From the IMG/VR virus record IMGVR_UViG_3300005617_000014, positions 1-46,623 of that record: a stretch of DNA of 46,623 nucleotides. The stretch is one strand, 5' to 3'. The stretch is from a virus. The notes beneath the pieces are model-generated. The model ran no database searches. It worked only from the letters and a program-made list of their open reading frames with translations, and was not told where the DNA came from. Made by a program: the position numbers and the translations under genes. This document shows positions 1 through 46,623 of this stretch, piece after piece (position 1 is the first letter of the stretch; every line of letters begins with the position of its first letter).

Positions 1-73
1 ACTGATCATAATCATTTATGATCTCCGCCAAGCGTTGAAACTCAGCGGAGACCCATTCGTCAATTTCTGACAT
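1..73 (-). CDS. 5' fragment of the gene at 46146-46586 (duplicated by contig overlap)
   Basis: Partial reading frame whose ATG is at 73-71 and which runs off the left edge of the window. It is the same sequence as the first 73 bases of the gene that starts at 46586, so it is not a separate gene. Confidence 0.9.
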   Translation of the reverse strand, partial: MSEIDEWVSAEFQRLAEIINDYDQ

Positions 74-110
74 TTACTTCTTAGCTCTTCCAGTATCATC
101 TAAGGGTGAT
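1..110. repeat. Terminal direct repeat, left copy (contig closure)
   Basis: The first 110 bases are identical to 46514-46623, the last 110 bases of the window. The copies fall inside ordinary coding sequence: the start of one gene and the end of the next, both intact when the ends are joined. This is what an assembler leaves when a circular or circularly permuted genome closes on itself. A true 110 bp packaging repeat cannot be excluded from sequence alone. The non-redundant genome is then 46,513 bp. Confidence 0.95.
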
Positions 111-418
111 TCATCAGCATATACAGCCTGAGAAATAACACGAGATGTTGTTGCGTTTTCAGTACCTCCCTTAAGTGCTCTATTATAGTTATCCTTTGCT
201 ACATCAGGATGTAGATGAGTTCCGCTGGGAATCTGCTTAGCACCAGAATCCCTATAAACCTCTACATTAGGATTCTCATCTACTGCATCTGGAATCTCAC
301 TGTTGATATTATACCTTGCAGCAGACTCTTCCGGAGTCTCAGATGCTAACTCGGCAGGAGTCTTATTAAGCATATCAGACAACGAGGGAGATTCTGACTT
401 TTTAGGAGTTGGAGTCAT
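74..418 (-). CDS. Hypothetical hydrophilic virion-operon protein
   Basis: A 114-residue acidic, hydrophilic protein without cysteine pairs or membrane segments; no family recognised. The start MTPTPKK at 418 is preferred over a longer upstream frame because a GAAGGG-type ribosome site lies about 7 bases upstream. It ends next to the ATG of the following gene on the circular map (46146-46586), so the two are probably translationally coupled. Its place between capsid-side genes and tail adaptor genes suggests a minor head or head-tail role, which is inference. Confidence 0.7.
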   Translation of the reverse strand: MTPTPKKSESPSLSDMLNKTPAELASETPEESAARYNINSEIPDAVDENPNVEVYRDSGAKQIPSGTHLHPDVAKDNYNRALKGGTENATTSRVISQAVYADESPLDDTGRAKK

Positions 419-487
419 TACAAGCCCTTCTGTTGTAAATAAAGAACAGGGTGGTCGCAATTTCTACAACTACGACCACACCCATTC

Positions 488-730
488 TCACCTGTCGTGC
501 GTTTCCTTATTACTACACATACATCCATCAATAGGATTCCAAGAATAGCAAATGGAAGACACGCCTGCTTTGTGCTTACAAGGGTGATTAAAAAAGCCTT
601 CTTGTTCACAACCGCAACGATCTGGATTATGCCAATAAGGAACGGACTTTCTACATTCGTCACAAACTAGATAAGGATTAGCGAACCCCACAAGTACATG
701 AGTTCTAGTATGCGTCCTGGTAATAGCCAT
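488..730 (-). CDS. Small cysteine-rich (zinc-ribbon-like) protein
   Basis: 80 residues with about nine cysteines, including CDEC near residue 23, CGC near 39 and a closing GCMC near 69, plus several histidines. This pattern fits one or two small zinc knuckles. The ATG directly abuts the TAA of the upstream gene (731-1060). Function unknown. A metal-binding protein in a capsid operon may be a minor structural or regulatory protein. Confidence 0.65.
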   Translation of the reverse strand: MAITRTHTRTHVLVGFANPYLVCDECRKSVPYWHNPDRCGCEQEGFFNHPCKHKAGVSSICYSWNPIDGCMCSNKETHDR

Positions 731-1060
731 TTAGTGATTAATCTTTTCCGCATAAATAGTAACAGCAGCAGTATCTGAAGCCCCTGTGGCTAATCTTAAC
801 GCAACATTAATACCCGATGTATAATTAGTAATGTCTACAACAAATGGTCCAAAATTAACAGTATCACCAGCCCCTCCTGCTATAACAAGAGCAGGAGTCA
901 TGGGACTTGTAAATTTCAAACCATCTGCAAGACTATGTCTTCCATGACCCCATACCTTATATCTACCAGGTCCAGGGGCATTTATAAGAGCAACAAGTGT
1001 ATCTGCAGCTTGACTATTCCCTAAAACTCCTGATGCAAATAGAGTAATATCTTGACGCAT
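731..1060 (-). CDS. Probable capsid decoration or head-fibre protein
   Basis: 109 residues, rich in Gly, Ala, Thr and Val, with predicted alternating beta strands and no charged helices. It lies directly downstream of the major capsid gene with a 2-base gap, the usual place for capsid cement or decoration proteins in tailed phages. The assignment rests on position and composition; no diagnostic motif is visible. Confidence 0.55.
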   Translation of the reverse strand: MRQDITLFASGVLGNSQAADTLVALINAPGPGRYKVWGHGRHSLADGLKFTSPMTPALVIAGGAGDTVNFGPFVVDITNYTSGINVALRLATGASDTAAVTIYAEKINH

Positions 1061-1062
1061 AA

Positions 1063-2289
1063 TTATGCCTCAGTAATGCTAGTCATAAGTCCGTGAGAAT
1101 TACGACGGTGAGTACCAAGCTGGCAGTACTTGAAAAGACGAGCACGATATGCATCATACTCACCTGAAGAATCAATAAGACGCTGCCAATTAGATCCATC
1201 ACGATTCATGAAAGACCAATCACCAGCCTGATAAAGTTTAATTTCCTTTTCATTCATAAAGTAAAGACGACCAGGCTGGCAATCAAAATCAGCAACAATC
1301 GGAATCTCACCATAGTCCGTAGTAAAAGCAATACCTTTGAAACCACCGGTAAATTCAGTAGTATTTACATAACGTCGCTGCTGTTCAAGAAGATTAGCAT
1401 AAGCACGACGAACACCTAAAGAACAAAAACCAACAGTAGTAGTACCACCACGAGTACGAATCTTATCAACAAGATTAATCATTCGACCTTCGGAAATAGC
1501 ACCTGCGGTCGAATCCATATTACCAGTCCACACAGAATGCGTAATATTATAAAGAGCACCGCCACCAGTACCAAGAGCATTAGTATCGGTAATACCAGCA
1601 ACCATCTGCTGAAAACCGACAGTTTCTTTACCCCTAGAACCGGTACGTGTAATAAAGTCACCAACTGCTACTGCGGTAACAGATGTTCCAAATGTAATAG
1701 TATAAACACCAGCAGATTCAGTAATGTCAGTAATTTCAACATTAGCATTATTTAAAACAGGCGTAGTGTTGGTATCAGTAGCATCATAGACATCAACAAA
1801 CATACCAATTTCAGCATACATAATTGCGTTAGCAGCAGTAACTAAAGTAGTCGTGGTACCAGAGGCTGCAACTGCCAAAATACCAGTAGTAGTACCGTAA
1901 GTTTGGCGGTTAGTGTCTTTCTTAAGACCCTCCCGCATTCCTTCCATTTCCTGATCTAAAACACTCGCAAAAGCCTGAGCATTACTCTCAGCTAATTCAA
2001 AAGTCTGACCAGAAAGCTGAATAGCACCATAAAGATAAGCAAGCTTCAACTGCGAAGAACGGTAATCCTGAGTCTTCGGATTAGGAAGTGCTTCCATTTC
2101 ATTACGAGCACCAATACCATGATTACGCTTAACTCGCACAGCAAACCGAACATACTTACCACCGATAGCGTCAGATTCAACACCTTCGGAAGTCTTCTGA
2201 ATACGAGAAAGAGTAACAATCTGAGACTGAAGCTGATCCCTAACCCGAGGCTCATACACCTCTTTAAGAATGTTATCAGCAGTTGTCAT
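1063..2289 (-). CDS. Major capsid protein
   Basis: 408 residues, typical of HK97-fold major capsid proteins. The N-terminal part is helical (ILKEVYEPRVRDQLQSQ) and leads into the YVRFAVRVKRNHGIGARNE region. A Thr/Val-rich beta insertion (roughly residues 135-225, starting near SGTTTTLV) is followed by a typical C-terminal half with GEIPIVADFDC and RLYFMNEKEIKLY. It follows the scaffold gene and precedes a decoration-like gene, the usual head order. The annotated ATG at 2289 lies 20 bases from a strong GGAGGG (2309-2315 complement). An in-frame ATT at 2301-2299 is better spaced, so the true start may be four codons further upstream. Confidence 0.85.
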   Translation of the reverse strand: MTTADNILKEVYEPRVRDQLQSQIVTLSRIQKTSEGVESDAIGGKYVRFAVRVKRNHGIGARNEMEALPNPKTQDYRSSQLKLAYLYGAIQLSGQTFELAESNAQAFASVLDQEMEGMREGLKKDTNRQTYGTTTGILAVAASGTTTTLVTAANAIMYAEIGMFVDVYDATDTNTTPVLNNANVEITDITESAGVYTITFGTSVTAVAVGDFITRTGSRGKETVGFQQMVAGITDTNALGTGGGALYNITHSVWTGNMDSTAGAISEGRMINLVDKIRTRGGTTTVGFCSLGVRRAYANLLEQQRRYVNTTEFTGGFKGIAFTTDYGEIPIVADFDCQPGRLYFMNEKEIKLYQAGDWSFMNRDGSNWQRLIDSSGEYDAYRARLFKYCQLGTHRRNSHGLMTSITEA

Positions 2290-2389
2290 CGTGGTAGTAA
2301 TAGCTACTGCCCTCCAAATAAAAGTACTTACAGATAAAAATTATAAATTAAACGATGGCAACTGCGTTGAGGATATACCTCAATAGTAC
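2290..2389 (-). promoter_or_regulatory. Capsid leader with small hairpin
   Basis: AT-rich 100-base gap between scaffold and capsid genes, the longest gap in this part of the operon. It contains a 6-bp inverted repeat TTGAGG/CCTCAA (2367-2372 and 2378-2383, 5-base loop) just after the scaffold stop and a strong GGAGGG just before the capsid start. A capsid-specific promoter or an RNA processing hairpin is plausible. I see no convincing -35/-10 pair. Confidence 0.4.
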
Positions 2390-3115
2390 TTATGGCTTCT
2401 TCTGCTCTAGCATTGCATGTTGCATCATCTGAGCAACTAGATTCTTAGTACCCATATTATCCAACTGCGTAACATCCAACTTACGTTGGGGAACTACTCC
2501 CCCACCACCAATAACCATCGGAGAAGGACGTGTCTTCCGAAGTTCAGAAATTTTATTAGCATATTCTTGAAAAGCTTGTTCGGCAGTCATTTCCTTATGT
2601 ACCATGCGCATAAGAATTTCTTCTTCATCAAAATCACCGTATTTACTTCTTAAACTACTCAACTCTTTTTCAAGTGCAGCTTCTTGCTCCGCAAGTTGCT
2701 GTTCCTGAGTAGTCTGATGACGCTGTGCCAATGCAATTTGAGCAAGAGTATCAATTTGCTGCTGCATTGTCTGGATACGAGGATCTTCCTCCATTTCTTT
2801 TTCCAAAGTCTTTACAGCAGCTTTTGCTTCCTGTGGCGTAAGTCCTAAATGCTGTCCAATAGCATCATAAATTTCACGAGGCTTATTTTCAATAAGGGAA
2901 AAAACACCAAGAGCAGTGCTGATATGATCAGGAGTAATTCCAGACCTATGAAAGTCTTCGTAACTCTTGAGAGGTTCGTAAGCAGAAATACGCTCTTTAA
3001 TCCTAGGAGCTAATTCAGCTCGTTTATCTTCGGGAAGTGCACCGACAATATCGTTCCACTCTGATCCTAAACCATCAAAAAGTGGCATATCTCCCGGAGG
3101 AGTGGGCTGTCCCAT
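2390..3115 (-). CDS. Capsid scaffolding protein
   Basis: 241 residues. The N-terminal part is acidic with helices. The middle (about residues 105-160) is a Gln/Glu-rich coiled coil with KTLEKEMEEDPRIQTMQQQI and EQEAALEKELSSLRSKYGD. The C-terminal third is basic and contains VAQMMQHAMLEQKK, resembling the short C-terminal capsid-binding helix of scaffolds. It lies directly upstream of the capsid gene and downstream of the portal in transcription order, the standard place. There is no sign of a protease domain. Confidence 0.75.
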   Translation of the reverse strand: MGQPTPPGDMPLFDGLGSEWNDIVGALPEDKRAELAPRIKERISAYEPLKSYEDFHRSGITPDHISTALGVFSLIENKPREIYDAIGQHLGLTPQEAKAAVKTLEKEMEEDPRIQTMQQQIDTLAQIALAQRHQTTQEQQLAEQEAALEKELSSLRSKYGDFDEEEILMRMVHKEMTAEQAFQEYANKISELRKTRPSPMVIGGGGVVPQRKLDVTQLDNMGTKNLVAQMMQHAMLEQKKP

Positions 3116-3316
3116 TTATTTTCCTGCCTTCAACTTCTGTAGCCTACGCCGAATAGCCATTTTCTTTTTATCTTCAGCACTCATATCTGTAATAGACTGT
3201 TGTTTAGGAGTTATACTTCTATAATCATTAGTCTCAGATTCTCGATCATCAGGAGTACTATCGTTATTTTTGTAATAATCAGTATATCCTATTGCTCGAC
3301 CTTTACCATAGGCCAT
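3116..3316 (-). CDS. Hypothetical basic small protein
   Basis: 66 residues, strongly polar with a lysine/arginine-rich C-terminus (KKKMAIRRRLQKLKAGK). Its TAA abuts the scaffold ATG, and its ATG overlaps the stop of the upstream gene by one base. No family recognised. It is probably a minor head-operon protein, possibly able to bind nucleic acid because of the basic tail. Confidence 0.65.
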   Translation of the reverse strand: MAYGKGRAIGYTDYYKNNDSTPDDRESETNDYRSITPKQQSITDMSAEDKKKMAIRRRLQKLKAGK

Positions 3317-3798
3317 TATAGAGAACCTGGATCATCAGAAATTCGTAACTGATAGTCTTTATCATTCTCAGTCAACCTAGCAACGTAAGCAGCAGAAAAA
3401 CCTAATTCAACAAGTCGTCGATCTTTTTCACCAGTACTGTACACATTAGAGTATCCAACCAGTTTCATAGTATCTCCAGAAACTGGAGCCACAGCTGCAG
3501 CAGGAGTAAATGTAACCGTTGTACTTCCTGCAACAGCAACAGCCGTAACTCTAAAAACTGTTTCTTCTTTTAAAGTTCCAGTAGTTACGTTAAAGAGTTT
3601 AAATTCTTCTCCGATACGTACAACATTTGTAGGAGTTGCAGGAGCAGCATTAGCACCCACAATTGTAGTAGTTGTACCTGTAGCATTTGCAGTAAAAATT
3701 ACTGGTCCAGCAACTACACGAGATTCAAAATCATCTCTAAATTTACGTCGTTTATCTACATATCCAGCAGGCATAACACTGCCGATTTGATGTGTCAC
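3316..3798 (-). CDS. Structural protein with a beta domain resembling the capsid insertion
   Basis: 160 residues. Roughly residues 32-115 form a Thr/Ala/Val-rich stretch with ATGTTTTIVGAN, then VRIGEEFKLFNV, a VTAVAVAGSTTVTF strand pair and GDTMKLVG. The same order of elements (SGTTTTLV, IGMFVDVYD, YTITF, VAVGDFI) appears in the insertion of the major capsid protein, so the two may share a small beta domain; this is my alignment by eye. The C-terminal part is helical and ends in LRISDDPGSL. It is located between portal and scaffold. Head-surface or connector role inferred. Confidence 0.6.
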   Translation of the reverse strand: MTHQIGSVMPAGYVDKRRKFRDDFESRVVAGPVIFTANATGTTTTIVGANAAPATPTNVVRIGEEFKLFNVTTGTLKEETVFRVTAVAVAGSTTVTFTPAAAVAPVSGDTMKLVGYSNVYSTGEKDRRLVELGFSAAYVARLTENDKDYQLRISDDPGSL

Positions 3799-5882
3799 TA
3801 CATCATTCCTTCCTGTGAGGACTCTCCTTCTAATTCAGGCATAGGTACCGGACCTGTACTTCCTCCCTCTCCTTCTTCCATTTCATCCATAGCTGCTTCT
3901 TCATCTTCAGGAGCAGGAGCATTAGGATTACTAGGATCTAAACCAGTCAAGGGATGTACCATCATTCCGGCTAAGGCTTCTTGATGCTGTCTAACATGTT
4001 CTTCAAAAAGTGCTTTTGTTGTTGGTGAGGCATTTTCAAAACTCTGACTCTTCCGATAATTATTGTGTACTTCAATATGTAACTGATGATTATCATAAGT
4101 ATGGACAGGAATGAGCAGAGGGGGTTCTAGGTTCAGACCAGAATCGATATCCTTTTTAATTTCAGAAGGTTGACTATTTATCCACATTTCTGTATGTTCT
4201 TTAACATCCTGATCTGTAATGACTCGCATCTTAAGATTTTCACGTTGTGCCTGTCGTTTATCGATTTGAATTTCTTCATAAAGTCTATTAAGTCCACCAA
4301 CCTCCATAAGTTCAAGACCCTTATCTGGAGGAATGAAGCCCATCTTCATAAGATCCATAATAAATGCTTGTTTAGCTGCTCTAGAAGTAGGTAGTGCACT
4401 TCCAGATTCAACTCTAATATCAGCGTTACCTCTCAGATCTGCACCTTTAAATGTTTGAACATCAAAAGTACCTTCAATACCCACAATTTTAATTGTTCGA
4501 GGCTCATCCCAATACATCTTAACATAGTTAAGAGATTGTCCTGCAACTTTTTCGATAGCCTCTTCAATTGAAGTATAGTGATTGGCAATAAGACTTTCAT
4601 CTTGTTCTTGCAAAAAGCTAATAGCAGTAGCAGCTGTTACTCCCGGAGGAGTACTGCCATTACTAACTTCATGCTGCCCACTTAAATCTGAAATATCTGT
4701 ATATAAACGGTCAATCTCTTGTGTAACATAACTAGGAATATTCTGTAAAGGCAGCGGCTGTGGCGGATCAAATCCAAGAGCATATTGAATAACTTGACCT
4801 GGTTCGGTTGTAATAGCTCTAGGTTCAACAGCACCTTTTTGAGCCACTAACTGTGGCTTACTCATTCTATTCTTTGATTCAATTAATTGACTACGTGATC
4901 GATTAAGTTCCTTTTGTAACGGGATCAAGTCTTCAATAATAGATGCAGTATAAAATTTTCCTGTAGGAATAGAATCTAGTTTAGCAATAGGATACTGCCC
5001 ATGATCGTAAGGCCAGCTATCCATACCTTGTACTAATTTATTAGCAGCAACAGTAAACATACCACCATTAGGTAATTCAGGAAGATAACCTGGCTTAACC
5101 CAAATTTCAAGAATAATAGATTGATCTTTTTTACTGTTATTGCGACTAACACCCATTACAGTCTGCAAACCTTCATCTACAGACTCTAATTTATTACTAT
5201 CTCCATCAATTCCTAAATTCTGTCTAATCCACGAATTATTTCTAACTTGTGCATGAATAATATAAGGTTGATCTTCAATCTCAGAACACATTAAATCTGG
5301 AACAAAAATGTGAAAAGGAGTCACACTATGAATGCAGATATCTCCAGGCATATCTGAATCTGGATCAATCTTGGTAGAATCCCAGTATGTTTTAATAAAT
5401 CCCGTACCTGCTACTGCTTGCCAAAAAACCGCATCTCTTAGTGTTTTATTAAATTTCAATCTTCGCCACAGGGAATCCCAAATCTGCTCTCCTGCTTGCG
5501 CGGCAAATACATCGGCATCTTCGGTTGAAGAGGGCACTACAAATGCATTGGGCTTCTGAGCTGTCAAACGAGCAATTTCTTTACGGATGGTTCGACGAAT
5601 TTGATTGATTACAATTCTAACTTTATAATAAGGAGCATTGGGAACATAAAGATCAAAAGGTCCACCACTTTGAGTCTGTCTAAATTGCACATACTGATTA
5701 CCAGACAAGAAAGCATAATTTAAATACCATTGCCGTTCCTGCATGGTTCTATCATTTTGACACTGATGAAACCATTGCATTCCGATAGCAGCTAATCTTT
5801 CACGCTGCTTATCCGCATCTCTACTTTCTTCTGTAAAGAACCCTGTACTAGTCAAACCCATAGGATTGTCAGGATATGTCAT
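3798..5882 (-). CDS. Portal protein
   Basis: 694 residues, the length of P22-type podovirus portals. Features seen: an N-terminal region with MQWFHQCQNDRTMQERQWYL and SGNQYVQF; the portal core stretch RRTIRKEIARLTAQKPNAFV; GTGFIKTYWDS followed by IHSVTPFHIFVPD; the long helical segment LIPLQKELNRSRSQLIESK; and a late Gln/Glu-rich crown-like tail ending in EDEEAAMDEMEEGEGG. It forms the 12-subunit ring at the packaging vertex. Its start overlaps the stop of the upstream small membrane ORF by 4 bases. Confidence 0.9.
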   Translation of the reverse strand: MTYPDNPMGLTSTGFFTEESRDADKQRERLAAIGMQWFHQCQNDRTMQERQWYLNYAFLSGNQYVQFRQTQSGGPFDLYVPNAPYYKVRIVINQIRRTIRKEIARLTAQKPNAFVVPSSTEDADVFAAQAGEQIWDSLWRRLKFNKTLRDAVFWQAVAGTGFIKTYWDSTKIDPDSDMPGDICIHSVTPFHIFVPDLMCSEIEDQPYIIHAQVRNNSWIRQNLGIDGDSNKLESVDEGLQTVMGVSRNNSKKDQSIILEIWVKPGYLPELPNGGMFTVAANKLVQGMDSWPYDHGQYPIAKLDSIPTGKFYTASIIEDLIPLQKELNRSRSQLIESKNRMSKPQLVAQKGAVEPRAITTEPGQVIQYALGFDPPQPLPLQNIPSYVTQEIDRLYTDISDLSGQHEVSNGSTPPGVTAATAISFLQEQDESLIANHYTSIEEAIEKVAGQSLNYVKMYWDEPRTIKIVGIEGTFDVQTFKGADLRGNADIRVESGSALPTSRAAKQAFIMDLMKMGFIPPDKGLELMEVGGLNRLYEEIQIDKRQAQRENLKMRVITDQDVKEHTEMWINSQPSEIKKDIDSGLNLEPPLLIPVHTYDNHQLHIEVHNNYRKSQSFENASPTTKALFEEHVRQHQEALAGMMVHPLTGLDPSNPNAPAPEDEEAAMDEMEEGEGGSTGPVPMPELEGESSQEGMM

Positions 5883-6232
5883 TGTAACCCTGCACTAAAA
5901 CCAAAATCAGTCATAGAATACTGTTTAATCTCTTCATCAGTCAATACGCGTATATGATTAGGATTAGTATCTAATTTTTCAAGTCGTTCAGCTTCCGTTT
6001 CATCATCCCGAGAAATATATTCAGAATCAGGAATCGGATTCGAGGAGGCTTGCAAGGCTAGGAAGGTTTTCAGATCCGGAGCTTGAAGTCGGTTTAGTAG
6101 CTCGCTGATGTGTTTTTGTTGCTTCTCTGTTAACTCTAGTAGATCCTTCGTCATTGGGTTTTGTCGTGTCAGTGCCCACATCAGCGCTAGCACTAACGCC
6201 AGAATTACTCCTAAGAGAATATAAATTAGCAT
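5879..6232 (-). CDS. Small membrane-anchored coiled-coil protein, overlapping its upstream neighbour out of frame
   Basis: 117 residues from the ATG at 6232 (a TTG at 6253 would add seven). Residues 1-22 form a strong N-terminal membrane segment (MLIYILLGVILALVLALMWA). It is followed by a hydrophilic coiled coil with LLELTEKQQKHISELLNRL and an acidic C-terminus. The first 206 bases lie inside the 3' end of 6027-6626 in another frame. The layout (one membrane segment, then a periplasm- or cytoplasm-facing coil) resembles an inner-membrane spanin, but its place between portal and terminase is unusual for that role. Both overlapping frames look protein-like. Confidence 0.65.
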   Translation of the reverse strand: MLIYILLGVILALVLALMWALTRQNPMTKDLLELTEKQQKHISELLNRLQAPDLKTFLALQASSNPIPDSEYISRDDETEAERLEKLDTNPNHIRVLTDEEIKQYSMTDFGFSAGLQ

Positions 6233-6626
6233 AATACTTTTCAAACTCCTCAAAGAGTCTTACCGTATTGTTGTGTAAATCTACCCCCTGCTCTCGCAGA
6301 ATTTGAATTGAGATAATATCAGCTAGCGCATTCTGTAATTTGGTCTGTAATTCTTCAAATAATCCCATATTAAGAGCAATATCTTTTAAGCAAATGCCAC
6401 AAATAAAAACGATTCCATACCAATCAACTTCTAAACCAAAATCAATATACTTTCGTCCATCATTCTTAGCTGATCCGCAGTTGGCGCATTTCCCAGGCTT
6501 TAAATCTGGAACAGCTAAAATGCGATATTTACTCATTCGTAACATCTCCAAATAATCAGGATCATACTCTGTTGGCAATCTGCCATACTTCTGGACAAAC
6601 ATGTCAAAGATACTAGTATCTTTCAC
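6027..6626 (-). CDS. Zinc-ribbon protein next to terminase
   Basis: 199 residues. The N-terminal two thirds look folded. A zinc site is visible as CANCGS (about residue 47) paired with CGIC (about residue 76), followed by a helical region. From about residue 140 the sequence becomes Ser/Thr/Asn-rich low complexity, and this tail coincides with the overlapped coding region of the next gene. Its start overlaps the TerL stop by 4 bases, so it is coupled to TerL translation. Role unknown; possibly a packaging accessory. Confidence 0.7.
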   Translation of the reverse strand: MKDTSIFDMFVQKYGRLPTEYDPDYLEMLRMSKYRILAVPDLKPGKCANCGSAKNDGRKYIDFGLEVDWYGIVFICGICLKDIALNMGLFEELQTKLQNALADIISIQILREQGVDLHNNTVRLFEEFEKYYANLYSLRSNSGVSASADVGTDTTKPNDEGSTRVNREATKTHQRATKPTSSSGSENLPSLASLLESDS

Positions 6627-8065
6627 GGAATTTCTCCAAAAGCTAAATCTGATCTATTTGATTGATAAAATCCTGCATCCACTTCCCAAGGGAAGTCTTT
6701 TCTATTAATTAATGTCTGACTTATACCCTGGGTGATTCCCTTATCTTCGGGACCCAGATAAGGCATTAAATTAAAGAAATAACCACATCCATCCATAGCA
6801 TGGTCATTCTTCTTATTAGGTTCTTCTCTAACATTATTTCGATCAGCAATTTTTGGTGAATTGTAGATTTTAAAAGCATAACCTTTAGCTTCTTTAATAG
6901 TGTTGATACAATCCTCAGTTATATGCCACATATCATATTTTAAGTATTCATTCATTTTATTAATACGAGCAGTGACATCCTTCTTACCTTGCATAAGAGG
7001 AATGCCTAAACGCCTATACTCAGATAGAGCAGAAGTCCCAGTAATCGCATTTTTCTGACTCATTGAAGGATCACCAATATAGAGCTGTGGCTCTCTTCCA
7101 ATCTCTGCATTAATCTGCTTGATTCTATTTACATGTTGACTAATAACCCATTTGTTTTTATAGTGTTCTCTAAAAGTAACTACTTGTTTCTTAGGCGATA
7201 CTGCGTGCCAATTAATAGCAGTAGGAGCATTATATCCGTGATCAATAGACACATAAATAGTCCATGATTCTGGAATAAGATTACCTCTAGCAATAACGTG
7301 TCTTTTAATATCAAATTCCTTGAGTACCAATCCGCCCTTGGGTACAAAAATACCTTGACGACGGACTTTCTTTTCATCCTCGTCAAGGTCATCATCAAGT
7401 AACTCAAGAGCTATTTTATTCAGATGTGGATTATCTTTAATGTCAACTTCGAACATGTCAACATTCTTTGCTGCTGTTGCAATATACCTATCAAAAATCC
7501 AATCTTGACCTTCAACAGGAGTCATGGTCATGTACCAAACACCGTTGTAGTCAATTAGGCGCAAACGGCACTCGTTAAAAATTGCTTGGGGAGGCTCCTC
7601 GTCAAACCAGCACCAGTGTAATGGAACACCTGCAAAAGACTCAACTTCTTGTTGATGCGTCTTTAGTTCAATTGTAGAACCATTACGTAATGTTACTAAC
7701 TTATCATTTCTGCTATAGCTATCTTCCCAAGATCCGTTCTTTAGTTCACTTGGAGGAATCCACTGCTTTAGTAAAGGAATAATAATCTGATTAATACCTG
7801 CTTCTCTATCAACAGTTACAATTCTACCTCTAGTAGGAACCTCATGTGTGTTTAAAAACGGATGTCTACCTGTAGCTCTCCAAACGCTTTCTACTGTACC
7901 GGCAACAGATTTCCCAGAACGGTTACCACCTCTAAGAATTCTGCCAACCTTAGTAGTTTTGTGAAAACTTTCATGTACGGAAGAATTAGGAATGTAACTA
8001 AGTACGTTGGGCTTCTTAGCAGCCACAGAGAGGGAACTTGCTAGTTGCTCAAGAAAATCATTCAT
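6623..8065 (-). CDS. terL: Terminase large subunit
   Basis: 480 residues, normal for TerL. The ATPase domain has a Walker A GGNRSGKS at residues 46-53 and a Walker B WCWFDEE near 151-157. A C-terminal RNase H-like nuclease domain is indicated by VSIDHGYNAPTAI (first Asp), YIGDPS (second Asp) and NDHAMDGCGYF near residue 440 (last Asp). It pumps DNA into the prohead through the portal and cuts the concatemer. It is followed by the zinc-ribbon gene and the portal. Confidence 0.95.
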   Translation of the reverse strand: MNDFLEQLASSLSVAAKKPNVLSYIPNSSVHESFHKTTKVGRILRGGNRSGKSVAGTVESVWRATGRHPFLNTHEVPTRGRIVTVDREAGINQIIIPLLKQWIPPSELKNGSWEDSYSRNDKLVTLRNGSTIELKTHQQEVESFAGVPLHWCWFDEEPPQAIFNECRLRLIDYNGVWYMTMTPVEGQDWIFDRYIATAAKNVDMFEVDIKDNPHLNKIALELLDDDLDEDEKKVRRQGIFVPKGGLVLKEFDIKRHVIARGNLIPESWTIYVSIDHGYNAPTAINWHAVSPKKQVVTFREHYKNKWVISQHVNRIKQINAEIGREPQLYIGDPSMSQKNAITGTSALSEYRRLGIPLMQGKKDVTARINKMNEYLKYDMWHITEDCINTIKEAKGYAFKIYNSPKIADRNNVREEPNKKNDHAMDGCGYFFNLMPYLGPEDKGITQGISQTLINRKDFPWEVDAGFYQSNRSDLAFGEIP

Positions 8066-8067
8066 TA

Positions 8068-8334
8068 CTAAGTACCAAGACCTAGCGCTCTCAGTGCATC
8101 AATAACAGATTGCATTTGAGCTTGAGAATAAGTAGCATTAGCAGTTGTAGGAAAGGCAGGATTAATACCCTTTCCTATCTTCTTAGAATTTTTTCCATTA
8201 TGATTATGATCGCCCGGACTACTCTGATTATGCTGAATACCCAATGTGTGATGTTGAGAAGTGACTGCACCATCAACATCAGAATTTGAATGAAATTTAT
8301 TAACTTCAGCTGAAGAAGGTGTCGGCTGAGTCAT
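8068..8334 (-). CDS. Small His/Asn/Gly-rich virion protein
   Basis: 88 residues. The centre has SPGDHNHNGKNSKKI, a pattern common in small tail-associated proteins of phages. The C-terminus is a short helix (AQMQSVIDALRALGL). It sits between the tail-fibre-like paralogues and TerL, with a 2-base gap to the latter. A role as fibre tip, collar or fibre-attachment protein is inferred from context. Confidence 0.6.
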   Translation of the reverse strand: MTQPTPSSAEVNKFHSNSDVDGAVTSQHHTLGIQHNQSSPGDHNHNGKNSKKIGKGINPAFPTTANATYSQAQMQSVIDALRALGLGT

Positions 8335-8892
8335 TTAAGGAACTCTCTGTACTCGTGCATTCCAAGAAACGCCATCATTAATTGCCCACGTAATATATCC
8401 TGCGCTTCTTAATTCTCTGTTAGCTGAGCCTGAATTCATCCGAATCCCAAACTGTAGTTTATTTAATCCACGTAAATGAACAGTAAGAGGTAGCCTGCCT
8501 GCGTTTGAATCTGCATCAAATGTAGTTCCAGTACCTACGATAGGAGAAAAATCAAATCCACTACTTGCGCCCAATGTATTATTTACAGTAAAAGGAAGAG
8601 CTAACGTATAAATACCTGAACCTACATCAATGCCGGCGGTTCCATAGCGAAACTCACCCCACATATAGATCTGATCAAAAATCCTATAAAAGAAACCACG
8701 ATTAAATCCTCCTGTACCTAATACAGGATTACCTGTGGTTCCTTCTAAAATAGGAGTAAAAGTCTGTAATGGATGTGACGTTAAACAAGGTCCAGCATAT
8801 GCATCAATAGTATCACAATTTACTGCATTCTGTCCCGGGAAATCCTTTATAAAATTTGACCCGGAAGGTGTAATCAATGAGATAGTCATCAT
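8335..8892 (-). CDS. Tail-fibre-like protein, paralogue 1 of 3
   Basis: 185 residues, beta-rich. It shares with the next two genes an N-terminal NAVNCDTIDAY segment, a core NPVLGTGGFNRGFFYR and the closing strand pair VGSGIYTLALPF. Such small beta proteins with a conserved N-terminal anchor and a divergent C-terminal half are typical of phage fibre or receptor-binding components. Its start overlaps the previous gene's stop. Confidence 0.65.
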   Translation of the reverse strand: MMTISLITPSGSNFIKDFPGQNAVNCDTIDAYAGPCLTSHPLQTFTPILEGTTGNPVLGTGGFNRGFFYRIFDQIYMWGEFRYGTAGIDVGSGIYTLALPFTVNNTLGASSGFDFSPIVGTGTTFDADSNAGRLPLTVHLRGLNKLQFGIRMNSGSANRELRSAGYITWAINDGVSWNARVQRVP

Positions 8893-9458
8893 GCATCCGA
8901 TGTAGGATAGATACAGTATCCAGATAATCTATCATTTTGAGCCACAGCGAAGGGAGTATTGTCTCTCCAGAAGTTACCATCATGCTTTCTGAAAACCAGC
9001 AAATTTGTACTTGGCTGATAAAGAACTACAAGATTAGAACTCGTTGCAACCGCATCGTTATCGTGTAAATAAGCCTTACCTACAGCCATGGTATCATTAA
9101 TAGTTCCAAACTCAGTAGGCACTGTGGCAGGTACAGCTATTCGATATAAACCAGAACCTGCTGCAAATCCTGCACCACCTGTAAAAATTTGAAAGTAAGC
9201 TAACACCATTCTAGGAAAAAGTCTAATAAATTTACCTGATACACTACCTCCAGATCCTAAAGTAGGATTGGTAGTGTCTGCTGTCCAAGTAGGAGTCCAG
9301 GTATGAGTATTAGTATGTCTAAAAAGAGTATCTATTTTGTCACAGTTAACACCATTCTGCACTGCCCATCCATCTGATGGAGGTGTAACAACTGCTTTAA
9401 TAGACTCATCTGTATCTGGCTTAATTAATCCTAAATTAGTTGTTGTTGTCGTTCCCAA
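8889..9458 (-). CDS. Tail-fibre-like protein, paralogue 2 of 3 (TTG start)
   Basis: 189 residues. It shares WAVQNGVNCDKIDTLF, NPTLGSGGSVSGKFIR and AAGSGLYRIAVPA with its two paralogues. The start is TTG at 9458-9456, supported by a near-perfect AGGAGG 7 bases upstream and the absence of a nearby ATG. The Thr run right after the start (GTTTTTN) leads into LGLIKPDTDES, a recurring opening of small phage fibre proteins. Receptor-binding or fibre role inferred. Confidence 0.65.
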   Translation of the reverse strand: MGTTTTTNLGLIKPDTDESIKAVVTPPSDGWAVQNGVNCDKIDTLFRHTNTHTWTPTWTADTTNPTLGSGGSVSGKFIRLFPRMVLAYFQIFTGGAGFAAGSGLYRIAVPATVPTEFGTINDTMAVGKAYLHDNDAVATSSNLVVLYQPSTNLLVFRKHDGNFWRDNTPFAVAQNDRLSGYCIYPTSDA

Positions 9459-9603
9459 ATTGCACCTCCTTTAAATACTCTTCTACTTCTAGAGAAATCT
9501 GTTCTTCCCGACATAGAGGACAATATTTATTAGCATCTTTATGATATCCATCTACATGATCTGCTTTCAGGATCGTTATAATAAACGGCTCTTCTTCCAT
9601 CAT
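9436..9603 (-). CDS. Small CxxC zinc-type protein between fibre paralogues
   Basis: 55 residues beginning MMEEEPFIITILKADHVDG. It carries one CPLC pair followed by an acidic helix. The ATG overlaps the TGA of the upstream paralogue (9600-10193), and its 3' end overlaps the TTG start of the next paralogue by 23 bases, so it sits tightly inside the operon. It is too short to name. Metal binding with a partner cysteine or histidine pair is only suggested. Confidence 0.6.
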   Translation of the reverse strand: MMEEEPFIITILKADHVDGYHKDANKYCPLCREEQISLEVEEYLKEVQFGNDNNN

Positions 9604-10193
9604 AACTTCTTATACAGAAAGTTAATAATAAACCTATCATCAGCAGCCACAGTGATAGGCATTGCATCTCTTACAAATCTAGACGTCTTAGCAGGTGATG
9701 TAAAAGCTTCTGTTAGCATTCTAGCATATGAAACTCCACCAAATGTAACACAGTCAATAGCCACAGAGCCAGATGTCGAGCTTGCACTTGCATCATATAC
9801 AAATCCTTCACCAATAACAGAAAAAGATCCAGGCGTTGAGTTGAGTGCACTTCCAACACTGTGAAAACTGTTATCAACTAAAAAAGGAAGACTAATTCCG
9901 TATTCTCCTGTGCCTGCTGCAATTCCAGACCCAAAGAAAGTAACGATAGCACTTCCCATGATAACGCCCATATTATCAATGTATTCACCTAGGACAGATC
10001 CACCTGAACCGATATTAGGTTGAGTCCCCTGTGTGATAAAAGTAGGAGTATACGCAGTAACAACTTTGTTAGCTTCATCTTGGATAATAGTATTATTGTC
10101 ACCTTGTAACTGTGTAAAGTTTACCCAATTCTCAGCAAGTTCAACATCAGTAGGTTTAGCTAGTGCTACATTAGAAGTAAAATTAACTACCAT
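9600..10193 (-). CDS. Tail-fibre-like protein, paralogue 3 of 3
   Basis: 197 residues. It has VELAENWVNFTQLQGDNNT near the N-terminus, TQPNIGSGGSVLGEYID in the core and AAGTGEYGISLPF, matching the order of elements in 8335-8892 and 8889-9458. The C-terminal half diverges. It is the first-transcribed member of the triplet, preceded by an AAGAAGG ribosome site. The likely role is receptor binding or fibre structure. Confidence 0.65.
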   Translation of the reverse strand: MVVNFTSNVALAKPTDVELAENWVNFTQLQGDNNTIIQDEANKVVTAYTPTFITQGTQPNIGSGGSVLGEYIDNMGVIMGSAIVTFFGSGIAAGTGEYGISLPFLVDNSFHSVGSALNSTPGSFSVIGEGFVYDASASSTSGSVAIDCVTFGGVSYARMLTEAFTSPAKTSRFVRDAMPITVAADDRFIINFLYKKL

Positions 10194-10324
10194 AATAATT
10201 GACCTTCTTTATATCCCCAAGGTCGTTCTCGTACGATAAAGACAGAGTAAGTAGGGTATTGAATTTTTCTAATTACTTCAAAGCTTCCATCTGCCGATGT
10301 ACAAACTACTAAAATAAATTCCAT
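10187..10324 (-). CDS. Small hypothetical protein
   Basis: 45 residues (starts MEFILVVCTSADGSFEV, ends GYKEGQLLW). The ATG overlaps the TGA of the upstream gene (10324-10530) as ATGA, and its TAG overlaps the start of the fibre-like gene downstream. The tight coupling at both ends supports a real gene. One short hydrophobic strand at the N-terminus. No family recognised. Confidence 0.6.
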   Translation of the reverse strand: MEFILVVCTSADGSFEVIRKIQYPTYSVFIVRERPWGYKEGQLLW

Positions 10325-10530
10325 CAGGCTTCCATAATTCCAGTAATTTTAAATTCTGGAATTACTGTAGCAATACTATTCAAATAATATCTTTTAGTAT
10401 CAAATTGTATATCCTCTAATTGCTTAAGAAATTCTGACGGATAGACTTCCTTTTCTAACTCTTTAACCCAATAATCTCTACTTTGAATATTAACTGTTCT
10501 ACCGACATCACCTTCAAGAATTTCATCCAT
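10324..10530 (-). CDS. Hypothetical protein
   Basis: 68 residues, mixed alpha/beta by inspection (VNIQSRDYWVKELEKEVYP), with no cysteines and no membrane segment. Its ATG overlaps the TerS-like gene's stop by one base. No function can be assigned from sequence. Confidence 0.65.
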   Translation of the reverse strand: MDEILEGDVGRTVNIQSRDYWVKELEKEVYPSEFLKQLEDIQFDTKRYYLNSIATVIPEFKITGIMEA

Positions 10531-11273
10531 TATCCAAATCCTAACTGTCTCTTAGCGTGTTCAAGTTCAGGATCTTCAACAACTTCACCTGTAATAGCTG
10601 GCTGCTCGGTAACAACTTCAAGAGTTCTATTAGCTGAAGCTAACTTGATGTCTTGAGCGATGGCCATAATCGTTTCAGGATCTTTAACGTGCTTCTGAAT
10701 GATCTCAACAATCATCCGCAGAAGTACTTCACTCTGTGGCGCTGTATTGTTAGCAAATTCTCCAGTAACTTCTAAGAAGAACTTAACAGCGTTCCAGTCA
10801 CCTGAATTAACCTTCTTAGTAAATTCAGCAACCGCTGTAGGTCGAATGTTAATCTTGTTCTGATCTGCTAAAGAGTTAACGAAGTTATTAAAAACAGGAT
10901 CTTGCAACCAAGCGTAATAAGTAGCTGGGAGAATTCCCAGTTGATCTAATTTTTCAGCAATAGAACGTTCATCAGCAAAGTTCATCACTGTCAAAGCTGC
11001 TGCTTGCTGCTGTGGCGTTAATTCTTCTTGAGAATGTTGTCGCCAAGGAATTCCACGATCATCTAAAGCTTTGATAACTGGTTTACGGGTTAAATAGTAA
11101 TTGACTGATGTGATCCTAAGATTGTCTCTAGTTTTTCTTAAATGCTTGTAAACTTGCTCTACAGTAGGAACTGTGTTTGTAAGAAACCATTGAAGTTCGT
11201 AGTAACCAATTAGATCTTTTTCTGCGGCTGTAAGTCCTTCCTTAATAGCGTAGTATTGTTTTCTAGTTACCAT
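10530..11273 (-). CDS. Probable terminase small subunit (phBC6A51-type DNA-binding protein)
   Basis: 247 residues. The middle has a helix-turn-helix of the homeodomain-like phage type: FADERSIAEKLDQLGILPATYYAWLQDPVFNNF (reported here in two parts: residues of the first helix pair, then TYYAWLQDP). The N-terminal region is helical with repeated YYELQWFL and YKHLRKTRDN elements, and the C-terminus is acidic. This HTH with a following helical oligomerisation region is typical of small terminases that select phage DNA for TerL. It is separated from TerL by the fibre genes, which is unusual but not unique. Confidence 0.6.
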   Translation of the reverse strand: MVTRKQYYAIKEGLTAAEKDLIGYYELQWFLTNTVPTVEQVYKHLRKTRDNLRITSVNYYLTRKPVIKALDDRGIPWRQHSQEELTPQQQAAALTVMNFADERSIAEKLDQLGILPATYYAWLQDPVFNNFVNSLADQNKINIRPTAVAEFTKKVNSGDWNAVKFFLEVTGEFANNTAPQSEVLLRMIVEIIQKHVKDPETIMAIAQDIKLASANRTLEVVTEQPAITGEVVEDPELEHAKRQLGFG

Positions 11274-11430
11274 CTACCTCCTCCTTAACTCTTTCCCTAA
11301 ATAGAATTCCTACGTTGTGTAAATCATTAATGATATCATCAGCATCGCTTTTAAATTCTAAATAATTCTCTAGTACTTCTCTAACCTTATCTAAAGTTTT
11401 ATCATCGTAGTAAACTTCATCCTTAGGCAA
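11263..11430 (-). CDS. Small acidic protein with TTG start
   Basis: 55 residues, opening PKDEVYYDDKTLDKVREVL after the initiator, helical and acidic. The TTG at 11430-11428 follows the GGAGG at the end of the upstream gene by 5 bases. The stop overlaps the TerS-like start by 11 bases. No family recognised. It may be a partner of the DNA-binding protein encoded next. Confidence 0.6.
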   Translation of the reverse strand: MPKDEVYYDDKTLDKVREVLENYLEFKSDADDIINDLHNVGILFRERVKEEVDGN

Positions 11431-11640
11431 TTACTCCTCCCTTGAAATACCTGCATTTGCCCAGAACATTACTTCTTCCAACTTAGTAATTGCTGTAGAC
11501 TTCTCTCGCCCATCAGGAACTTCTGTATTAATAATGTTAGCTAGTGTACTGCACTTTTCTCTAATAAGAGCGCAGTTTTCAGCTTGACGATTATTCAAGC
11601 CGTGAGCATTAAATCGCTTATCTAAATCTCTTTGATCCAT
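11431..11640 (-). CDS. Acb2/Tad1-type nucleotide sponge (anti-CBASS/anti-Thoeris)
   Basis: 69 residues forming a helical hairpin. The recognisable family pattern is present: RFNAHG, then AENCALIREKCSTLANII, then GREKSTAITKLEEVMFWANA with a closing ISREE. The REKSxAITKLEExxxWANAxIxR signature is what I know from the Acb2/Tad1 hairpin domain, whose characterised members bind cyclic oligonucleotides or ADP-ribose signals and blunt CBASS and Thoeris defence. The exact ligand cannot be read from sequence. It lies near the start of the leftward operon beside the non-coding control region, so it may be expressed ahead of the virion genes. Confidence 0.7.
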   Translation of the reverse strand: MDQRDLDKRFNAHGLNNRQAENCALIREKCSTLANIINTEVPDGREKSTAITKLEEVMFWANAGISREE

Positions 11641-11876
11641 CAGTCAACAACCTTTACGTTCTTAAGTTTGTCATACATATCGATGTAAGTCTCTGCTTTA
11701 TCTCCGTTATAAGTCACTTCAAATAAAGAACCTCCCTCACTAACATCTGCTACAATAGCCTTCCAATTTTGCAGAGTTTTACAAAACCAAACTAACTTTA
11801 AATTTTCTCCACTACTAATGTAATCTGTAAAGTTGTTGTAAACCAATTCAATTGCTCTACGTTCTTTACTTTCCAT
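11640..11876 (-). CDS. Hypothetical phage protein, first gene of the leftward operon
   Basis: 78 residues from the ATG at 11876 (a TTG at 11888 would add four). The C-terminal half, FEVTYNGDKAETYIDMYDKL, looks like a small beta-hairpin fold often seen in short phage proteins. The N-terminal half is helical with WFCKTLQNWKAIVADV. It overlaps the Acb2-like gene start by one base. Function unknown. Being paired with an anti-defence gene, it could act in the same early window. Confidence 0.65.
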   Translation of the reverse strand: MESKERRAIELVYNNFTDYISSGENLKLVWFCKTLQNWKAIVADVSEGGSLFEVTYNGDKAETYIDMYDKLKNVKVVD

Positions 11877-11897
11877 TAAAACGTCCAATCTTGATTT

Positions 11898-11975
11898 ATC
11901 TGGGTCAAAAGCACTGAACCTCCACGTTCAAAGTAAACTAGTGATCTAGCAAAATAAAGGCTTTGTGACCCAGAT
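11898..11975. repeat. Perfect 10-bp inverted repeat with 58-base spacer
   Basis: ATCTGGGTCA at 11898-11907 is repeated inverted as TGACCCAGAT at 11966-11975. It lies just upstream of the leftward operon. A second inverted pair, CTTCAGA/TCTGAAG (11981-11987 and 12006-12012), follows directly. Possible operator sites or part of an origin fold. Confidence 0.6.
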
Positions 11976-12047
11976 CACACCTTCAGAGAGGCCTCCCAGA
12001 CTGCATCTGAAGCCTCAATAGCCAGGTAAGCGCTTTCCTTTGCCCGT

Positions 12048-12123
12048 ACAGCCACTTTCAAGCCTTTCAGGTCCTAGGTACTAGGTTCCAGGGTTTGAAG
12101 GCTTAGAGGTGCTCTGAGGCTGT
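12048..12123. repeat. Nested inverted repeats (long imperfect cruciform)
   Basis: The outer pair is ACAGCC/GGCTGT (12048-12053 and 12118-12123). The inner pair is AAGCCTT/AAGGCTT (12060-12066 and 12098-12104). The centre contains CCTAGG and two CTAGG repeats. The symmetry suggests a cruciform or a folded leader RNA. Confidence 0.55.
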
Positions 12124-12437
12124 CACCTTGAAATAATTTCCTACATAAGCTAATCAGCCACAGGCAGGAGGGACGACTGCTGTGTTTATTTTATTAGGGA
12201 ATCTATTGTTAAATTATTAGGGATTGAAGTTCAGTTTTTCTGAAGTTTTTGAAATTAGATAAAGGATTCCTTTTTAGGGTTTAGGAGTCCCTGATTTTTA
12301 AGAATTTTAGACCTGATTTTTGTGATTTTTTATAAGAGATAGGGTCCACCGCTCACAAGTTCGCCTGGAATTTGGACACAAGATATTGAAACGTTTTTAA
12401 TTACTCACAGTTATTTGAAGTTTAAAGTAACTCGCTG

Positions 12438-12610
12438 TAATGTAGTAACAATCCAATGAACTGTTGTTAAGCCTTTGGCCTTTATTAATGTAGGTACATT
12501 CTAATGTAGGTCTGCTCCTAGGTTGTAATGTCTTATTGTCTTATTGTCTTAAAGCTCTAATGTTAAAAGAGACATTTAGGTCTTATCGCTTTTACTATGA
12601 TGTAGTAAGT
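12438..12610. repeat. Iteron-like repeats TAATGTAG and tandem TCTTATTG
   Basis: TAATGTAG occurs exactly at 12438, 12486 and 12502, with degenerate copies at 12526, 12558 and about 12599. Between them TCTTATTG is repeated in tandem (12531-12551, about 2.6 copies). Short repeats packed in an AT-rich stretch resemble replication origins or repressor arrays. Confidence 0.5.
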
Positions 12611-12741
12611 GGAAAAGCCTATGTCGTATTTATAACTGAATCAACGTTTAATTAAGACTACGAATACATATGATAGACTTGTAAGACAAATCCATTAAAG
12701 CACCCAATCTTGAATTAAATAAGTCAAAAAGTGAATAAATG

Positions 12742-12772
12742 ATGCCCTGCCCCTCCGGGGCGCCTTGGGCAT
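12742..12772. repeat. GC-rich nested hairpin
   Basis: The outer stem is ATGCCC/GGGCAT (12742-12747 and 12767-12772). The inner stem is GCCCC/GGGGC (12749-12753 and 12757-12761) with a TCC loop. It is strongly GC-rich inside very AT-rich DNA. No T-run follows on either side, so a simple terminator is unlikely. Origin element or protein-binding hairpin. Confidence 0.6.
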
Positions 12773-12802
12773 GATTTGTGAACGTTTCTGTATTTCCCGA
12801 GT

Positions 12803-12846
12803 AAATTATTGACATAAACGGGACGAAGTCCCAATGTCAATTATTT
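12803..12846. repeat. Near-perfect 44-bp cruciform with TTGACA in both arms
   Basis: The arms AAATTATTGACAT (12803-12815) and ATGTCAATTATTT (12834-12846) pair with one mismatch. Between them lies a second perfect stem GGGAC/GTCCC with a GAA loop. Each arm holds a TTGACA on opposite strands, so the site could also be overlapping divergent -35 boxes or an operator. Confidence 0.65.
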
Positions 12847-13035
12847 ACGAGGTATGCACATTATGTGTGTATCATGTATGTACGTTTTGCCTGATCAGGG
12901 GCACATTGACACATGATAGGTGCATATGGTTGAATGATGCATGAATGATGGTGTATGGGTGCATGGCAGGGAGGAAACGGACATAGTAGGTAGCAAAGCG
13001 ACAATTCCTTACTCTCCAACAAAGTGGGTTAAACC

Positions 13036-13662
13036 ATGACAGACAAATACAAGGATGACATTCTTAAGCTAATTAGTGAAAAAGGACCATTGGGTGTTAA
13101 TGCTATTCAAAGAGAATTAGGCTATCCTCTTAGTACATTACAGAAATATCTACATAAACAGTCTTATTTCAAAATCAATGATGATAAGAAGTGGGATCTT
13201 CCCGAAAACCACGTAGCGGACATCAAGAGCAATACCCTTTCAATCATGACAGATCTGATTGAAACAAACATTAAGCTCATACAGTCCCAAGTGGAAGAAA
13301 TCCAGCAAAGTTTACATAGCGCTCTTTCTCCTATTAGTACTCTTAAAAGAGGCGTTAGTGCTTTAACCCTCCCTGTGGCGGACAAATCAACTAATATTCC
13401 TAATATTCACCCACTATTGTTTGAATCAGACAAAAACATCCAAACTGCGCTGATGGTAATTAAGAAGTATGTCCAGAAAGTTCCTGAAAAGTACCAAGAT
13501 TTACTAAAAAATGTAGATTTATATAAATTAGTCATTGAAATGGGCAGTATTTATCTAAATAGTACGTTTAATAGTGAAATTGCTAGCCTTTTATTAGAAA
13601 AGACTGATGAATTATCAGATGATATGATTCAAGTTCTTAAAAACTATCAAAAGGAGGCATAA
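13036..13662 (+). CDS. Winged-helix DNA-binding protein, first early gene
   Basis: 208 residues. Residues 5-55 form a winged helix-turn-helix: KLISEKGPLGVNAIQRELG, then the recognition helix PLSTLQKYLHKQ and a short wing around DDKKWDLPE. The rest is mostly helical with TNIKLIQSQVEEIQQSL as a possible dimerising coil. As first gene after the control region it is a candidate regulator of the early/late switch or an origin-binding protein. An alternative is a general host-takeover transcription factor. No enzyme motifs are visible. Confidence 0.7.
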   Translation: MTDKYKDDILKLISEKGPLGVNAIQRELGYPLSTLQKYLHKQSYFKINDDKKWDLPENHVADIKSNTLSIMTDLIETNIKLIQSQVEEIQQSLHSALSPISTLKRGVSALTLPVADKSTNIPNIHPLLFESDKNIQTALMVIKKYVQKVPEKYQDLLKNVDLYKLVIEMGSIYLNSTFNSEIASLLLEKTDELSDDMIQVLKNYQKEA

Positions 13663-13663
13663 A

Positions 13664-13852
13664 ATGGCATATATTATCGAAACAAATGAAGATGAGACAA
13701 TTAGTCTTATTTTACCTGATGATACAGTAAAAGAAGCAAGAGATATTGATACTATTTTAGCTTTTATTCGCATACACTACACTGAAGAAACACAAAAAAT
13801 CATAAAGAATGCTGATAAATCAGGACAAATAAATAGATTGTTCGAATTTTAG
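13664..13852 (+). CDS. Small hypothetical protein coupled to the winged-helix gene
   Basis: 62 residues, starting 1 base after the upstream TAA with the AGGAGG inside the end of the previous gene. The sequence (IETNEDETISLILPDDTVK) suggests a short beta hairpin followed by helices. No family recognised. A partner of the preceding DNA-binding protein is possible. Confidence 0.65.
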   Translation: MAYIIETNEDETISLILPDDTVKEARDIDTILAFIRIHYTEETQKIIKNADKSGQINRLFEF

Positions 13853-14013
13853 ACGAATCGGACATAAGTTACATTTGGTCGAGCGGAATAAAACAGGCAA
13901 AACAGACATAATGCAATCTCATATAGTGAAAACATATAGAGAACTGATCCAAAAAAGAGTAGGCTAAAAAGAAAAACAAAGAACGCGACCACTTTTCAGG
14001 GGAGGACTCTGTC
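13853..14013 (+). other. Early intergenic region
   Basis: 161 bases without a gene. It contains GGTCGAGCG (13877-13885), a CATAAT (13907-13912) that could be a -10 box without a clear -35, and a direct repeat CATATAG. A strong GGGGAGG sits before the ATG at 14014. A promoter for the following small-gene cluster is plausible but not shown. Confidence 0.4.
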
Positions 14014-14568
14014 ATGACCACGTGTAAATTCTGCACCGGTACTTTAATTGCTGGTATCTGCCAAGAATGCCATTCTAATAACCTCAAAAAGACATTTGCA
14101 ATTGATTACAAGAATCCAATTCTTTTTGGAACGCTTTGGAATTGCTGTAATGGGAATGAGAAATTCGTAATTGTTTTTGACAATGGCCACAGGGCAGCTG
14201 TTTGTGCTTCTTGTGCGAATTGTTACCCAGGTCCTGTCTTTTCTCTTGCTATCTTTTCGCCTAATGTTTTTTACACTCCAGAAAAAGGCGTTTGTGAGAA
14301 TTGTGGAGGACTCACTCTTGATGACGAATGTATTGATGGTAAGGATTGCATTTCAATTGACGTTGCAATTCCCGAAATGTGCTATTGCGAGCACACAAAT
14401 CATTTCAATGACCACTTAGGCCCGCAAACTAAGCATGAATATGCCAAAGTAAATGCGGGAGAAAAGAAAGCTCTTTATGTTGGCTCAATTTGTGATGACT
14501 GCGCCGAGAATTGCATGCAGGGATACCTCATTCCTACAGATAACTGCAACGTGTCACATCGTATTTAA
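14014..14568 (+). CDS. Multi-zinc-ribbon protein
   Basis: 184 residues with about 24 cysteines arranged as pairs: CKFC and CQEC near the N-terminus, CASCANC near residue 66, CENC near 93, CYCEH near 127 and CDDC near 162. The spacing suggests four or so treble-clef or zinc-ribbon modules separated by beta segments. Such proteins often contact nucleic acid or transcription machinery. No exact family recognised. Its TAA is the first base of the first leader element (14566). Confidence 0.7.
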   Translation: MTTCKFCTGTLIAGICQECHSNNLKKTFAIDYKNPILFGTLWNCCNGNEKFVIVFDNGHRAAVCASCANCYPGPVFSLAIFSPNVFYTPEKGVCENCGGLTLDDECIDGKDCISIDVAIPEMCYCEHTNHFNDHLGPQTKHEYAKVNAGEKKALYVGSICDDCAENCMQGYLIPTDNCNVSHRI

Positions 14569-14640
14569 TTGATGATTGCTTGAGCGAATCGTCTGCACCC
14601 TGTGGCCGGTTCGTTCAGTGAAATTATCAATTGATTGGAG
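14566..14640 (+). ncRNA. Structured intercistronic RNA element, copy 1
   Basis: Outer stem AATTGATGATT (14567-14577) with AATTATCAATT (14622-14632), 11 pairs including one G-U. Inner hairpin GAGCGAATCG (14582-14591) with CGGTTCGTTC (14607-14616), with two G-U pairs. The element begins at the upstream stop codon and ends just before the next gene's ribosome site. The loop carries CTGTGGC. Four more copies with the same fold but different stem sequence follow at 14873, 15531, 15767 and 16345. Confidence 0.75.
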
Positions 14641-14647
14641 AATTGAA

Positions 14648-14875
14648 ATGGGTATTAATTTGCCTCATGGTGGCTGTAAATGGGAAGGCTGCAATGTTTG
14701 TGCTAATATTCGAATTGGATACCACAGAGTTAGTGAGAATTCTGTTACGTCTGCTGTACTTACTAAAGCAGAATTGCAGGAACGAGTAGAAGAAATTCTC
14801 TCTGACCCTGATATTGACCACTATTGGACCCGCAATTATTGGACAATGGATATCCTTTTCGATTCTAAGTCTTAA
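14648..14875 (+). CDS. Small early protein with N-terminal zinc knuckle
   Basis: 75 residues. The N-terminus has GGCKWEGCNVC, a compact cysteine cluster. The rest is helical and acidic with AELQERVEEIL. The ATG at 14648 is chosen because the upstream in-frame extension runs through RNA element 1. A GGAG lies at 14637-14640. Its TAA starts element 2. Function unknown. Confidence 0.65.
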   Translation: MGINLPHGGCKWEGCNVCANIRIGYHRVSENSVTSAVLTKAELQERVEEILSDPDIDHYWTRNYWTMDILFDSKS

Positions 14876-14945
14876 TTGATGATACCTCATAGGTGTAATC
14901 CGTTTGGCTTGCACCTGTGGCGAGTTTATCAATTAGAAAGGACTC
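14873..14945 (+). ncRNA. Structured intercistronic RNA element, copy 2
   Basis: Outer stem TAATTGAT (14873-14880) with ATCAATTA (14928-14935), eight perfect pairs. Inner hairpin AGGTGTAATCC (14891-14901) with GGCTTGCACCT (14906-14916), 10 of 11 paired, GTTT loop. CTGTGGC at 14915-14921 sits in the 3' junction. AAAGGA ribosome site follows. Confidence 0.75.
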
Positions 14946-14950
14946 TTGAC

Positions 14951-15214
14951 ATGTTGACTTCTGCTATCAAATTCGAAATCCGTAACGTCAAGGCTGGTAT
15001 TCAGGAGCAATTTCTCATTCCTAACACTGTTTACAGTCAGGAAAAGGTTTTTGGCCACAGGTACACACGGGAAATTGAATTCGTTGAGGTTTTCGATTTC
15101 CAATTTGCAAAGGAGATGCGTATTCCTGCTGAAATGATTGACTGGTCCACTGAATTGGAAAACGAATTGTGTGACGTTGACGAAATGACTGGAATGGTGG
15201 GAGTGTACGCATGA
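14951..15214 (+). CDS. Small early hypothetical protein
   Basis: 87 residues from the ATG at 14951. The longer in-frame extension is rejected because it lies in RNA element 2. Mixed alpha/beta, no cysteine pairs, acidic C-terminus (STELENELCDVDEMTG). Its TGA overlaps the next ATG (ATGA at 15211). No family recognised. Confidence 0.65.
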   Translation: MLTSAIKFEIRNVKAGIQEQFLIPNTVYSQEKVFGHRYTREIEFVEVFDFQFAKEMRIPAEMIDWSTELENELCDVDEMTGMVGVYA

Positions 15215-15342
15215 TTATTAGTGGGTTTTTCCGTTGTCTTTGTGAGAAAATACACTCAGTAGGAGGTATTACCCTCACTTCACGTTGTCCTAAATGCAAT
15301 ACTCGTCTCTTTTCTGTGATGTGTTGGCGTAAGGGTGTTTAA
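15211..15342 (+). CDS. Very small zinc-ribbon protein
   Basis: 43 residues. It has CLC near residue 9 and CPKC near residue 29, arranged as FRCLCEK and SRCPKCNTRLF, consistent with a single zinc ribbon. The ATG overlaps the previous stop as ATGA, so it is probably translationally coupled. Function unknown. Confidence 0.6.
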   Translation: MIISGFFRCLCEKIHSVGGITLTSRCPKCNTRLFSVMCWRKGV

Positions 15343-15363
15343 CTGAACTGGAATGGTGGCGCT

Positions 15364-15537
15364 GTGAAAACTCGTATTCTTGAAGGGCACAATCTACTTA
15401 AGATTTGCCCTGCTTGTGGCAAAGAACTTGAAATACATCCTGTTTCGGGTTGGAAAGCTTGCTTTCTTCATGGTGATTTTATTATCAGTGAGGACAATCT
15501 TTCCATTAAATGGATTCTCGGACTTATCACTAATTGA
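15364..15537 (+). CDS. Small zinc-ribbon protein with GTG start
   Basis: 57 residues, starting at GTG 15364. CPACGKELE (about residue 15) and a later C/H pair (WKACFLHGDF) suggest a rubredoxin- or TFIIS-like zinc ribbon. The end overlaps the beginning of RNA element 3, with TGA inside its left arm. The ribosome site is weak (GGTGG). No specific family recognised. Confidence 0.55.
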   Translation: MKTRILEGHNLLKICPACGKELEIHPVSGWKACFLHGDFIISEDNLSIKWILGLITN

Positions 15538-15604
15538 TTGATGATTACTCGAATGTGCAATCTGAAAGGCTTGCACATTCTGTGAAATTATCAATTAGGA
15601 AGGT
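15531..15604 (+). ncRNA. Structured intercistronic RNA element, copy 3
   Basis: Left box TAATTGATTGATGATT (15531-15546) with AATTATCAATTA (15586-15597). Inner hairpin GAATGTGCAA (15551-15560) with TTGCACATTC (15571-15580), ten perfect pairs. The ten-base loop can close further on GAAA. The 3' junction reads CTGTGAAATTATC. An AGGAAGG ribosome site follows. Confidence 0.8.
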
Positions 15605-15612
15605 GAACTAAA

Positions 15613-15774
15613 ATGGATATTGGTACTCTCGTTTACTACAAGACCTATGACTATACTCCTGATTTGACTATTGGAATTGTTACTGCTATCGACAATTGTA
15701 CAAAACTAATTACCGTTTTGTGGGCAGATGGTGTTGAGCTGACATACACTGCAATTGCACTAGTCAAAATTTGA
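15613..15774 (+). CDS. Small early protein, beta-barrel-like
   Basis: 53 residues: MDIGTLVYYKTYDYTPDLT, then GIVTAIDNCTKLITVLWADG. The pattern of short strands resembles a small SH3-like barrel, as seen in several tiny phage proteins (compare 19816-20061). It is flanked by RNA elements 3 and 4. Function unknown. Confidence 0.6.
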   Translation: MDIGTLVYYKTYDYTPDLTIGIVTAIDNCTKLITVLWADGVELTYTAIALVKI

Positions 15775-15839
15775 TGATTACTCGGGTTTGCAATTCGACC
15801 GGAATTGTAGGCCCTGTGAAGTTATCAATTAGAGAGGAT
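15767..15839 (+). ncRNA. Structured intercistronic RNA element, copy 4
   Basis: Left box AATTTGATGATTA (15768-15780) with GTTATCAATT (15821-15830), pairing around TTGAT/ATCAA. Inner hairpin GGGTTTGCAATTC (15784-15796) with GAATTGTAGGCCC (15802-15814), 13 pairs with three G-U and a GACCG loop. The 3' junction is CTGTGAAGTTATC. AGAGAGGATTGAA ribosome-site block follows, as in copy 5. Confidence 0.8.
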
Positions 15840-15846
15840 TGAAGCA

Positions 15847-16200
15847 ATGATTGTCTTCAGTGAATTGAAAAAAGGCGATGTTCTAGTTCATAATTCAGGC
15901 AGTATTAAAGGGGTTGTAACGGCACTTGTCAATTTCAATGCAGATGTATATTTGAAGAATGATAAGGGAGAGACTATTTGTATCACTCCTCGGTATTTCT
16001 CTTTTTGGACAAAGAGAACAGAAGAAGAATTGAAAGAAGAGAGAGAAAGTAGATTCGTCATCCTTGTCGATGATGACGGATATAAATGGTTTTATGCGCA
16101 AGATAGAGATGGTAGTGTTTGGCGCTGGGAACACTACTCTAAATGGCGTACCAGAGAAACACGTAAAGATTGGGTGCCTGTCCCTTGGATTGGTTACTAA
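15847..16200 (+). CDS. Hypothetical early protein, beta-rich
   Basis: 117 residues. The first half (FSELKKGDVLVHNSGS, then VYLKNDKGETICITPRYF) looks like a small beta barrel. A charged linker (RTEEELKEERESR) follows, then a Trp/Tyr-rich C-terminal segment (YKWFYAQDRDGSVWRWEHY). The first half resembles the shorter 15613-15774 protein in layout. It is preceded by RNA element 4. Function unknown. Confidence 0.65.
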   Translation: MIVFSELKKGDVLVHNSGSIKGVVTALVNFNADVYLKNDKGETICITPRYFSFWTKRTEEELKEERESRFVILVDDDGYKWFYAQDRDGSVWRWEHYSKWRTRETRKDWVPVPWIGY

Positions 16201-16212
16201 TGAATCCGTGAA

Positions 16213-16311
16213 ATGAGACAGTTCCTTTCTGTAGTCATTGACTTTGTCATTCCATATTTTGGTCCTACCTACCTGCTAATTGTAGTAGTACTTTCAGTGA
16301 TAGGAGAATGA
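16213..16311 (+). CDS. Tiny single-membrane-segment protein
   Basis: 32 residues with one long hydrophobic stretch (VIDFVIPYFGPTYLLIVVVL). It lies 12 bases after the upstream gene. The ribosome site is weak, and its stop overlaps the sequence leading to a second micro-ORF at 16313. Plausible small membrane peptide; real but uncertain. Confidence 0.45.
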   Translation: MRQFLSVVIDFVIPYFGPTYLLIVVVLSVIGE

Positions 16312-16312
16312 A

Positions 16313-16348
16313 ATGGATGAGAAACAAAAAGCTTGGCGTACCATCTAA
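16313..16348 (+). CDS. Micro-ORF directly before RNA element 5
   Basis: Eleven codons (MDEKQKAWRTI) preceded by AGGAG and ending in the TAA that begins element 5. All other copies of the element also start at the stop codon of a preceding gene. This may be a remnant of a longer gene or a leader peptide kept because the element needs a terminating ribosome. Confidence 0.35.
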   Translation: MDEKQKAWRTI

Positions 16349-16418
16349 TTGATGCAGTAACGGGAAGTGCAATTCTAAACGGCTTGCGCCTCCTGTGGCT
16401 ATCTCAATTAGAGAGGAT
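16345..16418 (+). ncRNA. Structured intercistronic RNA element, copy 5
   Basis: Outer stem CTAATTGA (16345-16352) with TCAATTAG (16404-16411), eight perfect pairs. Inner hairpin around GTGCAA (16367-16372) with TTGCGC (16384-16389), extended by GG/CC. CTGTGGC at 16393-16399 lies in the 3' junction. AGAGAGGATTGAA then leads into the ATG at 16423. Confidence 0.75.
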
Positions 16419-16422
16419 TGAA

Positions 16423-16590
16423 ATGAAGATTGCTATTCGAATTGTAGATGGAGCCACAGGGACAATGAGTTTGTTTGCTGTTGTGAGAAATCATCCAGCA
16501 ATAATCACTAAGTACTACAACATGGCTAGAGCTACATTTCCGCAATATTCGTCCAATTGGGTTTCTTTAAAGGAATGGAGTCTGAAGTGA
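16423..16590 (+). CDS. Small early hypothetical protein
   Basis: 55 residues (MKIAIRIVDGATGTMSLFA...). The ATG at 16423 follows the AGAGAGG ribosome site; the longer frame starting at 16333 runs through RNA element 5 and is rejected. It carries a GCCACAG copy at 16453. Short beta/alpha fold, no motif. It ends overlapping the next gene's GTG. Confidence 0.6.
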   Translation: MKIAIRIVDGATGTMSLFAVVRNHPAIITKYYNMARATFPQYSSNWVSLKEWSLK

Positions 16591-16787
16591 TAGCGCATTG
16601 GAATAGGGATAAAAACAATTATGATTTCAATTTTAGTCCTTCAGAATTAGGGTTTATTCGCTATGCTCTATATAAGGCACGCCTTGCTTCTTGTACAGAA
16701 AATGATCTAAAGGCTTATACAAAACTACTAGAAGATATGACGAATCTTAGTGAGCAAAATTCGACCGGAATTGATCTTGGAGAGTAA
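16587..16787 (+). CDS. Small early hypothetical protein
   Basis: 66 residues if translation begins at GTG 16587, which overlaps the upstream TGA as GTGA and has GGAG 6 bases upstream. An ATG at 16575 or 16557 in the same frame would lengthen it by 4 or 10 residues. Helical, polar (DLKAYTKLLEDMTNLSEQ). No family recognised. Confidence 0.55.
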   Translation: MIAHWNRDKNNYDFNFSPSELGFIRYALYKARLASCTENDLKAYTKLLEDMTNLSEQNSTGIDLGE

Positions 16788-16788
16788 A

Positions 16789-16908
16789 ATGCTTATATTC
16801 GCATTGTGGTGTACACAACAGAAGTTGTTAGACGATTTGTTTAAATCGTTGACTAAGCAGCAGCGCCGTGAATACCTTTATCGACAGAGGTGTTTTTTGA
16901 ACAACTAA
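16789..16908 (+). CDS. Small basic protein, last gene before terminator
   Basis: 39 residues with a hydrophobic start (MLIFALWC) and a basic C-terminal helix (KSLTKQQRREYLYRQR). GAGAG ribosome site 5 bases upstream. It ends 12 bases before the terminator stem. Function unknown. Confidence 0.5.
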   Translation: MLIFALWCTQQKLLDDLFKSLTKQQRREYLYRQRCFLNN

Positions 16909-16916
16909 ATAGGCAA

Positions 16917-16953
16917 AAAGAAAGGCCCGGGATTAATTTCCCGGGCCTTTCTT
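16917..16953. terminator. Bidirectional intrinsic terminator
   Basis: Perfect 12-bp stem AAAGGCCCGGGA/TCCCGGGCCTTT (16921-16932 and 16939-16950) with loop TTAATT. T-rich on the right (TTTCTTT) and A-rich on the left, so it works for both strands. It separates the rightward small-gene cluster from the converging gene at 16988-17818. Confidence 0.92.
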
Positions 16954-16987
16954 TGCGAAGGACTGCTTTTAAGGTACGTCCTAACCT

Positions 16988-17818
16988 TTACTTCTTAGTC
17001 AATACGTAGTGGAGACCGTTGTCGTCGAATTCCACAACTTCCTGCTTAGTTTCCTTAGACGAGTTACCAGCAGATTCCCAAGCCTTTCGCAAATCATCCG
17101 ACTTAGGAGCCTTACCTCGCTCATATCCAAAGACAGGCTTGGTAAGAGCAAGAGTAGCCTTGGTAAATCCATCCGCAGTAAGGATGTTGTTTCCATCCTT
17201 AAATACTTCAACCTTAACCCGATACTTAGGAGTGGAATTCTCATCCGTTCCAAAAGTACGAGCCTGTTCACGACCAACCGCAGGGAGAGGATTCTCGGTA
17301 AGGAAACTGTTAACAGCATCACTTGCTTTCTCATCGGAAGTCAACTTAGCAATAACGCCAAGCTGACTACCAATTTCGTTAGCAATCTTGCGCTTATCCT
17401 TAAGCGGGGCTTCCAATTCAGGATTACGATCAGCAGTTGCCGAAAGAGTAATACCCAATTCCCTGGAAGTCAGATCAAGAACAGCCTTTCGAGCCTTCAA
17501 TGCTTCAGCCTGAAGACTTTCCCAGGCGTCAACAGCCTTCTTAATTTCGGGCTTAACTTCTTCTGCATTCTCAGGAGATGCAAACTTACGTGCCCGATCC
17601 AAAACCTTTAGAGCGTTCCACTCAGAATCCTTTTCTGCGAGAACAGCCTTGTTGTATTCGAGAATCTCGTCTACGGTACCAAGATACCGCTTGCAAAAAT
17701 CTGCAAGAATAGAGTTTTCCGAAAGAACAACGGGAATCCTCTCATCTTCATTAGGCGTATTTTCAACAGCCTTAGAAGCAGTAGCCTTGGTAGCAGCAGT
17801 CTTTGCCGGTGCAGTCAT
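16988..17818 (-). CDS. Monocistronic minus-strand protein with biased codon use
   Basis: 276 residues from MTAPAKT, with a perfect AGGAGG-type site upstream. The N-terminus is Ala/Thr/Lys-rich and flexible. The middle is helical (AVDAWESLQAEALKARKAV). The C-terminal part has beta strands (PKYRVKVEVFKDG) then GYERGKAPKSDDLRKAWESAG, which faintly recalls the DNA-contacting tail of nucleoid-associated proteins. The gene is visibly richer in G+C and in C-ending codons than its neighbours, which suggests strong expression or recent acquisition. It has its own terminator and leader. An abundant early DNA- or host-binding protein is my best guess; family not recognised. Confidence 0.75.
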   Translation of the reverse strand: MTAPAKTAATKATASKAVENTPNEDERIPVVLSENSILADFCKRYLGTVDEILEYNKAVLAEKDSEWNALKVLDRARKFASPENAEEVKPEIKKAVDAWESLQAEALKARKAVLDLTSRELGITLSATADRNPELEAPLKDKRKIANEIGSQLGVIAKLTSDEKASDAVNSFLTENPLPAVGREQARTFGTDENSTPKYRVKVEVFKDGNNILTADGFTKATLALTKPVFGYERGKAPKSDDLRKAWESAGNSSKETKQEVVEFDDNGLHYVLTKK

Positions 17819-17862
17819 TTCTTTTCCTCCATACAGAAGTAATAAAAATGAACGACACAAAG

Positions 17863-17924
17863 ACTGTCTAAAAACCAGCTTTGTAAATTTCCAATTGTCA
17901 AATTTACAGCCGACCCTAGACAGT
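17863..17924 (-). promoter_or_regulatory. Nested inverted repeat in the leader of the minus-strand gene
   Basis: Outer pair ACTGTCTA/TAGACAGT (17863-17870 and 17917-17924). Inner pair TGTAAATTT/AAATTTACA (17882-17890 and 17900-17908) with a 9-base loop. All pairs are perfect. It could fold as a long leader hairpin 45-110 bases before the start codon, or bind a dimeric repressor. Confidence 0.6.
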
Positions 17925-18095
17925 GTTCGCCCGTTCGGTACCCCTCCAGTCTAGTCTCTGAACAGGGAAAACGGAAGTGATTTCGCTAGATGATCTCAGA
18001 AAAACTTATGTCGGGTATGTCCGTTTTTACCCATTTATCTTGAGATAATAAACTTGAACGATCGTTTAATTTATTTATAAATGGAAGGGGTCGAT

Positions 18096-18123
18096 TTGCG
18101 TATTCTTTTAAATGTGATATACT
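18096..18123 (+). promoter_or_regulatory. Sigma-70-type promoter for the second rightward operon
   Basis: TTGCGT (18096-18101), a 16-base spacer, then TATACT (18118-18123). Transcription would start near 18130, about 30 bases before the ATG at 18162, with GAGAGGA and GAGG ribosome-site sequence between. The best promoter match I found in the window. Confidence 0.65.
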
Positions 18124-18161
18124 TGAGTCACTTCCGCAGAGAGGCGAGAGGACCTGAATAA

Positions 18162-18440
18162 ATGACAGAGTTGACTAATTATTATATAAAATATGGAAGA
18201 GTACGACTAAGGGCTATCCGTAAGTTAAGAGATAAATATCCAGAAGAGCACAGACAGTTGTATATATCAAAAGTGAATGAGTTGAAAGAACGTTATCCAG
18301 AAGCTTCAAAGAAAAAATTAAAAAATATTTTTGGTCTTGCCTATAACACAGCTTCTAATCAACTTGCAAAAATACATGAAAAAGAATATCGCATCCTATA
18401 TCTTGAATTTAAATCTCAATTAAAGGATTGGCCACAGTGA
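18162..18440 (+). CDS. Basic helical early protein
   Basis: 92 residues, very rich in Lys, Arg and Tyr, entirely helical by inspection (VRLRAIRKLRDKYPEEHRQL). This composition fits a small nucleic-acid-binding protein. First gene after the promoter at 18096-18123. Its stop overlaps the next gene's GTG. No family recognised. Confidence 0.65.
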   Translation: MTELTNYYIKYGRVRLRAIRKLRDKYPEEHRQLYISKVNELKERYPEASKKKLKNIFGLAYNTASNQLAKIHEKEYRILYLEFKSQLKDWPQ

Positions 18441-18724
18441 AACCTCTTGTCTCTTCTGACATTACTAAAGCTAGAATTGCTAAATGGATTGAGCAAGCTA
18501 AACCTGTAAGTAAGAATCCCACATGGACAGAACGCCGACAGGCGATTGAGTTTGGAGGACATACATACCTAGTAAGTAATGGTCAGGTATTTCAATGTGC
18601 TCACTGTGGGCACTATGATCCCGAATGGTCTAGTACCGAAGTACTTCGGTGGTTTGAAGAGAACTTTGGTATTAAGCCTCATGAAATAGAAATCACCTGC
18701 TCTGTGGCGGTAGTCGAGAAATGA
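18437..18724 (+). CDS. Zinc-finger protein
   Basis: 95 residues from GTG 18437 (GTGA overlap with the previous stop, AAAGGA 9 bases upstream); the TTG at 18428 has no spacing for that site. CAHCGHYDPEWSS in the middle is a single zinc knuckle embedded in an alpha/beta domain (IEFGGHTYLVSNGQVFQ before it). Unknown function. Its beginning and its end each carry a GCCACAG motif copy (18431, 18712). Confidence 0.65.
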   Translation: MKPLVSSDITKARIAKWIEQAKPVSKNPTWTERRQAIEFGGHTYLVSNGQVFQCAHCGHYDPEWSSTEVLRWFEENFGIKPHEIEITCSVAVVEK

Positions 18725-18825
18725 GTAAACAGATAGAGTTTTGGTTAGGTGTAGTTCTTTTTGTTGCTGATGTATTCTTTTTCATTTTTTATGTTGTACC
18801 TCATATGCAGATTGGGACACCATGA
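18721..18825 (+). CDS. Tiny membrane protein
   Basis: 34 residues with one membrane segment (WLGVVLFVADVFFFIFYVV). ATGA overlaps at both ends (18721 and 18822) tie it to its neighbours and support translation. Function unknown. Confidence 0.6.
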   Translation: MSKQIEFWLGVVLFVADVFFFIFYVVPHMQIGTP

Positions 18826-19043
18826 CAGAGAAAATGTTTCAAGAAAAAGAAAAGCCTTGGCATATGGATATAGAACAAGATGCAGAACGAATGACTGAAA
18901 AGGATCCTGATTTTCAGATTAAAAAATACGAAGATGGTTGGGTTTGGCGTTGTTGGGAATGCGGTGCTTTGGGTACTGGCCTTTATTCTAAAGAAGCTGC
19001 TTATGGAGAGTATACTAGACATAAGTGTGATCCTGAAGCCTAA
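18822..19043 (+). CDS. Small zinc-finger protein
   Basis: 73 residues. WRCWECGALGTG and a later YTRHKCD give a C-x2-C ... H-x-C zinc site near the C-terminus. The N-terminal half is acidic and helical. Coupled to the preceding gene by an ATGA overlap. Unknown function. Confidence 0.65.
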   Translation: MTEKMFQEKEKPWHMDIEQDAERMTEKDPDFQIKKYEDGWVWRCWECGALGTGLYSKEAAYGEYTRHKCDPEA

Positions 19044-19066
19044 CTAGAATTGTTGGCCTTGAGGCT

Positions 19067-19261
19067 ATGAAAACTGGTGACGTACAGGTTAAATTGGCTG
19101 ATGTTATTTTTGAGGCTCGTGCAGGAGGTAAAGAAGTTACATTAAATGTAGGAGTTACTAATTTAGATATTGAGGATATTTATTTTTGCTCTATGTGTGA
19201 TCAGATTCACATTCAAATTAATCAACAACAATGTATTGCTTATATGAATAGGAGAGATTAA
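19067..19261 (+). CDS. Small protein with C-terminal CxxC
   Basis: 64 residues. Beta-rich first part (VQVKLADVIFEARAGGKEV), then YFCSMCDQIHIQIN. The ending 'IYxCSxCxxxH' is shared with the protein at 20609-20803 (IYSCSICNNLHTS), which suggests a small family of related zinc proteins in this phage. Its last base is shared with the next ATG. Confidence 0.6.
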   Translation: MKTGDVQVKLADVIFEARAGGKEVTLNVGVTNLDIEDIYFCSMCDQIHIQINQQQCIAYMNRRD

Positions 19262-19389
19262 TGGCACAAGTAACTTATTGTTTGAATCCTGACTGTGGTC
19301 ATGGACGTACTCAACATTCTCGAAATGGATGTACTAACTGTCCATGTACTGTTAAATACATGGATAAGGACATGTTTGCACCAAAGTAA
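19261..19389 (+). CDS. Very small zinc-ribbon protein
   Basis: 42 residues with five cysteines and two histidines: YCLNPDCGHG and GCTNCPC. A single zinc ribbon is likely. The start overlaps the upstream TAA (TAATG). Function unknown. Confidence 0.6.
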   Translation: MAQVTYCLNPDCGHGRTQHSRNGCTNCPCTVKYMDKDMFAPK

Positions 19390-19407
19390 TTAGCCACAGG
19401 AGGAAAG

Positions 19408-19560
19408 ATGTTTGCACTAGCTGCTGCAATTTTATTTCTACTCGCGGCTTTTGGTCTTAAATTTGATGCAGTAAATATTGTAGATCTAGGATTAGCTGCT
19501 ATTGCATTGCATCTTTTGGTAGGCAATTGGCCCTTTGGTTATTTTACACGTAATCCGTAA
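19408..19560 (+). CDS. Small two-segment membrane protein
   Basis: 50 residues with two hydrophobic helices (MFALAAAILFLLAAFGL and IVDLGLAAIALHLLVG). The ribosome site AGGAGGAAAG merges with a GCCACAG motif copy (19393-19399). Similar tiny membrane proteins recur in phage early regions; role unknown. Confidence 0.65.
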   Translation: MFALAAAILFLLAAFGLKFDAVNIVDLGLAAIALHLLVGNWPFGYFTRNP

Positions 19561-19589
19561 TACTTTCGGTCGAGCGCCAAGCCATGTTG

Positions 19590-19787
19590 TATAATAGCTA
19601 CACCATGGTTTGTGAGGGATTGTAGAGAATTGGTGGGAGTCTCTACATTTGAGAGGGTTGGTACAGAGAAACGCGGCAAAACAAATTTTCCGATAATTGT
19701 TTGTAAAGACTAATCCATGACGTGCTTCCCAGCATTGAGATTAGTTCTCCGGGGTTTCTTTTACAGGTTCGATTCCTGTGGCTCTCG
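19590..19787 (+). ncRNA. Candidate structured RNA with tRNA-like 3' end
   Basis: A 255-base gap (19561-19815) carries a TATAAT (19590-19595), then an 8-bp hairpin TGTAGAGA/TCTCTACA (19621-19628, 19640-19647), a 7-bp hairpin ACTAATC/GATTAGT (19709-19715, 19739-19745) and a canonical T-arm ACAGGTTCGATTCCTGT (19763-19779). GAGAG at 19651-19655 can pair with CTCTC at 19782-19786, closing a tRNA-like domain of about 137 bases. I could not fit a normal cloverleaf or a tmRNA tag frame. It could be a degenerate tRNA, a tmRNA-like RNA or an unrelated RNA. Confidence 0.45.
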
Positions 19788-19815
19788 CTTACAAAAATTA
19801 ACTAATGAGGTTACT

Positions 19816-20061
19816 ATGCTAAAAAATCCTAAACTTGGAGATTTAGTAGAAACAAGAAATCAAAATAAAATAGGTAGAATTATTGAAATTAATACTTATT
19901 GGGGATGGCTATTCGTTAAATTTACAGATGGGCATAGAAAAGAATATACGCTTAATAAAGGAAAATGTCAAGGATTAAGAAAACTGAACAGTGAAGAAAT
20001 TGCTGATTACTTTCTTAAACTAGAAAGTATGGGACTTACAGACTCTTGGAGTGAGCAATGA
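19816..20061 (+). CDS. Small SH3-barrel-like protein
   Basis: 81 residues from the ATG at 19816 with GAGG upstream; an earlier in-frame ATG runs through the RNA candidate. The sequence LGDLVETRNQNKIGRIIEI, then GWLFVKFTDGHRKEY, reads as a small beta barrel like those of ribosome- or DNA-associated small proteins. A short helical tail follows. Function unknown. Confidence 0.65.
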   Translation: MLKNPKLGDLVETRNQNKIGRIIEINTYWGWLFVKFTDGHRKEYTLNKGKCQGLRKLNSEEIADYFLKLESMGLTDSWSEQ

Positions 20062-20294
20062 GGGAATATCCAGGTGAATTAGTAGGCGGTCCTGATAATG
20101 GGAATGTAGTGAGGGCATCACAAGATAAAATTCCTGTTATTAGTACCACGGAAATGTGGTTAGATGGTTTAGGTGAAGAAAAAGCAGTTACCATTATTGA
20201 GGTTAAAGGTGTATACAAATGGCAAGCAGATAACTATTTCTTATGGGAAGAAGAAGCTTGCAATCTTTATACCAAAAAGGCAGAAGCTGCATAA
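20058..20294 (+). CDS. Hypothetical early protein
   Basis: 78 residues, overlapping the previous stop as ATGA. A possible beta-sandwich fragment (VISTTEMWLDGLGEEKAVT and VYKWQADNYFLW). The opening YPGELVGGPDNGNVV is a recognisable start of many small actinophage proteins of unknown role; I recall the pattern but no function. Confidence 0.65.
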   Translation: MREYPGELVGGPDNGNVVRASQDKIPVISTTEMWLDGLGEEKAVTIIEVKGVYKWQADNYFLWEEEACNLYTKKAEAA

Positions 20295-20303
20295 TTAAAT
20301 ACT

Positions 20304-20333
20304 GCTACTACTTACAGGAGTGGAAGTAGTAGC
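20304..20333 (+). promoter_or_regulatory. Hairpin directly upstream of tRNA-Leu
   Basis: Perfect 10-bp stem GCTACTACTT/AAGTAGTAGC (20304-20313 and 20324-20333) with a 10-base loop, ending 5 bases before the mature tRNA start. Likely an RNA processing signal for 5' maturation, or a weak pause site. No T-run. Confidence 0.6.
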
Positions 20334-20338
20334 ACAAA

Positions 20339-20419
20339 GCGGATATGGTGGAATGGCAGACACGGTTGACTTAAAATCAACTGCCGAAGGGCATACGGGT
20401 TCGAATCCCGTTATCCGCA
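20339..20419 (+). tRNA. tRNA-Leu (anticodon UAA)
   Basis: Complete class II cloverleaf. Acceptor GCGGATA/TATCCGC (20339-20345 and 20412-20418), D-arm with GGTGGAATGGCAGA, anticodon stem GTTGA/TCAAC with loop CTTAAAA (anticodon TAA), long variable arm TGCCGAAGGGCA and T-arm ACGGGTTCGAATCCCGT. The discriminator is A and CCA is not encoded. It reads UUA, a codon expected to be common in this AT-rich phage and rare in a GC-rich host. Confidence 0.95.
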
Positions 20420-20441
20420 CAAAATTTCGAGAGGGGCAATT

Positions 20442-20612
20442 ATGCAAACTGATAATAAACCTAAATTGGTAATAAAGAAGGGAGATGCAATTCAAGATAC
20501 AAGAATAAGTGTATGTACTGATTGTGGATGGGGTATTTTTCCAAGGCATATGTACAAGTGGTCTAATCGAGGATTGATACACGTTGACTGTACTCAAAGG
20601 ATTACTAAATGA
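20442..20612 (+). CDS. Small zinc-finger protein
   Basis: 56 residues. CTDCGWGIFPRHMYKW forms one zinc pair, and a later HVDC supplies further ligands. GAGGGG ribosome site 9 bases upstream. It overlaps the next gene as ATGA. Function unknown. Confidence 0.65.
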   Translation: MQTDNKPKLVIKKGDAIQDTRISVCTDCGWGIFPRHMYKWSNRGLIHVDCTQRITK

Positions 20613-20803
20613 AATTAAAGGTTTTACGTGAGCACTATCAAAGTACGAATAATCAAGTATGGAAACCTAAAAAGTCTTATAAAAATAGAGAGCAAATCAG
20701 ACAAGAATTAGGTTTTGATCCCCTTAACATTTATTCATGCAGCATTTGTAATAATCTGCATACTTCAACGTATCGAGATACGAACAGAAATTATCTAACA
20801 TGA
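20609..20803 (+). CDS. Small zinc protein related to 19067-19261
   Basis: 64 residues, basic N-terminus, then IYSCSICNNLHTSTY near the C-terminus, similar to IYFCSMCDQIHIQIN in 19067-19261. ATGA overlaps at both ends. It precedes the helicase gene and could be a cofactor, but nothing in the sequence proves it. Confidence 0.6.
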   Translation: MKLKVLREHYQSTNNQVWKPKKSYKNREQIRQELGFDPLNIYSCSICNNLHTSTYRDTNRNYLT

Positions 20804-22545
20804 GTTTAAGCGATGAACTTAACAGTATTGATAATCAACTAGAGCGTTTTACTACTGAACTTCAACAATCTAATTTTGAAGAAGTTGCGATTCAAGATGA
20901 AATTGCTTCTCTGCGTCTTAAATTAGCACGACTCAAAGATTCTCGTTTTGAGATTAACCAAAAAACTAGACAACTACAAAAAGACCGTCAATCAATAGCT
21001 CGTAGATTTGAACTGGAACAAGAAGCCGCCCTTATCCAAAAGTCTATTGATGAAAAAAGAGCTGAAGCAGAAGAAATTCTTGCTAATGCACCATGGAGGG
21101 ATGTCGCTTTTGATTGGCAAATTGAAGGTGCGTTAAGACTTCCTGAAAGAGCACTCCTTGCTGATAAACGCGGACTAGGAAAAACTCTTAGTTCTATTAT
21201 TTGGAGAAAGGTACAGCGTTCTAAGAGAACACTTGTTTGTCTCCGTAAGGAGGTAGCTTCTGATTTTATTAAGGAACTTTATCTACGGGAACCTGGTCTA
21301 TTTGTTTACCCTCTTATTGGTGCGTCTCCGGAGCAACGAAATATTGCCGCAATGCTCCTACAGAACCAAGAAGAATTTGTTGTGGTTACTAATATTGAAT
21401 CTTGGCGTCGTAATATTGAAATCACTACAGAAGCTATTCTTAAAATTAAATATGATGCGGTGATTCTTGATGAGGCTCATCACATTAAAAATGCAGGTAC
21501 AGGAACTGCACAAGGATTCTTTAGGATTGCCGCTAATGTTCCAAAGGTTTTGGAACTTACCGGTACTCCGATTAAGAATCGGCCACAGGAAATGTACTCG
21601 CTACTTCATGCCTTGTACCCTCAACTCTTTGAAAGAGAGTCAAAGTTTCTCACCGATTACTGTATTCAGATTGCACAAAACAAGTGGGTATTTAAGCCGC
21701 AGGGATTGAAGGATCTAGTAAATAAGATTAGCCCTTTCTATCTTGCTCGCAGTCCCGAAGATATCGGAAGGAAAGTACCTCCTCCTAAGCTTATTGAATA
21801 TGAGCTTGACTTTGATAGTCATGAAGATCAAAAGAAAGCCTATCAAGATATGACTGAGCGCAGCTTGGCTATTCTTGGTAGTGGTAAAGTAATTCCTATT
21901 GTTAGTCAACTTGCTATCATGACTCGTCAAGCTCAAGTTGTTAGCTGGCCTGCTGGTATTAATTTTGAAGTTAGGGATGAATCTGGAGAAGTTATTGAAG
22001 TTGTAAAGTTTGATATTCATCAGTCTGTCAAGATGGATTGGGCTGAAGACCTTCTTAAAGAACTTACTGAAGAAGGCGAAAGGACTATTCTGTTCTCTCG
22101 TTTTAAACCTGCAATTTATGAGTTGAAAAGAAGACTAGAGTACGCTGGCCTCTCTGTGGCTGTTATCACAGGAGATGAAAAGGCTAAGGGAAATACTGAA
22201 ACTATCTTTAATGATTTTGATTTGAAAACTGCTCCTGTAAATCCTAGGTATCAAGTTTTGCTTGCTACTTATCAGACTGTAGGTGAAAGTGCAAATCTAA
22301 ATGCTGCTCGTCATATGATTCTTTATGATCGGTTCTGGAATCCGGGTAATGAAGATCAGGCAATTGGACGAGTTGACAGAATTAATTCAGTTGATCAGGC
22401 AACTATTCATATTCCTTTGGTTAAAAATACTATCGATGGATACATGACGGAGTTGATTGAAAATAAGCGTAATATTGTAATGGAATTCAAGGATGCTGCC
22501 AGTATGCAAGCAAGTCTTGCCGAACATCTGAGGAAGACAGTATGA
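20800..22545 (+). CDS. SNF2-family DNA helicase/translocase
   Basis: 581 residues. The first 95 are a coiled coil. Then RecA domain 1 has Walker A LADKRGLGKT (about 120-129), DEAH (224-227) and LTGTP motif III (253-257). RecA domain 2 has ILFSRFKPAIYELKRRL, ATYQTVGESANL and the arginine-finger motif AIGRVDRI. This is the SNF2/RapA superfamily-2 layout of small phage helicases that remodel protein-DNA complexes or forks. It opens the replication and recombination part of the operon. The N-terminal coil is an unusual addition. Confidence 0.9.
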   Translation: MSLSDELNSIDNQLERFTTELQQSNFEEVAIQDEIASLRLKLARLKDSRFEINQKTRQLQKDRQSIARRFELEQEAALIQKSIDEKRAEAEEILANAPWRDVAFDWQIEGALRLPERALLADKRGLGKTLSSIIWRKVQRSKRTLVCLRKEVASDFIKELYLREPGLFVYPLIGASPEQRNIAAMLLQNQEEFVVVTNIESWRRNIEITTEAILKIKYDAVILDEAHHIKNAGTGTAQGFFRIAANVPKVLELTGTPIKNRPQEMYSLLHALYPQLFERESKFLTDYCIQIAQNKWVFKPQGLKDLVNKISPFYLARSPEDIGRKVPPPKLIEYELDFDSHEDQKKAYQDMTERSLAILGSGKVIPIVSQLAIMTRQAQVVSWPAGINFEVRDESGEVIEVVKFDIHQSVKMDWAEDLLKELTEEGERTILFSRFKPAIYELKRRLEYAGLSVAVITGDEKAKGNTETIFNDFDLKTAPVNPRYQVLLATYQTVGESANLNAARHMILYDRFWNPGNEDQAIGRVDRINSVDQATIHIPLVKNTIDGYMTELIENKRNIVMEFKDAASMQASLAEHLRKTV

Positions 22546-22718
22546 TTGAAAGACGTATAGTAGCTTTCTTTGTATTTATTTATGCAGCTTCACTACTTAT
22601 TTTTGGGGTACTATGGTTTATTGGAATTATTAATATCATTCCTACTCTACTCATGCTTATTGGAGCTATTATTATTCTTCCACTTGTATTTAAGTTTTAT
22701 ATACTGGATAAGAAATAA
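22542..22718 (+). CDS. Small two-segment membrane protein
   Basis: 58 residues with two strong membrane segments (IVAFFVFIYAASLLIFGVL and IIPTLLMLIGAIIILPLVF). ATGA overlap with the helicase stop. Located just before the secreted lipoprotein gene, so it might act with it at the envelope; that is inference. Confidence 0.6.
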   Translation: MIERRIVAFFVFIYAASLLIFGVLWFIGIINIIPTLLMLIGAIIILPLVFKFYILDKK

Positions 22719-22751
22719 ATCCACCTGAGGAAAACGGTTTAAGGAGAAATA

Positions 22752-23306
22752 ATGTTCAAGCGTTTCGCATTATTAGTGGCTGGTGTGCTTAGCCTGACGG
22801 CTTGTTCTACTCCAACTAACAACCATCAGGTTTCTATTTCAAAAGTACCAGTAATCAAAACTATCAGTATTGAAAATGGTTGGGAATATGTTTCAGCTGA
22901 ACAGAATCTGCTAGATCAGCAGCGAGAGAAGTTGCTAGGTCGAGCGAAGGCAGGTTCATTGTTTGGATGTCCAGATAATTACATTTGCCTCTATCATTGG
23001 ATTGATTATCAGGGAGGCCGCTGGCAAGTACATCCCAATTATACAAATGATAATTGTTGGAATTTGTCAGGTAGTGAATACACTGACGGTTACAATGTCA
23101 ATAATACATCAGCTAGCCTGGTTGTGAATCGTTATTCTCCAGGGAATCCTACTTGGCTCGGTTTCTATGATTGGGTCAATTGCAATGCTAGTGGTACAGT
23201 TTGGGCTTATGATGCAAGCGGAATCGTGTTGCGGAATCATCTAGGTGAAACCAGTCCTGATGCTTATCACAAGTTTACCAGTATCATGACTAGCTATACC
23301 AGCTAA
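22752..23306 (+). CDS. Secreted lipoprotein, peptidase inhibitor family I36
   Basis: 184 residues. A signal peptide with lipobox (FALLVAGVLSLTAC, Cys at about 18) predicts membrane anchoring outside the cell. The C-terminal domain has CPDNYICLYHWIDYQGGRW, then NNTSASLVVNRY and a second half with WLGFYDWVNCNASG, the beta-gamma-crystallin-like pattern of family I36 inhibitors described from Streptomyces. A phage-encoded version could protect phage or cell-surface proteins from host proteases, or modify the envelope against superinfection. AGGAG ribosome site; own 33-base gap. It is the clearest hint of an actinobacterial host. Confidence 0.8.
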   Translation: MFKRFALLVAGVLSLTACSTPTNNHQVSISKVPVIKTISIENGWEYVSAEQNLLDQQREKLLGRAKAGSLFGCPDNYICLYHWIDYQGGRWQVHPNYTNDNCWNLSGSEYTDGYNVNNTSASLVVNRYSPGNPTWLGFYDWVNCNASGTVWAYDASGIVLRNHLGETSPDAYHKFTSIMTSYTS

Positions 23307-23394
23307 ATTGAATCCATTTGAAATAGGAGATCCCTTCATCAAATGGAATGAAGAAGTGTCTGCAAGAGAAGACAACGAATTTGAGGAGAACACA

Positions 23395-23604
23395 ATGGCG
23401 AATGTTCCTGATATGCATGTTGAAACTTTGGAAACACTTAAGGATTCAGTTGTTAAACTTCTTGTTTCAAAGCATGATTTTGAAGTAGAAGAAGCAGAAG
23501 AGTATGTAGAGGATTCTGTTACAAAGAATCCTGACCTATGGCATGACGATGCCGAAGCAGAAGATCTTGCTAAATACCTTGCGACTGAAGACGATGATGA
23601 CTAA
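23395..23604 (+). CDS. Small acidic protein
   Basis: 69 residues from the ATG at 23395, chosen for its GAGGAG site 5 bases upstream. The in-frame extension back to TTG 23308 lacks a good site. Extremely acidic C-terminus (EDAKYLATEDDDD-like run of Asp) and helices with VEEAEEYVEDSV. Could mimic DNA or bind a basic partner. A strong terminator follows. Confidence 0.6.
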   Translation: MANVPDMHVETLETLKDSVVKLLVSKHDFEVEEAEEYVEDSVTKNPDLWHDDAEAEDLAKYLATEDDDD

Positions 23605-23621
23605 GCTGTAGGTTATAGGGC

Positions 23622-23656
23622 GAGGTCCTCTTTCGGGGGGACCTCCCAGGCTTTTT
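23622..23656 (+). terminator. Intrinsic terminator
   Basis: Stem GAGGTCC/GGACCTC (23622-23628 and 23639-23645), loop TCTTTCGGGG, followed by CCCAGG and a five-T run (23652-23656). It sits in the middle of the rightward operon after the acidic protein, so transcription beyond it needs read-through or antitermination. Confidence 0.75.
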
Positions 23657-23691
23657 CATGCCCAAAATCAGGCTCGCGGGGGAGGTTGATC

Positions 23692-23919
23692 ATGAGACTT
23701 GATGAGTTTAGAGAAAAAACAAAAAATTTACCAGATGATGCAGAAATTATAGTTGGATTAGGTGATGGTACATATTGGGAATTAGATTTTAAAGATACGT
23801 TTGCTACTATTATGGATATTCCAACAACTATCTGGTTAGATGCAAAAGATGAAATCACACTTGCATTTGAGATGGATACTAGAATAGAAACTCATATTAG
23901 GAAGAAAAGCAAAGAATAA
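23692..23919 (+). CDS. Hypothetical early protein
   Basis: 75 residues from the ATG at 23692 with GGGGAGG upstream. Alpha/beta with EIIVGLGDGTYWELDF. The opening 'MRLDEFREKTKNLPDDAEI' is a form seen in small phage and plasmid proteins of unknown role. Last base shared with the next ATG (TAATG). Confidence 0.65.
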   Translation: MRLDEFREKTKNLPDDAEIIVGLGDGTYWELDFKDTFATIMDIPTTIWLDAKDEITLAFEMDTRIETHIRKKSKE

Positions 23920-24227
23920 TGAACGAGAATGTACATTTGTCGTGGCATAGACTTAGAAAAGGTATGTGCTTGACTTGTGGTTATCATTGTATAGACTGTC
24001 CTAAAGGTGTAGCTTCTTGTAAATGTACCCCAAAGGCGCCTCATACTTTTGATGAAGACTGTAGAAATAAATACTGTAAAATACATTGGATCTATCTTTT
24101 TGAATTGGGTTATATGAGATATCCGGAAGGGTTTAATATTCTAACATCTGAGCAAGGGTGGGTACATCAAATAGTACACTGTGGACCTACAGCTTATCTA
24201 CCTAAGAAGCCAAAGAAAAATAGATGA
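23919..24227 (+). CDS. Cysteine-rich zinc protein
   Basis: 102 residues with ten cysteines and several histidines: CLTCGYHC, CPKG, CKC, CRNKYCKIHW. Probably two zinc sites in the first 65 residues, then an aromatic domain. It overlaps the next gene as ATGA. Unknown function. Confidence 0.65.
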   Translation: MNENVHLSWHRLRKGMCLTCGYHCIDCPKGVASCKCTPKAPHTFDEDCRNKYCKIHWIYLFELGYMRYPEGFNILTSEQGWVHQIVHCGPTAYLPKKPKKNR

Positions 24228-24427
24228 AAGCTCCAATTCCATTTAAGTACTATAAGAATCCAGGATTGGGTCTCTGCATAGCATGTGATAAATGGAAGCG
24301 ACTTAATTATTTTTATCATGAGGAGACTAATTGGGCTTTATGTATAACAGATTATGTTGATTATTGGGTAAATACGGACGCGTTGCAATCTGATTATAAT
24401 AACTACAATCAAGGAAAGAATTGGTAA
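24224..24427 (+). CDS. Small zinc-type protein
   Basis: 67 residues. GLCIACDKWKRLNYFYHEE followed by WALCITDYVDYW suggests a C-x2-C ... H ... C site like that of HNH-associated zinc fingers. Coupled at both ends (ATGA and TAATG). Function unknown. Confidence 0.65.
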   Translation: MKAPIPFKYYKNPGLGLCIACDKWKRLNYFYHEETNWALCITDYVDYWVNTDALQSDYNNYNQGKNW

Positions 24428-24636
24428 TGAAATACATTCTTGAATTAGAAATTGATCCGTTTAATGAACACCTAGCTTTAGAATGTGAATTAAGTATTAG
24501 AAATGGAAGACCTATAATGTATTGGTGCATGGAATCTTCCATGTGTGAATTACCTGTCAAGTCTGCTGAATTGAAACAAATTAATAGACAGATTGAAAGT
24601 GGCTTTCGAGGACCTGAATTTGATGAACCGATCTAG
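24427..24636 (+). CDS. Hypothetical small protein
   Basis: 69 residues from the ATG at 24427, overlapping the previous TAA by one base. Beta-rich first half (MKYILELEIDPFN), two cysteines around the Trp-rich centre, no family recognised. Its 3' end overlaps the next gene's start by 14 bases. Confidence 0.6.
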   Translation: MKYILELEIDPFNEHLALECELSIRNGRPIMYWCMESSMCELPVKSAELKQINRQIESGFRGPEFDEPI

Positions 24637-24820
24637 GTTATTTAAGCTTTTCGTCTTGTTACTACTTGGAGTTGTAATTTCTCAATTCTATTTTATGTGT
24701 CAAGCCATTTTTGATCGTAATGTTACTGATGCTTTATGGTATCTTGGAGTTTCGATATTCGCTGTATGGGGATTAGATTATATCCTTAGAGTTAAGGATT
24801 ATCTTAATGGCAAAAGCTAA
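24623..24820 (+). CDS. Small two-segment membrane protein
   Basis: 65 residues from the ATG at 24623. Membrane segments LFKLFVLLLLGVVISQFYF and ALWYLGVSIFAVWGLDYIL. Overlaps both neighbours. Function unknown; a small membrane protein in an early operon may affect host envelope or exclusion. Confidence 0.6.
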   Translation: MNRSRLFKLFVLLLLGVVISQFYFMCQAIFDRNVTDALWYLGVSIFAVWGLDYILRVKDYLNGKS

Positions 24821-25034
24821 AGTAATTCTTTTTAAACGTTCAGGTAAATACTATAGTGAAGAAGAATGGGAAATCCCTGAGAATTGTATTATTCCAGCCT
24901 ACATGGATGAATCTGATGATTTTCGTACAATTAGTGGAGGACCAGTATTAATTCCCACACAAGAACCGTGGGGTTATCCTCATTTGTTTGTTACGGATTG
25001 GCAGTATGATGAATGGTTTAGAAGAAGGCATTAA
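24807..25034 (+). CDS. Hypothetical small protein
   Basis: 75 residues, beta-rich with many aromatic residues (YYSEEEWEIPENCIIPAYM). No cysteine pairs, no membrane segment. Its stop abuts the GTG start of the HNH-like gene. No family recognised. Confidence 0.6.
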   Translation: MAKAKVILFKRSGKYYSEEEWEIPENCIIPAYMDESDDFRTISGGPVLIPTQEPWGYPHLFVTDWQYDEWFRRRH

Positions 25035-25532
25035 GTGGCCTGCTTAGCCTGTGGCCGAGGATTTCATAGTGAATGTTTAAATGGATGCAATAATTGTCAT
25101 CCGGACTATGCTCAAATTACTAGGTCTTTACAGACTATTGGGGGAGGAAGGTATTCAGGAGCACCTGTAAAAGATCCAGAGAGTGTTAAGGATAGACATT
25201 CAACGGGTCGTAAGAGGGCAGCACAATTATATCCAATTTTTAGAGGTAATCCTTGTGAATGGCAAGGCAAAAAGAATTGTGGTGGTGGGCATTCTATAGT
25301 TGGCTGCATCGAAGGATTACAACAAGACAGGCATCATGGTCCTGTAAAGGATACATTAAGAAACGAACCAGGTAACGTACATAGAATTTGTAAAAAATGC
25401 CATAACAGGTGGCATGCTGTTAACGATCCTCTATATGATGAAGAGGAATATAATAAATTACCTCATAATCCTGAAGAAGCCACAGAGCTTGAACTCTTAG
25501 CTAGTGAAGCAGAATGGAAAATGAAGAGATGA
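25035..25532 (+). CDS. HNH-type endonuclease-like protein
   Basis: 165 residues starting with GTG. An N-terminal cysteine cluster (CLACGRGFHSECLNGCNNC) is followed by a basic linker. The HNH-like core is QDRHHGPVKDT, then NVHRICKKCHNRWH, with paired cysteines that would bind structural zinc as in HNH endonucleases. It probably nicks or cuts DNA. It could be a free-standing mobile endonuclease or a recombination or packaging cofactor. It overlaps the next gene as ATGA. Confidence 0.7.
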   Translation: MACLACGRGFHSECLNGCNNCHPDYAQITRSLQTIGGGRYSGAPVKDPESVKDRHSTGRKRAAQLYPIFRGNPCEWQGKKNCGGGHSIVGCIEGLQQDRHHGPVKDTLRNEPGNVHRICKKCHNRWHAVNDPLYDEEEYNKLPHNPEEATELELLASEAEWKMKR

Positions 25533-25720
25533 CTGATGTTTTAAAGGTATGGACTATTACCAGTTATAAAGGTTATGTCTCTGGTGTTTATGTAGATGAA
25601 GATCTAGCTAAACATTCTTGTGGACCTAATGATTCTTTAGAAGAATGGCAGCCTGAAATTACTGACAAAGCCATCAAGAATTTGAAAAAGATTGTAGGGC
25701 AAAATGACCGAAATCATTAG
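25529..25720 (+). CDS. Hypothetical small protein
   Basis: 63 residues from the ATG at 25529 (ATGA overlap). VWTITSYKGYVSGVYVDEDLA resembles a short beta domain; the C-terminus is a basic helix. It overlaps the nuclease gene by 17 bases. Function unknown. Confidence 0.6.
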   Translation: MTDVLKVWTITSYKGYVSGVYVDEDLAKHSCGPNDSLEEWQPEITDKAIKNLKKIVGQNDRNH

Positions 25721-26567
25721 TTATTCCGAAGTGTTTAAGTGGGATACATGTCCTCGACAGTATTGGTATCGATTTGGTTTAGGTCTTCGGCCACAGAACG
25801 AATCAGGTGCTATTGATACCGGTGTTAAAGGGCATAAACTTCTTCAACATTTCTACAATCTTCTTGAACTTGGTCACAGTAAAGATGAAGCTGTAAGACT
25901 TACACAACAAGAAGCTAGCAAAATGGTGAAAGCTGAGTCTATCTCAGAAATTGGTAGTCTTCTTAAAGCCTGGACTTTGGTTGATAACTACATTAGAGGA
26001 AATGACTTTAATTCTAAGGCTGTTCTAGTTGAGAATCGATTTTTGATTCCTATTGAAAAAATAGCACCAGAAGATCTAATTGATCTTTACGATCTTCAAA
26101 ATGTTCAGATTGGATTTACTCCTGATGTTGTATTTGAACATACTGGGGGTTTTTGTGAAGTAGAAGATGCTAAGTTTGTAGGTAGGGCATGGTCTAAGTC
26201 GAAACTTAATCGCTTTCAACAGTCTAAGCTATATCAGATCTTTTTGAATCGTATGGGTTATAACGTTACTAGATCATCTGTTCGTTTCTTTAATGTAACT
26301 ACAGGACTTGTTAAACCTCAAGATTATACTCTTTCCAGTGCTGAAGAAGAGAATCTTATTAGTGATTTCACAAGGGCAGTAGGTGAAGTATTTGAGTATA
26401 GACGCTCACCAGAATCTAGTAAACAATATACACGACGTACAATGAATTACACAACCTGTCAATTCTGTGCTTTTGAGTTTCCATGTACCTTGGAAGCCGA
26501 GGGCAAAGATGCTTCTAAAACTCTTAAGCATGAATATACAAAGAGTGATTATGACTACAATAGATGA
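25704..26567 (+). CDS. PD-(D/E)XK nuclease, RecB/Cas4-like
   Basis: 287 residues. N-terminal YSEVFKWDTCPRQYWYRFG supplies the first cysteine of an iron-sulphur cluster and the usual first helix. The nuclease core has GFTPDVVFE (Asp) and GFCEVEDAKFVGR (Glu-x-Lys-like), and a QxxxY-type helix follows (FQQSKLYQIFL). The remaining cysteines CQFC and PC lie near the C-terminus. Such Cas4/RecB-type exonucleases prepare ends for recombination. It is next to a RecA-like ATPase and an SSB-like gene, a common phage recombination set. Confidence 0.85.
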   Translation: MTEIISYSEVFKWDTCPRQYWYRFGLGLRPQNESGAIDTGVKGHKLLQHFYNLLELGHSKDEAVRLTQQEASKMVKAESISEIGSLLKAWTLVDNYIRGNDFNSKAVLVENRFLIPIEKIAPEDLIDLYDLQNVQIGFTPDVVFEHTGGFCEVEDAKFVGRAWSKSKLNRFQQSKLYQIFLNRMGYNVTRSSVRFFNVTTGLVKPQDYTLSSAEEENLISDFTRAVGEVFEYRRSPESSKQYTRRTMNYTTCQFCAFEFPCTLEAEGKDASKTLKHEYTKSDYDYNR

Positions 26568-27297
26568 ACTTAAAGAAATAGCTAATCAAGATGCCACTAC
26601 TTCCGCTTATCGAGTCACTGTGCTGTACGGAGATTTTGGCAAACGGAAGACTACAACAGCCTGTTCTATGGTTGATGAGAAAGGATTGCTATTAAGTTCT
26701 GATGATAGTTGGAAAGTACTTCTTAATGAACGTCATAGTACTCTTTCTAGTAAATTTAAAATTGTTAAACTCCAGGGACTCAGTCAATTACAGTACATTG
26801 ATTTTAGTGGATACGATACTATTATTTGGGATACAATTAGTAAGTCAGTTGACAGATATTTAGATCTGCTGTATGATGAAGCAGATTGGGGCGGTAAATT
26901 TAGAGAAAAACTTTCTACTAAAAATCCAGATCTTAAAAATGTTGATATTTTAGCTCCTACTGACTATCGAGTTACAAGGGATATTTTTAGGCCAACACTT
27001 GATAGACTTTTCAACAATACTGAAGCCCACATTATCTTTACCTCTCAGGTTAAAGAGCCTATTAAGGGGTTAAGCCCTGATATGGTGAAACGACCTGATG
27101 TACCTCCTGCCACTTTTAAAATCATTGCAGAAAGAGCTGATCTTATTGTAAATCTTAGACCTGAGAATCGTGGATTTGTTGCAGACTTGACAGAGAACTC
27201 TCTTACTATTCTGGCTAAGAGTCGTATTGAAGGTCTTCAAGGTAAAATGAACCTTGATGATTTTGTCACCAAGTACAAGGAGATTGTTTTCAAATGA
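26551..27297 (+). CDS. RecA-like ATPase (Sak4/AAA_24-type)
   Basis: 248 residues from MTTIDELKE (ATG 26551). The Walker A is GDFGKRKTT near residue 28, in the form usual for phage AAA_24/Sak4 single-domain recombinases. The Walker B is DTIIWDT near residue 90. Later IIFTSQVKEP fits a sensor strand. It probably pairs single strands with the SSB-like partner encoded next. Overlaps both neighbours by a few bases. Confidence 0.85.
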   Translation: MTTIDELKEIANQDATTSAYRVTVLYGDFGKRKTTTACSMVDEKGLLLSSDDSWKVLLNERHSTLSSKFKIVKLQGLSQLQYIDFSGYDTIIWDTISKSVDRYLDLLYDEADWGGKFREKLSTKNPDLKNVDILAPTDYRVTRDIFRPTLDRLFNNTEAHIIFTSQVKEPIKGLSPDMVKRPDVPPATFKIIAERADLIVNLRPENRGFVADLTENSLTILAKSRIEGLQGKMNLDDFVTKYKEIVFK

Positions 27298-27761
27298 GCA
27301 TTTTTGGTCGACTTGACGCAACTACTATTCCTACCAATCCTTACTGGGTTGAAAAGGGAGAGTATTCTGCCGAAGTTACTAAGGCCTTGTTTAAGGATGG
27401 TAACAAAGGTAAGCAACTTGTTATCGAATATACCATTAACAATGAGGATTCTGCTTTTTTGGATTCTAAAGTTACCCAGTACTTTAACATTGTTGATCCT
27501 GAGATGACTCAGGAAATGTTCTCTCTGCTCCCTGCCGACGAACAAAAGATCATTCGACGTAATCTTTCTGCACTAAAGCGTACCCTCTGTGGCAATGAAG
27601 GAAATGCTTCTCAGAAGGGTCTTGGAGTTAATTCTGATGATCTGAATGATGAGAATTGGAATCCTGAAGTTCTTATCGGTACAAAGGTAGATATCGGAGT
27701 TAGTAATTACGGTCCCACTAACGAGGGTGTTAATGTTCGTTGGGTTAATCTCAGCGAGTAA
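27294..27761 (+). CDS. Single-strand DNA-binding-like protein
   Basis: 155 residues. An OB-fold-like pattern is visible: GEYSAEVTKALFKDGNKGKQ, then VIEYTINNEDSAFLDSKV and TKVDIGVSNYGP. It follows the recombination ATPase in the place taken by SSB-like (DUF669-type) proteins in many phages. No acidic C-terminal tail as in bacterial SSB. Assignment by pattern and context. Confidence 0.6.
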   Translation: MSIFGRLDATTIPTNPYWVEKGEYSAEVTKALFKDGNKGKQLVIEYTINNEDSAFLDSKVTQYFNIVDPEMTQEMFSLLPADEQKIIRRNLSALKRTLCGNEGNASQKGLGVNSDDLNDENWNPEVLIGTKVDIGVSNYGPTNEGVNVRWVNLSE

Positions 27762-27896
27762 TTAATACAAAAGGGCCGGACATATGTTTCGTAGGGCATA
27801 TGGGTAATATTCAGTATTACAGCACTGTGTATCATCCGGGAGTGGGAGAAGTGGTACCCCACATCTAAAACTTATTAACTATAGAAAGGAGATTAT

Positions 27897-27914
27897 ATGC
27901 GTGAACTTTGGTAA
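27897..27914 (+). CDS. Five-codon leader ORF (MRELW)
   Basis: ATG CGT GAA CTT TGG TAA with AAAGGAG 6 bases upstream, 17 bases before the big hairpin at 27932. The ribosome site is better than those of many real genes nearby. A ribosome stopping here could change folding of the downstream stem. Confidence 0.4.
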   Translation: MRELW

Positions 27915-27931
27915 TTAATTCACCTGACACA

Positions 27932-27981
27932 GGAGCCTAGTCTTTCGCCATCGCCAAAACCCCGTTGTTAGACTAGGCTCC
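27932..27981 (+). promoter_or_regulatory. 12-bp hairpin before primase-helicase
   Basis: Perfect stem GGAGCCTAGTCT/AGACTAGGCTCC (27932-27943 and 27970-27981), 26-base loop, no T-run. It ends 9 bases before the AGGAGG ribosome site. Confidence 0.7.
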
Positions 27982-27998
27982 ACCAAGAGAGGAGGTTT

Positions 27999-29738
27999 AT
28001 GAGTAGTGAGTTTCTATCTGATCTCTTCGGAGATCAGGAAGGTTATGTTTATTCTCCCGTAAAAGCTGATCCTAAAAATCCAAAGTCCTGGGAACAGTAT
28101 TTCTTTAACTGGCCACAAGAGCGAACACTTCTTGAGGAACATATTGGTGATTTCAATAGACGAGAGGTGTATATCTCGCCTGTTATGTTTACGGATCCGA
28201 GAATCAGTCCTGAGACTTTCAAAGGAACATGTGTTGTCTGGACTGAATTTGATGGAACCTTACCTAATAAGGCCATTGAACCAACTATGCGAATCATGTC
28301 CTCTCAGGAAGGTCATGAACACTGGTATTGGAGATTAGATCATTTTGAAACAGACAAAACAATAATTGAAGATATTACCCGTCGGATTGCTTTTCACTAT
28401 GGAGCTGATTTAAGTGCTTGGGATTATCAGCAAGTTCTTCGTCCTGTGGATACTTGGAATCACAAACGTAACAAGCCAGTCACACTACTTAGCAAAAATA
28501 ACATCCTATACTCCATTAATGATTTTCTTGGAATTCCTATTCCTCCCGCTGGTACCCGTGTTGACATTCATGAGGGAAGACTTCCTGGCAAAGAAGAAGT
28601 TCTTGCTAAATACAGATGGACAGTCGATGCATTAGATCTCCTATTTAAGGATGAGATCCCTAAAGGTAGACGCTCTGACGCTTTAGCCAGACTTGCTCAT
28701 GAGGTAATTGAATCAGGCTGCTCCAATGAGGAAGCGTTTGTTCTTCTCTTAAGTAAAGATGATGTCTGGGGAAAGTTTGTTGGACGTTCTGACAGAAAAC
28801 GTCGCATTGAATCCTTAATTGCTAATGTGCGACGTAGGAAAGCCACAGTAGCCGAAATTGTCCATGGTGCTCCTGAAGTCTATCGTTTTAGCGACTTCAT
28901 GAATACCAACATTGAATTAAAATGGGCTATCGAAGGCTTGCTCCCTGTGGCGGGATCTATGGTTATTTTTGGTAAACCTGGTATTGGTAAGAGTACTTTT
29001 TCACTACGTTTAGCTATTCATTTAGCACTAGGGAAGGATAAGTTTTTACTCTGGAATATTATTAATAGACAACGAGTCTTGTTTGTCTCTCTTGAAATGC
29101 AACATTATGAGGTAAAAGAATTTTTCAGGGATATGCAAATTCCTGAAGATGAGGAACGAGAACTTCAAGAGCAATTCTTCATTTGGCCAATTGGTAATCC
29201 ATATCCATTTGATACTCCAGATCAACAACTTGAATTGGTCAAGTACATTAAACTACATAAAATTGAATTGGTTATTATTGACTCTTTGAGTATCTCTATG
29301 TATGGTTCTGTTAAAGATGATGATGCCATTAAGCGACTTAATAGTTTCTTGAATGAGGATGTTCGTAGAGACTTAAAATGTAGTTATATTTTTATTCACC
29401 ATCCCCGTAAGAAGGGTATCGGTGAAACTGAATCTAAGGATGATTTAGATGACGGCTATGGTTCAACTTATATTAACGCTAATGCACAAACTGTTGTCGT
29501 ACTTTCTTCGAGACCCGGATCCAATCGAATAAAAGTAAAACTTCCAAAAACTCGCATGGTGAGAAAAATGGAAGATTTCGAGATAGAACGCACACCTAAC
29601 AGGGGGTTCGTACTTGTTGGATCTAACCAAGCCGCCTATACTAAAGAAACTATGGACACCACTATCTCTGAATCAGGAGAATCCCCTTCCGACGAAGTCC
29701 CAACAAATAACTCACTTGGAAAACTGTTTAACTTTTAA
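27999..29738 (+). CDS. Primase-helicase (AEP-type primase fused to RecA-like helicase)
   Basis: 579 residues. The N-terminal half resembles archaeo-eukaryotic (RepB/PrimPol-like) primases: VVWTEFDG (about 79-86, acidic catalytic pair), GHEHWYWRLD (105-114) and LRPVDTWNHK (148-156, Arg/His set). A helical linker with RRSDALARLAHEVIESG follows. The C-terminal half is a hexameric RecA-like helicase with Walker A GKPGIGKST (325-333), RVLFVSLEMQ and Walker B ELVIIDSLS. It would unwind and prime the phage genome. The 3' end overlaps the exonuclease frame. A possible +1 shift site lies at its stop codon (see findings). Confidence 0.85.
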   Translation: MSSEFLSDLFGDQEGYVYSPVKADPKNPKSWEQYFFNWPQERTLLEEHIGDFNRREVYISPVMFTDPRISPETFKGTCVVWTEFDGTLPNKAIEPTMRIMSSQEGHEHWYWRLDHFETDKTIIEDITRRIAFHYGADLSAWDYQQVLRPVDTWNHKRNKPVTLLSKNNILYSINDFLGIPIPPAGTRVDIHEGRLPGKEEVLAKYRWTVDALDLLFKDEIPKGRRSDALARLAHEVIESGCSNEEAFVLLLSKDDVWGKFVGRSDRKRRIESLIANVRRRKATVAEIVHGAPEVYRFSDFMNTNIELKWAIEGLLPVAGSMVIFGKPGIGKSTFSLRLAIHLALGKDKFLLWNIINRQRVLFVSLEMQHYEVKEFFRDMQIPEDEERELQEQFFIWPIGNPYPFDTPDQQLELVKYIKLHKIELVIIDSLSISMYGSVKDDDAIKRLNSFLNEDVRRDLKCSYIFIHHPRKKGIGETESKDDLDDGYGSTYINANAQTVVVLSSRPGSNRIKVKLPKTRMVRKMEDFEIERTPNRGFVLVGSNQAAYTKETMDTTISESGESPSDEVPTNNSLGKLFNF

Positions 29739-30249
29739 ATATATAACTGTAGATACGGAGGGCTATGCTCCTAATATTCTTGGCATTTCTATCGCTCATC
29801 CCGGCTTGCAGTCTATGTATTTTCCTATTGGTCATCGGGAAGATGTCAATGTGGATGCAGAGACCTATGAATTTCTCAGCTATGTCCTTAAAACAGTTCA
29901 GTATCGTATCTTTCATCATGCTGGGCATGATCTCGTTGCACTCCCTTATCTTTTCGATTTGCCTTTTATTTGTACTATGATTATGGGACATATGGTAGAT
30001 GAGAATGTGATGTCTAAATCTCTCGACTATATGCATAAATTTTACTGTGGTGGTAGTGGCAAAGAAATGGATCCGTTGATGGCATCCATTATTAAAACAA
30101 TGGGTTGGTATTACGTACCTTATGCTCTTCTTTATAACTATGCAACAGTAGATGCTAAGATTACAATGGAGCTTTTTCTGGCGCTACTTCCCCTCTATGA
30201 GGCTCAGTTTGGTCCCCTTTGGAGTAATAATGCTTCTGTACTTTCTTGA
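29614..30249 (+). CDS. DEDDy 3'-5' exonuclease, detached PolA proofreading domain
   Basis: 211 residues if begun at TTG 29614 (AGGGGG 7 bases upstream). The folded domain begins near FKYITVDTEG (residues 41-50), so a TTG at 29716 or frameshifting from the primase frame are alternatives. Exo I is VDTEG, Exo II is FHHAGHD, Exo III is YNYATVDAKIT: the DEDDy arrangement of PolA proofreading domains. The matching polymerase domain is a separate gene 3.6 kb downstream (33812-35041). It would act in trans to proofread. Confidence 0.8.
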   Translation: MLDLTKPPILKKLWTPLSLNQENPLPTKSQQITHLENCLTFKYITVDTEGYAPNILGISIAHPGLQSMYFPIGHREDVNVDAETYEFLSYVLKTVQYRIFHHAGHDLVALPYLFDLPFICTMIMGHMVDENVMSKSLDYMHKFYCGGSGKEMDPLMASIIKTMGWYYVPYALLYNYATVDAKITMELFLALLPLYEAQFGPLWSNNASVLS

Positions 30250-30337
30250 ATTTTTTTATGAATTAGTTTCTCGCCACAGGGGTGAAAGCAGAACAGGTCT
30301 ACATCGTGATCCTGAAAATAGAAGAAGGAAGGTTTAG
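30230..30337 (+). CDS. Small basic protein
   Basis: 35 residues from the ATG at 30230 with GGAG upstream. A short hydrophobic start (MLLYFLEFFYELV) and an Arg-rich tail (ENRRRKV). It overlaps the exonuclease 3' end by 20 bases and carries a GCCACAG copy at 30273. Might be a small membrane-associated lysis accessory; uncertain. Confidence 0.45.
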   Translation: MLLYFLEFFYELVSRHRGESRTGLHRDPENRRRKV

Positions 30338-30344
30338 TTAAGTA

Positions 30345-30545
30345 ATGGATAATCATCTACCTATTGTAGGAGTGACACCAGCAAAGATTTATCAAGGCCA
30401 GCACAGAGCACAAGAAATGAATAAGGGAATAGGCTATATCCCCCTTGGCGATAGAAATAGGGCATTATTTGAATATGGAGTATCTGTAGCAGAGGAAAGA
30501 GATTGTCTTGACAGATATAGCAAGTGGACCGATCTATCCCACTGA
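30345..30545 (+). CDS. Hypothetical small protein
   Basis: 66 residues (VGVTPAKIYQGQHRAQEMNKG...). AAGGAAGG lies upstream at some distance. No cysteine pairs and no membrane segment. It overlaps the next gene by 38 bases in another frame. Function unknown. Confidence 0.55.
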   Translation: MDNHLPIVGVTPAKIYQGQHRAQEMNKGIGYIPLGDRNRALFEYGVSVAEERDCLDRYSKWTDLSH

Positions 30546-30768
30546 ATGGCATACTATTGACAGTCTTTCTAATATTGAATGTAGACAGTTAACAGATGAC
30601 ACTTATCAATTAAGATCTCCTACTTATGATATTATCGTTAATAGTGAAGGATTTGAATTATATAGACAAAATAAAGATCACACTTTGGGATATACTGTTT
30701 TTGAAAATTGGTGTGAGGAAAACTATAATCATCCTATTTATCGAAAGGATTTAGATGACAAATCCTGA
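30508..30768 (+). CDS. Hypothetical protein with TTG start
   Basis: 86 residues from TTG 30508, preceded by AGGAAAGAGA; there is no in-frame ATG nearby. Beta-rich with YQLRSPTYDIIVNSEGFE and an acidic end. It overlaps the endolysin start by 14 bases. Function unknown. Confidence 0.6.
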   Translation: MTDIASGPIYPTEWHTIDSLSNIECRQLTDDTYQLRSPTYDIIVNSEGFELYRQNKDHTLGYTVFENWCEENYNHPIYRKDLDDKS

Positions 30769-31642
30769 TCCTGAACATATCACAGAACCAATGTGGAGAC
30801 TTTGGACTGAACGTCCTAATCCTCATTGGCTGCTTAGTGGTATTTATGCAAACAAGAAGGCCTATCATAATACTGTAAATGCCAATCTTAGATTCTGGCC
30901 TGGAAACTACTCCATTAAACTTCCTCTTGATCTAGTTCCTGAAAATAGAAATAAAGCACGTGCTATTGATTTGACTATGTCTGATTCTGAGATGGTACTA
31001 TGGACTAAGCGAATGAAGACTGCTGCTGAAAATCCACTAGATACTAGGCTTGCAGCAGTTAAAGAATTCTTTGGTACTATTGACGGTAAGACAGTATTTG
31101 GACTTGGCAAAGATAACAAAATTGGTCCCTGGCGAAAAGTTACTGCTGATAAGACGCACCTGTGGCATGGTCACACTTCAATTTTCACAGCATTTGTAAA
31201 CAATTGGTCTATGCTTGCTCCAATTATCTCAGTATGGCGTGGTGATTCTTTCATAGAATGGAGTCAAGGAAAAGTGCAGCTTCCAAAGAAAGGTGATGCA
31301 GGAGAATCAGTAAGGTATTGGCAGTATGTTCATAATGAAGTTAGACATACTGTTACTCCTCCTTCTCCTGTAGTTAGTGTTGATGGTGATTATGGACCAA
31401 CTTCTGCGGCTGCATTCGCAGACTTTTGGAAAAAGAAAGGTGGAGTCGGAACTTTTAACGGTTCTTACATGACTGCTTGGCTTGCTATGCAGTACCATAA
31501 ATCTCTTGCAATTGTTTCTTCCAGTACTACGCCTCTTCCTGAGACTGTAATTAAAAGTACAGTAGAGAAGTGGCTAGAATCACATATGCCCAATAGTCTT
31601 ATGCTTTCTGGTGATATCAAGGGTAAGGTGACTTGGCTGTGA
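30755..31642 (+). CDS. Endolysin: M15-like peptidase plus peptidoglycan-binding domain
   Basis: 295 residues. The N-terminal domain has RAIDLTMSDSEM (about 69-80) and THLWHGHTS (about 133-141), the Asp and His ligands of M15-like zinc peptidases as arranged in actinophage endolysins. From about residue 165 a peptidoglycan-binding-like domain follows (GDAGESVRYWQYVHNEV, DGDYGPTSAAAFADFWKK). It cleaves peptide cross-links at lysis. No signal peptide, so it depends on the holin encoded next. The gene lies inside the replication operon, between exonuclease and polymerase. Confidence 0.85.
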   Translation: MTNPDPEHITEPMWRLWTERPNPHWLLSGIYANKKAYHNTVNANLRFWPGNYSIKLPLDLVPENRNKARAIDLTMSDSEMVLWTKRMKTAAENPLDTRLAAVKEFFGTIDGKTVFGLGKDNKIGPWRKVTADKTHLWHGHTSIFTAFVNNWSMLAPIISVWRGDSFIEWSQGKVQLPKKGDAGESVRYWQYVHNEVRHTVTPPSPVVSVDGDYGPTSAAAFADFWKKKGGVGTFNGSYMTAWLAMQYHKSLAIVSSSTTPLPETVIKSTVEKWLESHMPNSLMLSGDIKGKVTWL

Positions 31643-31950
31643 AGTCTAAACTTGAAATGTTTGTTCAAGACGTTGATAGGAAAGATAAAGAACCTGCAAT
31701 TAAAACAGGTATCACAGTAGCTGCTCTGGCTGGTGCTTTTGTATCAGTTTTAAATGTTTTCTTTCCTAAACTTATGACAGAAGAAGCTAAAACTGCACTT
31801 TTTCAAGTTTTACTCATCCTCATTCCATTTGTTACAGCTTTCTTAATTCGTAGGAAAGTTTGGTCTCCTGCAAGTGTTGATGAGATAATCGAAGAAGCTG
31901 TTACTACTGAGAAAGAATTCAAGCAGCAAAGGAAAGATAGAAACATCTAG
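31639..31950 (+). CDS. Holin-like membrane protein
   Basis: 103 residues from GTG 31639 (GTGA overlap with the endolysin stop). Two membrane segments: GITVAALAGAFVSVLNVFF and LFQVLLILIPFVTAFLI, with a charged C-terminal tail ending KQQRKDRNI. Size, topology and the position directly after the endolysin all fit a class II holin. Confidence 0.8.
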   Translation: MKSKLEMFVQDVDRKDKEPAIKTGITVAALAGAFVSVLNVFFPKLMTEEAKTALFQVLLILIPFVTAFLIRRKVWSPASVDEIIEEAVTTEKEFKQQRKDRNI

Positions 31951-31955
31951 GTTTA

Positions 31956-31981
31956 GGAGAGACTAGAAACTTAGTCTCTCC
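31956..31981 (+). promoter_or_regulatory. Hexaloop hairpin after the lysis genes
   Basis: Perfect 10-bp stem GGAGAGACTA/TAGTCTCTCC (31956-31965 and 31972-31981) closing a six-base loop GAAACT. No T-run follows, so it is not a classical terminator. A six-base loop is the size used by ANTAR-binding hairpins, but the loop lacks the usual A1/G4 pattern. Confidence 0.6.
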
Positions 31982-31997
31982 ACTGAGGAGGGAGCAA

Positions 31998-32225
31998 ATG
32001 GAAAATTCAAAGATTACAATATATTGGATGTATATAGATTCTACTACATCTAAGACTAAACATGCATTTTTAGTTTTACCAGGTGTAAAAGCTTACTGTG
32101 GTACAGGAGATGATAAATTTAAATGGAGAAATGATGAGAAAGGATTGAAGAAACGACGTAGATGCGCTAAATGTGTCTATAGTTTAAAGACACTTATACC
32201 AGGTTTGCTACTTTTTTCCTCCTGA
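31998..32225 (+). CDS. Small basic protein with a CxxC
   Basis: 75 residues, GAGGAGGGAG ribosome site. VKAYCGTGDDKFKW and KKRRRCAKCVYSL provide three cysteines and a strongly basic patch. Possibly a zinc-stabilised nucleic-acid-binding protein. Function unknown. Its end reaches the GC-rich island. Confidence 0.6.
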   Translation: MENSKITIYWMYIDSTTSKTKHAFLVLPGVKAYCGTGDDKFKWRNDEKGLKKRRRCAKCVYSLKTLIPGLLLFSS

Positions 32226-32345
32226 CCTGAGAGTGGCCTCTCGTGGTCACCTCGGATAGCCTGCCGTGTGTACACGTGAGGCAAGATCCAGTGGTCCCAG
32301 GTGTCCTTGGATGGGTCCTCAGTGGAGACGCTCTCAGAGGGCCGA
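32226..32345 (+). ncRNA. GC-rich structured segment, candidate non-coding RNA
   Basis: About 120 bases far richer in G+C than anything around them, with no supportable gene. Visible stems: GCCT-CGTGT/ACACG-AGGC (32259-32282), GAGAG/TCTC near 32229, ATCCA/TGGAT around 32286-32315 and CCTC/GAGG near 32318. A GC island inside an AT-rich genome is a usual mark of structured RNA. It lies directly upstream of the small HTH gene. Confidence 0.5.
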
Positions 32346-32370
32346 AATAACTTATGAAAAAGGAGGATTT

Positions 32371-32502
32371 ATGGCTACTAAAGTAACATCGAGAGAAAAA
32401 CTCCAAATTAGGTATTTAAGAGATGAAGGTTACTCTATAATGACTATTGTCTCAATCACAGGTAGGTCTAAGACTACCGTAAGAAAAGTTTTAAAGGGAT
32501 AA
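32371..32502 (+). CDS. Small helix-turn-helix protein
   Basis: 43 residues from the ATG at 32371 with AGGAGG 5 bases upstream. The whole protein is one HTH of the recombinase/Hin type: LQIRYLRDEGYSIMTIV then TGRSKTTVRKVLK. It binds DNA without another domain, perhaps as a mini-repressor. A related HTH is encoded at 35526-35714. Confidence 0.7.
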   Translation: MATKVTSREKLQIRYLRDEGYSIMTIVSITGRSKTTVRKVLKG

Positions 32503-32503
32503 A

Positions 32504-32683
32504 ATGGCTAAAATTCACAAAAATGTTAGTCCTGATAAGAACTTTATTTTTGTAGATTTTACTAAATTCGGTTCTCATTATATGAATAAAGAAAGTGATT
32601 TGCATAAATTTAAGGCTGTCCCTATTGCTGATGGTAATCGGGCTGAACGTCGCGCCTATAAGAAAGCAAAGAAAAAGAAATGA
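32504..32683 (+). CDS. Small basic protein
   Basis: 59 residues with an extreme basic tail (RRAYKKAKKKK). Starts 1 base after the HTH gene stop; overlaps the next gene as ATGA. Likely nucleic-acid-associated; family not recognised. Confidence 0.6.
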   Translation: MAKIHKNVSPDKNFIFVDFTKFGSHYMNKESDLHKFKAVPIADGNRAERRAYKKAKKKK

Positions 32684-32877
32684 GTCCTTCTAATTACCGT
32701 AGAGCTATACACTTCTATCTTACAACAAAATATGGTTGGGGAAATAGAAAGGCCAAAGCTTGGATCGGTAACAATTCTGAATATCTAAATAAAATGCATG
32801 AAGCACATTGTCCTGCTGTTCAAACTGCAAGATACATAACTCGAATGAGAGACAATGGCTATGGCCTACTTAGATAA
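32680..32877 (+). CDS. Small basic hypothetical protein
   Basis: 65 residues, helical, Arg/Lys-rich with aromatic residues (YGWGNRKAKAWIGNNSEYL). It overlaps the ANTAR gene start by 23 bases. Function unknown. Confidence 0.6.
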   Translation: MSPSNYRRAIHFYLTTKYGWGNRKAKAWIGNNSEYLNKMHEAHCPAVQTARYITRMRDNGYGLLR

Positions 32878-33040
32878 TGAAGAAGATTTAAAGATTATAA
32901 ATAAAGCCAAGAAGCATATTATGCATAAATATAGAATGAGTGAAGCAGATGCTCATGTATTCATTCAGCAAACAGCGATGCGTAATCGAATGAGAAAATT
33001 AAAAGTTGCTAAGATTATTTTGGAGAAAGCTAATGCTTAG
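32855..33040 (+). CDS. ANTAR-domain RNA-binding antiterminator, copy 1
   Basis: 61 residues, nearly all of it an ANTAR domain: INKAKKHIMHKYRMSEADA, then VFIQQTAMRNRMRKLKVAK and IILEKA. This matches the three-helix pattern AK-x-h-L-M-x-(R/K)-x-x-h-S-E-x-x-A ... A-M-x-x-(R)-x-h-x-x-V-A. Characterised ANTAR proteins bind hairpin pairs in nascent RNA and prevent termination or change translation. Here the domain stands alone with no receiver or sensor. A second copy is at 33622-33852. Confidence 0.75.
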   Translation: MAMAYLDNEEDLKIINKAKKHIMHKYRMSEADAHVFIQQTAMRNRMRKLKVAKIILEKANA

Positions 33041-33257
33041 CGAAAAAGAAGAACAAGATGTAGTATCTATTATAGAATATTATAGAGAATTACAAAAAAT
33101 TCACCGTGAAGTAATCGGATGGGATAGTCAAGAGCACAACAGAACTATATGGCTTGCCGAGAAACTTAAAGAGATAAATACTGAATGCTCTAAATATGCG
33201 GAAGAACTTCAAAAAGCTAATGAATTAAGTGCACGTTTATCAGAAAGATTCGAATAA
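33033..33257 (+). CDS. Coiled-coil protein, paralogue of 33258-33620
   Basis: 74 residues from the ATG at 33033 with GGAG upstream. Helical throughout (WLAEKLKEINTECSKYAEELQKANEL in two consecutive parts). The opening MLSEKEEQDVVSI and the middle segment RTIWLAEKLKEIN match MLNKEEERRLASF and VRWLAIKLKETN in the next gene, so a duplication is likely. Function unknown. Confidence 0.6.
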   Translation: MLSEKEEQDVVSIIEYYRELQKIHREVIGWDSQEHNRTIWLAEKLKEINTECSKYAEELQKANELSARLSERFE

Positions 33258-33620
33258 ATGCTTAACAAAGAAGAAGAACGTCGGCTTGCATCTTTTTTAG
33301 ATTGTACAGCAAGTGATCTTGCAAAAGATGTTACATACGCAAGTGAATATTATATTACAGCAGTTCGTTGGCTAGCAATCAAACTTAAAGAGACTAATGA
33401 TCATTTAAATAGTCTAGTTAAGTGCAATGGTAAAGAACGCCACAGGCACTACAACCTTAAAACAGATGAGTTTATTATGCATGAACATTCTCATACCCGA
33501 CAAGCTGGAGATATGGAACCGCTACAACACCACTCTCTTTATGAACATGATCGTGAGAATAGAGAAGAACGTACTCGTACAGAATACGTAACTACAGAGA
33601 AACTTTTTAAGAAAAACTAA
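33258..33620 (+). CDS. Helical protein with His-rich tail
   Basis: 120 residues. The N-terminal half resembles the previous gene. The C-terminal half is rich in His, Glu and Arg (MHEHSHTRQAGDMEPLQHH), possibly metal-binding. Starts directly after the previous stop. Function unknown. Confidence 0.6.
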   Translation: MLNKEEERRLASFLDCTASDLAKDVTYASEYYITAVRWLAIKLKETNDHLNSLVKCNGKERHRHYNLKTDEFIMHEHSHTRQAGDMEPLQHHSLYEHDRENREERTRTEYVTTEKLFKKN

Positions 33621-33621
33621 A

Positions 33622-33852
33622 ATGACCAAAAACAAACAGGCTAAAGATAAACATATACACAGTCATAAAGAAAAGAATGATATAGCTAAGGCTAAATTTA
33701 TATTAGCTCAAAAGTTTGGAATTGAGTCTCAAGTAGCTTATGAACGAATGCGAAATTACTCTACAAAATTCGGTCTTAGAGTGTGTGATATAGCTCGTAG
33801 AGTGATTCGAGGTGAACAACCTATTGTCAACGCTTTGGGAAATAGAAGCTGA
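33622..33852 (+). CDS. ANTAR-domain RNA-binding antiterminator, copy 2
   Basis: 76 residues. A basic lead-in (KNKQAKDKHIHSHKEKN) is followed by the ANTAR core IAKAKFILAQKFGIESQVA, YERMRNYSTKFGLRVCDIA and RRVIRGEQ. It is the better match of the two to the family consensus. It overlaps the polymerase start by 41 bases. With 32855-33040 it makes two stand-alone ANTAR proteins in one phage, which suggests RNA-level control of operons that contain internal terminators and hairpins. Confidence 0.8.
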   Translation: MTKNKQAKDKHIHSHKEKNDIAKAKFILAQKFGIESQVAYERMRNYSTKFGLRVCDIARRVIRGEQPIVNALGNRS

Positions 33853-35041
33853 CTTTATTAGATTGATTGCGAGAATTAAAGAACGTGGGATCAAAATTGA
33901 TACAGCGTTTTCTCGAAAAAAGGCTATCGAAGGTACAAAAATCCTTAATACTATCGCAAGTAATCTCGGATGGAACCCGGGTAGTCCTCAGCAACTCGGC
34001 AAGTATCTCATTGATGATCTTGGTTTACCTGTACTCAAAAAAACACCCAATGGTGCTCCTTCGTTTGACAAAGAAGCATTAGAAGAATATGAATTACTGC
34101 TAGATGCCACAGGAGACGACACTGCACAAAAAGTTCTTACCTATAGGGGATGGCAAAAAACAGTAAGTTCCAATTTCCAAGCCTATCTAGACTTAATGGA
34201 TGAAAATGAGATCTTACACCCCAACTACAAAGTACATGGTACTCGCACTAGTCGCCTCAGCTGTGAAAAACCTAATCTCCAGCAGATTCCGAGGGAAAGT
34301 GTAAAACCTTGGAACGGTGATGTTAAAAAAGCGTTCATTCCTAGAGAAGAAAGACTGTATTGGCAGGGTATTAATGGAATTCCAACTGCACAAGGTTCAG
34401 GCATTTTTACACCTAATGCTACGAAAACTATCTGTGGCGAATTAAAACTTAGAACATTTGACTTCAAGCAGGTTGAATTTAGATTAGCAGCTGCATATGC
34501 CAAAGAGAAAGATCTTTTGGAAGTGTTCAATTCGGGTGCGGATATTTTTTCGGAAATGTCCACCCGATTGGGTCGTCCAAGGCATCAGATTAAGACATTT
34601 GTATATGCTACATTATATGGGGCGGGGAAGAGCAAAATTGCTCTTATCCTCAAGGTACCTAAAGATGAAGCGGATAGTCTATATGAAGAATATCACGGAA
34701 CGTGGCCGGGTTTCAAAAAGATTACTGAAAAGGCGACTCAGTTAGCTTCTAATGACGGATATATTGAATATTGGACTGGGCGACGTAGACACTTACATAA
34801 AAGTGAAGCACATAAAGCTTGGAATTCTATCTTGCAAGGAGGCGCTTTCGAAATTGTTAAACGTAGAATGTTGGCACTTAAAGACGAACCCATTGTCTTA
34901 CAGGTACATGATTCGATTACCATTGAAGACGATGATAATTGTGATATCGATCGAATCAAAAAGACCTTGGAAGCTGTTCCAGAAAGTCAACAACTGGGCG
35001 TTAAATTCGAAGTAGATATGGTTGTTGAAGGTGAGAAATGA
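33812..35041 (+). CDS. PolA-family DNA polymerase, polymerase domain only
   Basis: 409 residues from GTG 33812. Thumb region, then TRTSRLSCEKPNLQQIPR, motif A LRTFDFKQVEFRLAA (catalytic Asp 217), motif B RPRHQIKTFVYATLYG (255-270) and motif C VLQVHDSI (362-369). In motif B the residue equivalent to E. coli Phe762 is Tyr, as in T7 polymerase. There is no exonuclease domain; the DEDDy exonuclease is encoded separately at 29614-30249. It replicates the phage genome with the primase-helicase. Confidence 0.93.
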   Translation: MNNLLSTLWEIEADFIRLIARIKERGIKIDTAFSRKKAIEGTKILNTIASNLGWNPGSPQQLGKYLIDDLGLPVLKKTPNGAPSFDKEALEEYELLLDATGDDTAQKVLTYRGWQKTVSSNFQAYLDLMDENEILHPNYKVHGTRTSRLSCEKPNLQQIPRESVKPWNGDVKKAFIPREERLYWQGINGIPTAQGSGIFTPNATKTICGELKLRTFDFKQVEFRLAAAYAKEKDLLEVFNSGADIFSEMSTRLGRPRHQIKTFVYATLYGAGKSKIALILKVPKDEADSLYEEYHGTWPGFKKITEKATQLASNDGYIEYWTGRRRHLHKSEAHKAWNSILQGGAFEIVKRRMLALKDEPIVLQVHDSITIEDDDNCDIDRIKKTLEAVPESQQLGVKFEVDMVVEGEK

Positions 35042-35529
35042 GCAGCAAAAGTAAGCGTCCTAAATACGGCAATCCTGCTAAACGCAGAATGGTTGCTGGA
35101 GATCTCCAAAAGTTAGCACAACCTACAGGTATCTCGAATCCTCGTAAACTTGGAGGTGCTATTAACTCATTTGGATCTCCAAAAGAACGAAGTGCTGCCA
35201 TTTTAGACATGACAGATTCAGTTCATTTGGAAGCCACAAATGTATGTACTGTTGATTTGGTACGTAGTGGACAACTTAATGAACAAGCAATTTTTATGAC
35301 CTTAGAAGGTCGTATCAATAAAAAACCGGATCAAGTATCGGTAGGTTTTATCTTTGGTCCTGATGGCGCTGCGGCTATTATTACTGAGTTGTTAAGTCTT
35401 GCTGATCGTTTTGGGGCTGAATTACTCTATGATATAACTAGTCGATTAACTGAATTACACCAAGAGAAAAATGTAGACCTGCATTTCTTGAAGGCTGCAA
35501 TTGAATTAGTACTTGAAGGAGCACAGTGA
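35038..35529 (+). CDS. Hypothetical protein next to polymerase
   Basis: 163 residues. Basic N-terminus (KSKRPKYGNPAKRRMVAGD), then a beta/alpha part with IFMTLEGRINKKPDQV and a helical end. The N-terminus resembles small capsid- or DNA-associated proteins of actinophages, but I recall no function. ATGA overlap with polymerase. Confidence 0.6.
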   Translation: MSSKSKRPKYGNPAKRRMVAGDLQKLAQPTGISNPRKLGGAINSFGSPKERSAAILDMTDSVHLEATNVCTVDLVRSGQLNEQAIFMTLEGRINKKPDQVSVGFIFGPDGAAAIITELLSLADRFGAELLYDITSRLTELHQEKNVDLHFLKAAIELVLEGAQ

Positions 35530-35714
35530 AGAGTAAAGTAAGTATAGAGGAAATAAAGCATATTAGACATGAATATTTGGAGGGAGCTAGTTGTCGGGAA
35601 CTTTCTAAAATGACTAGATATTCATATGGAACTATTTATAGGATTTTAAGTGCTAATCATCCACTAACTTTGGACATGTCTAACATCCTTCGGTCACACG
35701 GAGGGAGGCGTTAA
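35526..35714 (+). CDS. Small helix-turn-helix protein
   Basis: 62 residues. An HTH is seen as HIRHEYLEGASCRELSKMT and RYSYGTIYRILS, similar in layout to 32371-32502. The C-terminal 20 residues are extended. Start GTG 35526 overlaps the previous stop. A possible repressor or accessory DNA-binding protein. Confidence 0.65.
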   Translation: MKSKVSIEEIKHIRHEYLEGASCRELSKMTRYSYGTIYRILSANHPLTLDMSNILRSHGGRR

Positions 35715-35866
35715 TGTTAAGTTTTATTTGTCAACCATGTAGAGATGGTGCAGATATAAATGCACCTCAACAGTTTAAGCCTATACTTAAACGACAATAC
35801 CATGATAAATGTAAGGGAGGAACCCATTGTGACTGTCAGCATCGAATCAACTCAAAAAATCACTGA
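35714..35866 (+). CDS. Small zinc-finger protein
   Basis: 50 residues with FICQPCRDGAD and HDKCKGGTHCDCQH, a C-x2-C ... C ... C-x-C zinc finger widespread in small actinophage proteins. TAATG overlap with the previous gene, and its 3' end overlaps the RuvC-like gene by 38 bases. Confidence 0.6.
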   Translation: MLSFICQPCRDGADINAPQQFKPILKRQYHDKCKGGTHCDCQHRINSKNH

Positions 35867-36365
35867 CGAGTATCTTAAAGGTCTTAGAGAAACAGTCAAT
35901 GCTGAAGAAAATCCTGTAGAGTATTTAGCTATTGATCCTGGTAAATCAAACGGCATCTGTGGCTACGATGCTAAACTATATATGGTATTCATGTTAACTA
36001 TTTCTTCTACGGATATGGTTCGATGCCTACATCAATTTGAAAAAGTTCAATATTGTATTGTTGAAGACTTCAAGCTCTATCCTAACAAAGCACGTTCTCA
36101 ATCCTATTCTAACATGGAAACTTCCCGTGTAATTGGCAGAATAGAAGCATGGGCTGAACTTAAAGATGTTAAACTTATTAAACAACCGGCAACTATCAAA
36201 GAAACTGGATATAAATGGATTGGACAGAAGCCACTCCCCAAGTCTGATAAGAAAAATCATCAAGTAGATGCCCATGTACACTTTATGTATTGGGTAATTA
36301 AGAGTGGTAGGTTTGATGCTTCAAATTTGGTACATGGACTAACAAGGGATCCTGATGCGAGCTGA
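35829..36365 (+). CDS. RuvC/RNase H-fold nuclease
   Basis: 178 residues from GTG 35829 (AAGGGAGG 8 bases upstream). LAIDPGKSNGICGYD gives the first catalytic Asp of a RuvC-like fold. YCIVEDFKLYP gives the Glu, KLIKQPATIKE the usual middle strand, and KKNHQVDAHVHFMYW the last Asp with its helix. This is the phage Holliday-junction resolvase type, used to resolve branched replication DNA before packaging. Confidence 0.8.
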   Translation: MTVSIESTQKITDEYLKGLRETVNAEENPVEYLAIDPGKSNGICGYDAKLYMVFMLTISSTDMVRCLHQFEKVQYCIVEDFKLYPNKARSQSYSNMETSRVIGRIEAWAELKDVKLIKQPATIKETGYKWIGQKPLPKSDKKNHQVDAHVHFMYWVIKSGRFDASNLVHGLTRDPDAS

Positions 36366-36666
36366 GGAAATACGACGTATCTTTTTTACTAGGCACATGT
36401 CAACTACTAATCTTCTTCAGTTCTTTGCAGACGAACACCTGCATCCTGAATTGAAAAGGATTGTAGAACCAATAAGAGAATTAGCATTTACCATGGTTAA
36501 TATACTTCCTGATGGTTCAGAACTTCTCACTGGATTAAGACGTCTTATTGATGCCAAAGATGCTTTTATGCGCCAATATTTAGCTGCTATTAATTTTAAA
36601 CTACCTCAGCAAAGGGCGGTACCTTACGTTGCCCCAGCTACGTTACAGAAACCGAACAACCGGTAA
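36355..36666 (+). CDS. Possible second Acb2/Tad1-type hairpin protein
   Basis: 103 residues. The central part FADEHLHPELKRIVEPIREL, then AFTMVNILPDGSELLTGLRRL and IDAKDAFMRQYLAA follow the helical-hairpin plan of small phage proteins I associate with the Acb2/Tad1 hairpin family (P-x-x-x-E-x-x-x-x-L-x-x-L-h-x-x-K-D-A-x-x-R). Pro-rich C-terminus. Less certain than 11431-11640, since the signature is degenerate here. Confidence 0.5.
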   Translation: MRAEEIRRIFFTRHMSTTNLLQFFADEHLHPELKRIVEPIRELAFTMVNILPDGSELLTGLRRLIDAKDAFMRQYLAAINFKLPQQRAVPYVAPATLQKPNNR

Positions 36667-36676
36667 TGCAGTATTT

Positions 36677-36784
36677 GTGATAAAAAGAAAGAATGATTTA
36701 GTAAAGGTAGAGTACGAAAACTCGGGTATGACAGGTTGGTACTCTAAGCAAGATTTTAATAGACTATTTAAAATAGTACTCTAG
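36677..36784 (+). CDS. Very small last gene of the rightward operon
   Basis: 35 residues from GTG 36677 (IKRKNDLVKVEYENSGMTG...). The look of a small beta hairpin plus helix. No clear ribosome site, so it is tentative. It ends 10 bases before the terminator stem. Confidence 0.4.
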   Translation: MIKRKNDLVKVEYENSGMTGWYSKQDFNRLFKIVL

Positions 36785-36790
36785 ATAAAA

Positions 36791-36830
36791 AGAAGGCCCC
36801 CGGCTTAATTTACAAGCCGGGGGCCTTTCT
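36791..36830. terminator. Bidirectional intrinsic terminator
   Basis: Perfect 12-bp stem GGCCCCCGGCTT/AAGCCGGGGGCC (36795-36806 and 36814-36825) with loop AATTTAC. T-rich to the right and A-rich to the left (AAAAAGAA), so it stops both the rightward early operon and the leftward virion operon, whose last stop codon is at 36829-36831. Confidence 0.93.
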
Positions 36831-37092
36831 ATGTTTTTCCGCAAGAAAATTTTTGTTGAAGAACAAGCATTCCTGCTGCAATTTTCTTTCCAAGTTCACT
36901 GGGAGGAGGATTCTCTCTGTATGCTTGATTGAATAAACTTATCACACTACACCATTGTTTATTACTTTCTCTATCTACATAATTTGCGTATTGAAAAGAA
37001 GATAAGATACTTATAAACAATACCAGAGTTACCGCTACCCAAGTATACATCAACCTTCTAGGTACCATAATAAATGTAGGTCTATCAGCCAC
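36829..37092 (-). CDS. Membrane-anchored small protein, last gene of the leftward operon
   Basis: 87 residues. One membrane segment (YTWVAVTLVLFISILSSF) after a short basic start, then a soluble helical part with two cysteines (QWCSVISLF and FSCGKT). This type-II topology recurs in phage lysis or virion cassettes next to holin-like genes. Spanin-like function possible but unproven. Confidence 0.65.
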   Translation of the reverse strand: MADRPTFIMVPRRLMYTWVAVTLVLFISILSSFQYANYVDRESNKQWCSVISLFNQAYRENPPPSELGKKIAAGMLVLQQKFSCGKT

Positions 37093-37111
37093 AGTCAGCT
37101 CCTCAGTAATT

Positions 37112-37363
37112 CTAAGAGGAGTTCTCCGATTCCTGCTCCGAAGATTCCGGCTGAGAAGACTCCGAGTGTAATACGATGGGCGAACTCTTTATTAGAGAGA
37201 TAAGTGTAGCCGCCATAGGAACGCCTGTCATCGATGTAAATACCAGTAATAGCAACCAATGCACTTTGCCAGTGTATTGTTGATATCCAATTCCAGATAG
37301 TCCTACTGCCAACAAGATCCAGCTTTTTATCCTGGTATCGTTTTTGTCTCTTTGGTTGCTCAC
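37112..37363 (-). CDS. Two-segment membrane protein (possible second holin)
   Basis: 83 residues from GTG 37363. Membrane segments SWILLAVGLSGIGYQQY and WLLLLVFTSMTGVPMAATLI, then a Ser/Glu-rich tail. The size and layout fit holin-like proteins. An alternative overlapping frame (37095-37367) was rejected in favour of this one because of its cleaner membrane topology. It lies next to the virion M15 peptidase. Confidence 0.6.
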   Translation of the reverse strand: MSNQRDKNDTRIKSWILLAVGLSGIGYQQYTGKVHWLLLLVFTSMTGVPMAATLISLIKSSPIVLHSESSQPESSEQESENSS

Positions 37364-37389
37364 GCAATTATCCGGTCTCCCGTCAATAA

Positions 37390-38085
37390 TTACTTATTGA
37401 AAGATGCATGAACATGATCCGTGTGAGGTGATGGACCGTTGTACCTTCTCCATCCCTTACTGGGTGACCAGATGTATCTATTCCAAATAACGTATTTAAT
37501 ATTCCAAGCTTTATAGTTCTGAATAAGATCATTAGCAAGAGCATCACCCTGTTTTTTATTGCTATAAGTCATGAAGTCAAGAGCGCGTCCTTTTGGATGG
37601 TCAGAACCAGGTACGGATCCGTGTTCTCGCCATCCACCTACATCTTTAATTCCATATTTAGAGCCCCAATAATCAGCAGCTTTGGCTACATTAGGGGTTA
37701 CTTTCTTTAGATGGTATTTCCTACTAACACCACTAAAATCTCCTCCACCCTCATAATTAAAATTAGGATTAATTCCACCAACAGCATTTCTTAATTCTTC
37801 TTGGCGTCTTTCGTAGTCAGCTTGTTCTTTATTTGCTACTTCTTGCTGAGTAACGGCAGTAGCTGCTCTAGAAATATCTCGAAAACTACCCAAATCTTTG
37901 TAGTAAGAACTAGGATCAAAAGGATCTCTTTTAAAGGTAAATCCAATAGGTTCTCGTTTCAATCTTTCAGTTTTAGGTTGATATCGTTTATCAATTAATT
38001 CTTTAATCCAAGAATTATTTGGTTCTGGCTTTTCTTCTGTTAATCCCAGAAGTTTATCTGTAATCCCCACGGTTCCGTTTCGCAA
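37390..38085 (-). CDS. Virion-associated M15 peptidase
   Basis: 231 residues. Residues 1-105 are a polar, helical stalk. The C-terminal domain is an M15-type zinc peptidase: PGSDHPKGRALDFM (His163, Asp170) and SPHTDHVHASF (His224, His226). GGWREHGSVPGS precedes the first motif. Being in the virion operon, it probably opens the cell wall during infection. It is distinct from the endolysin at 30755-31642. Confidence 0.8.
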   Translation of the reverse strand: MRNGTVGITDKLLGLTEEKPEPNNSWIKELIDKRYQPKTERLKREPIGFTFKRDPFDPSSYYKDLGSFRDISRAATAVTQQEVANKEQADYERRQEELRNAVGGINPNFNYEGGGDFSGVSRKYHLKKVTPNVAKAADYWGSKYGIKDVGGWREHGSVPGSDHPKGRALDFMTYSNKKQGDALANDLIQNYKAWNIKYVIWNRYIWSPSKGWRRYNGPSPHTDHVHASFNK

Positions 38086-41000
38086 TTTCTGTAAGTAATT
38101 GTCTTAATTCAGTCTGTGCCTGTGGCTGATAAGGTCCTGTTCCAGTAACACCAGCAGAAGTTAAAAAATTAATAAGTTGTTCAGGATTCCAAGGTTCGTT
38201 ATCTCGGGTCATACCTGTAATCCTAGCTCCAATTCCAACAGCGGGAATCTGTTGAGCTAAATGACCAGGTACTCCTCCTTCAACACTTTCTAAAGGAATT
38301 CCGAGTGAAGTGTTTCCAGTAAGGAGTTCGATAGGAATTCGTGCCGCCGGACTAAGTGATGATAGTAGAGTTTTTGCAGGTGATCCGATTTGTGAAATTT
38401 GGTCGACAAAGGGATTTGTTGGGTTAATAATAGTGTAACCCGAAGCTTCTCCTCTCCAAGTTTCATCTCTACCCAATCCCGAACCTGGTTGTAAAACGGG
38501 TCCAATTCCTTTTTCCCTTAACCAATCTGGGAACATTTGATCCATTGGGAAAGGATCCGCTGGACCCTGAGATTCAATTCCTGTAGCTAATTGAATATTT
38601 GCCATCGCTTTTGGAAATGCAAGTGTAATATGTGGACGCATTAAAGCGCCTTCAATAACTAAAGGTGTTGCCTTCCGCATCCAAGAATAGAAAGGAATGA
38701 TTCGTCTGAGTACATTTTGTTCGAAACCAGTAAGGTCCATTCCGTCCGGGTGAAACTTTTTGACTCGTCTCGCAGCTTGTTCAACAGCAACTCTGAGTGG
38801 TTGATTCGATTTTCCAAGGACATCAACGAAATGAGCAAGTCTGACCCAGTGATCTCTAAGTTCAGATGTTCTGGTTGCAACATCATAAAGTTTACCTCCA
38901 AGAGGTTTAAAATTGGCTCCAAATGTACCAAATGCAGGAGCAGCATCTCCAACTAAATCTTCAACGTGCATTGCTCTAATAAATAAACCTTGAGATTCAG
39001 CAGCTTGATAAATTTGCTCAGCGGTTAACCTATCGCCGCGTTTTGTGGTGAGTACAGTATTACCAGGACGAGATCTAAGAGCACGGTCACGAAGCCCAGA
39101 ATCCATAATATTAAAAACAGATTCCAAGCTCTTGTAACGAGTCGGAAAAGCATGGAGTACTTTAGTTGCAATTGCATAAGGCCTAGGGCTAACAACGCCG
39201 TCAAGGGCAGCAAGATAGATATCGCCGTTAAGATTACGAATATGGTGCGATGGAGAGTAGATAGTGACACCAGTTTTCCACATCCTTTGTACTTTGTCAA
39301 AAAGTTCAATTGCCTTATGGGGCGTTCTGAACACGTCTCTAGTCAACTGCCGCTGTAAATTAGTTAATTGAGTTGCAATCTGTTCTGGAAAATAAGTACC
39401 AGCAAGTCTAGAAATTCCTTCTACTTGATGCTGGAACTCTGCTCCTTTAATAGGCATTCCCCAACGAGCAGCCGCGTCATCCCACATCGAGTTTTTCCGG
39501 GTAACCATCTGAAGTGAACGTGTAAGTTGATATAAAGCTTCTGCTGGTTCGTCAACATCCCATTCTTTCCATGAATGCATCCAATTACCGTTGCGATAAT
39601 CAAAATCTCTACCTAATTTATCAGCACCCTTAGCATCAATTAATCTCAAATTCTTAGGAAGTTCATCATTTAATTCTTTGAGTAAAGTACCACTACGTAG
39701 TACAACAGCTTCTGCATTATCTTTAATTCCATGGGTACCCATTAAACGTTCAACAATATACTTAAATTGAGTTGCCAATTCTTGTTCTGCTGGAGATCCT
39801 GGTGAAATTTTACCTTGAGCCACAGAGAAGGCTATTTTACGTTGTGTAGCTGTAGTACTTCTAACTAATGGACGCATGGTCTCAGAGAAAGCGGCAGCAA
39901 CATTCCTAGCTGTATCAATATATTCTCTAGAGAATGGTTTGAGATCTTTAGCACCCCACCAAGTGGCAAACTTGGTCATGATGCCTTCAGTTACTCTACT
40001 TTGTTCTGTCTGTCGACCTAAAAGTTTAGGATTAGCACCTAATACTTTGTATGTCTCATCAGTAATTTTATGCATCGTTTGAGGATTAAGAATACCAGAA
40101 GAAGACTGCCTGACAAGATTACGCGCTTCTTGCTGAATAGTGCTATAAAGTTTATCACGATCTGGATTAAAAAGATCATCAATGAAAGTTTTTGCTGTTC
40201 TCGCCTCTCTCGACGAAGCACCTGCTTTTTCTGCAAGTCGACTCAATTCTGTAGCTAGTTCACTAGTTACGGAAGGTACTTGACTGGGAGGTAGATTTTT
40301 AACATAGGGCACCAAATCCTGTCCTGTTTTAACTACAGGATCTAAGATTTCTGCAACAACCTGTGGCGTAGTATAAGACTTCAAATCTTCAATTCGTTGG
40401 GAAGGACGCGCTTTTCTAAAGTCATCCACTAATTTAGAAGATAGAGCTTTAGGCCCACCTAGCAGATTAGCAATGTCACTAAGTCGAACACTAATACCTT
40501 CAGCATCTACTAAATGCCTACCAGCCTGTAAAACTTCTTCTTCTGCAATTCTAAGCATCTGAAAAACATGAAAGGCTCTACGATCTTTACGCACTTTACC
40601 AGCTGCGTGAAGAATTTTATTATAAAGATTTGTCTGTCCTACATGGTTGATATTTCTAATTCTATTATTCTTAAGAAACTCTTGTGCTGCTTCTCTTGCT
40701 GTATTAATCCATCGTTCATTAATACTTAACTCAGGAAAAGGAGGAGGAGCAATTCTAGCTTCAGTAAGTGCGTCTGCCGGTTTAACTCCAGCTTGAAGTT
40801 TCTCAATTTGCTTCCTAAGAATGTTCTTAGCCACAGGGCTCTTTGTCTTGATAATCTGCTCATTTAACCGCTTAATGTCGGGCAGGGCAGAGAAGGGCTT
40901 GTCTGAAAGAGCTAATGGGGGAATATGTTGTCTAAGATTAGAAACGATAGGAGTTTTAGGTACTTCAGATGCAACACTAGGGAGTGCTAATTGAGGTCCG

Positions 41001-41710
41001 GCAGGCATCGGAGTAGCAGCATTTAAATCAGAAACAGGAGTGGGAATACTAGACGGAGGAGGGACTGCTTCATCTACTTTGTTGAGATTATTAGCCTGTG
41101 TTGCAGCTCTGCGGGAAATTTCTTCTACTAAATTTTGAGCTGTTCTTCCAGTACCTTCTTCAACAGCTTTAAGTGCTTCAGTACTGGCTTTAGCAGCTTT
41201 TCCTAATTTTGGTGCTAGACCGATTCCACCAAGATAAGTTAATGGATCAGCTAAGATATCAATACCCATACCAATTGCAAATTTAGCAGCACCTGGAGAA
41301 CCTTCAGGAACTACTTCTTCAACAATATCTCTACCTGTAGTTTTTTCTTTTCCAGTTAGACCTGCTACAACATTCGGTCCAGTCTTCATAGGATTTAGAA
41401 AGTCTGTTGCTGCATGAATACCTGCAACTAAAGGATCTTCATCTTTATGTTCGAGAATTTCTTGCTTAATAGGATTTAATACCCCATAGAGCGGTCGAGA
41501 CATAAGATCAATAATTCTATTAACAACACCTGGTCCACGCGGATCTTTACGATTATTCTCCTCAGTAGACTTATATGGATTTTGAATTCCAACACCTGAA
41601 AGGACAGATTGAGATAAACCAGCTACTTGCTGAAAATTAGGTAAAGGACCTCTACGTGCATTCTCTCTAACTAAGTTAGCAAGAATATTAGTTAGTTCTT
41701 GATCGGTCAT
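38054..41710 (-). CDS. Very large internal/ejection-type virion protein
   Basis: 1218 residues, the largest gene. The N-terminal third is helical and Pro/Ala-rich. The central part holds many helices with repeated Lys/Glu patterns. The last third has a more conserved stretch: KTGVTIYSPSHHIRNLNGD, RIIPFYSWMRKATPLVIEG and NPTNPFVDQISQIGSPAK. Such giant proteins downstream of tail adaptor genes in podoviruses form the ejected core that helps DNA cross the envelope. No lytic transglycosylase motif was found by eye. It overlaps the M15 gene start by 32 bases. Confidence 0.6.
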   Translation of the reverse strand: MTDQELTNILANLVRENARRGPLPNFQQVAGLSQSVLSGVGIQNPYKSTEENNRKDPRGPGVVNRIIDLMSRPLYGVLNPIKQEILEHKDEDPLVAGIHAATDFLNPMKTGPNVVAGLTGKEKTTGRDIVEEVVPEGSPGAAKFAIGMGIDILADPLTYLGGIGLAPKLGKAAKASTEALKAVEEGTGRTAQNLVEEISRRAATQANNLNKVDEAVPPPSSIPTPVSDLNAATPMPAGPQLALPSVASEVPKTPIVSNLRQHIPPLALSDKPFSALPDIKRLNEQIIKTKSPVAKNILRKQIEKLQAGVKPADALTEARIAPPPFPELSINERWINTAREAAQEFLKNNRIRNINHVGQTNLYNKILHAAGKVRKDRRAFHVFQMLRIAEEEVLQAGRHLVDAEGISVRLSDIANLLGGPKALSSKLVDDFRKARPSQRIEDLKSYTTPQVVAEILDPVVKTGQDLVPYVKNLPPSQVPSVTSELATELSRLAEKAGASSREARTAKTFIDDLFNPDRDKLYSTIQQEARNLVRQSSSGILNPQTMHKITDETYKVLGANPKLLGRQTEQSRVTEGIMTKFATWWGAKDLKPFSREYIDTARNVAAAFSETMRPLVRSTTATQRKIAFSVAQGKISPGSPAEQELATQFKYIVERLMGTHGIKDNAEAVVLRSGTLLKELNDELPKNLRLIDAKGADKLGRDFDYRNGNWMHSWKEWDVDEPAEALYQLTRSLQMVTRKNSMWDDAAARWGMPIKGAEFQHQVEGISRLAGTYFPEQIATQLTNLQRQLTRDVFRTPHKAIELFDKVQRMWKTGVTIYSPSHHIRNLNGDIYLAALDGVVSPRPYAIATKVLHAFPTRYKSLESVFNIMDSGLRDRALRSRPGNTVLTTKRGDRLTAEQIYQAAESQGLFIRAMHVEDLVGDAAPAFGTFGANFKPLGGKLYDVATRTSELRDHWVRLAHFVDVLGKSNQPLRVAVEQAARRVKKFHPDGMDLTGFEQNVLRRIIPFYSWMRKATPLVIEGALMRPHITLAFPKAMANIQLATGIESQGPADPFPMDQMFPDWLREKGIGPVLQPGSGLGRDETWRGEASGYTIINPTNPFVDQISQIGSPAKTLLSSLSPAARIPIELLTGNTSLGIPLESVEGGVPGHLAQQIPAVGIGARITGMTRDNEPWNPEQLINFLTSAGVTGTGPYQPQAQTELRQLLTEIAKRNRGDYR

Positions 41711-41712
41711 AA

Positions 41713-42981
41713 TTACTTCTTACCGTAATACAACTGCAAGTACATTAAAAGTTCCTGATGAGTTTCTTCATCAATTTCACCACGGCGCAACATTTCATCA
41801 GCTTGAGCCATAAACCACTGAGGAGTCGTATCTACAAAAGTACCAGGAACGGGATTACGCTTATCTTCAACCTTGCCATATACAGCCTCAGGACTACGCT
41901 GAAGACGCGTAAAGGCATTCGCCAACTCCTGCTGAGCATCAGGAGATAATTGTGACATATAAGTGTCAGGAGTCAACGCTTGCTGTTTACGTCCTTGTAA
42001 TTGACTTTGTAACATATCCCACAGCATACCTTGACGGCGACCTGCTTCACCTTGAGCCATCTGCTGCTGCTGCATTAACATATTTTGAGCTTGATTGTAC
42101 TGATTCATATAAGTTTCTTGAATACCAGAAGTTCGTTCAGCTTCAAGGTTATTTAAATAATCCTGTAATTCAGCCAACATATTTGTTGAAATTTCATTAC
42201 CTGCCATAGTGGCATTTGGAGAACCTTCGCGGTAATAAGTTTGATCAGCTTGTCCAATATCCATATATCTCTGTGCTTGTTGAGCCTGATTTTCAGCAGC
42301 ACCTGTTAAAGCATCAGCCACAGGTGCTTGCTGTTCTTGTAGTACATCAGGTAAAGCGGCTTCAATTCCCAATTGCTTAAAAAGTTCACCTTGTTCATTT
42401 GAGACCCTTGAATAGTCACCTTGAATATTGCTGCGCAATTGACCATATAATTGCTCAACTTGTTTTTGTGCATCAGCAGCTTGTGCAGCTTGTTGTGGCG
42501 CCAATCTCTCATAATCGTTAGACAAAGCTCGGTACATATCTTTAACTTCTTGACGATTTCTAGTACCCTGCGCTTGCGCAGTTTTAGATCTTTGATCGTA
42601 AATAGGATCAATAACCTTATGCACCTGAGACATTAAATCAGCAGTATTAACACTGGTGGGCATATTGACAGGCTGTTGAAGTTGGCTCAATAGTTGCTGA
42701 TAAAGAGCCATCAGAGGATCCTGTGGCTGCATCTGACCTAATTGAGTTACTGCATCACTAACGGCACTACCAAAAGCATTACCAATATTACCGTAATTCT
42801 GAGTTGGTCTGGGAGAAGCACCTCGTTGAGAATTAAGAATTGAAGGAGTAGTTGCAGAAAAAGGACCACCAACAAAAGGAATAGTTCTTTTAAGTTCACC
42901 TAAAGCGTACTGTCGTGGAGTTCTAGTTAATCTTTCTAAAAGGGCCGCAATGTCAGGCCCGGGAAAAACACCTGCCATCAC
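41713..42981 (-). CDS. Gln-rich coiled-coil internal virion protein
   Basis: 422 residues, very rich in Gln, Ala and Leu (QLLSQLQQPVNMPTS, NMLMQQQQMAQGEAGR), mostly long helices. It lies between the large ejection-type protein and the Ser/Arg-rich protein. Composition and context fit internal core or ejection proteins of podoviruses. Confidence 0.6.
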   Translation of the reverse strand: MMAGVFPGPDIAALLERLTRTPRQYALGELKRTIPFVGGPFSATTPSILNSQRGASPRPTQNYGNIGNAFGSAVSDAVTQLGQMQPQDPLMALYQQLLSQLQQPVNMPTSVNTADLMSQVHKVIDPIYDQRSKTAQAQGTRNRQEVKDMYRALSNDYERLAPQQAAQAADAQKQVEQLYGQLRSNIQGDYSRVSNEQGELFKQLGIEAALPDVLQEQQAPVADALTGAAENQAQQAQRYMDIGQADQTYYREGSPNATMAGNEISTNMLAELQDYLNNLEAERTSGIQETYMNQYNQAQNMLMQQQQMAQGEAGRRQGMLWDMLQSQLQGRKQQALTPDTYMSQLSPDAQQELANAFTRLQRSPEAVYGKVEDKRNPVPGTFVDTTPQWFMAQADEMLRRGEIDEETHQELLMYLQLYYGKK

Positions 42982-42992
42982 TACTCCTTAAA

Positions 42993-43679
42993 CTAAGCAC
43001 CAATCTTAAATTTTGCAGCACGTCGTGCGAGTGCTTCTTGTTTTGCAGCTTCAAGAGCTAAATCTTGTTCCCTACGATAATTCTTTTCCTGAGACATCAA
43101 ATCAGCAAGTAAAGCTGCCTGCTGCTGCTGTAAAGCTTGAGATTGCTGAGTAAATTGCTGCTGAAATTTTCCCTGTTCTTCACCAAAAAGACCAGACTGA
43201 ATTAAACCCCGAGATGCAAATTCATTGCGTAAATCTTCTAATTGCTGAACACGATCACGTTCCATACTTGCCTTAGTTTGAGTAAACTGAGTTCCAGCTT
43301 CTCCGCGTCGGCGACCTAATTCACTTAAAAAATCAGCTAAGCTACGCTTTCCTCCCCGTACTACATTTTGATATGCAGCATCAGTACCTAAGAAAGCATT
43401 AATATCCGGAATACCTGTTTTGGGTGTGTTATAGTGATTTTCAGGAATGGACATCTCAGGACGACCACCTCCACCCCTAGATTTTCCACCTCCCCTATTT
43501 TCAGGAATAGAATACCTAGTACCTCCCCCACTGCTCCGAGAACGCGTCCTACTACTCCTAGATGCTCTAGAAACAGCCCTACCTACAGAACTACCAGCCG
43601 ATCTAGGCTTAAGTGCCTTAGAAATAGCAGAACCAAAACTAGCACCAATGCTACTTCCACCTGAATTATCAATAGGCAT
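42993..43679 (-). CDS. Ser/Arg/Gly- and Gln-rich virion protein
   Basis: 228 residues. The N-terminal third is low complexity with Ser, Arg and Gly (SRSSRTRSRSSGGGTRYS), likely flexible and positively charged, so it may touch packaged DNA. The C-terminal half is helical and Gln-rich (EEQGKFQQQFTQQSQALQQ). Internal virion role inferred. Confidence 0.6.
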   Translation of the reverse strand: MPIDNSGGSSIGASFGSAISKALKPRSAGSSVGRAVSRASRSSRTRSRSSGGGTRYSIPENRGGGKSRGGGGRPEMSIPENHYNTPKTGIPDINAFLGTDAAYQNVVRGGKRSLADFLSELGRRRGEAGTQFTQTKASMERDRVQQLEDLRNEFASRGLIQSGLFGEEQGKFQQQFTQQSQALQQQQAALLADLMSQEKNYRREQDLALEAAKQEALARRAAKFKIGA

Positions 43680-43891
43680 TAAATTATCCTCCCCACATCA
43701 GCACTCATTTGGTTACCACTACTAACTGCCTTTAATCTGCGTAACATTGCCGTTCGTCTAGCTTGGTATTTTAAATCCCTCTCTCTGTGGCCAGAAGGGT
43801 CTACAGGACCAATATTAGGAGCATCCCTTCCACCACCGTAAATTTTATCTCCAGCAGCATAAGGAAGAAATTGTTTACCTTGATAAATAAT
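43679..43891 (-). CDS. Small virion-operon protein with apparent ATT start
   Basis: 70 residues beginning IIYQGKQFLPYAAGDKIYGG and containing GRDAPNIGPVDPSGHRERDL and RRTAMLRRLKAV. This is a recognisable pattern of a small conserved phage structural protein. The frame has no ATG, GTG or TTG before the conserved part. It opens after a TGA with GGGGGA and then ATT ATT TAT, so ATT at 43891 or 43888 is the likely start. Its TAA overlaps the next gene's ATG. Gene callers that demand canonical starts miss it. Confidence 0.6.
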   Translation of the reverse strand: MIYQGKQFLPYAAGDKIYGGGRDAPNIGPVDPSGHRERDLKYQARRTAMLRRLKAVSSGNQMSADVGRII

Positions 43892-43911
43892 TTTACTTCC
43901 CCCTTTTCACA

Positions 43912-45486
43912 CTATGAAATCCTAGCACTCACCAATTGTTTGATACCTACCACAGCTGCATATTGAAAAATCTTAGTAGGTTGTGCTGTAGTTCCATTAG
44001 TCTCTAATCGTAAAGAAAAGTTAATCTTTCTGAATCTCATTGTTTTTCCGAATTTGATTAACTTATTAGTGTTAGCAATATCATCACCTGTAATAGTCTC
44101 TTGAAAACTATTTGCACCAGCAGTAGGATTCTCCCAAGTATTCAAGTCAGCCCATGTTTCACCATTTAAAGCATCCCATGTAGTTGAGTTAATCAAAGTA
44201 ATAGGAGTAGCAAATCCAGTAACATCTTTACCTGTAATTACATCCGCACTCCACCAGAACAATTTCTTGTATCTAACAGGATCAGCCATATCATAATCTT
44301 TAGTAGTCGCTACACAGTAAAATTTATGAGTACCTAGTCCTTCGGAAGTACCACTTGATCTACCATCAATGATCTTAATGACTTTATAGCCTCCGGAAGA
44401 GACGTCGAAGGAGTATCCCGTGTAATAAGAATCAAGCCCTGATCCAGTGAGATCACGTGCTCTAATGAGTGGACCGAATATATGCCATTCAATGGTTGAG
44501 GTATCATCAGTTTTTGACCATTCTCCCCAGGTTTTAGTACGAAGTTGGAAAGAATAGGTACGGTTATAGTATCTAACAACAAGACGTTCTCCTAAAATAC
44601 TTAAATGTTGATTTTCATATCTCGTTGTAGTACCTGTAGGTAATGAGTTATCAAATACAAGGGGCACTTTGAGATTTAGAAGAGAAAAGTTATAATTAAT
44701 AATTTCGTATACTTTGTTACGGTGCAAAGCATACACCGTATTTTCATACTGAACTACTCCTAGACTACCATCAGATCCAACTACAGGATTAATTTCACGA
44801 AGAATCGCATCAGCAGGATCTAAATCGTATGCAAGAACATGAGTACTTTCTCCTTTAAAAAGTAGTAGATTATCTTGATAGACGACCACATTATTGAGAG
44901 TATCGCCATCACCAGGCTGTACATCAATAAAATTAGTACCAGGCCATGTAGTAAAATCGGCCGATGCTGAAAACGAGAGACGAGATGCATTAGAAGTTGC
45001 CGTATTTCCGGGACATAAATATAACCTGTTCTTATGAACTACACATTTTTCAGCTCTGGGCATAGCAGCAACTGCAACAGCGCCACCGCCAACAGTCCAA
45101 GATATTCCGCCGTTAGCGCTTCCAGGGGTGGCAGGTAGCCATACTGTATTATTATAAACTTCCATTGTTTTACATTCACGAGAAACTGCTCCAGGATTCA
45201 ATTCGGTCCAAGAACTGCCTGCATTCGAACTAACAAAAGTCTTACCATCTCTAGTTGCAAACAAGTACAAAGTACCACTGAACACAATAGAACCAAAAAT
45301 AAGAAGTCTTTGATTGGTTGCCCCTTGAAACATAATTTGAATAGATGGCCTACTAACAAGAGATCCATCTGTATCAAGTTCAAAATTTAAACAATCAGTT
45401 AATTCATTATCCTGCACAAGCACTGGATCTGATCCAATATTCAATCCTCCTGTAAAAGGCCCCAATCTTAAAATCTCAGTAGGCAT
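43912..45486 (-). CDS. Tail tube / beta-propeller-like protein (tail stabilisation)
   Basis: 524 residues. Opens LGPFTGGLNIGSDPVLVQDNE and LTDCLNFELDTDGSLVSRP, the typical start of phage tail or neck proteins of the tubular-protein-B/stabilisation type. Repeated blade-like strands follow (LYLFATRDGKTFV, TVWLPATPGSANGG, RLYLCPGNTATS, NLLLFKGESTHVLAYD, TVYALHRNKVYEI). It is downstream of the adaptor gene and probably forms the tail nozzle. Confidence 0.7.
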   Translation of the reverse strand: MPTEILRLGPFTGGLNIGSDPVLVQDNELTDCLNFELDTDGSLVSRPSIQIMFQGATNQRLLIFGSIVFSGTLYLFATRDGKTFVSSNAGSSWTELNPGAVSRECKTMEVYNNTVWLPATPGSANGGISWTVGGGAVAVAAMPRAEKCVVHKNRLYLCPGNTATSNASRLSFSASADFTTWPGTNFIDVQPGDGDTLNNVVVYQDNLLLFKGESTHVLAYDLDPADAILREINPVVGSDGSLGVVQYENTVYALHRNKVYEIINYNFSLLNLKVPLVFDNSLPTGTTTRYENQHLSILGERLVVRYYNRTYSFQLRTKTWGEWSKTDDTSTIEWHIFGPLIRARDLTGSGLDSYYTGYSFDVSSGGYKVIKIIDGRSSGTSEGLGTHKFYCVATTKDYDMADPVRYKKLFWWSADVITGKDVTGFATPITLINSTTWDALNGETWADLNTWENPTAGANSFQETITGDDIANTNKLIKFGKTMRFRKINFSLRLETNGTTAQPTKIFQYAAVVGIKQLVSARIS

Positions 45487-45495
45487 TCCTTCTCC

Positions 45496-46149
45496 TTACT
45501 GATCGTATTCCAATACTGTAATAGTGGGATAAGTAGCCGTAGCTTCTGTAGTTTCTCGGGTCTGTAGTAGATTCATATCAGATTGAAAATCTACTTTATA
45601 CATTTGTGCGGGCTCATGATCTTCATCCAAAAGACTAGCCTGCCACATACAATACTTTAAAAGAGTATTGTGGTAAATAAGAGGCAGAGAGATTGTATCT
45701 GAAAGCCCCGTTACATCTGTAGGCTTTTGATTATATAAAACTTTGATACCATTAGTAAAAGACTCACTTGGTGTAGGAAATAAAAGAGCCTTACCTTCAT
45801 ACATAGTAAAGAATGCAGGATTTCCTGCTGTATAAGCAGTACCATCCCAACCATCAATCGAGTTATCAAATTCTTGCATATTTTTATATCTTAAAGCACT
45901 ATAGCTCAACATTGCTGAAAATTTGTATCGTAGTGATCTAAGAATCATTAAATCAGTAGGTAGAGTATAGGAAGATTGATTAGCTACAATATTGATAAAG
46001 GCTGTCTTTTGTAAGGCACCATCATTATGTTTGATAATCTCTACTTGACCGTCATTAATCCAACGTTTAATATCATCATCATTTACCTGAACAGCAGCTT
46101 CATCGCCAAAGATACGTCTAACTCTAGTAACAATATCACTGACAATCAT
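45496..46149 (-). CDS. Head-tail adaptor (tail tubular protein A-like)
   Basis: 217 residues. VSDIVTRVRRIFGDEAAVQV, DDDIKRWINDGQVEI and the following SSYTLPTDLMILRSLRY form the recognisable start of adaptor proteins (T7 gp11/P22 gp4-like) that bind under the portal. Later ALLFPTPSE and NGIKVLYNQKPT fit the same family. Its start overlaps the upstream gene by 4 bases. Confidence 0.7.
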   Translation of the reverse strand: MIVSDIVTRVRRIFGDEAAVQVNDDDIKRWINDGQVEIIKHNDGALQKTAFINIVANQSSYTLPTDLMILRSLRYKFSAMLSYSALRYKNMQEFDNSIDGWDGTAYTAGNPAFFTMYEGKALLFPTPSESFTNGIKVLYNQKPTDVTGLSDTISLPLIYHNTLLKYCMWQASLLDEDHEPAQMYKVDFQSDMNLLQTRETTEATATYPTITVLEYDQ

Positions 46150-46586
46150 GTTAGATGTTTCCTAACAGAACCTAAGTCTCTAAACTCATCATCACGTACA
46201 CGACCTTCATGAATCCAACGACTCTTAGTATTCTTAATAACAAAAGCACTAAAATCTTTCATAGCTTCTCTTTCATCAATTTCTTCTTTAAGTTTCAAAG
46301 CTTCAACAGCTTTATTGTGAGCATCCATTCTTTGAAGCACATTACCATGTCTACTATCAGAACTCCATAATCTAGCAAGAATGTCAGCAGGATTAGACAA
46401 AGAATCTGCATATAAAACAATTTTTTTATTTCTATCATCTACAATACGAAAAACTTTAGATTTATCTGTTAAATTCTGCTGTTCCGCCACAGGGACCATT
46501 TCAAGAAACAAATACTGATCATAATCATTTATGATCTCCGCCAAGCGTTGAAACTCAGCGGAGACCCATTCGTCAATTTCTGACAT
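46146..46586 (-). CDS. Hypothetical virion-operon protein
   Basis: 146 residues, helical, acidic N-terminus (SEIDEWVSAEFQRLAEIIN) and a beta centre (KVFRIVDDRNKKIVLYAD). Its start lies inside the terminal repeat, so the first 73 bases recur at the window start. A recurring phage protein placed upstream of the adaptor; function not recognised. Carries a GCCACAG copy at 46486. Confidence 0.65.
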   Translation of the reverse strand: MSEIDEWVSAEFQRLAEIINDYDQYLFLEMVPVAEQQNLTDKSKVFRIVDDRNKKIVLYADSLSNPADILARLWSSDSRHGNVLQRMDAHNKAVEALKLKEEIDEREAMKDFSAFVIKNTKSRWIHEGRVRDDEFRDLGSVRKHLT

Positions 46587-46623
46587 TTACTTCTTAGCTC
46601 TTCCAGTATCATCTAAGGGTGAT
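46514..46623. repeat. Terminal direct repeat, right copy (contig closure)
   Basis: Exact copy of 1-110. Joining the ends makes the minus-strand operon continuous: the gene at 74-418 becomes the upstream neighbour of 46146-46586, with its TAA directly next to that gene's ATG. Confidence 0.95.

Follow-up and report, generated by a model that had tools for sequence, protein, structure and literature searches.

Phage T7 gp4 is a fused primase-helicase that reads a GTC-centred template word for lagging-strand primers, and in RSF1010 primase and helicase are separate proteins with two origin sites, ssiA and ssiB. Among other short words, Chi words are exact, 5-8 bases long, non-palindromic and enriched, and L5-type stoperators are repressor sites tied to the direction of transcription. 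Characterised enzymes of the archaeo-eukaryotic primase (AEP) superfamily start primers at the template words GTG or GTGG: the word of the pRN1 ORF904 AEP primase is GTG, and NrS-1 PrimPol prefers GTGG or GTGA, its primers starting at the base immediately upstream (PMC8718748). For Lactococcus phage 1706, the published primase word is CCAAC (PMC12205980).

In the window, by which we mean the whole 46.6-kb stretch of viral DNA analysed here (IMGVR_UViG_3300005617_000014, 46,623 nucleotides), an exact count located 49 copies of the word GCCACAG, 24 reading GCCACAG and 25 reading CTGTGGC on the given strand.

784..790, minus strand, GCCACAG site
2831..2837, minus strand, GCCACAG site
3488..3494, plus strand, GCCACAG site
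4758..4764, minus strand, GCCACAG site
4851..4857, minus strand, GCCACAG site
5465..5471, plus strand, GCCACAG site
7085..7091, minus strand, GCCACAG site
8022..8028, plus strand, GCCACAG site
8941..8947, plus strand, GCCACAG site
9122..9128, minus strand, GCCACAG site
9646..9652, plus strand, GCCACAG site
9760..9766, plus strand, GCCACAG site
10734..10740, minus strand, GCCACAG site
11010..11016, minus strand, GCCACAG site
12157..12163, plus strand, GCCACAG site, non-coding region
13373..13379, minus strand, GCCACAG site
14186..14192, plus strand, GCCACAG site
14600..14606, minus strand, GCCACAG site
14915..14921, minus strand, GCCACAG site
15054..15060, plus strand, GCCACAG site
16393..16399, minus strand, GCCACAG site
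16453..16459, plus strand, GCCACAG site
18431..18437, plus strand, GCCACAG site
18702..18708, minus strand, GCCACAG site
19393..19399, plus strand, GCCACAG site
19776..19782, minus strand, GCCACAG site
21582..21588, plus strand, GCCACAG site
22154..22160, minus strand, GCCACAG site
25049..25055, minus strand, GCCACAG site
25479..25485, plus strand, GCCACAG site
25790..25796, plus strand, GCCACAG site
27587..27593, minus strand, GCCACAG site
28842..28848, plus strand, GCCACAG site
28945..28951, minus strand, GCCACAG site
30273..30279, plus strand, GCCACAG site
31160..31166, minus strand, GCCACAG site
33439..33445, plus strand, GCCACAG site
34106..34112, plus strand, GCCACAG site
34432..34438, minus strand, GCCACAG site
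35957..35963, minus strand, GCCACAG site
37088..37094, plus strand, GCCACAG site
38120..38126, minus strand, GCCACAG site
39819..39825, plus strand, GCCACAG site
40361..40367, minus strand, GCCACAG site
40830..40836, plus strand, GCCACAG site
42317..42323, plus strand, GCCACAG site
42721..42727, minus strand, GCCACAG site
43785..43791, minus strand, GCCACAG site
46486..46492, plus strand, GCCACAG site

The original prediction had counted about 49 copies (24 and 25), which proved exact on recount, as did all 19 of its example coordinates, and its expectation of two to four copies agrees with the 2.4-3.9 predicted under Markov orders 0-3. Maximal models of order 4 and order 5 predicted 11.4 and 33.4 copies, but only because they hold the motif's own 5- and 6-mers, and the Markov comparison that had been proposed left the enrichment standing. 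No 7-mer of the window was more strongly enriched than GCCACAG (z about 21-28). Its 21 one-mismatch neighbours all lacked enrichment there, and its sub-words showed none after the 49 copies were masked. A degenerate motif was dropped, as GCCACAG had no enriched neighbours. The following base was G in 26 of the 49 copies, in line with the earlier estimate of about half.

These copies might be ascribed to biased codon or amino-acid use, or to functionless inherited repeats, but this explanation has nothing in its favour beyond composition and hardly any chance of being correct. Synonymous codon shuffling of the ORFs, also proposed beforehand, yielded 5.3 ± 2.1 copies, with a maximum of 13 in 300 shuffles, versus 47 observed in coding DNA, which refutes a codon or amino-acid cause; the coding copies occupy all three frames in both orientations, bearing out the earlier claim of a DNA-level signal not driven by codons. 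Inherited repeats are likewise contradicted by relatives about 72% identical, in which 42-47% of the sites are conserved against a background of 12-14% (3-4 fold), although more than half of the sites have turned over at constant density. We thus confirmed that the enrichment is real and lies at the DNA level.

Spacing, originally described as irregular, was found to be more even than random on each strand, at about 1.9 kb, with coefficients of variation (CV) of 0.44 (P 5e-5) and 0.59 (P 0.005), which again argues against functionless repeats; for the two strands merged the CV was 0.73 (P 0.012), and the largest per-strand gap did not exceed 4.2 kb. The sites are therefore placed, on each strand separately, at intervals useful for lagging-strand priming. 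Across genomes of at least 25 kb carrying such words (the cognates are described below), spacing in 81 strand sets had a mean z of -1.14, with 86% below 0, compared with an average of +0.71 for other 7-mers. Origin iterons cluster at one locus, whereas GCCACAG is dispersed over all 46.6 kb.

Dozens of exact, asymmetric and dispersed copies are also what a silencer or nucleoid protein might bind, in the manner of the mycobacteriophage L5 stoperators, which are likewise asymmetric, numerous and scattered over the phage genome. However, stoperator orientation is tied to transcription, whereas the GCCACAG sites ignore genes, lying within them in both orientations and in three frames regardless of transcription; in addition, degenerate half-sites are absent and the carriers have no common repressor-like gene. 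The 16988-17860 product, at first tentatively put forward as a nucleoid protein, lacks homologs in all 17 annotated phages bearing a cognate word and thus does not fit as the reader. We consider a silencer or nucleoid-protein role extremely unlikely.

The proposed reader and the presumed primer extender are encoded as follows.

27999..29738, plus strand, primase-helicase gene, 579 aa, proposed motif reader (phrog_3123, 1e-69; phrog_10514 DNA primase; AAA_25)
27999..28592, plus strand, AEP primase domain, about residues 1-198 (structure model, Foldseek)
28590..28865, plus strand, helix bundle at about residues 198-289, a candidate HBD/PriCT domain for template reading (five modelled helices)
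33812..35041, plus strand, family A DNA polymerase, presumed primer extender (PF00476, 1.5e-55)

Profile and fold matches divide the 579-aa protein into an AEP primase domain, a helix-bundle region and a helicase that is RepA/DnaB-like by fold match. The structure model of residues 1-289 (pLDDT 85.6) matched S-2L PrimPol (6zp9, E 1.4e-8) and RepB' (3h20, 1.4e-8; 3h25, 1.3e-6) in Foldseek, so that model and search agree on the AEP catalytic fold. The AEP-type motifs TEFDG at 82 and GHEHWYW at 105 were equated by eye with the DxD/ExD and histidine active-site motifs, and E83, D85 and GHEHWYW are invariant over 14 relatives. Matches to curated families were weak, some occurring in relatives only (PriCT_1, E 0.075; Prim-Pol, 0.013; RepB_primase, 0.0047), and the PriCT_1 match at residues 215-250 of the window primase fell below the cut-off. 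As modelled, the product appears to be a RepB'/PrimPol-like AEP primase with a helix bundle, fused to a RepA/DnaB-like helicase. The RSF1010 RepB' primase and RepA helicase folds correspond to its two halves, but in the window the two are joined in a single protein and the sites number in the dozens. Like T7 gp4, it would be a fused primase-helicase reading a template word; unlike T7 gp4, which has a TOPRIM primase and a word of 3-5 bases common by chance, it pairs an AEP primase with a longer word that selection would maintain. No methyltransferase was present among the larger window proteins scanned, a tRNA was the sole match in an Rfam scan of the window, and a prophage or host search of genome contigs gave no relative.

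Relatives with the primase-helicase gene carry GCCACAG or a cognate, the other-strand form being [C/G]TGT plus two bases: CTGTGGC, CTGTGGG, CTGTAG(G/A/C), CTGTCG, CTGTAAA, GTGTGG and GTGTGC. A pattern of [CG]TGT followed by GG, AG, CG, AA or GC, covering 1% of 7-mers, was among the top five enriched 7-mers in all 52 relatives of at least 15 kb versus 1 of 11 controls, the clustered NrS-1 iteron (an origin repeat cluster), and, once frozen, in 40 of 61 hold-out fragments, which alone are free of the fact that the dinucleotide list was fixed after inspection of the 52 genomes. The word thus co-occurs with the cognate primase across phages, with a weak signal in a few relatives (G026, G011, G020 and G031). 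On the primase tree it changed 8 times, versus a mean of 22.9 (minimum 16) in shuffles. In both CTGT classes, positions -1 to -4 on the 5' (primer) side of the template are rich in C and poor in A, a bias absent from the 3' side past the first base or two.

By tblastn, the primase-helicase was the only window protein present in all 17 annotated motif-bearing phages, but these had been selected for having the primase, which leaves room for the helicase half or some unrecognised partner as reader; between 12 of the 17 and the window, the primase is shared but no shared virion protein was detected. Such a factor acting alongside the primase might be the helicase half (in loading), a partner such as a polymerase or a protein that binds single strands, or the recombination proteins of the phage (PD-(D/E)XK exonuclease and Sak4-like ATPase), as would suit the fusion of helicase to primase and the occurrence of a family A polymerase in 13 and an SNF2 helicase in 10 of the 17 phages. 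However, homologs of the polymerase, exonuclease and SNF2 protein are absent by tblastn from several motif-bearing phages, the word is in keeping with the template words known for AEP primases, and the C-rich flank is on the primer side; we regard another reader as unlikely.

A host Chi-like recombination signal (RecBCD/AddAB-type) or a host uptake tag, both proposed originally, would accord with 49 exact copies in both orientations, and GCCACAG resembles Chi sites in being exact, short, asymmetric, enriched and dispersed. Chi follows the host, whereas GCCACAG-type words appear to follow a phage gene. Among phages of Arthrobacter ATCC 21022, Jasmine and Brad use CTGTGG, Amigo uses GTGTGC, and Bennie and PrincessTrina have neither; conversely, GTGTGG is common to primase-bearing phages of Serratia, Pseudomonas, Gordonia, Mycobacterium and Microbacterium. 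Because same-host phages differ and different-host phages agree, a Chi-like site or uptake tag fits poorly and is highly improbable. Judged from these sequences, the word seems to follow the primase, not the host. Further words are CTGTAAA in Shocker, CTGTCG in DS1 and GTGTGGCC in Eleri. A strand asymmetry in the GTGTGG phages was dropped, since the fold excess was equal on both strands after allowing for composition. Two helix-bundle residues, Tyr247 and Arg231, recur in all five GG-reading lineages and vary among AG readers, which, coming from a scan over all columns, is only a lead for specificity.

Since all fully examined phages with a similar primase carry their own word, the copies most likely mark primase start sites, and we think it very probable that the phage primase recognises the 49 copies on its template and that selection keeps them at Okazaki-like intervals on both strands. 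Of the four roles first offered, the AEP priming site is thus strongly supported, as the motif appears to track the primase across unrelated hosts and, by analogy, contains the GTG(G) template word of characterised AEP primases, whereas Chi-like site, nucleoid binding and uptake tag did not hold up. Like pRN1 ORF904 and NrS-1 PrimPol, the window would combine an AEP primase and helix bundle with GTG(G) on the template and pyrimidines just 5' at the would-be primer start; unlike theirs, window-type words have 6-8 bases and are strict, rare by chance, enriched genome-wide and evenly spaced. Counting against the priming-site reading are three null results: in the NrS-1 genome, meant as a positive control, GTGG was not enriched (181 versus 161 expected), with TTTGGTTA occurring once, inside a cluster of AGTGTAAC iterons, and neither CCAAC in phage 1706 nor any primase word in phage S-2L showed genome-wide enrichment. 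The NrS-1 and 1706 words are short and frequent by chance.

For the priming-site reading, we infer binding and priming by the primase, the exact start base and the replication mode, and also a need for sites on both strands. The sites would serve as recognition and start points on single-stranded template for the 27999-29738 primase-helicase, the template-strand form being 5'-CTGTGGC-3'. The primase would read GTGGC, probably via the helix bundle. The T and C immediately 5' of GTGGC would template the first primer bases, and the resulting primer, 5'-AG(G)(G)R..., would match what follows GCCAC on the opposite strand. For a strict reader needing 6-7 bases, chance would supply only about one-fifteenth of the sites required, so that selection would keep one about every 1.9 kb per strand, on the scale of Okazaki fragments, and either strand could be primed as the lagging strand. 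Divergence of the primase would shift the preferred word, with the whole genome rewritten to match, as may be reflected in the series CTGTGGC, CTGTAG, CTGTGGG, CTGTCG, CTGTAAA, GTGTGG and GTGTGC across diverged primases.

It is likely, in our view, that a large phage group has a strict, long start word written by selection as an evenly spaced, both-strand "priming grid" co-evolving with its primase. We found no paper on genome-wide priming-site enrichment in the open-access library searched, and to our knowledge a genome-wide, selected grid of priming sites has not been described. In vivo primer starts are hard to measure and the start word of most primases is unknown; here, if word and primase co-evolve, the genome by itself would suffice to identify the preferred word of each primase. 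The predicted primase-word pairs number in the dozens and are directly testable; among them are those of the isolates Jasmine, Brad, Shocker, Eleri, Peep, Muddy, Serbin and PMBT14, for which laboratory hosts exist. The words may form a natural series for learning how DNA is recognised by an AEP helix bundle, and primases specific for 6-7 bases are also possible tools. If the priming-site reading is true, Okazaki-fragment spacing would become visible as a target of selection, and a replication protein would be able to alter the bases across an entire genome, even within genes.

The motif GCCACAG/CTGTGGC was found 49 times in the window, 24 times as GCCACAG and 25 times as CTGTGGC on the given strand, exactly the count given in the original prediction. 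The enrichment, which that prediction proposed to compare with a Markov model and a synonymous codon shuffle, held against both: models of order 0 to 3 predicted 2.4-3.9 copies, not tens, and shuffling within each ORF gave 5.3 +/- 2.1 copies where the actual coding DNA has 47. No enrichment was seen in the window for any of the 21 words that differ from GCCACAG at one position, and the inner 5- and 6-mers of the motif were at or below expectation once the 49 copies were masked; the unit under selection is therefore the exact 7-mer GCCACAG, flanked with a mild preference for A/C before it and for G and purines after it. Spacing had been described as irregular, which did not hold when the strands were taken separately (CV 0.44, P 5e-5, and 0.59, P 0.005). 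With both strands merged, the site list was less even than that of each strand by itself, as expected if the strands are served separately.

The window is a 46.6-kb tailed-phage virus record, with head genes (terminase, portal and major head protein) on the minus strand and the following other features:
Plus strand: replication block with SNF2-like helicase, PD-(D/E)XK exonuclease, Sak4-like ATPase, primase-helicase and polymerase genes
27999-29738, plus strand: primase-helicase, within the replication block
Plus strand, replication block: DNA polymerase family exonuclease domain and family A polymerase
20339-20420, plus strand: tRNA-Leu (TAA), the sole tRNA of the window

The divergent gene blocks are separated by about 1.15 kb of non-coding DNA (11889-13035) that contains AT-rich runs and a single GCCACAG and may be an origin or control region; a 39-nt direct repeat of this stretch is located at 11872 and 12691. 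An orphan ORF of the minus strand (16988-17860) lies within the plus-strand block, and its product matched neither Pfam nor PHROG families and had no homolog among the 17 annotated phages.

Relatives were found by searches with the window primase, polymerase and portal, and long pieces of the matching contigs were analysed. Close relatives carried the identical word at about 1 per kb, while distant relatives lacked GCCACAG and had, as their most enriched 7-mer, a different word alignable with that of the window. The aligned words of the relatives, written on the other strand, were CTGTGGC, TGTGGCG, CTGTGGG, CCTGTAG(G/A/C) and CTGTAGC, in genomes spanning 38-61% G+C. Other repeats were also seen: two closely related contigs, L314 (12036-12435) and L279 (3705-4104), had eighteen ATTTCGC copies in both orientations, packed into 0.4 kb on the 3' side of the primase gene, probably replication-origin iterons, and L285 (IMGVR_UViG_3300037390_000086) had, alongside a CTGTGG word, 25 copies of ACGCGTA versus 3.2 expected, mostly within the dispersed palindrome TACGCGTA.

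By tblastn, the primase-helicase family was detected in 323-350 public phage records (Microbacterium, Gordonia, Arthrobacter, Mycobacterium, Serratia, Pseudomonas and others), the weakest matches, e.g. Streptococcus, being to the helicase part alone. Analysis of 17 annotated phages as whole genomes (16 isolates and the environmental genome MW202795; Eleri minus its last 0.4 kb) revealed a cognate word of its own in every one:
CTGTAG: MW202795
CTGTAAAG: Microbacterium phage Shocker
CTGTGG(G): Brad, Jasmine
CTGTCG(C): DS1
GTGTGG: Tlacuache, Serbin, Lebethron, PMBT14, BigChungus, GTE2, Gibbous, Muddy
GTGTGG then CC: Eleri, Peep, Raccoon
GTGTGC: Amigo

The primase-helicase was the only window protein detected in all 17; the family A polymerase was present in 13, and no virion proteins in common with the window were detected in 12. 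Since these phages were selected by primase, the result establishes that motif and primase occur together and does not show the association to be exclusive. Shocker (L179-L181) also had 25 copies of TACCCTA versus 0.8 expected alongside its CTGTAAAG grid, partly clustered towards the genome ends. A Chi-like or uptake-tag role, also put forward in the original prediction, was rejected, as the word does not track the host among the annotated phages. Phages of Arthrobacter ATCC 21022 differ (CTGTGG in Jasmine and Brad, GTGTGC in Amigo, and no cognate word found in Bennie or PrincessTrina) and GTGTGG is common to Serratia, Pseudomonas, Gordonia, Mycobacterium and Microbacterium phages, a pattern that cannot arise from a host-determined signal.

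The pattern [CG]TGT(GG/AG/CG/AA/GC), covering 1% of 7-mers, was among the top five enriched 7-mers in every one of the 52 relatives that were 15 kb or longer (rank one in 41). It also ranked there in 1 of 11 other phages, NrS-1, owing to iterons clustered within 0.4 kb. With the pattern frozen, 80 new loci were fetched using a profile of GTGTGG-clade primases; in the 61 hold-out fragments (11-21 kb), it reached the top five in 40 and rank one in 25 (chance about 5%), and the reversed pattern, which is not a clean control since GGTGTGG itself matches, scored 14. Word changes on the primase tree numbered 8 versus a mean of 22.9 for shuffled labels (minimum 16). In genomes of at least 25 kb, single-strand site sets (n = 81) were spaced more evenly than by chance (mean z -1.14; z was negative in 86%) and other 7-mers of comparable count were clumped (mean z +0.71). 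Of the sites that could be aligned to relatives sharing about 72% DNA identity, 42-47% were intact, versus 12-14% of random 7-mers; selection holds the sites, yet more than half shift position at a constant density of about 1 per kb.

Residues 1-289 of the window primase-helicase, modelled with a pLDDT of 85.6, resemble the archaeo-eukaryotic primase (AEP) domain of cyanophage S-2L PrimPol and the RSF1010 primase RepB' (Foldseek E 1.4e-8 for each). The motifs TEFDG and GHEHWYW are present, a helical region weakly matches PriCT_1, and residues 300-540 match RepA and DnaB-type helicases, making the protein in effect a RepB'-RepA fusion. In the helix bundle, Arg231 (about 28689-28691) and Tyr247 (about 28737-28739) are common to all five GTGG-word lineages and variable in GTAG readers; picked out by a scan of all alignment columns, they are possible specificity positions. 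The helicase half or a partner protein could also contribute to reading the word.

NrS-1 PrimPol has a preference for GTGG or GTGA, with synthesis starting at the first upstream base (PMC8718748), and the template word of the window, CT-GTGG-C, holds the same GTGG core. T-GT is invariant in all word variants found; its T would template the first A, and the recognition word would open with GT. On the 5' side of the core, where the primer would be copied, the template in the CTGTGG and CTGTAG classes is C-rich and A-poor over about 4 bases, and this bias is absent from the 3' side past the first base or two. Genome counts revealed no comparable grid in the AEP phages NrS-1, 1706 and S-2L; unlike that of the window, the published words of NrS-1 and 1706 are so short that they occur often in any case. 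In NrS-1 (AB746912, L264 17062-17380), eleven AGTGTAAC copies are clustered in about 0.3 kb. The published primase site TTTGGTTA has a single genome copy, which falls in the cluster as a segment of TTTGGTTACACT; the site therefore resembles an origin iteron more than a word for priming in general.

No report of a genome-wide grid of priming sites was found in open-access papers. We propose that the primase would recognise 5'-CTGTGGC-3' on an exposed single strand and lay a short primer beginning AG, which the polymerase would extend. Because so strict a word would leave gaps of tens of kb by chance, selection would supply the sites, about every 1.9 kb per strand, and their equal supply on both strands fits bidirectional forks or recombination-primed replication.

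Follow-up and report, generated by a model that had tools for sequence, protein, structure and literature searches.

A stop-to-start hairpin element that recurs at gene-exchange joints in a group of actinobacterial phages and may act as message punctuation

The window, that is, the whole stretch of DNA analysed here, spans one entire IMG/VR virus record (46,623 bp). Since an exact direct repeat of 110 bp stands at its two ends, the genome is probably complete. Its genes include recognisable ones for terminase, portal, DNA polymerase I, helicase and primase-helicase, and the sole match in an Rfam scan of the window was a tRNA. With 31–38% amino-acid identity, Cellulosimicrobium phage DS1, Arthrobacter phage Jasmine, Microbacterium phage Shocker and the spring virus ctEqG8 stand nearest among annotated viruses; they are podovirus-type phages of Actinobacteria. 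Six nearer relatives (G001–G006) are present only as IMG/VR contigs and form with the window phage an actinobacterial group without an isolate; the helicases of G001–G005 are 65–74% identical to that of the window phage, while G006 was detected through its copy of the element described here. The 3' end of contig L435 overlaps the 5' end of G003, under which the copy on L435 is counted.

The region of interest is an operon of tiny genes that would be expressed early, to judge from its gene content and its place beside the replication genes. It contains the following features:

14014..14568 (+), first gene of the presumed early operon, 184 aa, cysteine-rich, no match in Pfam
14566..14633 (+), element copy 1, 68 nt, outer stem TAATTGATGATT/AATTATCAATTG, inner stem GAGCGAATCG/CGGTTCGTTC
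14648..14875 (+), presumed early gene of 75 aa, flanked by copies 1 and 2
14873..14935 (+), element copy 2, in which TAA 14873-14875 is the stop of the upstream gene
14951..15214 (+), gene A, 87 aa, downstream of copy 2
15364..15537 (+), gene Z, zinc-ribbon-like, 57 aa, GTG start, upstream of copy 3
15535..15597 (+), element copy 3, 77.0 bits, E 8.9e-15 (E-values of the model are rough)
15613..15774 (+), gene of 53 aa, flanked by copies 3 and 4
15768..15831 (+), element copy 4, outer stem of 9 bp
15847..16200 (+), gene of 117 aa, downstream of copy 4
16313..16348 (+), gene C remnant, MDEKQKAWRTI*, 11 codons
16346..16410 (+), element copy 5, 52.8 bits, joined to the gene remnant
16423..16590 (+), gene B, 55 aa, downstream of copy 5
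16759..16775 (+), lone apical hairpin motif ATTCGACCGGAATTGA (short form), at a gene 3' end and directly before the next ribosome site
16917..16954 (+), strong inverted repeat AAAGAAAGGCCCGGGA/TCCCGGGCCTTTCTTT, candidate terminator

The inverted repeat at 16917..16954 is probably a bidirectional terminator that closes the element-bearing operon. The initial annotation had described five copies of a two-stemmed element, each running from the stop codon of one gene to the ribosome site of the next, and the sequence check agrees: the five copies are present with both stems, and each occupies the whole gap between upstream stop and next ribosome site. The stop is TAA 14566-14568 at copy 1, TGA at 15535 or 15539 at copy 3 (the previously given start, 15531, includes an extra TAAT), TGA 15772-15774 inside the 5' arm at copy 4, and at copy 5, where the outer stem is more interrupted, TAA 16346-16348, which ends the remnant of gene C.

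A covariance model trained on 14 copies recovers 18 complete copies in seven phages, five in the window, three in G002 and two in each of G001, G003 (one of them on L435), G004, G005 and G006; G004 also bears one further copy that is interrupted by the contig end. The extent of the family is to be read as a lower bound, at least 18 complete copies in at least seven phages. Further copies with preserved pairing, whose absence from related phages would have spoken against the structure, were found in six relatives. In every phage the copies are confined to one short operon of tiny genes, always in the sense orientation of that operon (18/18), and none was found elsewhere in the seven phage genomes. 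Scanning Jasmine, Shocker, DS1 and ctEqG8 with the model gave no copy (best 15 bits), querying the DNA of annotated phages with the element region gave no match, and protein scans with A4 and A5 as queries added no phages. A scan of a genome collection for host or prophage copies returned only look-alikes of the outer stem, at 33 bits or less, and the matches listed from pattern scans of IMG/VR were mostly chance ones; among the IMG/VR matches, L474 (37.6 bits) was rejected for its likeness to a common terminator hairpin; L431 and L473 were weak and set aside.

Across copies the element is about 65 nt long and consists, in order, of a 5' arm TAATTGATGATT, R-C-T-Y, an inner stem, a loop, N-N-T-G-R and a 3' arm AARTTATCAATTA. 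The inner stem (10–13 bp) is free in sequence, and N-N-T-G-R forms the 3' side of an asymmetric internal loop; the helix is near-continuous, with 19–30 pairs, and both this loop and a C-G pair are conserved. The outer-arm sequence and the internal loop are nearly invariant among copies, apart from a degenerate outer 5' arm in G006a. The proposal that the 3' junction keeps CTGTGR holds only in part. In the window the motif is in register in copies 3–5, but in copy 2 CTGTG lies three bases out of register, and in copy 1 the junction reads CAGTGA while CTGTGG is located in the apical loop, as part of a CTGTGGC; over the 18 copies the junction is a loose C-H-N-T-G-R, with CTGTG in register in seven. 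The word CTGTGGC is over-represented throughout the genome (49 copies vs 2.9 expected) and therefore not particular to the element. The apices fall into at least three unrelated types; they comprise AATTCGACCGGAATT (six copies or variants), ACAGATTAAATGCTGT (G005a and G006a), GCAATYC...GGCTTGC, and those bearing CTGTGGC. Lone apical hairpins such as that of the window, of the AATTCGACCGGAATT type, also directly precede ribosome sites in G001, G002, G003 and G005.

The placement of the element is strict. In all 18 copies the upstream frame ends between −7 and +11 nt from the 5' end of the element, mostly at a TAA or TGA that belongs to the 5' arm, which supplies stops in two frames, and an ATG with its ribosome site follows 11–19 nt past the 3' end. 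The ribosome site lies outside the stem. No U-tract terminator was found at the elements, where the stem is followed by the A/G-rich sequence of the ribosome site, and a reading as terminators was rejected on the absence of the U-tract. A promoter scan of the + strand at the window elements gave no sigma-70-like site, the host promoter type being possibly different from sigma-70.

Covariation was measured on a sequence-only alignment (A6) of the 18 copies against 500 shuffles, a control that ignores the kinship of these mutually related copies and so overstates their independence, and none of the 500 reached the observed proportion of paired cells in the named structure (93.0% vs 80.3), number of double-change cells (63 vs 16.0), number of pairs changed on both sides (16 vs 7.4) or covariation score (0.460 vs 0.202). 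For that reason, more weight is carried by the slide control, in which shifting the partners by 1–3 columns left 30–48% paired, and by the strand test, in which the sense fold beats the antisense fold in 18/18 copies (means −27.2 vs −17.2 kcal/mol; in copy 1, −29.6 vs −12.1 kcal/mol). RNAalifold yields both stems from A6 unprompted, and the five window copies, folded singly, have z-scores of −3.7 to −7.0 against dinucleotide shuffles. Both sides have changed in 12 of the 13 inner-stem pairs; columns 21-65, for example, hold GC in eight copies, AU in seven, UA in two and UG in one. G-U pairs make up 76 of 455, and at columns 11-75 the wobble is kept in 17 of 18 copies, with G-C in the remaining one. 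The sense-strand bias and the kept wobble therefore indicate a structure of the mRNA and not a DNA palindrome. The comparison of the copies shows selection on a sense-strand RNA structure, as the initial annotation had concluded from the compensatory changes in five copies and as is now borne out by 18 copies in seven phages, and it is very probable that the element functions at the RNA level.

The neighbours of the element differ from phage to phage. Gene C is intact (77–89 aa) in G001, G004 and G006, and in the window it breaks off precisely where copy 5 begins. Gene A has an element in front in the window and in G001 but not in G004, and in G002 and G005 the operon opens with it. There is an element behind gene Z in the window and none behind its homologue in G005; gene B follows an element in the window, and its homologue in G006 precedes one; and gene D has one behind it in G002 and G004 and none in G001 and G003. 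Gene F, which carries a DSEALH motif, leads together with its element to three unrelated next genes in G001, G004 and L435, whose proteins align with one another at scores below the shuffled maximum. The inner hairpins of G005a and G006a are near-identical and yet adjoin different genes. From these differing neighbours it follows that the elements mark exchange joints and are not bound to particular genes, which gives direct comparative support (genes F, C, Z, A, B and D) to the earlier suggestion of a boundary for gene swapping. Copies of the element thus recur at gene-exchange joints by this comparison of genomes, and they could cause the exchange or merely be tolerated there.

The initial annotation knew of no described family with this layout. 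This stands as far as Rfam is concerned, where the element matched no family at the curated gathering score, but positional relatives exist in actinophages (PMC3203893; PMC7302621) and, as cited in PMC4503421, among T4-type phages. In Cluster K mycobacteriophages, the SAS/ESAS repeats have no known function; changes in the ESAS arms are reported not to support RNA pairing, and these repeats mostly stay with the same gene family (PMC3203893). Start-linked repeats, also of unknown role, are found in Microbacterium phage clusters EC, EF, EG and EI (PMC7302621). Like SAS and ESAS, the elements are present in several copies and in one orientation, among small non-structural genes and directly upstream of starts, and with ESAS they share an inverted repeat with a variable spacer just before the ribosome site. 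They differ from ESAS in that their pairing is compensated, their gene association changes (genes A, B, C, D and Z) and the unit spans stop codon to ribosome site, and the 13-bp SAS (GGGATAGGAGCCC) is absent from all 18 ribosome-site sequences of the elements. The promoter early stem-loop (PeSL) cassettes of T4-type phages (Arbiol 2010 and Comeau 2014, as cited in PMC4503421) are described there as stem-loops that act as joints where small early genes are intensely shuffled, with a promoter and a terminator. The elements likewise sit at the joints of shuffled genes; as far as that description goes, they differ in lacking a terminator U-tract and in that their structure reaches up to the ribosome site that follows. 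No sigma-70-like promoter was recognised in the window elements on the + strand, with the caveat on host type given above. Dispersed 17-bp dyad repeats in Cluster O mycobacteriophages have invariant arms, are unoriented and occur also within genes (PMC4351075); they resemble the elements as short dispersed repeats with dyad symmetry in actinophages, but they are DNA-like and nearer to the CTGTGGC word than to the hairpin. The elements sit, and perhaps work, like the start-associated repeats and the PeSLs, but they lack a tested defining feature of ESAS and one of PeSL.

A different kind of likeness is offered by phage T7. The RNase III sites of its early mRNA are irregular hairpins of about 60 nt with an asymmetric internal loop, several of which lie between early cistrons of this podovirus. 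Papers on them (Saito & Richardson 1981; Nicholson 1988) are listed in PMC8616936. The elements, too, are irregular intercistronic hairpins, with an internal loop, a helix of some 20 or more bp and a presumed early operon, cleavage being putative; they differ in that their outer arms are near-invariant and hold the stop codon, a feature that T7 sites are not known to have. The function that we tentatively favour, at somewhat less than even probability, is that of a punctuation of early mRNA for processing or stability, comparable to the RNase III sites of T7 and travelling as a portable joint. Translation of the upstream gene would end within or next to the 5' arm, the ribosomes not entering the inner stem, and a host double-strand RNase (RNase III type) would cut or cap the helix at or near the asymmetric internal loop. 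The early message would be split into short units, the upstream one gaining a 3' hairpin and the next gene a short 5' leader. Any gene joined to the module would be properly ended by its own stops and the next one properly begun at the abutting start site, and for this reason exchanges of small genes would retain the module as a portable joint. In its long helix, conserved asymmetric internal loop and several copies per presumed early operon, the element appears most like the T7 sites. Against an RNase III-type role, the outer-stem sequence is more conserved than a generic RNase III site would require, and, since the stop overlaps the 5' arm, a ribosome that terminates there has to melt some of the outer stem, so that a translational role fits as well or better.

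Such a role is a close rival, possible if somewhat doubtful: the hairpin would hand ribosomes over, coupling or tuning the translation of neighbouring genes. A ribosome stopping in the 5' arm would melt the outer stem, the fold, with its arms meeting, would hold the stop spatially near the next ribosome site, and a 30S subunit would re-start downstream across about 65 nt. This would account for the location, in 18/18 copies, of the stop in the base of the 5' arm and of the ribosome site just past the 3' arm, and for the fact that no upstream reading frame continues in the third frame, where random joints would leave about a third; even the 11-codon remnant of gene C ends at the hairpin, and the remaining junctions of the window operon are ATGA overlaps or gaps of about 20 nt or less. 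Yet the ribosome site is weakly sequestered (mean unpaired probability about 0.41), which gives no clear on/off switch, coupling by overlap requires no hairpin, and the long inner stem of free sequence is left without explanation. That the element is an operator, bound by an RNA-binding protein of phage or host origin (a translational repressor or antiterminator), appears unlikely. Such a hypothetical protein would read the conserved outer arms and internal loop, whose near invariance would suit it, or the apical hairpin AATTCGACCGGAATT, which stands alone before ribosome sites in five phages, always on the sense strand; the three or more unrelated apex types and the degenerate arm of G006a do not fit.

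A joint for recombination, or a site for a protein, at the level of DNA only (PeSL-, attC- or ESAS-like), with the RNA fold incidental, would explain why gene F and its element precede three unrelated genes, why gene C is broken at copy 5 and why G005a and G006a share an inner hairpin between different neighbours. It would leave without reason the stability of the sense fold in 18/18 copies, the kept G-U wobble, the single orientation and the strict placement, and the shared arms (12–16 nt) are short for homologous recombination; as a sole explanation it is improbable and already disfavoured by the comparison. Integron attC sites were rejected because the arms TAATTGATGATT / AARTTATCAATTA are without the GTTRRRY / RYYYAAC core sites, and a MITE or other mobile element because 18/18 copies run sense with the operon at a fixed stop-to-ribosome-site position. 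Template switching can correct palindromes and so mimic compensatory change, but chance palindromes or functionless products of this process should tend towards perfect Watson-Crick arms that are as stable on one strand as on the other; the retention of wobble pairs and of the internal loop, with a fixed position in seven phages, contradicts this and makes an artefact barely conceivable.

For actinophages, start-associated repeats with no known function have been on record since 2011, and in the case of ESAS a role as RNA was considered unlikely (PMC3203893). A related layout with strong compensatory change makes the choice between RNA and DNA function directly testable. That the element represents a new class of RNA module, a selected mRNA structure that is also a physical joint for gaining or exchanging small early genes, is a possibility to be held with reserve; if true, RNA would be the working form of part of the actinophage start-associated repeats that lack an explanation. 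With its own stop codons, its hairpin and its abutment to the start site, the element resembles a portable punctuation mark for phage messages, and it suggests a concrete route by which small early phage genes may be swapped with their expression unbroken.

The exact direct repeat of 110 bp at the termini of the window (1-110 and 46514-46623) indicates that this record is probably a complete genome. Elsewhere, two IMG/VR contigs from a common sample overlap by approximately 250 bp (L435 10507-10759 and L146 1-252) and are broken within an element; the element repeat is the point where the assembly splits into L435 and L146.

The early operon is preceded by a gap of approximately 160 bp (window 13853-14013), probably a control region or promoter, and comparable gaps lie downstream of the HTH gene, or of small genes behind it, in the uncultivated relatives G001, G002, G004 and G005. 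The gene listed below may encode an early regulator, and its product is kept in the relatives with 28-51% identity:

Window 13036-13662, winged-helix-like protein of 208 aa, adjoining the element operon in relatives

A short form of the element, consisting of a lone AATCGACYGGAATT-type apex (the apical hairpin motif), is found at gene 3' ends, immediately ahead of the next ribosome site, and lies on the sense strand in every case:

Window 16759-16775, sense, lone apex
G001 40738, sense, lone apex
G002 29476, sense, lone apex
G003 566, sense, lone apex
G005 6108, sense, lone apex

The word CTGTGGC occurs 49 times in the whole window (25 on the plus and 24 on the minus strand, against 2.9 expected), or about once per 950 bp, at both intragenic and intergenic sites, as in these examples from the word count:

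Window 784, 2831, 14600, 14915, 16393, plus strand, CTGTGGC
Window 46492, 42323, 16459, minus strand, CTGTGGC

Relatives G001-G004 carry 38-47 copies per genome, and the distant kin each have a different word, at approximately 47 per genome:

Jasmine, CTGTGGG
DS1, CTGTCGC
ctEqG8, CCTGTAG(G)
Shocker, CTGTAAAG

Of the 18 elements, seven carry CTGTGGC on the sense strand: copies 1, 2 and 5 of the window, G001a, G002c, G003b and the copy on L435, the contig that overlaps the G003 5' end. This is a strong excess over the approximately 0.6 predicted from genome density; in four of these seven the word lies away from the 3' junction, within the apex or the inner stem. CTGTGGC looks like a phage-specific DNA site, for which primase, repressor or packaging functions are candidate, still questionable, roles.
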